NCBI GenBank assembly: GCA_030431435.1
Contig: JAUIJI010000013.1
Location: forward strand, 1 to 35,737
Direction of reading: 5' to 3'
Source of the DNA: Alphaproteobacteria bacterium
GTDB lineage: Bacteria > Pseudomonadota > Alphaproteobacteria > Sphingomonadales > Sphingomonadaceae
DNA length: 35,737 nucleotides
Made by a program: the position numbers and the translations under genes. A model generated the notes under the pieces. The model was not told the DNA's origin. It saw only the letters and a program-made list of their open reading frames with translations, and searched no databases. Position 1 is the stretch's first letter. Every line of letters begins with the position of its first letter. This document shows, one piece after another, positions 1-35,737 of the stretch.

Positions 1-1
1 T

Positions 2-163
<162 letters not shown>

Positions 164-208
164 CGGCTCGGCCTTTGCCATGATGAAGCCTGCGCGATCC
201 GCTCGCCG

Positions 209-236
209 CCGGGGACACGCAATAGCATGTCCCCGG
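209..236. terminator. Perfect 9-bp inverted repeat, possible terminator or operator
   Basis: CCGGGGACA at 209-217 and TGTCCCCGG at 228-236 are exact reverse complements around a 10-base loop. It lies 46 bases after the stop codon of the partial gene at 2-163. There is no following T-run, so a classical intrinsic terminator is not shown. A protein-binding dyad is an equal possibility. Confidence 0.35.
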
Positions 237-338
237 ATGCTCTCGCCACTCCGCTTTGTCTCCACAATGTCCTACAGCCCGTCCGCCTGCTAGTGCCGAT
301 CGATGGCCTGCCTGCTTCCGTTCCTTGATCGCGCTCCA

Positions 339-385
339 CCAGCGCGCCGCAAATCCGCGCGTGGCCGGGCATTTTGCGGCGCTGG
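339..385. other. Imperfect inverted repeat (13 paired bases, 2-base bulge)
   Basis: CCAGC-GC-GCCGCAAA (339-353) pairs with TTTGCGGC-GCTGG (373-385) through 13 base pairs with one 2-base bulge and a 19-base loop. The left arm segment GCCGCAAA (346-353) can also pair with a second TTTGCGGC at 432-439, which would give two mutually exclusive folds. GC-rich DNA makes short dyads common, so function is uncertain. Confidence 0.3.
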
Positions 386-439
386 AATTTCCTCTCCAGA
401 ACCGTGTTCCATGCGTTCCATCCGTGCAGGGTTTGCGGC

Positions 440-487
440 AAAGCGAGGCGGTGATGAGGGGCACGTTATGCCGCCTCCTGCCGCTTT
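440..487. other. Inverted repeat before the DUF6152-like gene
   Basis: GAGGCGG (445-451) is complementary to CCGCCTC (471-477), and an outer AAAGC (440-444) to GCTTT (483-487), with a 5-base internal bulge on the right side and a 19-base loop. It ends 55 bases before the ATG at 543. It could be part of a structured 5' leader together with the repeat at 339-385, or a chance dyad. Confidence 0.25.
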
Positions 488-542
488 ACAGGCCAGCGGG
501 CTTGTGCGAGCATCCGGCCCATTCGGAATTGAGGGACGGGGA

Positions 543-920
543 ATGATGCACAAATTCAAGGGCCTTGCTGCGTGCGCAGCGCTGCTGGGCGCGCTGGTGA
601 TGCCGGCATCGGCGCATCACAGCTTTGCCATGTTCGACAGGCAGGGCGAGATGTGGCTGGATGGCACGGTCAAGGAATTCCAGTGGACCAATCCGCACAC
701 CTTCATCCAGGTCGAAGTACAGCAGGACGGCCGCACAACCGAATGGAGCCTTGAAGGCGGCAGCCCCAACATCCTCTCGCGCAACGGGTGGCGGCGCACC
801 GTGCTGAAACCGGGCGACCATGTCCGCGTGCTGATCTATCCGCTGCGCAGCGGGGAGCCGGGCGGATCCTTCCTCGAGGTCCACAAGGACGATGGCTCGG
901 TCTATTACTATCATGGCTAG
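543..920 (+). CDS. DUF6152-like small secreted protein
   Basis: A 125-residue protein with an N-terminal signal peptide (MMHKFKGLAACAALLGALV, probable cleavage after MPASA) followed directly by HHSFAMFD. It also carries GTVKEFQWTNPHTFIQVEV. The HHSFA start of the mature protein and the E-W-NPH core are what I recognise as the DUF6152 family of small exported proteins of unknown function. Upstream in-frame codons exist from 303, but the signal peptide and the G-rich ribosome binding site at 530-541 favour ATG 543 (ATG 546 is also possible). The next gene overlaps its 3' end, implying translational coupling. No biochemical role is assigned to this family as far as I know. Confidence 0.75.
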   Translation: MMHKFKGLAACAALLGALVMPASAHHSFAMFDRQGEMWLDGTVKEFQWTNPHTFIQVEVQQDGRTTEWSLEGGSPNILSRNGWRRTVLKPGDHVRVLIYPLRSGEPGGSFLEVHKDDGSVYYYHG

Positions 921-1710
921 GGCAATCGCGTCGCTGGCGGCGCTCTTCATGATCGCAGGCTCGCCTCTGGTGCCCGCAATGGCTGAAGTGGGGCCGGAGC
1001 CGGATGGCACCGTTCCTGCCGATCCGCGGGATTTCAGCGGCGTGTGGATGAATGACAATTCGCTGGACGAGCAATTGAAGCGGCAGGGCATCAAGAGGCT
1101 CGATCCCGACGCGCCCGAACCGCCTCCCCCGCCCGAACCGCCGCTCACGCCCGCCTATCAGGAAGTGCGCGCCCAGATGCAGGCCCAGCGTGCCAATTGG
1201 GAGGAAGGGGCAGAGCCCTGCTCCTGGCCCGGCACCGTGCGCCTGATGGGCTATCCCTATCCCTTCGAGATCCTGCACACGCCGGGGCGCATCACGATCA
1301 TTTTCGAAGCGGAAAGCCAGGTTCGCCGGATCTTCCTCGACCGTAGCGAGCACCTGCCCTTCGAGGAGCTGGACCCGAGCTATAATGGCGATTCCATCGG
1401 CCATTGGGACGGCGATACGCTGGTGGTGGACACCATCGGCTTCAACACGCTGACCGAGCTGGGCGGCGGCATTCCCCATTCGGAGGAAATGCGGGTGGTC
1501 GAACGTTTCCGCTATATCGATGGCGACACGATGCAGATGGACATGACCATCACCGACCCGCTCGCCCTGACAGAGCCGATCGAGCGGACCTACATCTATT
1601 CCAAGCGCCCCGATTGGCGCATCCGCGAATACAGCTGCATGGAAAACAACCGCGACGCACCCACCGCAACAGGCGAACGCGTGGGCGGCGTGGTTTCAGC
1701 GGGGGATTGA
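892..1710 (+). CDS. Secreted conserved protein of unknown function, partner of the DUF6152-like gene
   Basis: A 272-residue protein if translation starts at ATG 892, or 265 if it starts at ATG 913. Both give a signal peptide (RAIASLAALFMIAGSPLVPAMA). The start overlaps the preceding gene by 29 bases (892) or 8 bases (913), so the pair is likely coupled. The mature part contains DPRDFSGVWMND, a Pro-rich linker (PEPPPPPEPPLTP), a Cys-containing segment (PCSWPG), then GHWDGDTLVVDTIGFN and ERFRYIDGDTMQMDMTITDP. These segments look like a beta-rich periplasmic protein family that commonly accompanies DUF6152 proteins in sphingomonads. No enzyme motif is recognised. Its stop is 32 bases from the convergent motB stop, with no obvious terminator between. 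Confidence 0.75.
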   Translation: MARSITIMARAIASLAALFMIAGSPLVPAMAEVGPEPDGTVPADPRDFSGVWMNDNSLDEQLKRQGIKRLDPDAPEPPPPPEPPLTPAYQEVRAQMQAQRANWEEGAEPCSWPGTVRLMGYPYPFEILHTPGRITIIFEAESQVRRIFLDRSEHLPFEELDPSYNGDSIGHWDGDTLVVDTIGFNTLTELGGGIPHSEEMRVVERFRYIDGDTMQMDMTITDPLALTEPIERTYIYSKRPDWRIREYSCMENNRDAPTATGERVGGVVSAGD

Positions 1711-1742
1711 GTATCTGGGCGGACACCTCCGGAAGCGGCGCC

Positions 1743-2603
1743 TCAGTTCAGCAGGGTGATCGAAATCCGGCGGTTCCTCGGGTCCATGGGGTTGTCACGG
1801 ATGAGGAGTTCGCGGTCGGCCACGCCTTCGATGCGTGAAAAGCGCGCCTCCGGTATGCCGCCGAGCAGCAATTGCTGGCGCGTGGCTTCTGCGCGGCCGG
1901 TGGAGAGCGACCAATTGTTCGCGCCTGATCCCGCGCGCCACGGGGCGGCGTCGGTGTGTCCGCGCACCGTCATGGCGTTGCCGTGTTCGCCCACTGCGTC
2001 GGCGATAATACTGAGCAGGTCGCGCGCTTCGGGCACCAACACGGTGGAGCCGAGGTGGAACATCGAGAAATCGGCATCGTCCACCAGGTCGATGCGGATG
2101 CCCTCGTCCGTGCGCATCACGCGCACCTGCCGGGCAAGGCGGGCGAGTTCGCGGCGTGCCTCTATCTGTTCGCGGATCTCGCGGGCGATTTCCATGCGGC
2201 GGCGCTCGGCAGTATCTGCGCCGCCCTCCGCCGGTCCGCCGCGCGCGTCACGGGGGATGGTGATGGCTTGGGTGCCAGTCTGGCCTGCTGCATTGGGATA
2301 ATTATCCACATCGGTTATGGATGAGCCACCCAGCATTCCGTCCGCACCCGCGCTTGCCTCGCGCATCTTGACCAGCGTGGGGGTGAAGTAGTCGGCAAGG
2401 CCCTTGCGCTGGTCCTCGGTGGTCGCGCCGAGCAGCCACATGAGGAGGAAGAAGGCCATCATCGCGGTCACGAAGTCGGCATAGGCCACCTTCCACGCGC
2501 CGCCATGATGCCCGCCGCCCTCGATGGTGATCTTCTTGACGATAATGGGCGCGAGCGGGGCCTCGGGCTGGGTTTCGGGAGCGGGGGCAGGTGCGGTCGC
2601 CAT
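1743..2603 (-). CDS. motB: Flagellar motor stator protein MotB
   Basis: A 286-residue stator B subunit. The short cytoplasmic N-terminus is Pro/Ala-rich. The single membrane helix follows GGAWKVAYADFVTAMMAFF, where Asp43 is the ion-carrying residue of the family. The C-terminal OmpA-like peptidoglycan-binding domain shows TVRGHTDAAPW and NNWSLSTGRAEATRQQL, then the closing NRRISITLL. Length is close to typical MotB (about 300). The AYADFVTAMM context is that of proton-driven MotB rather than PomB. The start is one base after the motA stop, so the two are translationally coupled. It is the last gene of the long minus-strand flagellar operon. Confidence 0.95.
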   Translation of the reverse strand: MATAPAPAPETQPEAPLAPIIVKKITIEGGGHHGGAWKVAYADFVTAMMAFFLLMWLLGATTEDQRKGLADYFTPTLVKMREASAGADGMLGGSSITDVDNYPNAAGQTGTQAITIPRDARGGPAEGGADTAERRRMEIAREIREQIEARRELARLARQVRVMRTDEGIRIDLVDDADFSMFHLGSTVLVPEARDLLSIIADAVGEHGNAMTVRGHTDAAPWRAGSGANNWSLSTGRAEATRQQLLLGGIPEARFSRIEGVADRELLIRDNPMDPRNRRISITLLN

Positions 2604-2604
2604 C

Positions 2605-3468
2605 TTACTTGCCCCGCAACGTGTCGAGCAGGTCAGTCAGCGACGGGCGATGGGCAGGCGGCAGGCCAGAACGGGCGCTCTCCACCACCAGCGGCTGCGG
2701 ATAGCCATGCAGCGAAGCGATGATGACCTGCTTGATCGACTGCATGATCTGCGCGTCGTGGCTGATCACCTGCTTCAGGCGCCCTGCCATCGGCCCGACC
2801 ATGCCATAGGCGAGGAGCACGCCGAGGAAGGTGCCGACCAGCGCCGATCCGATCATCCCGCCAAGCACCGATGGCGGCTCATCGATAGAGGCCATGGTCT
2901 TGATCACGCCGAGCACAGCAGCAACGATGCCGAGCGCCGGAAGCGCGTCCGCCAGCGTCTGGATCGCGTGTTGCGGCTCTTCCATCTCGTGCAGATGCGT
3001 CTTGATGGCATTGTCCATCACATCCTCCACCGCATGCGTATCGAGCGAGCCGGAGGAGACCACGATCAGGGTCAGCGTATCGCAGATCAGATCGGTCAGC
3101 GCCTTGTCCGCCAGCAGGTTGGGATATTCGGCAAAGATCGCGGAATCCTGCGGGTTGGTGACGTGGGACTCCAGCGCCACCGGCCCTTCGGTCTTGAGCA
3201 TCTTCATCAGCTTGCTGGTGAGCGCGATGGCATCGACATGGTCCTGGTCCGAATATTTGGGGCCCTTGAAGACCTTGCCGAAACCGGCACCAAGCAGCTT
3301 CAGTTCGTGCATGGAATTGCCGGTGATCGTGGCGCCGATGGCCGCGCCGCCGATGATCATCATCTCCAACGGCAAGGCCTTGAGCACAGGACCAAGCGAG
3401 CCGCCGGCGATAAGAAAACCGCCGAAAACCATGACGAGCAGGACGACTATCCCGATGGCTGCAAACAT
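2605..3468 (-). CDS. motA: Flagellar motor stator protein MotA
   Basis: A 287-residue, four-helix stator A subunit. The first two helices are at the N-terminus (FAAIGIVVLLVMVFGGFLIAG and LEMMIIGGAAIGATITG). A large cytoplasmic loop follows, then the two conserved helices DALPALGIVAAVLGVIKTMAS and GSALVGTFLGVLLAYGMVGP. These carry the conserved proline and small-residue motifs of the proton channel. Length matches E. coli-type MotA. It lies 18 bases after flgL, with an AGGGGAA ribosome binding site in that gap, so it appears co-transcribed with the hook-filament junction genes rather than from its own sigma-28 promoter. A second, divergent MotA homologue is encoded at 11543-12202. Confidence 0.95.
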   Translation of the reverse strand: MFAAIGIVVLLVMVFGGFLIAGGSLGPVLKALPLEMMIIGGAAIGATITGNSMHELKLLGAGFGKVFKGPKYSDQDHVDAIALTSKLMKMLKTEGPVALESHVTNPQDSAIFAEYPNLLADKALTDLICDTLTLIVVSSGSLDTHAVEDVMDNAIKTHLHEMEEPQHAIQTLADALPALGIVAAVLGVIKTMASIDEPPSVLGGMIGSALVGTFLGVLLAYGMVGPMAGRLKQVISHDAQIMQSIKQVIIASLHGYPQPLVVESARSGLPPAHRPSLTDLLDTLRGK

Positions 3469-3486
3469 GTCTGGTTCCCCTGCGAA

Positions 3487-4407
3487 TTATCTGATGCTGT
3501 CAAAAAGACTGAGGTTGGAAAGCCGCGCGAAACCGGCCTGGCTGGCTTCGAGCACGGTGAGGATTTGCTGCAGTTCCGCCACGGTGGAGGCGAAGTCCAC
3601 GCCGCCATTGTCCGCGATCTGCGAGGCACGCGATTGCGACTGGTCGAGCTGGCGATCCTGGATCACCTCGATCCACGCGATGCGCGATCCGGCCACGGTC
3701 TGCGCGCGGGTCAGCTGGTCCAGCGCATCGTCGAAACCGGCCAGAGAATCGCGCGCGGCGGTGGCGGGATCAGCCGCACCGCCCTGCAAGGCGGCCGCGA
3801 GGGCTGCGATATGTGCGAAAGCATCTGTGGCGCTGCCGCCAGTGGTGAAGTTGAGCACCTCCGGCCCGGTCAGCCCGCGCGTGATCGACTGGCCTTGTCC
3901 GAGGTCGATCTCGCCGCTGCTGGCGGTGCCGATATAAACGACTGCGCCCGTGCCATCGATCTCGTAGGCGCGCCCCGCCCCCTCGCCGCCGAACAGCGCG
4001 TTGCCGCTGCCGTCAATGGCGTTGGCCGAGGCCATCAGCCGCAAGCGCAGCTGTTCAAGCTCCGCGCCGATGGTCTCGCGCTCGGCATTGCCCACGGTAT
4101 CACTCGCCGCCCACAGCGCCAGTTCGCGCGCACGGATGAGGTCTGCGCCGATCGATTCCAGCGCGCTCGCAGCAAGTTGCAGGTCGTCGCTGGCATGCTT
4201 GGCGTTGTCGGCATTGATCGTGCCCAGGCGGTCCGCACGGGCCAGCAGGCGCAGGCGCGATGCTGCCACCGGGTCCTGCGAGGAACGGTCAAGCCGCTCG
4301 CCGGTCGAAAGCTGGTTCTGCAGATCCTCCGCCAACCCGCGCAGCTCTCCCATGTGAAGCTGCGAACGGCGATAGAAGGCCAGTGTGGAATTGGTGACGC
4401 TGACCAT
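3487..4407 (-). CDS. flgL: Flagellar hook-filament junction protein FlgL
   Basis: A 306-residue flagellin-like protein (HAP3). The N-terminal D0/D1 helix reads SVTNSTLAFYRRSQLHMGEL with the typical flagellin-family pattern (LSTGERLDRSSQDPVAASRL). The C-terminal helix pairs with it (DFASTVAELQQILTVLEASQ, FARLSNLSLFDSIR). The middle is short, close to the 317 residues of E. coli FlgL. The start codon overlaps the flgK stop as TGATG, giving tight coupling. FlgL sits between FlgK and the filament and is exported by the flagellar type III system. Confidence 0.92.
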   Translation of the reverse strand: MVSVTNSTLAFYRRSQLHMGELRGLAEDLQNQLSTGERLDRSSQDPVAASRLRLLARADRLGTINADNAKHASDDLQLAASALESIGADLIRARELALWAASDTVGNAERETIGAELEQLRLRLMASANAIDGSGNALFGGEGAGRAYEIDGTGAVVYIGTASSGEIDLGQGQSITRGLTGPEVLNFTTGGSATDAFAHIAALAAALQGGAADPATAARDSLAGFDDALDQLTRAQTVAGSRIAWIEVIQDRQLDQSQSRASQIADNGGVDFASTVAELQQILTVLEASQAGFARLSNLSLFDSIR

Positions 4408-5735
4408 CAGCCCACTCCAAGGATGGTGTCGAATACGTCAGAGGCGACCTGGATCACCCGGCCCGATGCCTGGAAGGCCTGCTGGTATCGCAGGAGGTTT
4501 GCCGCCTCCTGGTCGAGGTCCACGCCCGTCTCGGCAGACAAGGCGACGCCTGCGGTATCGGCAATGGTGCGCAGCGCGTCGCGGGTGACGGTGCGCGCGC
4601 TGATCGCGCTCGAAAGCTTGAACAGCAGGGCGTCGGCTGCGGTGGCCGGACCATTTATGGAGAGCGCATCGCGCAGCGCCTGCAAATTGGAGGCATTGCG
4701 GCTGCCCGCCCCGGCACCGGCAGGCGCAGTGGCGATCTGCCCGCCACTGGTGAGCGCGAGGGCGATATCGCCGGCATCGCTGCCGCTGAAGAAGGGCTGG
4801 CCGGGATTGCCATCGATATCCGCGCCTGCGGTTTGCACCGTGTTGACGCGGGTGATCAACAGGTTGGCAAGATCGTCCAGCTCGGTGCGCAAATCCGAAA
4901 TCGCGACCATCGCCTGCGACCCGCCGAGAAGGCTACCGGACGTTAGCGCAGCAGCATTGCCGCCAACGGTGAAAGCAAAGCTGCCATCCGGATTGCTGCT
5001 GCGCGCAAGCGTGTTCGCGACATCGCCGCTCACCAGCGTCTCACCGCCGATCTGCACGGACACGCGGCCCAGCGCATCGAATGTGGTTGTAGTGCCCGCC
5101 AGTTCGGAGAGGCCTCGCAGCAGGCTGTCGCGCTGGTCATGCAGCACTGCCATATTGCTCGATCCGGGTCGCGCCTTGGCGATCGCGGTGTTGGTGCGGG
5201 CGAGTTCGCCAGCGAGCAGGTTGACCTGCTCCACCCCGGCGTCAGCCGTGAACAGCAGGTCCGCTTCGGCCACATCAAGGCCGCTGGTTGCGATCTGGAA
5301 AGTCTGGGCGAGCCTGCGGCCATCCTCGATGACAGCAGCGCGCAACGGGCCTTCAAGGGGATCGGAAGAAAGCCGCGCAAGGCTGGCTTCGAAATCGACC
5401 ACGGCGGGATATATTCCCGCCTGCTCCACCGCAGCCTCGGCGTTACGCAGGCCGGAAAGCTCGGTATCGGCGCGGTTGACGTCCCCCGATGTGCGGCGCG
5501 CCTCGTTCTGCAGGAACAGCGAGTTTGAACGCACCACCCGGTCAGGCCGCACGCCGCTCAGCGCCGCGCCAGGCTCCATCGCGATGCCGCCCTTGGAGGC
5601 GACTTCCTGCATCGCCAGGGTGCGCCGTGCGTAATCGGGGTTGCTGGCATTGGCGATGTTCTGCGCGGTGATATCCAGCGCAGCGCGCGCGGCCATCGCG
5701 CCGCTCTTGCCGATGTTGAGGAGGTCACTCGCCAT
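4407..5735 (-). CDS. flgK: Flagellar hook-associated protein FlgK
   Basis: A 442-residue hook-filament junction protein (HAP1). The N-terminus has the rod/hook family signature (ALDITAQNIANASNPDYARR). The C-terminus has the matching coiled-coil helix with the typical ending NLLRYQQAFQASGRVIQVAS. It is about 100 residues shorter than E. coli FlgK (547), with the deletion in the variable central domains; such short forms are common in alphaproteobacteria. Three bases separate its start from the rod-binding gene stop. It is secreted through the flagellar export apparatus, with the FlgN-like protein at 13571-13906 as its likely chaperone. Confidence 0.93.
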   Translation of the reverse strand: MASDLLNIGKSGAMAARAALDITAQNIANASNPDYARRTLAMQEVASKGGIAMEPGAALSGVRPDRVVRSNSLFLQNEARRTSGDVNRADTELSGLRNAEAAVEQAGIYPAVVDFEASLARLSSDPLEGPLRAAVIEDGRRLAQTFQIATSGLDVAEADLLFTADAGVEQVNLLAGELARTNTAIAKARPGSSNMAVLHDQRDSLLRGLSELAGTTTTFDALGRVSVQIGGETLVSGDVANTLARSSNPDGSFAFTVGGNAAALTSGSLLGGSQAMVAISDLRTELDDLANLLITRVNTVQTAGADIDGNPGQPFFSGSDAGDIALALTSGGQIATAPAGAGAGSRNASNLQALRDALSINGPATAADALLFKLSSAISARTVTRDALRTIADTAGVALSAETGVDLDQEAANLLRYQQAFQASGRVIQVASDVFDTILGVG

Positions 5736-5738
5736 GGC

Positions 5739-6047
5739 TTATCCCTCGCCTTGCTGGATATGCGCGGACAATTGCCGCTCGATCGCCTCCGCGAGGCCGA
5801 ACACGCCCTGCTCGGACGCAATGTCAGCGAAATGCTCGTCCCGCATGGCTTCGAACTGTTCGAGGCCCGGCCCGCCCAGCAGCTCCTCCCCGCCGAAATC
5901 GGCGGCGCGCGCGCTGGCGAGCAGCTGGCGCAGGAAGATCGCCTCGAAAGCCTGCGCCGCCTGCCGCAGCTCCCCTTGCGGGGTGCTGGCAGAAGACGAC
6001 GCAGGCCCAAGAGCCGTCGGGGTACCGAGAGCGGAAACAGTTGTCAC
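5739..6047 (-). CDS. flgJ: Flagellar rod-binding protein (FlgJ N-terminal domain only)
   Basis: A 102-residue protein matching the rod-binding (rod cap) half of FlgJ: RQAAQAFEAIFLRQLLASAR, a short glycine-rich segment, then MRDEHFADIASEQGVFGLAEAI. The C-terminal glucosaminidase domain of enterobacterial FlgJ (313 residues) is absent. A separate lytic transglycosylase at 13985-14878 probably supplies the wall-opening activity. The start is a GTG overlapping the flgI stop (GTGA), a coupled arrangement. It acts in the periplasm at the growing rod tip. I use the flgJ symbol in the sense of the rod-binding domain only. Confidence 0.88.
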   Translation of the reverse strand: MTTVSALGTPTALGPASSSASTPQGELRQAAQAFEAIFLRQLLASARAADFGGEELLGGPGLEQFEAMRDEHFADIASEQGVFGLAEAIERQLSAHIQQGEG

Positions 6048-7141
6048 AGGACCACCATCTCTGCCTGGAGGGCGCCAGCCTGCTTCAGCGCCTCGAGGAT
6101 CACCACGAGGTCTGACGCACCGACGCCAAGCATGTTCAGCGCATCGACGATTTCGGAAAGATTGGCCCCGCCCGGCATCATCGCCACGCGAGCCTCGCTC
6201 TCCTCGAAAGCGAGCGTCGAGTTCTCTTCCTGCGCGGTCACGCCGCGGCTGAAGGGTTCGGGCTGGATCACCATGGGATCTTCCTCGATCCGCACCACCA
6301 GCTTGCCGTGGCTGACCGCGGCAGGCGCAAGTCGAACGGCGGAATTGATCACCACCGTGCCAGTGCGACTGTTGACGATCACGCGCGCCGGGGTTTCTGC
6401 AGGTGTCACCGGCAGCATCTCGACTTCGGCGATCATCTGCGAACGCGCATCGCCGCCAAAGGGCATGACGATGGAAAGCGTCACCGCATCGACGATAGTG
6501 GCAGCGCCGGGAAAGCGCGAATTGATCGCGTCGCGCATTCGAGAGGCGGTCTGGAAATCGGCATTGTGGAGGTTGAAGCGCAGTTCGCCTTCGCTGTCGA
6601 AACCGGTTGCGACGGCCTGCTCCACGGTCGCACCGTCAGCGATGCGGCCCACGGTGGGGACGTTGACCGACAGCTGCGAGCCGTCGCGGCCCGATACGCC
6701 AAGACCACCCACGGCGAGGTTGCCCTGCGCCATGGCATAGACCTGCCCGTCCGCACCCTGCAGCGGGGTCAGCACCAGCGAACCGCCGCGCAGGGAACGC
6801 GCGCGGCCCAAGGCGGATACGGTCACATCGATGGTCTGGCCCGGCTTGGCAAAGGCGGGCAGTTCGGCGGTGATAATGACCGCAGCCGCATTCTTGAGAC
6901 CGGGCGAAACACCCGGCGGCAAGGTGAGGCCGAGGCGGCCCGAAACCCCGCGCATGGCCTCCGTCACATAATCGAAATTGTCATCGCCCGTGCCGTCGAG
7001 GCCCACGACGATGCCATATCCGGTCAACTGGTTGGGGCGCACGCCTTCGAAGGTGCCAAGATCACGAATACGCTCGGCATGAGCGGGCGCGGACAGCATG
7101 AGGCTGGCCAGCGCGAGCAGGATGGCAGTGATGATACGCAT
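6044..7141 (-). CDS. flgI: Flagellar P-ring protein FlgI
   Basis: A 365-residue periplasmic protein with a clear signal peptide (RIITAILLALASLMLSAPAHA). The family's conserved start of the mature chain follows: ERIRDLGTFEGVRPNQLTGY, then GLDGTGDD. The length equals E. coli FlgI (365). The frame stays open upstream to 7327, but that extension lies inside flgH and lacks any signal, so ATG 7141 is chosen. FlgI forms the peptidoglycan-level bushing around the rod and needs FlgA (12666-13202) as assembly chaperone. The gene overlaps the next one by 4 bases. Confidence 0.95.
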   Translation of the reverse strand: MRIITAILLALASLMLSAPAHAERIRDLGTFEGVRPNQLTGYGIVVGLDGTGDDNFDYVTEAMRGVSGRLGLTLPPGVSPGLKNAAAVIITAELPAFAKPGQTIDVTVSALGRARSLRGGSLVLTPLQGADGQVYAMAQGNLAVGGLGVSGRDGSQLSVNVPTVGRIADGATVEQAVATGFDSEGELRFNLHNADFQTASRMRDAINSRFPGAATIVDAVTLSIVMPFGGDARSQMIAEVEMLPVTPAETPARVIVNSRTGTVVINSAVRLAPAAVSHGKLVVRIEEDPMVIQPEPFSRGVTAQEENSTLAFEESEARVAMMPGGANLSEIVDALNMLGVGASDLVVILEALKQAGALQAEMVVL

Positions 7142-7155
7142 GTCTTCACTCCCCT

Positions 7156-7815
7156 TCAGAACGGGCTGACCATGTTGAAGAAGCGGCCCAGCCATCCCGG
7201 GCGGCTGGCCTGCTGGATCGCGCCATTGCCGCCATAGATGATCTGCGCATCGGCGATGCGGCTGGAAGGCACGCGGTTGTCGCCATCGATATCGGCCAGC
7301 CGCAGGATTCCTGCGAACTGCACCCATTCATCGCCCTGGCTCAACTGCATGTTCTTTTCTCCGACCACCAGAGCGGTGCCATTGGGCCGCACTTCGCGGA
7401 TGGTCACCGCGATGGAACCGCTCAACGTGCTGCGCTGGGAAGCATTGCCCGATCCATTGAACGACGAATCCGCCGAAGCATTAAGGGCATCGGGGTTGAG
7501 GAAGGCGAGCGGACCGGCGGTGGGCGGGGTCAGCGACACGCCGCCGTCACGGCCTGTGGTAGCGCTGGTGCTCTTGGACGTGCCGACGCTTTCGACGAGC
7601 AGGATGGTGACAAGATCGCCCACGCGGCGCGCGCGGGTGCCTTCGTGGAGCGCGGCATAGCCGCTGGCGGGCTGGAAGATCGCGCCGTTGCGCGGCGCTT
7701 CCATGGTGATCGGCGTAGGCAAGGTGGCGGTAAAGCCGGGGCGCGGATTGCCGCCCTCCATGCCGCAGGATGCCAGCGTGGTGGCAGCAAGCGCGAGTAT
7801 GATTGCGTGCTTCAT
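7156..7815 (-). CDS. flgH: Flagellar L-ring lipoprotein FlgH
   Basis: A 219-residue outer-membrane ring protein. The signal ends in a lipobox (TTLASC) with the lipidated Cys, then GMEGGNPRP. The family core follows: EGTRARRVGDLVTILLVES, DSSFNGSGNASQR and a C-terminal VRPNGTALVVGEKNMQL, ending NRVPSSRIADAQIIYGGNG. Length matches FlgH (about 230). An upstream GTG at 7827 is in frame, but ATG 7815 has a good GAGGAG site 5 bases away that overlaps the flgG stop codon. It builds the L-ring with FlgI below it. Confidence 0.95.
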   Translation of the reverse strand: MKHAIILALAATTLASCGMEGGNPRPGFTATLPTPITMEAPRNGAIFQPASGYAALHEGTRARRVGDLVTILLVESVGTSKSTSATTGRDGGVSLTPPTAGPLAFLNPDALNASADSSFNGSGNASQRSTLSGSIAVTIREVRPNGTALVVGEKNMQLSQGDEWVQFAGILRLADIDGDNRVPSSRIADAQIIYGGNGAIQQASRPGWLGRFFNMVSPF

Positions 7816-7823
7816 GATGCTCC

Positions 7824-8612
7824 TCACAGCGTCTGGTTGGCGTTGCGCAGCATCTCGTCGACGGCGCTGATCATCTTGGAATTGATCTCGTAGGATCGCT
7901 GGGCCTCGATCATCTCGACCAGCTCTTCGACAACGTTGACGTTCGAGCTCTCGAGCATGCCCTGGCGGATCGTGCCGCGACCCGCTTCGCCCGCAGCACC
8001 CACATCGGCAGCGCCGCTGGCTGCGGTTTCGGCCAGCAGATTGTCGCCCAAAGCCTGAAGCCCGGCGGGATTGACGAAGCTGGCGATGGTGATCTGGCCC
8101 AGCTCTGCCGGAGTGGCATCGCCGTCGACCAGCGCGGTCACCGTCCCGTCAGGCGAAATCGAAATGGACTGCGCCCCGGCAGGCACCTGGATCGCAGGCT
8201 GCAAGGCAAAGCCCTGCGCGGTCACCAGCTGGCCTTCTGCTGACAAGGTGAAATTGCCCGCGCGGGTATAGGCAGTCTCGCCACCGGGCGTTTCGACCAC
8301 GAAGAAGCCGTCACCCTGCAAGGCGAGGTCGAGGTTGTTGCCCGTGGTGTTGAGCGCGCCCTGCGTATCGACACGGGTGGTGCCCTGAACGGACACGCCG
8401 GTGCCGAGGTTGACGCCGATGGCAAAGGCGGTATCGCCGGTCGAACGCTGGCCAGCCACGCGGGCATCGTCATAAGCGAGCGTCTGGAAATTGGCGCGAT
8501 CGCGCTTGAAACCGGTGGTGCCGATATTGGCAAGGTTGTTGGCGATCACCCGCATGCGGGTATCCTGCGCTTCGAGCCCCGTCCGGGCGACTTGCAGTGC
8601 ACTTGTGGGCAT
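7824..8612 (-). CDS. flgG: Distal rod protein FlgG
   Basis: A 262-residue distal rod subunit, essentially the E. coli FlgG length (260). The N-terminus SALQVARTGLEAQDTRMRVIANNLANIGTTGFKRDR carries the rod family signature NNLANIGTTGFK. A central DLALQGDGFFVVETPGGETAYTRAG block and the C-terminal SNVNVVEELVEMIEAQRSYEINSKMI helix are also typical. It follows flgF by 26 bases. FlgG polymerises into the distal rod that passes through the P and L rings. Confidence 0.96.
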   Translation of the reverse strand: MPTSALQVARTGLEAQDTRMRVIANNLANIGTTGFKRDRANFQTLAYDDARVAGQRSTGDTAFAIGVNLGTGVSVQGTTRVDTQGALNTTGNNLDLALQGDGFFVVETPGGETAYTRAGNFTLSAEGQLVTAQGFALQPAIQVPAGAQSISISPDGTVTALVDGDATPAELGQITIASFVNPAGLQALGDNLLAETAASGAADVGAAGEAGRGTIRQGMLESSNVNVVEELVEMIEAQRSYEINSKMISAVDEMLRNANQTL

Positions 8613-8638
8613 GTTCAGTTCCTTTCAGTCACGCTGTG

Positions 8639-9379
8639 TCAGCTCAGCGACATCAGGCGTGAGGACGCCTGGTCGAGCTGTTCGGCGGTGGAAATCAGCT
8701 TGGCGCGGCGTTCAAAGCTGCGCTGCGCATCGATCATCTGGACCAGCGTTCCCGCGGTATCGACATTGCTTTGCTCGAGTGATCCGGTGACCAGTTCGGC
8801 CGTCTCGTCAGCCGGCAATATGCCACCGCCGGGAACGCGCAACTGGTTGTCGAGCCCCTTGAAAAGCGGGCTTCCTTCGGGGCTGGCGAGCTTGATGCGC
8901 CCCACCTCTTCAGCCGGAGCATCAGGTGCGGCTGGATCAGCGGCAAACACCCGCCCGTCCTTGCCGATGGACACGTCCCATCCGGCAGGCACCACGACAG
9001 GTCCGCCCTGCCCCATCACCGGCAGGCCATCGCCATTGATCAGCGTGCCTGTAACATCGGTGGAAAGGTCCCCGCGCCGCGAATAGACTTCGCTGCCATC
9101 GGCGGCCTGGAGCGCGATCAACGCCTCACCCACCACCGCGACATCGAGATCGCGCCCGGTGTGGCTGATCACGCCCGCTGTCATGTCCGCCCCGCGCACC
9201 GCGCCTTGCGCCATGCCGCGCACGTCGAAGCTTTGCCCCGTGACATGCGCCGCGGTGGTGCTGAAGGTCTCAGCCCGGAAACCGGGGGTCCCCGCGTTGG
9301 CAAGATTGTTGGCAACGGCGCGCTGGCGCGTCATCGCGGCATCCATGCCGGACAGGGCGGAATAGATCATGCGGTCCAT
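8639..9379 (-). CDS. flgF: Proximal rod protein FlgF
   Basis: A 246-residue rod subunit (E. coli FlgF 251). It carries the signature RAVANNLANAGTPGFRAE near the N-terminus and the C-terminal helix QSNVDTAGTLVQMIDAQRSFE. A TTG one codon upstream is possible, but the ATG at 9379 has GGAG seven bases before it. It is more divergent than FlgG in the centre. The order flgE-flgF-flgG is the standard one. Confidence 0.94.
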   Translation of the reverse strand: MDRMIYSALSGMDAAMTRQRAVANNLANAGTPGFRAETFSTTAAHVTGQSFDVRGMAQGAVRGADMTAGVISHTGRDLDVAVVGEALIALQAADGSEVYSRRGDLSTDVTGTLINGDGLPVMGQGGPVVVPAGWDVSIGKDGRVFAADPAAPDAPAEEVGRIKLASPEGSPLFKGLDNQLRVPGGGILPADETAELVTGSLEQSNVDTAGTLVQMIDAQRSFERRAKLISTAEQLDQASSRLMSLS

Positions 9380-9403
9380 CAAATGTCTCCGCTAAGTGCC
9401 TGA

Positions 9404-10222
9404 TCAGCTGCGCAGGTTGATGATCGTCTGCGAGAACTGGGTGGCGGTATCGATCGCCTTCGCGTTGGCCTGGAAATTGCGCTGGGCAGTGATCAGGCCG
9501 ACCATTTCCTCAGCCAAATCGACGTTCGATCGCTCCAGCGCGCCCGCCAGCAGCTGGCCGTTGCGGCCCGTGCCCGGCAGTTCGAATGACGCGCCGCCGG
9601 AATAGCCGGTGGCCTCCCAATTGGTGGAACCGACCGGGCGCAGACCCGTGGGCGCAACGAAAGTGGCCAGTGCCACGCGTCCGACCGGCTCGGTCGAGCC
9701 ATCGGCATAGGCGGCGTTGATCAGGCCGTTCTTCTCAACCGTGATGCTGGCAAGGTCAGAGCCTGCTCCATTGGTCACCGGGATCTGCGCATCGATGGTG
9801 GCGGCAGGGTTCACCACGGCGCCCGTGGCATCGACTTCGAACATCTGCAGGTTCTTGCCTGCAAAATCCGTCACCATGCCGCTGCTGTCGATCTGGAAGC
9901 CGCCGTTGCGGGTGAACAGCGTCTGCCCGCTTTCCGGGTTGCGCGTGGCGAAGAAGCCGTCGCCGTCGATGGCGATATCGAGGCTGCGCCCGGTCTGTTC
10001 GATCGCGCCCAGGCCGAAGTTCTGGTTGATACCGGCCACGGTTGCGCCGATGCCCTGCGTCATGCGCGGGTTGGCGGCGGAACCGGATGAGACGATATCG
10101 GCAAATTCGACATTGCTCTTCTTGAAGCCGGTCGTCTCGGCATTTGCGATATTGTGGGCGATGGTGCCGAGGTCGGTCTGCGAATTCTTGAGGCCGTTCA
10201 GCGATGTGTAGAAGGATGTCAT
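9404..10222 (-). CDS. flgE: Short flagellar hook protein FlgE
   Basis: A 272-residue hook/rod family protein lying between flgD and flgF, the canonical hook protein position. The N-terminal part (SLNGLKNSQTDLGTIAHNIANAETTGFKKS) and the C-terminal part (ERSNVDLAEEMVGLITAQRNFQANAKAI, TQFSQTIINL) are typical D0 helices of FlgE. The central region has AIDGDGFFATRNPESGQTLFTRNGGF and a FlgE-type VTVEKNGLINAAYADGSTEPVGRV segment. At 272 residues it is far shorter than E. coli FlgE (402) and about the size of FlgG, so outer domain D2 must be reduced and D3 absent. The hook identity rests on position and the SVEKNG-type segment; a second FlgG/FlgF-like rod protein is the alternative. Confidence 0.85.
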   Translation of the reverse strand: MTSFYTSLNGLKNSQTDLGTIAHNIANAETTGFKKSNVEFADIVSSGSAANPRMTQGIGATVAGINQNFGLGAIEQTGRSLDIAIDGDGFFATRNPESGQTLFTRNGGFQIDSSGMVTDFAGKNLQMFEVDATGAVVNPAATIDAQIPVTNGAGSDLASITVEKNGLINAAYADGSTEPVGRVALATFVAPTGLRPVGSTNWEATGYSGGASFELPGTGRNGQLLAGALERSNVDLAEEMVGLITAQRNFQANAKAIDTATQFSQTIINLRS

Positions 10223-10236
10223 GGTTCGAATACTCC

Positions 10237-10569
10237 TCAGGCGATTTCGGATTTCTGCGAATTGTCGGGGATGCCGGCGGCCTTCTGCGCCTCGATCAGC
10301 GCGTCGAGCTTGGCCGAAATGTCAGCGAGCGTGGCGTTGGTCTCGGTCGATCCGGCGAGGGCGGAGAACTGCGCCATCTGCGCCAGCATCTCCTTGTTAT
10401 CGACCGGCTCGAACGGGTCCTGCTGCTGCAGCTGGGTGATCATCAGCTTGAGAAAGTCACCCTGCCCCAGCGAGGAATAGGCCGATGGCTGGGCCTGCAC
10501 ATTGTCAGGCCCTGCGTTGAGCGACTTGATCGTATCGGCAGCACTGCCGGTGGCGGAAATCGTGGTCAT
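10237..10569 (-). CDS. flgD: Short flagellar hook-capping protein FlgD
   Basis: A 110-residue protein containing only the conserved N-terminal FlgD region: [40 protein letters not shown], with the family hallmark QLQ-QDP and the F-E-P-V/M-N-Q/K-E-F/M pattern. The C-terminal tudor- and Ig-like domains of enterobacterial FlgD (231 residues) are missing. The ATG at 10569 overlaps the flgC stop (TGATG) and has AGGAG at a good distance; a GTG one codon upstream is possible. FlgD is the temporary scaffold on which FlgE polymerises, so its small size fits the small FlgE next to it. Confidence 0.88.
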
Positions 10570-10973
10570 CACTTGCTCCTGATTGTTTCGAGCATCAGCT
10601 GCTTGGCGGTCTGCATCGCCTCGACCAGGTTCTGGTACTGGCGGGCGCTCTCCATCATCTCGACCATCTCGTCGGTCTCATCGACGGGAGCCTCCCAGAC
10701 ATCGCCATTCTCGTCTGCCAGCGGGTGGCCGGGATCGTGGCGGCGGATAGGAGTGGCATCGGAAGTGCGCACTTCGGATACGCGGACAGAGGAAAGGCCG
10801 CTCGCCTGGTCAAGCTCCTGCTGGAACACCGCGCGCACGGGGCGATAGGCATCAGCCTCGCTCGATGCGACGCTGCCCGAATTGGCGAGGTTGGACGCAG
10901 CGGCGTTCATCCGCACCATCTGCGCGGACATGCCGCGCTGGACGATGTTGAAGAGGGTGGGAGAACCGGACAT
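10569..10973 (-). CDS. flgC: Proximal rod protein FlgC
   Basis: A 134-residue rod subunit, the same length as E. coli FlgC (134). Signature [25 protein letters not shown] at the N-terminus and the C-terminal [26 protein letters not shown] helix. Three bases separate it from flgB upstream, and its stop overlaps the flgD start. Confidence 0.95.
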
Positions 10974-10976
10974 GGC

Positions 10977-11324
10977 TCATTCCCCCTTCAGCGCGCGGGT
11001 GATGGTATTCACCCGGCCGGAAAGGAACGTCAGCGTGGCGGAATAGGCGACGGCGTTTTCGGCAAAGGCCATCTGCTCATTGGCGAGTTCCACCGTATTG
11101 CCATCCATCGAAGGCATGGTGGGCACACGGTAGCGGGTGGCGCTTGCGATCGACGCGTCACGGCCATTGCCGGACATGCGCGCATCGAGGGCAGCGCCAA
11201 AGTCGATATCGCGCGCCTTGTATCCCGGCGTCGCCGCATTGGCGATGTTAGAGGTGAGCATCCCCATGCGGTGCGAGCGCAGTTCCAGCGCGGCGCCGTG
11301 AATGCCGAATAGCCTGTCGCTCAT
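10977..11324 (-). CDS. flgB: Proximal rod protein FlgB
   Basis: A 115-residue rod subunit, slightly shorter than E. coli FlgB (138). It shows the family signature RMGMLTSNIANAATPGYKARDIDF and a C-terminal YSATLTFLSGRVNTITRALKG helix. First gene of the long minus-strand operon. An AAGGGAG ribosome binding site precedes the ATG, and a consensus sigma-54 promoter lies at 11393-11408, predicting a leader of about 58 bases. Confidence 0.94.
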   Translation of the reverse strand: MSDRLFGIHGAALELRSHRMGMLTSNIANAATPGYKARDIDFGAALDARMSGNGRDASIASATRYRVPTMPSMDGNTVELANEQMAFAENAVAYSATLTFLSGRVNTITRALKGE

Positions 11325-11392
11325 TTCTCGTGCTCCCTTAAGGTTGGAACGGGCTGGCCGTCCTGCGTGCTCGGGTTCGTGCGAGAGGGTTC

Positions 11393-11408
11393 AGCAAGCA
11401 GCGTGCCA
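11393..11408 (-). promoter_or_regulatory. Sigma-54 promoter for the flgB operon
   Basis: Read on the minus strand the sequence is TGGCACG-CTGC-TTGCT, an exact match to TGGCACR-N4-TTGCW, with the -24 GG and -12 GC at the required spacing. The predicted start is near 11382, about 58 bases before the flgB ATG at 11324. RpoN-dependent transcription of rod and hook operons is known in Caulobacter and many other polarly flagellated bacteria. Confidence 0.85.
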
Positions 11409-11451
11409 GTTTGCGCTGCACGGGCGTTCCGGCGGGGTTTGCCCTGCGAAA

Positions 11452-11489
11452 GCGGCAAGCCCCTGCCGCCAGCGGCAAGAGTGTGCCGC
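11452..11489. promoter_or_regulatory. Two tandem 18-bp palindromes, candidate activator sites
   Basis: GCGGCA-N6-TGCCGC occurs twice, at 11452-11469 and 11472-11489, exactly 20 bases apart, about two helical turns. Both copies share GCGGCAAG in the left half. They sit roughly 70-108 bases upstream of the predicted flgB transcription start, a normal place for enhancer sites of a sigma-54 activator (FlbD/FleQ type). The second copy could also be read as a stem-loop, but there is no T-run. Confidence 0.55.
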
Positions 11490-11542
11490 CCCTTAAGCCC
11501 CGCCTGCTCCATCCGTTCTATCCAGAGCGAAGGAGCGAATGG

Positions 11543-12202
11543 ATGGATCTCACTGCCCTGATCGATGCGAACGGTGCGGCAATCGTGCTGGGCGGAACCC
11601 TGCTGGCCACCGTGGTGGGAAGCGGAAGGCGAGAGCTTGGCGCGGCCTGTTCGGGCCTGATCGGCCTGCTCAGGCGCCCCTTTTCCTATGACCGCGCCCG
11701 ATCCGAAATCGCGCAGGACGTGGAGGCAATCCGCCACGATGGCCTGTTGCGCGGCCAGCCTTTCCGAAGTTCGGACAGCGAGCTGGCGAGCGTGTCACAA
11801 GCGCTGATCCATGACCGTTCGCTCGCATCGCTCGTCGAGGCGCATGAGCGGTTCCGCCGCGAACGCACCGCGCATCGAAGGGAGGCACTGCGCCCCATTG
11901 CGCTGGCAGGCGAGATGGCCCCTGTGTTCGGCATGGCGGGCACGCTGTTCTCGCTTTCCCAGCTGCAATATGACGGCACGGACAATCTCGTTCTGATGGC
12001 CAGCGTGGCCATGGCGATCCTCACCACGCTCTACGGCCTGCTGCTCGCGCACCTCGTGTTCAACCCGCTCGCCCGCCTCATCGAAAGGCGGGGCCTGCGC
12101 GAGGAAGCGGACCGGCAATTGCTGATAGACTGGCTGGCGAAACAGCTCGCCGGCACCATTCCGCCGCCCAAGGGTGCCGCGCGGCTGGAGCGCGTGGTGT
12201 GA
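11543..12202 (+). CDS. MotA/PomA-like stator homologue lacking the first helix
   Basis: A 219-residue membrane protein of the MotA/TolQ/ExbB family. The start ATG 11543 has AAGGAG seven bases upstream; the frame is open further up but that extension is non-coding in character. Residues 8-27 (DANGAAIVLGGTLLATVVGS) resemble the second MotA helix. Residues 121-142 (LAGEMAPVFGMAGTLFSLSQ) and 154-178 (SVAMAILTTLYGLLLAHLVF) match the last two helices of PomA-type MotA, including the AP--G--GT and LTTLYG--LA motifs. A helix corresponding to MotA helix 1 is missing, leaving three helices as in ExbB. It is followed by an overlapping ExbD/MotB-like gene. It is distinct from the canonical motA at 2605-3468. 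Confidence 0.8.
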   Translation: MDLTALIDANGAAIVLGGTLLATVVGSGRRELGAACSGLIGLLRRPFSYDRARSEIAQDVEAIRHDGLLRGQPFRSSDSELASVSQALIHDRSLASLVEAHERFRRERTAHRREALRPIALAGEMAPVFGMAGTLFSLSQLQYDGTDNLVLMASVAMAILTTLYGLLLAHLVFNPLARLIERRGLREEADRQLLIDWLAKQLAGTIPPPKGAARLERVV

Positions 12203-12642
12203 CAGGGAACGGTAACAACAGCTGGCTGGTGCCGCTCGCTGACCTATCGCTGATCCTGTTCATCGTTACCGGGGCAACGCTCGCCGGATCGCTGGGCAAG
12301 GCGCGCGAGGACGATGTCGAACCGCGCTTGCCTGGCGGCATCGCGCAGGGCGTGGCTGCATCGATCTACACCGATGCGGCAGGCGGGCCGAGCCTGGCCG
12401 AATGGCTGGCGCAATATCGCGCTGGCCCCGGCGAACAGCTGACCATCGAGGCGTTCCACACACCTGCTGACAGGGCTGCAGTCACCTCGCGAGCGGAAGA
12501 GCTGGCACAGCAGGCCATTGCCGCCGGCCAGCCTCCGCGTGTGATCGTCCAGCCGGCCTCCGCAACGCGGATCATGGCGCTGTTCGCTTATGACGGGGAG
12601 GCGCAACTGGCACAGGGCTTGCTTCAAGAAGGACAGCAATGA
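12199..12642 (+). CDS. ExbD/MotB-like partner without a recognisable peptidoglycan-binding domain
   Basis: A 147-residue protein starting at GTG 12199, which overlaps the preceding stop (GTGA). It has a short cytoplasmic tail and one membrane helix, SWLVPLADLSLILFIVTGAT. Asp15 sits where ExbD, TolR and MotB carry the proton-binding aspartate. The periplasmic part has LTIEAFHTPADRAAVTSRAE and a following beta-like stretch VIVQPASATRIMALFAYDG. This is faintly reminiscent of an OmpA-like alpha/beta unit but without the family's peptidoglycan-binding residues. Together with the upstream gene it should form an A5B2-type proton-driven complex. Its 3' end contains the sigma-54 promoter of flgA. Function unknown; assignment rests on the helix motif and the gene pair. 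Confidence 0.65.
   Translation: MTGNGNNSWLVPLADLSLILFIVTGATLAGSLGKAREDDVEPRLPGGIAQGVAASIYTDAAGGPSLAEWLAQYRAGPGEQLTIEAFHTPADRAAVTSRAEELAQQAIAAGQPPRVIVQPASATRIMALFAYDGEAQLAQGLLQEGQQ
12608..12623 (+). promoter_or_regulatory. Sigma-54 promoter for flgA, inside the preceding gene
   Basis: TGGCACA-GGGC-TTGCT matches TGGCACR-N4-TTGCW exactly. It lies within the last codons of the ExbD-like gene. The predicted start is near 12634, about 32 bases before the flgA ATG at 12666. The position directly ahead of a flagellar gene supports function. Confidence 0.8.
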
Positions 12643-12665
12643 TCCTTTGAAGGGAGCCTTGAGCC

Positions 12666-13202
12666 ATGAACCGCAAACTCACCCTGCTGGCCGCATCCGC
12701 GCTGGCACTCGCCACCTCGCCTGCCGCTGCACAGACATCCGGCTTTGCTGACCTTGCCGCGATCGATGCCGAGGTGAGCGCCTTTACCGGAGCGCCCGTC
12801 GGCACGCCGGGCGGCGCGCGCCATCCGGTCGATCGCCGCCTGCGCCTGGCCGCTTGTCCAGACGCGCTTAGCCTCAACTGGCACGGCCGCGCGGCGGACA
12901 TGGTGCGGGTGGAATGCAACGCACACTCACGCTGGCGCATCTTCGTGCCAGTTAACGCTGCGGTGGCCAGCATGGCGGCAGCACCTTCGCGCGATAGTAG
13001 CCGCTCCGCCATGCCCATGGTCGAGCGCGGACAGGTGCTGACGATCACCATCCAGGGCCGCGGCTTCTCGGTCAGCCAACAGGGCGAGGCGCTGGAGGAA
13101 GGCAGTATTGGTGACTGGATCCGCGTGCGCCCCGAAGGCAATCGCGAAGCCGTGCGCGCCCGCATCGACACTCCCGGACGCGCCACCATTCCGCTGGGTT
13201 GA
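12666..13202 (+). CDS. flgA: Flagellar P-ring assembly chaperone FlgA
   Basis: A 178-residue periplasmic protein with a signal peptide (NRKLTLLAASALALATSPAAA). The core contains DRRLRLAACPDALSLNW, typical of FlgA (the R-L-x-x-C motif), then WRIFVPVNAAV. The C-terminal SAF-like domain has VERGQVLTITIQGRGFSVS and the closing IRVRPEGNREAVRARI. E. coli FlgA is 219 residues, so this is a short form. AAGGGAG at 12650-12656 is the ribosome binding site. It assists FlgI polymerisation into the P-ring. Confidence 0.92.
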   Translation: MNRKLTLLAASALALATSPAAAQTSGFADLAAIDAEVSAFTGAPVGTPGGARHPVDRRLRLAACPDALSLNWHGRAADMVRVECNAHSRWRIFVPVNAAVASMAAAPSRDSSRSAMPMVERGQVLTITIQGRGFSVSQQGEALEEGSIGDWIRVRPEGNREAVRARIDTPGRATIPLG

Positions 13203-13225
13203 GAAAAATATCCTGAAGCAAGGCT

Positions 13226-13252
13226 TAAAGCCGCCCTCGGGTAACCGTCCTC
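13226..13252 (+). promoter_or_regulatory. Weak sigma-28-like promoter before flgM
   Basis: TAAAG at 13226-13230 followed 14 bases later by an ACCG element (13244-13247) partly resembles TAAA-N15-GCCGATAA, but the spacing is one base short and the second element matches only its CCG. flgM is often FliA-dependent, which is why I list it. It may equally be read through from the flgA promoter. Confidence 0.2.
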
Positions 13253-13283
13253 AAGGGTATGAAACCAACAAGGAGCGACGACA

Positions 13284-13574
13284 ATGTCCCTCTATGACGT
13301 ATCGAAACTGACCGGCGCGAGCCCCGTTCGCGGGGTCGGACGCGACTTTTCCGGCACCAAGGCAGAAGCGAAACAGGCGCGCAGCACTGAGGCCGCCGAC
13401 AAGGGCGTTGCAGTGCAGACCGGCGCGCGGGCAGAGGCCGGCAGCGTGCCTGTCGACCAGGAACGCGTGGCGCAGATCCGCGAAGCCATCCGCGATGGCA
13501 GCTATCCGGTTGTTCCTGCGAAAATCACCGACGCGATCATCGCTGCCCGCCTGATGCTGAGCCACGGCCAATGA
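13284..13574 (+). CDS. flgM: Anti-sigma-28 factor FlgM
   Basis: A 96-residue small protein, about the usual FlgM size (97). The N-terminus SLYDVSKLTGASPVRGVG and the C-terminal block VDQERVAQIREAIRDGSYPV, ending AARLM, match the sigma-binding helices of FlgM. The ribosome binding site AAGGAG is at 13270-13275. Its stop overlaps the flgN-like start (ATGA). It holds FliA (16992-17714) inactive until the hook is complete and FlgM is exported. Confidence 0.92.
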   Translation: MSLYDVSKLTGASPVRGVGRDFSGTKAEAKQARSTEAADKGVAVQTGARAEAGSVPVDQERVAQIREAIRDGSYPVVPAKITDAIIAARLMLSHGQ

Positions 13575-13906
13575 GCGGTGAAACCGGCAAGAGCGGCAAT
13601 CTTGCGCCGCGCCTGCGGCAAATGCTTGCCGTCCTCGAAACCGAGCGGCGGGCGCTGGGCGCGATGGATGTCGATACGCTGCTGCTGGCGGCGAATGACA
13701 AGCAGGGCCTGTGCAGCGAGCTGGAGCAGGCCGCCCCCGCTTCCATCGACGCTGAATGCCGGGGGCTGCTCGAAGCCGCGCGCCACCAGAATGAGGTGAA
13801 CCGCAAGGTCCGCAACCTGCTGGCAGCGAACGTCGCCTCGCGCCTTGAAGCCCTCACCCGCAGCGGCGGCACTTACAGCAAGCCCGCCATCCGCCACGCG
13901 GTCTAA
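13571..13906 (+). CDS. flgN: FlgN-like flagellar export chaperone
   Basis: A 111-residue, mostly helical, Leu/Ala/Glu-rich protein with LRQMLAVLETERRALGAMDV, then LLLAANDKQGLCSELEQAA, then QNEVNRKVRNLLAANVASRL. The sequence family is poorly conserved. The assignment uses the helical pattern, the size (FlgN about 140) and the coupled position after flgM, the standard flgM-flgN order. It should chaperone FlgK and FlgL. A different helical protein cannot be excluded. Confidence 0.7.
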   Translation: MSGETGKSGNLAPRLRQMLAVLETERRALGAMDVDTLLLAANDKQGLCSELEQAAPASIDAECRGLLEAARHQNEVNRKVRNLLAANVASRLEALTRSGGTYSKPAIRHAV

Positions 13907-13930
13907 GGAATACTACCTAGCGTGCTGAAA

Positions 13931-13946
13931 TGGCACGCAACTTGCT
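13931..13946 (+). promoter_or_regulatory. Sigma-54 promoter for the transglycosylase-flhA-fliA operon
   Basis: TGGCACG-CAAC-TTGCT is an exact match to TGGCACR-N4-TTGCW. It lies in the only gap (78 bases) between the flgN-like gene and the transglycosylase gene. The predicted start is near 13957, about 28 bases before ATG 13985. GAGGAG at 13971-13976 is the ribosome binding site. Confidence 0.88.
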
Positions 13947-13984
13947 GAACATCCTTGTGAGTTTATCCGCGAGGAGCTGACCCG

Positions 13985-14878
13985 ATGACCGGACCGGCAA
14001 GCATGATCCAGCCAAGCCTTCCCCCGCCGCGTGCGGGGCAGACGCAGGCAGCCATCGCCAATGCAGCACAGCGCACCGGCGTGGATTTCGATTACCTGCT
14101 GGCGCAGGCACGGATCGAATCCGGCATGAACCCGCGCGCCGAAGCCCGCACCTCCAGCGCCAGCGGACTTTACCAGTTTATCGACCAGACCTGGCTCGCA
14201 ACGCTCGACAAGCATGGCGAGCAGCTGGGCTATGGCGACATGGCCCGGGCAATCGAAACGCGCGGCGGCCGTGCCCGCGTGACTGATCCCGCCATGCGCG
14301 ATGCGATCATGGCGCTTCGCTTCGATCCGCAAGCTGCCTCTCTGATGGCGGGCGCGCTGGCGACGGACAACCGCGCTGCTCTCAGTCCCGTGCTGGGCCG
14401 CGATCCTGATGCAAGCGAGCTTTACCTCGCCCATTTCCTGGGTGCCGACGGAGCGACACGCTTCCTGTCCACACTCACATCCAATCCTGACGCTTCCGCC
14501 GCTGCCCTCTTGCCGCGTGCTGCGGGAGCGAACCGGGCGATTTTCTACGAGCCGGGAGGCAGTGCGCGATCCGTGCAAGAGGTGATGGGCGTTATCCGAG
14601 GCCGGGTGGAAAGCGCCATGGCCAATGGTGGCCCCGCGCCGCTGCCCGCGATCGCACCCTCGGTGGAGTTCCAGCAATGGGCTCCGCCAGCAAGGCCTTC
14701 CGCGCCGACCCGCTACGCAAGCCTGCCCACAACACCATCGCTGGGTGGCCCGCAGCCGCTGCCATCCATGGCATCGACCCTGCGCGACAGTTTCGGTCTT
14801 GGTGGCAATGACGCAGCTGCACCCGGCATCGCCCATGTGCGCAAGGCCTATGCCAGGCTGGAGGCATTCGGCCTGTGA
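13985..14878 (+). CDS. Flagellum-associated lytic transglycosylase (SLT domain)
   Basis: A 297-residue protein with an N-terminal SLT/goose-lysozyme-like domain. Motif LLAQARIESGMNPRAEA has Glu45 as the expected catalytic acid, followed by SSASGLYQFIDQTWL, the standard A-G-L-M/Y-Q-F motif. The C-terminal half is low complexity and Pro/Ala-rich. No convincing signal peptide is visible at the N-terminus, so it may leave the cell through the flagellar export apparatus, as SltF-like enzymes were proposed to. Its stop overlaps the GTG start of flhA. With the rod-binding protein at 5739-6047 it replaces the two-domain FlgJ, clearing peptidoglycan for the rod. Confidence 0.85.
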   Translation: MTGPASMIQPSLPPPRAGQTQAAIANAAQRTGVDFDYLLAQARIESGMNPRAEARTSSASGLYQFIDQTWLATLDKHGEQLGYGDMARAIETRGGRARVTDPAMRDAIMALRFDPQAASLMAGALATDNRAALSPVLGRDPDASELYLAHFLGADGATRFLSTLTSNPDASAAALLPRAAGANRAIFYEPGGSARSVQEVMGVIRGRVESAMANGGPAPLPAIAPSVEFQQWAPPARPSAPTRYASLPTTPSLGGPQPLPSMASTLRDSFGLGGNDAAAPGIAHVRKAYARLEAFGL

Positions 14879-16995
14879 TCCGCAAATTCGTCTCCGCCCC
14901 CGCCGCGCTGGCGCTGCCCGCTGGCATCCTCGCACTTATCGCGATGATGGTGCTGCCCATCCCCACGCCGCTGCTGGACGCCTTCTTCGTGTTCAACATC
15001 GCCCTGTCCATCGGCGTACTGATGGCGGCGCTCAATGCCGCGAAACCGCTTGATTTCTCGGCATTCCCCACGATCCTGCTGTTCGCCACGCTCCTCCGCC
15101 TCGCCTTGAACGTCGCCTCCACCCGCATCGTGCTGGTGAACGGGCATGAGGGCGGCGCTGCTGCGGGGCAAGTGATCGAGAGCTTCGGCGCGTTCCTCGT
15201 CGGCGGCAATTTTGCCGTGGGCCTGTTCGTCTTCATCATCCTCTTGATCATCAACATGGTGGTGATCACCAAGGGCGCAGGCCGCGTGTCCGAAGTCTCG
15301 GCGCGGTTCACCCTCGATGCCTTGCCCGGCAAGCAGATGGCGATCGATGCGGATATCGCTGCTGGCCTCATGACCGCAGAGGAAGCCAAGGCCCGCCGCG
15401 CCGAAGTGGCGACCGAGGCCGATTTCTATGGCGCGATGGATGGCGCGAGCAAGTTTGTGAAGGGCGATGCGATTGCCGCGCTGCTGATCCTTGCCGTCAA
15501 TGTCATCGCCGGTTTCGCGCTGGGCATGATTACCCATGGACTGTCCGCTAGCGAGGCGGGCGAGGTCTATATCACGCTCGCAGTAGGTGACGCACTGGTG
15601 GCGCAGGTGCCCGGCCTGCTGCTCTCGATTGCCGCCGCTGCCATCGTGACCCGCGTGTCCGACAGCAGCGACCTGGTCGGCCAGATCGGGCGGCAGTTCG
15701 GCAATCCTTCAAGCTGGCTGCCCGTCGCGCTGGTGCTAGGAGCGATTGGCCTGATCCCGGCGATGCCTCAGATGGTGTTCCTGCCCGCCGCAGGCCTCGC
15801 CTTCTGGCTCTACCGCACATTGAAGCGCAAACTTGAGCAAGCCTCCGCGCCTGCGCCGGAAGTTGAGGAGGCGGACGAACCGCAGAAGATCAGTGTTGCC
15901 GATGTCAGCGACCAGACGCTGGTCACGCTGGAAGTGGGATACGGCCTTGTCCACCTTGTCGACGAGGCGAAGGGCTCGCCGCTCGTCTCCCGCATCACCG
16001 GCGTGCGCAAGCAGCTGAGCCAGGGCTTCGGCTTTGTCGTGCCGCAATTCCGCATAAGGGATTCGCTCGACCTGCCTGCCAACAACTATCGTATCCTTGT
16101 CGGCGGGGTGGAGCTGGCGCGCGCTGAGGCGCGCCCCGATGCCATCCTCGCCATCGACACTGGCGAAGTCTCCCCCAACCACGGCTTGCACGGTGAGGAA
16201 ACGCGCGATCCCAGCTTCGGCTGCCCTGCCCTGTGGGTATCGCCGGGCGAGCGCGATCATGCGATTGCGGAGGGCTTCCTGACGGTCGAGGCCGACACGG
16301 TTATCGCCACGCACCTTAACCAGCTGCTGCAGGTGCGCGGCGACCAGTTGCTCGGCCCTGAAGAAGTGCGCAGCCTGCTTGATGCGCTGTCCGAGAAGGC
16401 TCCCGGCCTTGTCGAAGCGATCCATCCCGATCCGCTGTCACTCGCGGCGATCACCCGCCTTCTGCGCAGCTTGCTGGCGGATGGCATCTCGCTGTCCCAT
16501 CCCCTACCGATCCTCTCCAGCCTCGCGCTGGGACTGCAGGTCACCAAGGATTTCAACGCGCTGGTCGATCACGTCCGCGCCGATCTTGGTAGCTGGCTGG
16601 TGGGCCAGGTCTGTTCACCCAACGAGACATTGGGCGTGCTCACGCTCGATGCGGGGCTCGAAGGCGCGATCCTCGGCGGGATGAAAGACCCGGCAACCGG
16701 CCAGCCGGTGATCGAACCCGACTGTGCGCGCATGATCGGCGAGGCGGTGGCCGGCCATCTTGCCGCACAGGAAGACGGGCGTTCGCTCGCGCTGATCGTG
16801 CAGCCGCCTGCGCGCCGCGCGCTGGCCGCGTTGCTGCGCCAGCGCGCGCCTGCCTGCCTTGTCCTGTCCATCGCCGAATTGCCGCCCACCCAGCCGGTTC
16901 AGGTGGTGGCGGTGATCGGATCAGAACCCGCGCAGCCAGCGCAGATTGAAAACCACAGCACAAGGGCGCTCGAAGGAGAGGAGATCGCCGCATGA
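14875..16995 (+). CDS. flhA: Flagellar type III export gate protein FlhA
   Basis: A 706-residue protein, near the E. coli length (692). About eight membrane helices occupy the first 310 residues (PAALALPAGILALIAMMVLP, TPLLDAFFVFNIALSIGVLM and so on). The conserved LLRLALNVASTRIVL segment and the loop KGAGRVSEVSARFTLDALPGKQMAIDADI are present. The cytosolic domain starts near residue 340 and has the family's GHLAAQEDGRSLALIVQ-type ending. The start is a GTG at 14875 overlapping the preceding stop. Its own stop overlaps the fliA start (ATGA). FlhA forms the nonameric export gate that receives chaperone-substrate complexes such as FlgN-FlgK. Confidence 0.96.
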   Translation: MIRKFVSAPAALALPAGILALIAMMVLPIPTPLLDAFFVFNIALSIGVLMAALNAAKPLDFSAFPTILLFATLLRLALNVASTRIVLVNGHEGGAAAGQVIESFGAFLVGGNFAVGLFVFIILLIINMVVITKGAGRVSEVSARFTLDALPGKQMAIDADIAAGLMTAEEAKARRAEVATEADFYGAMDGASKFVKGDAIAALLILAVNVIAGFALGMITHGLSASEAGEVYITLAVGDALVAQVPGLLLSIAAAAIVTRVSDSSDLVGQIGRQFGNPSSWLPVALVLGAIGLIPAMPQMVFLPAAGLAFWLYRTLKRKLEQASAPAPEVEEADEPQKISVADVSDQTLVTLEVGYGLVHLVDEAKGSPLVSRITGVRKQLSQGFGFVVPQFRIRDSLDLPANNYRILVGGVELARAEARPDAILAIDTGEVSPNHGLHGEETRDPSFGCPALWVSPGERDHAIAEGFLTVEADTVIATHLNQLLQVRGDQLLGPEEVRSLLDALSEKAPGLVEAIHPDPLSLAAITRLLRSLLADGISLSHPLPILSSLALGLQVTKDFNALVDHVRADLGSWLVGQVCSPNETLGVLTLDAGLEGAILGGMKDPATGQPVIEPDCARMIGEAVAGHLAAQEDGRSLALIVQPPARRALAALLRQRAPACLVLSIAELPPTQPVQVVAVIGSEPAQPAQIENHSTRALEGEEIAA

Positions 16996-17714
16996 AACAC
17001 GACCATTCCGGATTCTCCGCCGCTGCCGCCTATGGCGGGCAGGATATCGTCGCTGACCGCGTGAAACGCTTCGTGCCGATGGTGCGCAAGGCCGCCTGGC
17101 ACATCTTCGGCGCCGGGCGCGACGGGCTGGAGATCGAGGACCTGATGCAGGCCGGCTTCATCGCGCTCACCGAAGCTGCGAGAAACCACGAAGGCCCGGG
17201 TGAGGACGGCTTTGCCGCCTATGCCAAGATCCGCGTGCGCGGCGCGATGTTCGATTGTGTCCGCAAGCAAATGCCTGACAGCCGCAATGCCGTGCGCCGT
17301 CGAAGGCAAGCCGATGACGCGCGCGAGGCGCTGCGGCAACAGCTGGGCCGCGAACCCTCAGATGGGGAATTGGCCGACAAACTCGGCATTCCGCTGTCCG
17401 ACCTCGGCCAATATGCCAGCGAGGAAATACAGGTCACCTCGATCGATGCCGCCTATGACGATAGCAGCGCACAATTCGCCACCGACTTGCCTGATCCCTT
17501 CGTTGTGCTCAGCCAGTTGCAGGATAATGACAGGCTTGGCGAAGCGATGGAGGAATTGTCGGATCGGTTGAAACTCGTCTTGCAGCTCTATTTCGTCGAG
17601 GAACTGAACCTTACCGAAATCGCCGCCGTCCTGGAAGTCAGCGTGCCGCGCGTCCATCAATTGAAGACACAGGCGCTGATGAAATTGCGCGAGCTTATGG
17701 AGGAAGCTGCCTAA
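16992..17714 (+). CDS. fliA: Flagellar sigma factor FliA (sigma-28)
   Basis: A 240-residue sigma-70 family factor, the same size as E. coli FliA (239). Region 2: VKRFVPMVRKAAWHIFGAGR, IEDLMQAGFIALTEAARN, then FAAYAKIRVRGAMFDCVRKQ. Region 3: LRQQLGREPSDGELADKLGI. Region 4: LKLVLQLYFVEELNLTEIAA with the helix-turn-helix LEVSVPRVHQLKTQALMKL. It starts inside the flhA stop. Its TAA at 17712-17714 shares bases with the stop codon of the convergent secA-like gene. FliA is probably controlled by FlgM and reads filament and late genes that lie outside this window. Confidence 0.94.
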   Translation: MKHDHSGFSAAAAYGGQDIVADRVKRFVPMVRKAAWHIFGAGRDGLEIEDLMQAGFIALTEAARNHEGPGEDGFAAYAKIRVRGAMFDCVRKQMPDSRNAVRRRRQADDAREALRQQLGREPSDGELADKLGIPLSDLGQYASEEIQVTSIDAAYDDSSAQFATDLPDPFVVLSQLQDNDRLGEAMEELSDRLKLVLQLYFVEELNLTEIAAVLEVSVPRVHQLKTQALMKLRELMEEAA

Positions 17715-19738
17715 TCCGCCCCGCTGAAGGACATGCTTTCGCGCAGCTTGTCTTCGGAAAGCTCGGTCTGGCGGCGGCTTGCGGCGTGGCGGCGTTCGGC
17801 AGCAGCTTGCGCCAGCTTGCGCAGCCATTCCGCCGGGCCATCCTGCACCGGCCAATGCTTGACGGACCGCGCCAGCATGGCTGCGACACCTTTGCCGAAG
17901 TGCTTGTAAAGCTCGTCATCCAGCGCGGTGATCGCTTGCGAGGACCCCGGATCGCCTTGCCGCCCGGCGCGCCCGTATAGCTGGCGGTCCACCCGCGCAG
18001 TTTCGTGGAAGGCGGTGAGGATGACGTGCAGCCCGCCTGCTGCCTCCGCCTCGTCCGACAATTCGATATCGGTGCCGCGCCCTGCCATATTGGTGGCGAC
18101 GGTGACTGCGCCCAATTGCCCTGCCCCGGCGATAATGTCCGCCTCCTCGCCATCCTGCCGCGCGTTGAGCACGCGGTGCGCGATCCCGCGTGCCGCCAGC
18201 ACTTCGGCTACGGCTTCGGAATCGGCCACGGAGCGTGTTCCGACAAGGATCGGCCTGTCGCCTTCCTCGGCCTTCACCGTTGAAACGGCATCGGCAACCA
18301 TGCTCCATTTCTCGTCTTGTGTGCGCACCATCACATGGCCGCGATGTTCGCGTTGCGAAGGGCGGTTGGTCGGCACGGGCCGCACCCGCAGGCCGAAATC
18401 GGCCCATAGCTCGCCCGCGACTTCGCGCACGGTGCCGCTCATGCCCGAGAGCCGCCGATAGCGGCGGAAGAAGCGCTGGTAGGTGATCCGCGCCAGCGTG
18501 TTGCGCGATCCGGTGATCTCGACCTGCTCCTTCACCTCAACCATCTGGTGCAGGCCGCCTTCCCAGCTGCGGTCTGCCATGGTCCGCCCGGTGCCTTCGT
18601 CAACGATCTGCACCTTGCCATCCATCACCACATAATCGCGATCGCGCAGGAACAGGCGGGTGGCAGACAGCGCCTGGCTGGCGAGCTGCTCGCGCGCCTG
18701 GCGAATACGCCAGAGCTTTTGCGGCAAGCCCGATGCGAGCTCTGCCACGGCCCGCTTGCCGCGTTCGGACAGTTCCACCGCGCGCTCGGATTCCTTGATC
18801 GTGTAATGCCGTCCTTCCTCAAGGTGGCGCGCCAGTTCGAGAGCGGACTGGTACAGCCCGTCATCATCGGCAGGAACTTCGGCAGAGAGGATCAGCGGCG
18901 TGCGCGCTTCGTCGATGAAGATCGAATCCGCCTCGTCGACGATGGCGAAATGCAGGCCGCGCATGGTCAGCGGCGGGCGCCTGCGACCGAACATTTGCGA
19001 TACAAGCCTGCGCGCCGCACCGCGCTGCTTGCCCAGCGCCGCCTGGTCCTTGAGATAGTCGAAGGCGATTTCCTTGTTGGTGCCATAGACCACGTCTGCG
19101 CGATAGGCCGCGCGGCGCTCTTCCGGTTCCTTGCCTTCGATGATCAGCCCAGTGCTGAGGCCGAACAGGCGATAGACCGGCTCCAGCTTGGCGAGGTCAC
19201 GCTCGGCGAGGTAATCGTTCACGGTAAAAACATGCGCGGGCATCCCGGCAAGCGCCGCTGTGATCGCGGGCAGCAGCGCGGTGATCGTCTTGCCCTCGCC
19301 CGTCGCCATTTCGGCAATGCCGCCATCGACCATCACCAGCCCGCCCATCAGCTGAACCGGATAATGCCGCATGCCCAGTTCACGCCCCGTCGCTTCGCGG
19401 ATCAGGGCAAAGCATTCGTCGACCAGGTCAGGCTCAAGCCCCTGTCTGGTCAGCCGCGCGCGGATATTGCGGCAACGCACTACGAAGGCATCATGCCCCA
19501 TTTCGGCCAGTTCGGGATACCCGCTTGCGATGGCCTCCGCCCGTTCGAGCAGCGGGTTGCCACGCCGCAAGGGCGGATCGACCGCCAGCCTGCCGATCAC
19601 CTTGTCGAGCGGCCTGTCCCATTTCCAGCTCTTGCGCTGGCCCTTTTCTGCATAAGGCGCGACGACGGGTTCCTCGTCGCTGCGGATTTCGCGCCAGATT
19701 TCGCCTGCACGTTCCTTCAGGCTCTCGCGATCAAGCAT
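17711..19738 (-). CDS. SecA-like translocation ATPase, short accessory form
   Basis: A 675-residue protein starting at ATG 19738, which overlaps the M50-HlyD stop by 8 bases. SecA motifs in order: FGMRH-like GMRHYPVQLMGG (122-133), Walker A MATGEGKT (144-151), FTVNDYLAERD (171-181), VYGTNKEIAFDYL (217-229), DEAD-type VDEADSIFIDEARTPLI (267-283), IVDEGTGRTM, LSGMSGTVRE, ATNMAGRGTDIEL and RAGRQGDPGSS. It stops shortly after this last motif (ending KLRESMSFSGAD). The C-terminal helical scaffold/wing and the SEC-C zinc motif of housekeeping SecA (about 900 residues) are absent. The N-terminus is about 40 residues longer before Walker A. It ends an operon with two HlyD-type adaptors and a giant protein, so it probably energises their export. 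A housekeeping secA should exist elsewhere. Confidence 0.9.
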   Translation of the reverse strand: MLDRESLKERAGEIWREIRSDEEPVVAPYAEKGQRKSWKWDRPLDKVIGRLAVDPPLRRGNPLLERAEAIASGYPELAEMGHDAFVVRCRNIRARLTRQGLEPDLVDECFALIREATGRELGMRHYPVQLMGGLVMVDGGIAEMATGEGKTITALLPAITAALAGMPAHVFTVNDYLAERDLAKLEPVYRLFGLSTGLIIEGKEPEERRAAYRADVVYGTNKEIAFDYLKDQAALGKQRGAARRLVSQMFGRRRPPLTMRGLHFAIVDEADSIFIDEARTPLILSAEVPADDDGLYQSALELARHLEEGRHYTIKESERAVELSERGKRAVAELASGLPQKLWRIRQAREQLASQALSATRLFLRDRDYVVMDGKVQIVDEGTGRTMADRSWEGGLHQMVEVKEQVEITGSRNTLARITYQRFFRRYRRLSGMSGTVREVAGELWADFGLRVRPVPTNRPSQREHRGHVMVRTQDEKWSMVADAVSTVKAEEGDRPILVGTRSVADSEAVAEVLAARGIAHRVLNARQDGEEADIIAGAGQLGAVTVATNMAGRGTDIELSDEAEAAGGLHVILTAFHETARVDRQLYGRAGRQGDPGSSQAITALDDELYKHFGKGVAAMLARSVKHWPVQDGPAEWLRKLAQAAAERRHAASRRQTELSEDKLRESMSFSGAD

Positions 19739-21884
19739 TGAATGTCGCCAGGAACAGCTGCCGAATTCGGCGGAAGGCCTGCCAGCCAAGCGGCTCCCAA
19801 TCGAGCGCGAAACGCACGTGGACACGGGTACCGAAGGGCACGTCCTGCGCTTCCTCAGGCAAGGCGATGTCGAACAGGAACACCCGGCCCAATGCGCGGG
19901 TGCCGTTCTCGTCACGCGGATCCAGTGCGAAAATGCCGCCATTGGCTGCCCCCAGCGCCGGGCTGGGCAAATCATAGGTTCCGCCGGGGATGGCGCGGAT
20001 GATGGTGCCGTCAAAGCTCTCGCCGGGACGGTTGGCGAGGCGGAAGCGCAAATCCTGCAGATGCCCGCGCACCAGCTCGAAATCGTCTTGCGCCACGGCA
20101 ATGCGGGCTGTGTCTGCCCGGCCGGGCGTGACATAGCCGATCAGGTCACCCTTCCTGACATAGCGCCCCGGCAGGTCCTGCGCCGGGGCGGCGGCGAGCA
20201 TGAAGCGTCCTTCGGCTCCTGCGCGCATGTCAAGCTGGCCCAGCCGCTGTTGCTGGACCATCAGCCGCTCGCGCGCTTCCTGCATGGCCAGCGTGCTGAC
20301 TTCGCGCTCTACCCGGTCACCGCGCAATTCGGCATCGGCCTCCGCCTGCAATTCGCGCATGCGCCAGCTCAATTGTTCCACCTCGGCTTCGAGCAGCGGA
20401 TGAGCGGATTCCACCAACAACTGCCCGGGAACGACCTCCTCCCCCTCGCGCGTGGCGATGGCCGTGATCATCCCGTCTGACCCGGCGCGGACATGCGCTT
20501 CTTCCGGCAGCCAGACAACGCCTTGCGTGGTGGCATGGTGCGGTGCCGGCACTGCAAACAGGAGCAGCGCCAGCACCGCGACTCCGCCCATGGTCAGCTG
20601 CACCGCGCGTCGGCGGTTGCGGTGCAGTTGCGGGCTGGAGAAGACATGGGCGAAGGCCTTCCACAATGGCAAGCCAAGCCCGGACCAGATCGACCACATG
20701 GCGATCAGCACGCCGATGATGAAGAATTTCTGCGCCACCATCAGCGCGATCGACAGCATCATCACCATACGCGCGACAAAGCTGGCGGGCGCATAGAAGA
20801 GGAACCAGCACTTTTCCCCCGGCGTGGCGTGGAACGGTTTCGCGCCGTGGGTTCGGAAGACATATTTATCAACCAGATGCGCCCAGAACTTGTTCGACCG
20901 CGTGGCAAGATTGGGTATCTCCAGCACGTCCGACAGGATGTAATAGCCATCGAACTTGAGCAGCGGATTGCCGTTCACCAGCACGGTGGAAATGCCCGCC
21001 ACGACCATGGTGTTGAACGCCACGGCGCGGGCAAAGCCCGGCTCCAGCGCCAGCCATGCGAACAGCGCGAAAGCGGCAATAAACACCTCCACCAGCATGC
21101 CCGCAGCGCCGATCAGCGCGCGCTGCCACTTGCTGTGCAGCGCGCTGGCGGACGAGGCATCGACATAAGGCACCGGGAACAGCACCAGCATCATGATACC
21201 CATCTCGCGAATCTCGCGCCCGTTCGCCTTGGCGGCATAGCCATGGCCCAGCTCATGCGCGGCCTTCACCACCGGATAGACCAGCGCCATTACCAAGAGG
21301 TTCTCGGTCGACAGCACACGGTCCCACAGGTTCCCGGTCAGCTCGCCCCAGTTCGCGCCTGCCATGAAAAGTGCGGGCAGGACCACCGCCAGCCACAGCA
21401 CCAATCCCGGCCAGCCGAACAGCGGGCGCATCACAGGCATGGTGCGGGAAAGGAACTTGTCGGGATCGATCAGCGGGATGCGAAAGCTCATCGGGCTCTT
21501 CAAGTTCTGCATCCACAGCTGGCGCTTCTGCTTCTTGTGGCGCTTGAACAATTCGGATGTGTCGGGCGCGACGTCGGATGACAGCAAGTCAGATGAGTGC
21601 AGCTGGCCCAGCGCGGAGATCACGTCGTCCTGCGTCGGCGCATCCTCGCCGATGTCGTCGACCAGCTTCTCCCACAATTCGTCAACGCGGTGCGTGCCGT
21701 CTAGCCTGCCGATCAGCAGGTAGGCTCCGCGCGGGAAGCGGTGGACCTTGCCCGCCACGCCATCATCGAGGACGTACCAGACCTCGCCGCGATAGACGTG
21801 GCGGCGCACCCGCACATGGCTGCGCAAACGCGGCTTCAGATGGGCGACGTTGAACCAGCTGGCGCTCTGGAAGGGATTGGCCAT
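19731..21884 (-). CDS. PqqD-like / M50 site-2 protease / HlyD membrane protein
   Basis: A 717-residue multi-domain protein. Residues about 22-105 (RGEVWYVLDDGVAGKVHRFP, LDGTHRVDELWEKL) resemble a PqqD-type winged-helix domain. A basic linker is next, then a membrane part with roughly 6-8 helices from residue 155 to 455. It contains the metalloprotease motif AAHELGHGY (His210, Glu211, His214) and the distal LVNGNPLLKFDGYY with Asp312, as in site-2 proteases. From about 455 a periplasmic HlyD-like part follows: a lipoyl half (VRAGSDGMITAIATREGEEV), a helical hairpin and a second beta part (GRYVRKGDLIGYVTPGR). Zinc ligands appear complete, so it may cleave a substrate. It lies 11 bases after the GAF-HlyD gene. 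Confidence 0.87.
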   Translation of the reverse strand: MANPFQSASWFNVAHLKPRLRSHVRVRRHVYRGEVWYVLDDGVAGKVHRFPRGAYLLIGRLDGTHRVDELWEKLVDDIGEDAPTQDDVISALGQLHSSDLLSSDVAPDTSELFKRHKKQKRQLWMQNLKSPMSFRIPLIDPDKFLSRTMPVMRPLFGWPGLVLWLAVVLPALFMAGANWGELTGNLWDRVLSTENLLVMALVYPVVKAAHELGHGYAAKANGREIREMGIMMLVLFPVPYVDASSASALHSKWQRALIGAAGMLVEVFIAAFALFAWLALEPGFARAVAFNTMVVAGISTVLVNGNPLLKFDGYYILSDVLEIPNLATRSNKFWAHLVDKYVFRTHGAKPFHATPGEKCWFLFYAPASFVARMVMMLSIALMVAQKFFIIGVLIAMWSIWSGLGLPLWKAFAHVFSSPQLHRNRRRAVQLTMGGVAVLALLLFAVPAPHHATTQGVVWLPEEAHVRAGSDGMITAIATREGEEVVPGQLLVESAHPLLEAEVEQLSWRMRELQAEADAELRGDRVEREVSTLAMQEARERLMVQQQRLGQLDMRAGAEGRFMLAAAPAQDLPGRYVRKGDLIGYVTPGRADTARIAVAQDDFELVRGHLQDLRFRLANRPGESFDGTIIRAIPGGTYDLPSPALGAANGGIFALDPRDENGTRALGRVFLFDIALPEEAQDVPFGTRVHVRFALDWEPLGWQAFRRIRQLFLATFNA

Positions 21885-21895
21885 CGCGCGTCAGC

Positions 21896-23764
21896 TCACG
21901 GCGTCCAGCGCCACAGGAACAGGCTGAGCCATTCGCGCAAGGGCCGGGTCCAGATCCACAGATTGCTGCGGCGGTCGATATCGACCTTGGCCACGCCTTC
22001 CATGCCCGGGCGCATGATCGCTTCGGCCCCTTCGCCCAGTTCGGCCTCGACGCGGAAGGTGTTCACACCATCCTTGTTCTCGGTGACGGAGGTGAGGTTG
22101 GTGACGGTGAAGGCCACGGTGCGGCCAGCCAGCCCGGTGGGCGCGAAACGACCCTCCTGCCCCACCTGCATATAGGATATGTCGTTCTCCTCTACGTTCA
22201 GCACCACGCGGAAATCATCGAGCGGAGCGACTTCGAAGAGCACCTCGCCCTCTTCCACCGGCGAGCCGACCAGCTGGCTGACATCGCCGGACACCAGCAC
22301 GCCGGAAAGCGGCGCGGCGATGTTCACCCGGGCCAGCTTGTATTCGATCAGGTTGAGCTCGGCCTGTGCCTGCCGCAATTGCGCGCCATAGAGGTTCATC
22401 TCGGCGCGTTCGTGATTGGCCAGCGCGGCGCGATAGCGGCGATCATGTTGCTGCACTTCGCTGGCGGCGCGCGCCTGGTCGAGCAGCAGGTCCCTGTCAT
22501 CGAGGCTGGCGAGCACCTGGCCCTGTTCGACAACGTCACCCGCACGGGCATACGAGCGGGAGATGAAGCCCGAGAACGGCGCTGCGGCGGCGCGCTGCAC
22601 GCGGCCTTCCAGTGCGGCATCTGCGCCCACGCGGAATTGCGCGATGGGGATCAGCAGGATCAGCAGCAAGACCAGCGCGCCAATGCCGAGCGCCTTGGCC
22701 AGCGGGCGGCGCGGGCCGAACAGCGCCTTTGCCCCGTCCATCGCCTTGCCCCTGATCCTGCCGCTGACCAGCCGCGCCTCGCGCCGCTGCAAGGCGAAGA
22801 TCGGCGCGACCAGCGATGCGGCCATTTCGCAGAACATCAGGTCTCCCGGACCGAAGGGCTCGCCATCCTTGTCCCGCTCCACCGTCAGCACGCCCAGCGG
22901 AATGCCGCGATCGACCAGCGGGACCGAAGCGATGGTCGAGCTTCCCAGTACCGTTGCCAGCCTTGCGTGCTGGATGGTGATGGCGCCGATATCGTCTTCC
23001 TCGCCCTTGTCAGGAACGAGGATGGCGGACCGCTGGTCATGCGCCTCGTCCATCGCCGCCTCAATCGTTTCGGCGATGTCGGAGCGTTTGCGGAACCACG
23101 ATCCGTGGCTCATCGCGGCAAGGCGAATGCTGTCCTTTTTGACGAAGCCCACGGCAGCACGGTCGGCTTTCATGATGCGGCATATCTCGTTCGCCAGCGC
23201 CATGGAGGATTGCTCGATCCGGTCGTGCTCCTGCACCCCGGCGAGCAGTTCCATCGCCGCTGCCGCGCTCGCCCCGCCAAGCGCGCGCTCATCCGCCTGC
23301 GCCTGCCATACCAGCGACAGGATCCACCCCACCCCCCAATGCAGTTCGCGCAACGCCTTTTGCACCACGCCTGCGGGGGCATTTTCCAGCGCCAGCACGA
23401 TCACGCCATGCACACGCTGGTCAGACGCGACGGGATAGGCGATGCAGGTCTGGCCCTCGCTATCGGGCAGGGGCTGCACCTGCGGCTGGCCATTGGCGAG
23501 CGCGGCCTCCCCCGCCTTGCGCAAGGGATCGATATTGGTCGGGCGAGAAGGCCAGGCAGCAGCAGGGGTAAAGCGCCCTCCGCCAGCCTCGAGCAGGATC
23601 AGCCCCCCGCTTGCCCCCGGCGTGCGGGCGCATTGCAGATCGAGCCAGGCACGACAGAAATCGGCAGGTCCGCTGGCAGAAGCGAGCGCGGCCCAAAGCG
23701 CAGGCTCGTCTGCCTTAAGGCGGGACAAGTCGCCGTCATCCGCGTTGAGATGCTGTGTCGCCAT
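21896..23764 (-). CDS. GAF-GAF-TM-HlyD periplasmic adaptor protein
   Basis: A 622-residue protein. The cytoplasmic N-terminal half has two GAF-like domains, about residues 25-160 (ASGGLILLEAGGGRFTPAAAW, VHGVIVLALENAP) and 180-328 (ADRAAVGFVKKDSIRLAAMSH, ASVPLVDRGIPLGVLTVERD). A single membrane helix is at 356-376 (GIGALVLLLILLIPIAQF). A HlyD/MFP adaptor follows: lipoyl half RAAAAPFSGFISRSYARAGD, VVEQGQVLASLDDRDLLLDQ, a coiled hairpin, NIAAPLSGVLVSGDVSQLVG, then a beta-barrel part. The ligand of the GAF domains is unknown. It begins 24 bases after the giant gene, with AGGAAGGGG as ribosome binding site. It should reach across the periplasm to an outer-membrane channel that is not encoded here. 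Confidence 0.87.
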   Translation of the reverse strand: MATQHLNADDGDLSRLKADEPALWAALASASGPADFCRAWLDLQCARTPGASGGLILLEAGGGRFTPAAAWPSRPTNIDPLRKAGEAALANGQPQVQPLPDSEGQTCIAYPVASDQRVHGVIVLALENAPAGVVQKALRELHWGVGWILSLVWQAQADERALGGASAAAAMELLAGVQEHDRIEQSSMALANEICRIMKADRAAVGFVKKDSIRLAAMSHGSWFRKRSDIAETIEAAMDEAHDQRSAILVPDKGEEDDIGAITIQHARLATVLGSSTIASVPLVDRGIPLGVLTVERDKDGEPFGPGDLMFCEMAASLVAPIFALQRREARLVSGRIRGKAMDGAKALFGPRRPLAKALGIGALVLLLILLIPIAQFRVGADAALEGRVQRAAAAPFSGFISRSYARAGDVVEQGQVLASLDDRDLLLDQARAASEVQQHDRRYRAALANHERAEMNLYGAQLRQAQAELNLIEYKLARVNIAAPLSGVLVSGDVSQLVGSPVEEGEVLFEVAPLDDFRVVLNVEENDISYMQVGQEGRFAPTGLAGRTVAFTVTNLTSVTENKDGVNTFRVEAELGEGAEAIMRPGMEGVAKVDIDRRSNLWIWTRPLREWLSLFLWRWTP

Positions 23765-23788
23765 CGTCCCCTTCCTGCGATGCGAGCC

Positions 23789-23900
23789 TTACTCTGCCTT
23801 TTCCGCCTCCTCCTTGCGGCTGTTGCGGCGCGCTGCCCGTTCGACATGCGCGCGGCTCATGGCCGGCAAGGCGATGGCGAACAGGGCTAGCCCCGCATCA
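23789..23900 (-). other. C-terminal hydrophobic-plus-basic tail of the giant protein
   Basis: After an acidic segment (GDDGDDA) comes a 12-residue hydrophobic run GLALFAIALPAM, then SRAHVERAARRNSRKEEAEK. The layout of a hydrophobic stretch followed by an Arg cluster at the extreme C-terminus resembles sorting-type tails. The hydrophobic run is short for a membrane helix. No glycine-rich RTX repeats are seen nearby. Confidence 0.4.
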
Positions 23901-26900
23901 TCACCGTCATCCCCCGCCGGTTCCAGCGTACCCGGATCGCCGGCCAGGAGGCTGGCCAGTGCCTGCTTGTCGAAGCTGGCAGGCTGCTGGCTGGTCGCCG
24001 CGGCGTCGCCGGGCACCTGCTGGATGGCAGGGGCCTCACCCTCTATTGGCGCTGCTTCGCCGCTTTGCGGATCATTTTGCGTGTCCTGGCCCACATCCGG
24101 CGTCAGCTGCTGCTTTACCACCGGCGTTTCCGTGGCCCAGATCATGCCTGCCCACTTGGCGATGGCATCAGCAAGACCGAAGGTGATCTCACCCATATCG
24201 GGCATCGGCGCAGCGCTGGAGATATAGCGTCCGGGCTGCTCGATCTCCATCGGATCGATCTTCGGCAGCAGTGGATTGGCGAACTTGCGGTGATCGACGA
24301 TGTTCGCCACCAGTTCAGGCGGGATATCGGTCCATGCGCCGAATTCCTGGTCAAGCCCGATGGCAAGGCGGGTAATCCACCACAGGTCCATATTGGTGAG
24401 CAGTTCGTCACCATCGGCATCGCCGAAGATACCGACAACCTGCAGCGCCTCATCCTCCTGCGTGTCGGCAGGCAGCGCGGCGTTGATCATCTCGACATTG
24501 ACGAACAGCGTCTCGCTCGAGCCATAGGGCGCGGTTTCCGGCACGCTGGCATCGAGGCTGACGATATTGCGCGCACCCGCTGGTATCGGCTCGTCACTGA
24601 CGATGGTGATGCGCACCAGTTGCTTGCCGCCACCGGCATCCACGACCTGCCAATCCAGCGATGCGCCTTCGGGCAGGTCCGTCCCCGGCAGCACGCCGTC
24701 GAGGTCCATCAGCGCAGGATCGAATTCCACGGTGAAGACCATGGTCTTGACCCCGCCATCGCTGGTGAAGCGCACCTGCAATCCGGCTTGGTCTTCGCGC
24801 GGAACATCGATGCTCTCGCCCGGAGCGCGCATGAAGTCCGGCAATTCGGCATTGCCCGCCAGCGCCAGCGAATTGACCAGCGTGGCGGTGAAATCCGCAC
24901 CCTGTACGCCATCGGCATCGCCATCGAGCACCGATCCGCGATCGCTGACAAAGGCCGTGTCGCTCAGCACCAGCTGGTAGCTGTCATACTGAAGGTCCAG
25001 CCCGTCCGCCCGCTCGATCACCAGCGTGCCATATTGCACGTCGATGCCGAGCGTGGTGGAAACCGGACCGGTCAGTTCGCCCACCAGCGTTACAGCACCG
25101 GCTGCGAGCATGGCCCCGTCGAGCTTCTCGCTGAAGGTGACATGCAGTGCGCCTTCGCTGAACTCGGTACCCGTCACCTGCAGCAGCGGCGCAGGCGCGA
25201 TGCTGACGTTGAAGGGATCAGCCGCGAAAGTGCCATCCTCATTGATGAGGCTTGCGGTAATGGTGAAATCACCCGCGATTTCATATTCATGCGAGGCACT
25301 GCTGGCATCGCCCGGCAACACGCTGCTGGTGGTGCCATCGCCCCAGTCGATCAGCCATTGCTGCGGCGTATCCTGGCCCGGATCGGTGACACCAAGGCCA
25401 AGGTCATAGACCAACCCGGCGCCACCTTCCGCATCCCCTGTCAGGGTCAGCGCAGGTGCGACATCAGCCACGTTAACGGTGAACTGGGCAAGATCGCGGC
25501 CGCCTTCGCCATCAGCCACCTGGACAGTGAAGCTCGCCATGCCGTCGCCATCAGCGGCGTACCAGCTGAGCTGGCCTTGCGGCGTCAGGCTGGCACCGCT
25601 CGGCCCGCTGACAAGCTTCCATTCGAGCGCGGAGACCGGCCCGTCGGCATCGCTGGCGGCCAGCGCCAGAGACACTGTCTCGCCCTCGTTGATCGCGATA
25701 TTGGCAACCGGCGCAATGACCGGCGCGACATTGGGGATCGCCGCCACCGCAACGGTGAAGCTGCGGGTGGCAGAGGCGCCATCCGGATCGCTCACCCGCA
25801 CGGTGAAGACCCGGTCACCGAGGCCTGCCGCTGTCCACCGGAAGATGCCATTGGCGTCGATCTCTGCCCCGTCCGGACCGCTGACGATGGAATAGGTCAG
25901 CTCGGCCAGTTCGTTGTCAGGATCGCTCGCTTCCAACTGGATCGCCAGCGCATCACCCTGGGTCACCGCGCGATTGGCGATGGGTGCCAGAGCGGGCGAT
26001 TCATTGGGCAATTCAGCCACCGCGATGGTGAAGCTGCGCGTCGAGAAGGCCCCGCTGGGGTCCTCAACCCGCACCGTCACCGTTGCATCCCCCAGCGTAT
26101 CGGCATTCCAGCTGAAGGTGCCCGTCGGCGACACGGCAGCACCCGCCGGCCCGCTGACGAGCGAAAAGGTGAGTTCTGCAGGCGTGTTGTCGGCATCGCT
26201 GGCGACGAGATCGAAGAGGATCGCATCGCCAATCGTCACGTTGCGGTCAGCGATGGCTGCCAGCACCGGCCCGACATTGGCAACGGGCGATACGGTGATG
26301 GTGAATGTCGCATCGACAAAGGCGCCCGCCGGATCGGTGACGCGCACGGTCACCTCTTCGTCACCATCGCCCGCGGCCGTCCAGGTGAACGCACCGGTGG
26401 GCGAAACAGCAGCCCCGGCAGGGCCGGAAACCAGCGAGTAGGTCAACTCGCCCACCGCATGATCGGGATCGCTTGCGACAAGATCGAAACTCACCGCATC
26501 GCCTTCTGTCACCGCCAGATTGGCGATCGGGTCGAAGGCTGGCGGCAGGTTGGGCACGGCTGCAACCGAGATGGTGAAGCTGCGCTCGGCAAAACCACCC
26601 GCCGGATCAGTGACACGCACTGTCACCGGCTCGTCACCCAGCCCTGCTGCAGTCCAGCTGAAGCTACCGGTGGGCGAGACTTCTGCACCAGCCGGACCCG
26701 AAACCAGCGCGAAGGTCAGTTCGGCAAGGTCATGATCAGGATCGGTTGCGGACAGGTCGAAGGCAATCGCATCGCCTTCGGTCACGCTGAGATTTGCAAC
26801 CGGAGCAAGGACCGGCGGCTGGTTGGGAACCGCTGCCACCGAGATGGTGAAGCTGCGCTCCGCAAAGGCACCGTCAGGATCGGTCACGCGGACCGTTACC

Positions 26901-29900
26901 GGCGCATCGCCAACACTGTCGGCAGTCCAGCTGAAGGTACCTGTCGGCGAAACTGCCGCGCCTTCAGGTCCGGAGACGAGCGAGAAGGTCAGCTGGTCGA
27001 GCGTATTGTCCGGATCGCTCGCGACCAGATCGAAGCTCACGCCATCGCCCCGCGTCACGGCAAGGTTGGATACTGCCGCGAGCACCGGCCCCTGGTTGGC
27101 CACAACCGCCACGCTGATGGTGAAGCTGCGTTCTGCAAAGGCCCCGCTCGGGTCCTCGACGCGCACGGTCACCGGCACATCGCCCTCGCCTGCAGCAGTC
27201 CAGCTGAAGCTGCCTGTGGGAGAGACTGCTGCGCCGGAAGGACCGGAAACCAGCGAGAAGGTGAGTTCCGCGAGGTCATTGTCAGGATCGCTCGCCACAA
27301 GGTCGAAGGCGATCGCATCGCCTGCGGTCACGGCCAGATTGCCGACCGGACCAAGCGCCGGAGATTCGTTCGGAGCAGCCTGCACGGTGATCGTGAAGCT
27401 GGTTTCGGTGCTCAGCCCGCCGCTGTCGGTCACGCGCACGGTGACAAACTGGTCACCCGTCACATCGCCCGCCAGCCAGCTGAACTGGCCATTGGCGGAA
27501 ACCGCCGCGCCCTGCGGGCCCGATACCAGCGCATAGATGAGCGCGCCGTCGTCATCCTCGGCATCGGTGGCAGACAGCGGGACAATTACGACTTCGCCCG
27601 ATGTCACCGTGCGGTCATCCACCGAGGTGAACACTGGCGCGGTATTGTCCGGCAGGAAGGCCACGGTGATCACGAAGCTGGTCTGGGTGAAGGCACCGTC
27701 CGGATCGGTCACGCGCACGGTCACCGGCACTTGCTCGGCTTCGTCGGTGGCGGTCCAGCTGAATGTGCCGTCCGGCGAAACGGTGGCACCTGCCGGGCCG
27801 CTGACGAGGCTGAATGTCAGCTCGGCCAGATCATGATCGGGATCGATGGCGGTAAGCGTGGCGGTGACGAGGTCGCCTTCGGTAACAGACTGATTGGCGA
27901 CCGGGCCGATGGCCGGGCTCTGGTTGTCGGGCGGCGTCACGCTGATGGTGAAGCTGGTCTGCGATACCGCGCTTGACGGATCGCTGACCTGCACCGTTAC
28001 CAGCTGGTCTCCGCTGCCGGCAGCCGTATAGCTGAACTGGCCGCTGGGTGAGACGCTCGCCCCGTCCGGCCCGCTGACGAGTGAGAAGGTGAGCGTATCG
28101 AGCGCGTTGTCGACATCGGTGGCGGTCAGCGCCAGCTGCACAGGATCGCCCGCGATGACGCTGCGATCATCGACAGTGCCGATCACCGGATCGTCATTCA
28201 CCGGGTTGATGTTGATAAGGACGGTCGCGCTGGCAGTGTTGCCGCTGTCGTCGGTCACCGAATAGGTGAAGCTGTCGGTGCCGGAGAAATCGGCGTTGGG
28301 CGTGTAGGTCCAGTCACCACCCGGTACAGCAGGCGGCACCAGCGTGCCATTGGCCGGATCGCCGGTGATGGTGATGGCCAGCGGACCGCCCTCGGGATCG
28401 CTGTCATTGGCGAGGATGCTGAAGCTGGCGCTGCCATCTTCGTCCAGCGTTACGCTGTCATTATTGGCGATCGGCGGCAGGTTGACGGTGATGCTGCCGA
28501 AGGTGACGTCATCGACCGTTACAAGGCTGTCCAGCGCGCCCTGGCCAATCAGGTCGAAGGACAGCAGCGCGCCGTTGGGAGCGGAAATGCCGTCAAGCGA
28601 CATCGTCACCACCACCGGGCCATCCAGCGGATTGCCCGACAAGCCCACGCCCGGTGCGACATAGACCGTGCCATCAGCCTGCAGGTTGAGCGCAGCATCG
28701 GACAGATCGAGGCCATTGAGCGCACCAAGCAGGGATTGGCCGGTCACCGGATCGATCAGCGCAACCTCGAAGGCGTCAGGCGGCAATCCGGCTTCGTTGC
28801 CGAGGTTCGCTCCGGTGATGCGGAAGGACAGTGTTTCGGCACCATTCGGGACGACGAACCCTTGCCGCAAGGCGCTGAGATAGCGCCTGTCTTCCGCGAG
28901 CACGCCGACGCCATTGGCAACAGTGCCGCCACCAGCCGCAGTCCAGCCCGCCGCTGCCGAGAAGTCACCGTTCTGCAAGGCACCAGTGGCAGCAGAACCC
29001 GTGAAAGAGCTGGCTGGCAGGACCATAGCCGTGGGCGCATCAAGCTCGGAGATAAGGCGCCGCTGCCCGATCCCGATCTGCTCGCTCATCAAATGCGCTG
29101 CACCAATTGCCGACATGTCATAAAGGCCGAGGGCGTGGCCGAGTTCATGGGTGACAACAGTCAGCAGATCCACCCGCCCGAAGGCATCGGTGCCTGACTT
29201 GGCATTGAGCAGATGTGCGGCACCAGCGGTCGCGAACTCCTCATCGGCGGAAAGCGTCTGGTCCACGAACCAGCCAAGCCCTGCGGCATCGTCGTCGATC
29301 AGCAGGAGGCCATTGGAATAGGTCCCCAACACTCCGTCTTCGAGAGATGCGACTTCCAGCGTAACGCCATCGAATTGGCTCGCTTCGACAGAGACGAAGG
29401 TAGTGTCAAACCAGCGTTGTTTTGCCTCTGCCAGCACCGCTTCCAGGCGCTCCAGCGTCAGGCCATCGCTATTGCCCAGGGGAACAGCCGACGTCGATGC
29501 GCCATCAACCAGCCGCAGGTTTTGCCCGCCAATGGTGACGACAACCTCTTCGGATTCGTCGGAAACGGTGGACGTGCTGGAAACTTGCGCCGTGAACACA
29601 TAGGTCCCGGGTGCGAGGGGCGGTTGTCCGGGCTGCGGTATCTGCAGTTCGAAGTTTCCGGAGGTGTCGGAATAGGTAATCCCGAAGAACTCACCGTCGC
29701 GGAAAATCTGGACGACCTTCGCCTTGCCGGTCTTGCCCTGCAAGGTGACATCGTTGCCCGACACAGTTGCGGTCAAGGTCGGTGCGCCGGGCTGGTTGGA
29801 CAGCTTCGGCGGATTGACCGTGATGGTGAAGGAGATCGTGTCCTGCTCGCCACCGGTATCGGTCACGCCGATCGTAAAGGTCTTTTCTCCTATATCCCCG

Positions 29901-32900
29901 GGCTCCCCGAAGTATGAGAAGAGACCGTCGTCAGTGATGGTGCCACCACCGGAAACCACCTGGTAAGTGAGGTCAGACGGATCGTCCTCCCGGTCGAGGC
30001 CGGAGAAGAAGAAATCGATGGATTCATAGACCCTGACAGAACCGGACAGGGCGCCCCCGGAACCGGTGCCGAAGATTTCCGGCGATGCGTTGTCCGTCGT
30101 TATCGAGAAGCTGGCGGTATCCGAATCCCCGGCAGTATCGACGACCTTGACGGTAACAATATCGACGGCATCCTCTAGGCCCGGCGTAAAGATGATTGTC
30201 CCGTCTGGCAGGACTTCGGCGTTATCCGGACCGCCTACCTTCAAATAGATGAGTTCGGACGGATCGTCCTCCACGTCGGTGGCGGTGACGGCAAAGACAA
30301 TCGGATCCTGGCGGGCGATGACAGTCACATCGTCGATCGTCTCGAACTCCGGTGCTTCGTTGCCGACAGTCACCGTGAAGCTCATCCGTGCCGTTTCGCC
30401 CTCGGTATCGGTGACCACGACAGTGATCACTTCCTCGCGCTTCTCATCCCCAGCTACAAAGGTGAGCACTCCGGCGTTGCTGATCGTTGCGCCAGTCGGT
30501 GGCGAGGACAGGGAAACCGTCAGGTCTGCCTTCGCGTCTTCCTCGTCCGAATAAGTGATCGGCAGGGTCAGTGTTTCGCCGGTCTTGATGCTCTGGTCAC
30601 TGACCTGCTCGATTTCGGGCGGCTGGTTGCCGAACTTGACCAGGAATTCGGCTTCGGAAGTGCCCTTGTCGGTGTCGCTAACCTGCACCCTGATCTTCAG
30701 CTTGCCCGGCGTATCGCCCGAGGTGAAAGTGAATTCGCCTTCAGGGGTCAGCGATGTGTTGGGCGTCTCCGACAGCAACTTGTACCTGAGCTCGGAAGGC
30801 TCATCCTCGCGGTCGGTTCCCTGAAGCGTCAGATTGAGCGTGGTGTTGAGGTCGATCTTCTGGTCCGCGACCGATAGCACCGGATCCTCGTTGCCAACGA
30901 TCACGCGGAACGTCTGTTCGGCAAACTTGTCACCCGTGTCGGTCACCCGGACGGTGATCGTCTCTTCGCTCAGCTCGTTGCCTGCCTTGTAGGTGAAGAT
31001 GCCGTCTTCAGTCACTTTGGCACTGCCGGAGCCGGTAATCAGTGCATATTTGAGCTTGCTCTCCGGGTCTTCCTCATCCGAACCCTTGAGTTGCAGCGTC
31101 AGGACCTCGTTGAGGTCAAGCGACTGGTCCTCGACAAACTCGAGCACCGGCTTCTTGTTGCCGACCGTGACGGTGAACACCCCGGTGCCAATGTTGTCGC
31201 CGGAATCCCTCACCCACACGACGATGTTCACATCCTCTTCGCGCTCGTCTGCGGTGAAGGTGAAGACGCCATTCGCATCCAGGCTTGCTCGGCTGTCGGG
31301 CGCGACGAGCTCGTAGGACATCTCGCGCGGGCCGTCGCGATCGTCCTCGGCATTGAGCACGAACTGGATGGTCTCGTTCGGTTTGACCTTCTGGTCATTG
31401 ACGTTGAGCGTTGGCGGCTGGTCGCCGATGAAGACCTTGAACGTGGAGACAAAGGTGTTCTTGTCACTGTCAGTAACGAGCACCTTGATCGTTTCGTCAC
31501 GGGTCTGGTCACCGGCCTCCAGCTCGAAGTGGCGACCAACAAGGCTGACGCCTTCCACATCGGTCGTGATCAGCTCGTACTTGAGCTGGTCAGGCGTATC
31601 CTTGTCATCGATACCGACGAAGTCGATCTTGAGCGTATGGTTGAGGTCGATGAACTGATCCGGCACGTCCAGAGTGGGGCCTTCGGTACCAACGACCAGT
31701 TTGAAGTTCGCCAGCGCGGACTTGCCGCCTTCGTCGGTGACCTGAACGGTGACCGGGAATACCTTGACCTCGGATCCGGCGGTGTAGGTAAAATACCCGC
31801 CCTTGGGTCCTGACTCGACGATTTTCGCGCCTTCGGGACCAGAGACAATCTTGTATTTCAACTTGTCAGCCGGCGTTTCCTTGTCGCTGGCGATGACCTG
31901 GAAACCGCGGGTTTCGTTCAACTTGTAATTCTTGTCCGAGATGACGATCAACGGAGCTTCGTTGGTCTTGCTCGAACTGTCTTCAAGCCGGATATTATCG
32001 AGCAGGAACAGCTGGCTGATGATATCGCTGCTTTCCGGATATTTGACGGTTCCATCTGTGTAGATTGTCGGCTCGCCAACCTTTCGGTCGCCGTTGACAT
32101 GCTCGAAGGTGATGGTGACGGTCTTGCCGCGATAACGCTCCGGCACCTCCACTTCATAGGTGTTCTTGTCAAAGAAGGCAGCTAGCAGCGGCACGAAAAC
32201 GGGATCGGACTTGACCACACCGTCGTCAAAAATGACGTTCATCCCGGCCTGCGCCGAGGCCGTCCAGATCTGCGTCGCATCCCATTTGAGATACTGCAGG
32301 TTGGAGGGGATATACATCGCGTTGTGCGTGATGGAATCGAAGTTCGTGGTCGTTTCCAGCAGGCCCTTCAGCGTCTTGTTCAGGAAGCTCGACAGGCTGG
32401 CTGCAAAATCCTTCTCCGAATCCGCCACCTCGGCAGGGAAGAACGAATTGATCATCGCCTCGATCGCATCGGCGCCGCCCATCAGCAGAGCGTAGTCCGA
32501 CGTCTTGAACTTGATCAGATCCGAGAACATCTTGTCGAAAAGTTCGCCGAGTTTGCCCGCGATCTTTTCTGAGACAATTGTGCCGGACTCCGAGAAGACG
32601 CTGTTCTTCTTGACGAGACCCTCGAAGTTGAGCCCGCCAAGTGTGATGTCGGCCAGCTTGAGAACAATCCGGCGACCCAGGTTCTGGTCAAGGATGTTCT
32701 GGGCACGCTGGTTCTCGAAATACTGCTGGTATTTCGCACGACCTTCCGCATCCGTGAGTCCGCCGACAATGTCGGGATCGAGCTCCCACTTCTTCACGTC
32801 CTCAAGGAAGCTGGTCTTGATGAACTTGACGATATTGTCCGCGAGCGATTTCCAGAATTTCTTCAGCGCGGCGTCGAGGTACTTTTTCTTCAGTTCGCCA

Positions 32901-35737
32901 AGCTGCTTGGTCGCCTGCTCCTTGAGCGGGCGCAACAGGTCGGTTTCGATGACGAAGAGACCGGTCAGGTCAAGACCGGAAAGATCATAGACCTGTCCCT
33001 GGAACTCGAAGTTGAGGCGGCCAAGTTCGTAACCCTCACCTCCATGGAACGACCAGCCGGGCAGCTCATAGGACAGCGGGAAGCGACCGTGCGGCGGAAC
33101 CGGATTGCCCAGACCGATCTTGTTGGCAATCAGGTTGTAGATCGACTGGTTGGTGCCCAGTTCAAAATCGCCGTTGAAAACGGTGGCAATCTTGCCGCTA
33201 TCGACCGGGACCCGATCGCTGGAAGTCGTGTTCTGGTCGTATCCGCCACCTGCGGCAGAATAATACCAGCCCTGGTGAATGCCTTCCCATATGCCGGAAT
33301 TGGGGTTCTGCGTGCCGTCATCCAGCGCGTAATTGTACCACGGCGGTGTACCGTCTTCGAGGCTGAACGCAGCGCCCGGAATGCTGAGCGAGGCCAGCGC
33401 GGCACCTTCATCGACGATGCGGCGGAAAATCTGCTGTCCTTCGAAGGAGCTCAGGCTGAGATCGATCGTACCCGCGTACCACTGATAGACACGGTCACTG
33501 GGGCCGCCCAGCCCAAGGGTCGGCGCAACAAAGCTGGAAGCCTTGCGCAACAGCGCATTGTTGACGATCTCGAAGTCGTCGAGCACGAAGCCTGTGCGGC
33601 CGGTGAGATTGGTATTGGTGACCGGTCCGTTGGTCAATTTGCTGCTGGTCGTGATCGATTTGCCGATGGGCGTGAAGCTGTTACCTCCGTGTGTCGAAGG
33701 CACGGTCTGGTAGAACGCGTCGGCGTAGGTCACGCCGTTGAAAACCAGGACTTCGGGATCCTTCAGATTGGCATAGGATATCGGATCGATTTCAAGACCG
33801 GCGACGTCCGCCAGCTTGAGTGCGATATCCACGGCCTTGATGAACCTCTCCACCGCCAGCGCGTTCGGCGGATACAATTCGGCAATGCGCGCAACCTTGG
33901 AAATCTGCCTGATCAACTTCGCCAGGTCGAGCTGCATCTTTCCTTGCTTGCCGAGCGGATCGAGCGAGGTCTGGTGGATCCCCACGCTGCCGCCGACACC
34001 GGTAACGTAGGTTCCCAGCCGCTGGATTATCTCGGAATTGACCGCTGCGCCGCGCTCATGCCCGATGAAGTGGATCGGAGTGCCCAGGAGGTTGCCGGCA
34101 GTCAGCTTGCCGCCGGTGCCTTGCGAGCCACCCATTTCGGCATCCAGCTTGATCAGCGACGCAAAGAAAGCGTCGGCCGCAGCTTCGGCAAAGCCGGAAT
34201 CGGATATGTCGGATTCCTTGTACCAGTCCGGAATCAGGACGACGGCCTTCCCTTCATGTCCTTCCAGCGCGGCCGCGCCGACCTTCTTGGTCTCGATATC
34301 GACCCAGGTCTGGTCTTTCTTGTTGTACCAGAGGACCACGCCGCCGCCGCTGGCCTCGGCGATAAGATCTCCCATCTGGGCAAACCATTGCTTCGAGCCG
34401 TCAGCCAGCTGCTGCGAGAAGTTGGCCGAACCCGGTTCGAGGCCAAAGTTCAAACCATGCGTGATCACGGTCACACCGTTGAACGCAAATCCCTGCTCCG
34501 TGAGCGGGATCGGTGCCGTGCTGAAGGTTGCGTCTTCCTGAGCGAGGTAGTTTGCCGGGTCGGGATTGGCAGGATCTTCCGCCTCGCCTTCAAACAGGCG
34601 CACGCCCCAGTGATAGTCCTGGCCTGCTGTCAGGATCGCAGCAACGTCCTTCGCCAAAGTCAGGCTGTATTCCCCGTCGGGAATTTGCTGACCGGTCCTG
34701 ACTACCTCGAGCTGCTTCTTGTCGCCCACTGTGACGAAGCGCAGTTCGTAGGCCCCGGACTCGAGCCGTTTCGACGTGAAGATGCGGTTGGGATTGTAAT
34801 CCAGAGCGTCGCGCGGCGTTCCCGGCTGCTTCTCGGCTTCGGTGCGTTCGGGATATGCATCATCCGGGAACAGGCCGGCACCCGCGGGCAGCGCGCTGAT
34901 GAACAGCTGCGTGCGGTAATCGACTTCGTTGCGAGTGTTGGATTCGATACGCCAGCGGAAGGTCACCGTTTGCGCATTGTCGCCATGCACATCAAGTTCC
35001 GTTGTCGGGGCAACCAGTTCGAGCAGCGACAATTCCTGCAGCGTCAAGCCACGGCCATGCCGCTGGACCTCGATCGGGGTCTCGTAGATGAAACCCTCGC
35101 GGAATTCGTCACGGTCAGTGGGACGCAAATCGAGGCTGACCGAGCCGAGGCCCGAAGATCGGGGTGGGCCTGCATCCTGGCGTGCAATCGCCTCGAACCT
35201 CACGGCGTCGATCACCACTACGTTGCCGACACCGCGGTAGTTGGCGTAGAGCTTCTCGTCGCGGCCATCGAGACGCAACTCTTCCAGGAATGCCAGCGGG
35301 ATGGCAGTGGTCACACCCAGCGGCGTGCCGTTCGTCGCCTGCCGCAAGCCGGGTTCGGCCTGGGAAGCCGGATCGGTCCCGGGCGCAGCCTGCGAACCAT
35401 AATTGTATCCGCGATCGGTAGTACCATTGAGCAGCACACGCTTCTCGAACGGATCCGCGATCACCATGATCTTCGAACCCGTCTGGTGGAAGCGGTCGAT
35501 GCTTTCGTTATAGTCTGGATTATTGGTCCAGTAATAAGGCGGCAGCCCCCAGTCCGCCACGAAGATGACTGACCCGTCAAAGTTCGTCGCGATCCCCGAT
35601 GCATTTCGAACATCGAGATCAATGAGGTTCGCCTGACGCGTTTCGCGGGCGCCAAAGTAGAGCCCGCCCACCTTGAACTGGTCGATCGTCGTGCCGAGCG
35701 GCTGGTCATTGAGAATGGTTGCCACCCAGCCATGATC
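23789..35737 (-). CDS. Giant repeat-rich secreted/surface protein, 5' end outside the window
   Basis: The frame runs from the right edge to a stop at 23789: at least 3,982 codons and no start visible. The GTG at 35725 is unlikely to be the start because the frame is open before it. Order of parts: a beta-propeller-like segment (VFVADW, KIMVIADPFEKRV); an alpha/beta-hydrolase-like region with GHERG (34049-34063); a Lys-rich helical stretch (about 32700-32960); eight Ig/cadherin-like repeats (29806-31954); an Ig-like domain; a HELGHALGLYD protease-like domain; a jellyroll-like segment; a tandem-95-type repeat; ten more repeats (25457-28189); PKD-, Big- and cohesin-like domains; a dockerin-like motif; and a hydrophobic-basic tail. 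It resembles giant adhesin/LEPR-XLL-type proteins. First gene (in the window) of an operon with two HlyD-type adaptors and a SecA-like motor. Cargo role is inferred from this context. Confidence 0.88.
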   Translation of the reverse strand, partial: DHGWVATILNDQPLGTTIDQFKVGGLYFGARETRQANLIDLDVRNASGIATNFDGSVIFVADWGLPPYYWTNNPDYNESIDRFHQTGSKIMVIADPFEKRVLLNGTTDRGYNYGSQAAPGTDPASQAEPGLRQATNGTPLGVTTAIPLAFLEELRLDGRDEKLYANYRGVGNVVVIDAVRFEAIARQDAGPPRSSGLGSVSLDLRPTDRDEFREGFIYETPIEVQRHGRGLTLQELSLLELVAPTTELDVHGDNAQTVTFRWRIESNTRNEVDYRTQLFISALPAGAGLFPDDAYPERTEAEKQPGTPRDALDYNPNRIFTSKRLESGAYELRFVTVGDKKQLEVVRTGQQIPDGEYSLTLAKDVAAILTAGQDYHWGVRLFEGEAEDPANPDPANYLAQEDATFSTAPIPLTEQGFAFNGVTVITHGLNFGLEPGSANFSQQLADGSKQWFAQMGDLIAEASGGGVVLWYNKKDQTWVDIETKKVGAAALEGHEGKAVVLIPDWYKESDISDSGFAEAAADAFFASLIKLDAEMGGSQGTGGKLTAGNLLGTPIHFIGHERGAAVNSEIIQRLGTYVTGVGGSVGIHQTSLDPLGKQGKMQLDLAKLIRQISKVARIAELYPPNALAVERFIKAVDIALKLADVAGLEIDPISYANLKDPEVLVFNGVTYADAFYQTVPSTHGGNSFTPIGKSITTSSKLTNGPVTNTNLTGRTGFVLDDFEIVNNALLRKASSFVAPTLGLGGPSDRVYQWYAGTIDLSLSSFEGQQIFRRIVDEGAALASLSIPGAAFSLEDGTPPWYNYALDDGTQNPNSGIWEGIHQGWYYSAAGGGYDQNTTSSDRVPVDSGKIATVFNGDFELGTNQSIYNLIANKIGLGNPVPPHGRFPLSYELPGWSFHGGEGYELGRLNFEFQGQVYDLSGLDLTGLFVIETDLLRPLKEQATKQLGELKKKYLDAALKKFWKSLADNIVKFIKTSFLEDVKKWELDPDIVGGLTDAEGRAKYQQYFENQRAQNILDQNLGRRIVLKLADITLGGLNFEGLVKKNSVFSESGTIVSEKIAGKLGELFDKMFSDLIKFKTSDYALLMGGADAIEAMINSFFPAEVADSEKDFAASLSSFLNKTLKGLLETTTNFDSITHNAMYIPSNLQYLKWDATQIWTASAQAGMNVIFDDGVVKSDPVFVPLLAAFFDKNTYEVEVPERYRGKTVTITFEHVNGDRKVGEPTIYTDGTVKYPESSDIISQLFLLDNIRLEDSSSKTNEAPLIVISDKNYKLNETRGFQVIASDKETPADKLKYKIVSGPEGAKIVESGPKGGYFTYTAGSEVKVFPVTVQVTDEGGKSALANFKLVVGTEGPTLDVPDQFIDLNHTLKIDFVGIDDKDTPDQLKYELITTDVEGVSLVGRHFELEAGDQTRDETIKVLVTDSDKNTFVSTFKVFIGDQPPTLNVNDQKVKPNETIQFVLNAEDDRDGPREMSYELVAPDSRASLDANGVFTFTADEREEDVNIVVWVRDSGDNIGTGVFTVTVGNKKPVLEFVEDQSLDLNEVLTLQLKGSDEEDPESKLKYALITGSGSAKVTEDGIFTYKAGNELSEETITVRVTDTGDKFAEQTFRVIVGNEDPVLSVADQKIDLNTTLNLTLQGTDREDEPSELRYKLLSETPNTSLTPEGEFTFTSGDTPGKLKIRVQVSDTDKGTSEAEFLVKFGNQPPEIEQVSDQSIKTGETLTLPITYSDEEDAKADLTVSLSSPPTGATISNAGVLTFVAGDEKREEVITVVVTDTEGETARMSFTVTVGNEAPEFETIDDVTVIARQDPIVFAVTATDVEDDPSELIYLKVGGPDNAEVLPDGTIIFTPGLEDAVDIVTVKVVDTAGDSDTASFSITTDNASPEIFGTGSGGALSGSVRVYESIDFFFSGLDREDDPSDLTYQVVSGGGTITDDGLFSYFGEPGDIGEKTFTIGVTDTGGEQDTISFTITVNPPKLSNQPGAPTLTATVSGNDVTLQGKTGKAKVVQIFRDGEFFGITYSDTSGNFELQIPQPGQPPLAPGTYVFTAQVSSTSTVSDESEEVVVTIGGQNLRLVDGASTSAVPLGNSDGLTLERLEAVLAEAKQRWFDTTFVSVEASQFDGVTLEVASLEDGVLGTYSNGLLLIDDDAAGLGWFVDQTLSADEEFATAGAAHLLNAKSGTDAFGRVDLLTVVTHELGHALGLYDMSAIGAAHLMSEQIGIGQRRLISELDAPTAMVLPASSFTGSAATGALQNGDFSAAAGWTAAGGGTVANGVGVLAEDRRYLSALRQGFVVPNGAETLSFRITGANLGNEAGLPPDAFEVALIDPVTGQSLLGALNGLDLSDAALNLQADGTVYVAPGVGLSGNPLDGPVVVTMSLDGISAPNGALLSFDLIGQGALDSLVTVDDVTFGSITVNLPPIANNDSVTLDEDGSASFSILANDSDPEGGPLAITITGDPANGTLVPPAVPGGDWTYTPNADFSGTDSFTYSVTDDSGNTASATVLININPVNDDPVIGTVDDRSVIAGDPVQLALTATDVDNALDTLTFSLVSGPDGASVSPSGQFSYTAAGSGDQLVTVQVSDPSSAVSQTSFTISVTPPDNQSPAIGPVANQSVTEGDLVTATLTAIDPDHDLAELTFSLVSGPAGATVSPDGTFSWTATDEAEQVPVTVRVTDPDGAFTQTSFVITVAFLPDNTAPVFTSVDDRTVTSGEVVIVPLSATDAEDDDGALIYALVSGPQGAAVSANGQFSWLAGDVTGDQFVTVRVTDSGGLSTETSFTITVQAAPNESPALGPVGNLAVTAGDAIAFDLVASDPDNDLAELTFSLVSGPSGAAVSPTGSFSWTAAGEGDVPVTVRVEDPSGAFAERSFTISVAVVANQGPVLAAVSNLAVTRGDGVSFDLVASDPDNTLDQLTFSLVSGPEGAAVSPTGTFSWTADSVGDAPVTVRVTDPDGAFAERSFTISVAAVPNQPPVLAPVANLSVTEGDAIAFDLSATDPDHDLAELTFALVSGPAGAEVSPTGSFSWTAAGLGDEPVTVRVTDPAGGFAERSFTISVAAVPNLPPAFDPIANLAVTEGDAVSFDLVASDPDHAVGELTYSLVSGPAGAAVSPTGAFTWTAAGDGDEEVTVRVTDPAGAFVDATFTITVSPVANVGPVLAAIADRNVTIGDAILFDLVASDADNTPAELTFSLVSGPAGAAVSPTGTFSWNADTLGDATVTVRVEDPSGAFSTRSFTIAVAELPNESPALAPIANRAVTQGDALAIQLEASDPDNELAELTYSIVSGPDGAEIDANGIFRWTAAGLGDRVFTVRVSDPDGASATRSFTVAVAAIPNVAPVIAPVANIAINEGETVSLALAASDADGPVSALEWKLVSGPSGASLTPQGQLSWYAADGDGMASFTVQVADGEGGRDLAQFTVNVADVAPALTLTGDAEGGAGLVYDLGLGVTDPGQDTPQQWLIDWGDGTTSSVLPGDASSASHEYEIAGDFTITASLINEDGTFAADPFNVSIAPAPLLQVTGTEFSEGALHVTFSEKLDGAMLAAGAVTLVGELTGPVSTTLGIDVQYGTLVIERADGLDLQYDSYQLVLSDTAFVSDRGSVLDGDADGVQGADFTATLVNSLALAGNAELPDFMRAPGESIDVPREDQAGLQVRFTSDGGVKTMVFTVEFDPALMDLDGVLPGTDLPEGASLDWQVVDAGGGKQLVRITIVSDEPIPAGARNIVSLDASVPETAPYGSSETLFVNVEMINAALPADTQEDEALQVVGIFGDADGDELLTNMDLWWITRLAIGLDQEFGAWTDIPPELVANIVDHRKFANPLLPKIDPMEIEQPGRYISSAAPMPDMGEITFGLADAIAKWAGMIWATETPVVKQQLTPDVGQDTQNDPQSGEAAPIEGEAPAIQQVPGDAAATSQQPASFDKQALASLLAGDPGTLEPAGDDGDDAGLALFAIALPAMSRAHVERAARRNSRKEEAEKAE
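24330..24865 (-). other. Cohesin-like domain followed by a dockerin-like motif
   Basis: A beta-rich stretch with LQVRFTSDGGVKTMVFTVEF and DPALMDLDGVLPG resembles cohesin-type modules. Directly after it comes GIFGDADGDELLTNMDLWWI followed by TRLAIGLD, matching one calcium loop of a dockerin type I repeat (D-x-D-x-D-G-x-x-x-x-x-D pattern). Only one of the two usual dockerin half-repeats is clear. Confidence 0.5.
25457..28189 (-). repeat. Second array: ten highly similar repeats, 273-base period
   Basis: Ten units span 2,733 bases (911 residues, average 91). The repeated core is L-T-F-S-L-V-S-G-P-x-G-A-x-V-S-P-T-G-x-F-S-W-T-A followed by VTVRV-DP-GAF--RSFTISVA. Units 4-8 are most alike, pointing to recent duplication. 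The repeats are visible in the DNA as recurring blocks (for example around 26400, 26680, 26950 and 27220) and are likely to recombine or collapse in assemblies. Confidence 0.85.
28195..28490 (-). other. Tandem-95/cadherin-like domain between the protease-like region and the second array
   Basis: PPIANNDSVTLDEDGSASFS, then ILANDSDPEGGPLAI and DWTYTPNADFSGTDSFTY with VTDDSGNTASATVLI. This is the well-known tandem-95 or VCBS-type Ig repeat of large bacterial adhesins, present here once. Confidence 0.75.
29030..29510 (-). other. Metalloprotease-like domain with HELGHALGLYD inside the giant protein
   Basis: GRVDLLTVVTHELGHALGLY shows the metzincin-type zinc motif HExxHxxGxx(H/D) at 29117-29149, ending in Asp. 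Upstream are ASLEDGVLGTYSNG and LLIDDDAAGLGWFVDQTLSA, which I associate with a domain found in giant repeat proteins. A Met-turn-like DMSAIGAAHLMSEQ follows. The zinc ligands are complete if Asp is the third ligand; activity is not shown. Confidence 0.65.
29806..31954 (-). repeat. First array: eight Ig/cadherin-like repeats of about 90 residues
   Basis: Eight units, each starting with a P-x-(L/F/I) strand (for example PTLDVPDQFIDLN, PVLSVADQKIDLN, PPEIEQVSDQSIK). Each has a D-x-E-D-x-x-x-x-L-x-Y segment, a G-x-F-T-F strand and a closing V-x-V-x-D-(T/S)-x-(G/K) plus F-x-V-x-V-G-N. The units differ substantially from each other. D-E-D clusters at the domain junctions suggest calcium binding, as in cadherins. 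Confidence 0.8.
33990..34500 (-). other. Alpha/beta-hydrolase-like region with Glu at the nucleophile site
   Basis: Within the giant protein, VTVITHGLNFG begins the region and PIHFIGHERGAAVNSEIIQRL ends its visible core. In hydrolase-fold esterases the elbow is G-H-S-x-G; here the bases at 34055-34057 encode Glu in place of Ser. The region may be a non-catalytic relic or a binding domain. Boundaries are approximate. Confidence 0.5.

Follow-up and report, generated by a model that had tools for sequence, protein, structure and literature searches.

Outside the LapA-type route, the export of proteins of 5,000 to 15,000 residues by Gram-negative bacteria is an open question. It bears on a four-gene locus of an Alphaproteobacteria bacterium (Sphingomonadaceae; assembly GCA_030431435.1, contig JAUIJI010000013.1), in which a giant repeat protein is encoded beside a SecA-like ATPase and two HlyD-type adaptors, one fused to a GAF region (GAF-HlyD) and the other to an M50 metalloprotease (M50-HlyD). 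The DNA analyzed, hereafter the window, is this entire contig (C135; 35,737 nt).

Organization of the Locus

All four genes lie on the minus strand, in the order giant, GAF-HlyD, M50-HlyD and SecA-like. Open reading frames, Pfam and NCBIfam place them where the original prediction, made from the sequence alone, had put them and with the domains it had described (Table 1). The spacing it had given, of 24 bases, 11 bases and then an 8-base overlap, was recovered when the reading frames were rechecked. The longest open reading frame for the SecA-like gene begins at 20134, within the M50 gene.

Table 1. Position of the module genes and of the main protein features in the window.
Feature	Position	Strand	Details
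Giant Ig/cadherin-repeat protein, C-terminal part	35737-23789	-	3982 codons, ORF open at contig edge
GAF-HlyD: GAF region, one hydrophobic segment (by eye), HlyD adaptor	23764-21896	-	622 aa; Pfam
M50-HlyD: fusion of PqqD-like region, Peptidase_M50 and HlyD adaptor	21884-19731	-	717 aa; Pfam
PqqD-like N-terminal domain of M50-HlyD, residues 40-101	21582..21767	-	Pfam match below cut-off; predicted model
HELGH metalloprotease motif of M50-HlyD, residues 210-214	21243..21257	-	H210, E211 and H214 invariant in alignment
SecA-like ATPase, motor domains and preprotein clamp	19738-17711	-	675 aa from ATG at 19738

The reading frame of the giant extends past the contig end, hence its start lies outside the window. 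The C-terminal part in the window matches the Pfam families Big_9, He_PIG, Cadherin_4/5 and cohesin-like repeats, and no RTX family was found in it at E ≤ 0.001. It ends in a short hydrophobic stretch followed by a basic tail (window 23789-23900), as do the giants of loci L033 and L035 (three of three, by eye), and this is possibly a retention or sorting end in this genus.

The remainder of the window (1-17714) is a flagellar cluster comprising FlhA, a FliA-type sigma factor, rod, ring and hook genes, with two separate MotA-like genes (2605-3468, minus strand; 11411-12202, plus strand). The SecA-like and flagellar sigma genes are convergent and overlap by 4 bases (17711-17714). A flagellar role and a chance neighborhood were both rejected, since the same gene order is found in the named loci described below and in two relatives of the same genus (G011 and G013), and a search of the 67-69 kb around the loci of these relatives for seven of the window's flagellar proteins detected none. 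As flagellar genes are missing from these stretches, the module may have come to lie next to the flagellar genes by a later insertion or rearrangement.

The Complete Locus in Relatives

In G011 and G013 the four-gene order is repeated with partner proteins 70-77% identical to those of the window, the GAF-HlyD orthologues being at 70%, and among the 24 other genomes of the genus that were searched only these two encode a close GAF-HlyD relative. Both hold a whole giant of 12,886 residues inside one such locus, with the motif LEPRLLLNA close to its start and with kinase, ECF sigma and TolC-family genes preceding it. Aligned with the G013 giant, the window giant covers mainly residues 9519-12882, about the last quarter of that protein. 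In the genome of the window itself, an 804-residue open frame carrying LEPRLLLNA runs off the end of another contig, C42. Behind this giant N-terminus lie kinase, ECF sigma and OEP/TolC genes and a third HlyD gene, and the HlyD protein is 71% identical to that encoded near the giant in G011 and G013. The N-terminus exceeds the cut-off of the LEPR-XLL domain (NF012209) both in this genome (G000:C42:2192-2257, E 4.9e-6) and in G013 (22.1 bits for a cut-off of 17). The simplest reading, drawn from homology, is that C42 and C135 would be one locus split by the assembly. The ECF sigma and Ser/Thr kinase genes lie between TolC and the giant (L132, 5065-5766 and 2663-5095, respectively), and their place beside the giant suggests a dedicated regulation.

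Conservation of the Module

A scan of named genomes retrieved at least 551 relatives, of which the best 80 were taken; their titles span Alpha-, Beta-, Gamma- and Deltaproteobacteria and relatives, with one genome each of Nitrospiraceae, Rokubacteria and Omnitrophota. Within these best 80, GAF-HlyD lies upstream of M50-HlyD in all 77 loci with enough flank, and 74 of 76 have a SecA-like gene no more than 1.1 kb downstream of M50-HlyD, the matches in L183, L184 and L230 being weak. The two loci without it are L178 and L180, the latter belonging to Omnitrophota, where the module was found in 1 of 14 genomes. In 51 of 76 loci, a start codon falls precisely where the M50 and SecA-like genes would overlap by 8 bases (38 ATG, 13 GTG). 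The original prediction had called for homologues to be inspected for adjacency, and the M50-HlyD, GAF-HlyD and SecA-like genes do co-occur elsewhere, in conserved order, in the named loci and in G011 and G013. A giant-like open frame is present within 41 of 73 named loci and absent from 32, counts that are approximate because giants were called in scripts by amino-acid composition. In the phylum, M50-HlyD matches were obtained in 87 of 299 genomes (E ≤ 1e-6), the weakest few of which may be HlyD-only.

Some loci (L082, L083, L085, L086, L087, L089, and L090) encode another large protein after the SecA-like gene. Its N-terminus is FHA-like, of the two-partner secretion type, and in most cases it has a signal-peptide-like start.

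The Protease and Adaptor Proteins

GAF-HlyD matches the Pfam families GAF (53.3 bits), HlyD_D23 (60.1 bits) and HlyD_3. The Peptidase_M50 match of M50-HlyD reaches 29.5 bits for a cut-off of 27.2, and the HExxH motif and the second, downstream Asp that define an M50 or site-2 protease are present and invariant in 60 of 60 aligned homologues. The designation of its N-terminal region as PqqD-like proved correct at the family level: PF05402 is matched at E ≤ 1 by 55 of 60 homologues (best 1.7e-7), the window protein itself scoring 15.6 bits, under the Pfam cut-off of 23.4. In the AlphaFold2 model (mean pLDDT 87.8, pTM 0.69), this region is predicted to form three strands and then helices, and the predicted adaptor arm resembles MexA/MacA/AcrA by Foldseek. 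The best 50 listed Foldseek matches were all adaptor proteins, without the PqqD fold among them, and a search of the PDB with the sequence gave nothing useful.

The best-scoring NCBIfam model for M50-HlyD is the daptide HExxH leader protease (NF041824), which covers the N-terminal region and the M50 domain (residues 18-393, E 2.6e-40). Going by its name, this family acts as a leader protease; a literature search for it returned no paper. M50-HlyD differs from it by a score of 138.7 bits, below the cut-off of 300, by the fused HlyD adaptor and by a putative substrate of thousands of residues.

LEPR-XLL Giants as Candidate Substrate

The LEPR-XLL model matches 50 of the 299 genomes of the phylum, and 48 of these 50 have an M50-HlyD match, compared to 39 of the 249 genomes without LEPR-XLL (Fisher 7e-29). 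Counted by family, taking 70 families, M50-HlyD is present in 22 of 22 LEPR families and in 9 of the 48 others. Strong SecA-like copies can be told apart from canonical SecA by a profile match that extends to the profile end. They are present in at least 34 of the 299 genomes, and all 34 listed have M50-HlyD and 31 have LEPR-XLL; this tally covers the strong matches among those listed, with at most four candidates scored per genome, and divergent copies such as that of L100 fall outside it. Similarly, LEPR-XLL was found in 43 of 48 named module genomes searched (from 50 of the 80 loci), and the open frames that contain it are mostly thousands of codons long.

Exceptions exist in both directions. 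Five of the 48 module genomes and three of the 34 listed SecA-like genomes have no LEPR-XLL call, and one of the five, G357, encodes in its locus L190 a giant with the variant LEARLLFSA. Conversely, G250 and G317 have a LEPR-XLL call and only ordinary HlyD relatives, without M50-HlyD. The 39 genomes with M50-HlyD and no LEPR-XLL call may in part be explained by the low scores of motifs such as LEQR, which belong to the second class of loci described below. Among 148 genomes from the phylum to which a Desulfomicrobium belongs, the association persists in weaker form: the M50-HlyD profile is matched in 5 of 8 genomes with LEPR-XLL and in 9 of 140 others (p 2e-4), and the remaining three of the eight (G479, G532, and G487, from Desulfobacterota) have a LEPR call without such a match. 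In 14 control genomes, M50 proteins were present and LEPR-XLL was not found, which fits the expectation that ordinary M50 proteases are irrelevant to the association.

The machine's substrate is thus probably the giants with an N-terminal LEPR-XLL motif, a proposal that is new relative to Kamneva et al. (2015). No paper linking LEPR-XLL with this locus was retrieved by our literature search, and the literature found mentions the domain in passing, with no partner stated in the portions available.

Two Classes of Locus with Matched Motifs

Loci were assigned by M50 score to class A (full-length) or class B (more distant), with some matches in between, and the neighborhoods of a subset of matches, 43 of class A and 17 of class B, were examined. 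A SecA-like gene or piece adjoins the M50 gene in 40 of the 43 class A loci and in none of the 17 class B loci. A SecA-type motor hence does not belong to all such loci. The class A loci without a SecA-like gene are L092 and L128, and L091 stops at the M50 gene. L127-L129 were retrieved together with the controls and moved to class A later; among them, L129 (G203:C30, 208 bits) was so counted after, and because, its SecA-like neighbor had been seen. Distant M50 proteins with a SecA-like neighbor (G203:C30, G101:C30, and G074:C32) indicate that the M50 score splits the classes uncleanly.

The class B loci listed gene by gene (L110, L111, L118, L121, and L122) contain M50-HlyD, a giant and a GAF-HlyD-like adaptor of reduced length, together with a small HlyD gene in four of the five and a TolC-like lipoprotein gene in view in three. 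Pfam recognized GAF in two of three class B adaptors scanned and DUF4347 after the motif in the one class B giant scanned; no PqqD match was obtained in five class B M50 proteins scanned.

The motif itself differs between classes, being mostly LE[PED]R.LL[SNA][AG][DE] in class A and mostly LE.R..xD[GA]A in class B. A D occupies residue 8 in 1 of 59 sequences from class A and in 29 of 31 from class B. These counts include related genomes, which are not independent of one another, and contain three genes twice (L121/L280 in class B; L208/L254 and L217/L267, by position, in class A). Initially the criterion was F-D at positions 7-8, in agreement with the first 11 sequences of class B, and D at position 8 was chosen after the later 20 had been seen, of which 18 have it; these 20 were found by the LEPR model in genomes without a strong SecA-like copy.

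That LEPR-XLL is tied mainly to SecA was rejected, because SecA-less loci also carry LEPR-type giants, and the two SecA-less class A loci, L092 (G224) and L128 (G050), have LLSA-type motifs. The motif therefore follows the M50 class rather than SecA, which suggests that the leader is read by the M50 side.

A SecA-Like Motor and a Candidate Leader

The SecA-like protein matches SecA_DEAD, SecA P-loop and SecA_PP_bind far over cut-off, the P-loop match being the last one, and no Pfam match to SecA_SW was obtained. By phmmer, it aligns only to residues 22-606 of Bacillus subtilis SecA, beyond which lie the helical wing and the two-helix finger. Judging from these alignments, it keeps the motor and the clamp and ends before both of these elements, which in canonical SecA engage SecY. 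Among 72 homologues with a complete 3' end, 71 stop within 30 residues of the end of the profile match and the other at 34; this common end point led us to reject both a sequencing error and an artifact of having chosen open frames of 640-690 residues for the alignment. A second SecA-like copy, at G046:C1:2799526-2801391, has an internal stop codon.

Like the accessory SecA2 of Gram-positive bacteria, whose substrates are large repeat proteins, the protein described here is a second SecA paralogue and seems to be devoted to substrates of that kind. It scores far under the cut-offs of four NCBIfam SecA2 models (520.6/1085, 462.1/930, 417.8/725, and 385.5/1100 bits), lacks wing and finger, and has TolC and HlyD partners.

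For the leaders, 39 places were examined and 33 gave a readable match, with guessed start codons; L249, L252, L256, L258, L259, and L262 were dropped without one, and L271 was a filler that was not used. Net charge has a median of +6 (range -5 to +13). Of the 33 leaders, 30 have E at position -2, and S, A and D follow LL in 30, 28, and 29, respectively. The search pattern did not require these residues, though the model used to find the places covers them. In all 33, no window of 12 residues reaches a hydropathy of 2.0, the highest leaders being at 1.71. Six FHA- or autotransporter-type proteins of the same loci, taken as controls, range from 1.68 to 3.59; three reach 2.0 and the other three, at 1.7-1.8, are near the highest leaders. 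Judged by charge and low hydropathy, the leader thus appears unlike a typical Sec signal peptide, with an overlap at the low end of the controls.

These data bear on an export in two steps, in which the giant would cross the inner membrane via SecYEG, the SecA-like protein acting as a specialized SecA2, and M50-HlyD, GAF-HlyD and TolC would do the processing and the outer-membrane passage. The SecA2 systems of Gram-positives do use SecY, the nucleotide-binding residues are invariant in 40 aligned SecA-like homologues, and the predicted model (mean pLDDT 88.6, pTM 0.88) best fits the SecA of SecA-SecY complexes (TM 0.80-0.81). Nevertheless, a motor without helical wing and two-helix finger and leaders without a strongly hydrophobic window argue against such a path, with the reservation that half of the controls come close to the highest leaders, and we regard it as unlikely.

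Is an ABC Exporter Involved?

The original statement that a SecA-type ATPase is present instead of an ABC ATPase was upheld, as Pfam found no ABC protein among the 24 window open frames scanned. A complete HlyB/TolC system near the giant had been put forward as a competing explanation: HlyD and TolC genes are present there, no ABC gene is among the five genes read on C42, and no ABC exporter was detected among the four C42 genes scanned with Pfam. The locus shares with type I secretion (HlyB/HlyD/TolC; LapBCE) the HlyD adaptors, TolC and a giant, repeat-rich, adhesin-like substrate. It differs in having a SecA-like ATPase and an M50 protein instead of an ABC exporter, and a candidate signal that is N-terminal.

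The M50 protein might only process or retain the giant, with export left to a conventional ABC, HlyD and TolC exporter encoded elsewhere, as LapA-like giant adhesins use ABC exporters. An ABC-type ATPase pattern does occur within 20 kb in 6 of the 17 class B loci (L110-L126). The ABC-signature pattern is nevertheless absent from 42 of 42 class A loci and from 78 of 80 named loci (it was found in two, a third match falling inside a giant), no RTX family was found in the part of the giant in the window, and the HlyD and TolC genes beside the giant are unaccompanied by an ABC gene among those read, which makes this arrangement quite improbable. We give very little credence to a regulated-intramembrane-proteolysis or efflux module that merely travels with giant genes as island cargo, for although GAF and S2P domains are common in signaling and giant-like frames lie in only part of the named loci, LEPR-XLL is associated with M50-HlyD at genome level and the motif type tracks the M50 class.

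Relation to Earlier Work

Kamneva, Poudel and Ward (2015; PMC4452313) described a secondary SecA_DEAD protein that lacks all or part of the wing and scaffold and is encoded in a conserved locus together with M50, HlyD and GAF proteins; they report this locus in Methylobacterium extorquens AM1. As far as the main text goes, they proposed a type I-like system with SecA as the ATPase and M50 as the membrane part, called the broader role of the locus completely unknown and named no substrate; a search of this main text retrieved neither giant, cadherin, LEPR nor "large protein." The present locus has the same SecA_DEAD protein without wing and scaffold, adjacent M50-HlyD and GAF-HlyD genes, and HlyD and OEP genes on C42, the contig link being inferred. 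Common to both descriptions, in the main text of that paper, are the three core proteins, an extra HlyD, sometimes an OEP, the absence of an ABC gene, a SecA without SecA_SW and the type I-like role that is proposed, whereas the substrate link, the leader, the SecA-less loci and the co-variation of the motif are added here. The gene set has therefore been known since 2015, and the assignment of a substrate whose leader co-varies with its presumed reader is new. The distinct route of export or processing that was originally predicted must be judged likewise: a shared function is backed by the conserved order and by the co-occurrence with LEPR-XLL, but the hypothesis was already in print (Kamneva et al., 2015).

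A Proposed Mechanism

The gene content and order, the intact active-site residues, the loss of SecA domains, the co-occurrence with LEPR-XLL and the distribution of motif types by M50 class were obtained here, and on them we consider it fairly probable that the locus is part of a dedicated exporter and processor of one giant surface protein, with M50-HlyD capturing and clipping it and the SecA-like protein feeding it. Recognition, cleavage, direction of transport, identity of the pore, topology and the role of GAF are conjectural in what follows. The giant would carry a leader, basic in most cases and with the LEPR-XLL motif at its end, to be captured by M50-HlyD, perhaps via its PqqD-like end. 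This capture is the weakest step, given the lack of a PqqD match in the five class B M50 proteins. The SecA-like motor, with its ATPase and clamp and without the parts for SecYEG, would feed the unfolded chain to an inner-membrane assembly built on the membrane domain of M50-HlyD, and the M50 site would clip the leader near LLSA/D. In the periplasm, the HlyD arms of both adaptors may form a tube to the TolC encoded upstream, and the GAF domain may gate the machine by a cytoplasmic signal. Our confidence is slightly lowered by the M50 classes being less cleanly divided and by the ABC pattern near 6 of 17 class B loci.

A broader version can be offered only tentatively, as a possibility that we still find somewhat doubtful. 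It holds that this would be a leader-directed secretion distinct from Sec, Tat and ABC type I, in which an adaptor-fused intramembrane protease reads and clips the LEPR-XLL leader and is itself the core of the inner-membrane channel. It would be driven by a SecA motor without SecYEG in one class and by something else in the sister class, protease and leader having co-evolved into LLSA/D and xxDGA types.

Significance

This is a conserved and widespread locus for which no proposal of a substrate was found in the literature since 2015, and the link to LEPR-XLL names a likely one. If this is true, mutations can be aimed at the leader and a deletion at the protease, and a SecA without its SecY-engaging parts would become testable.
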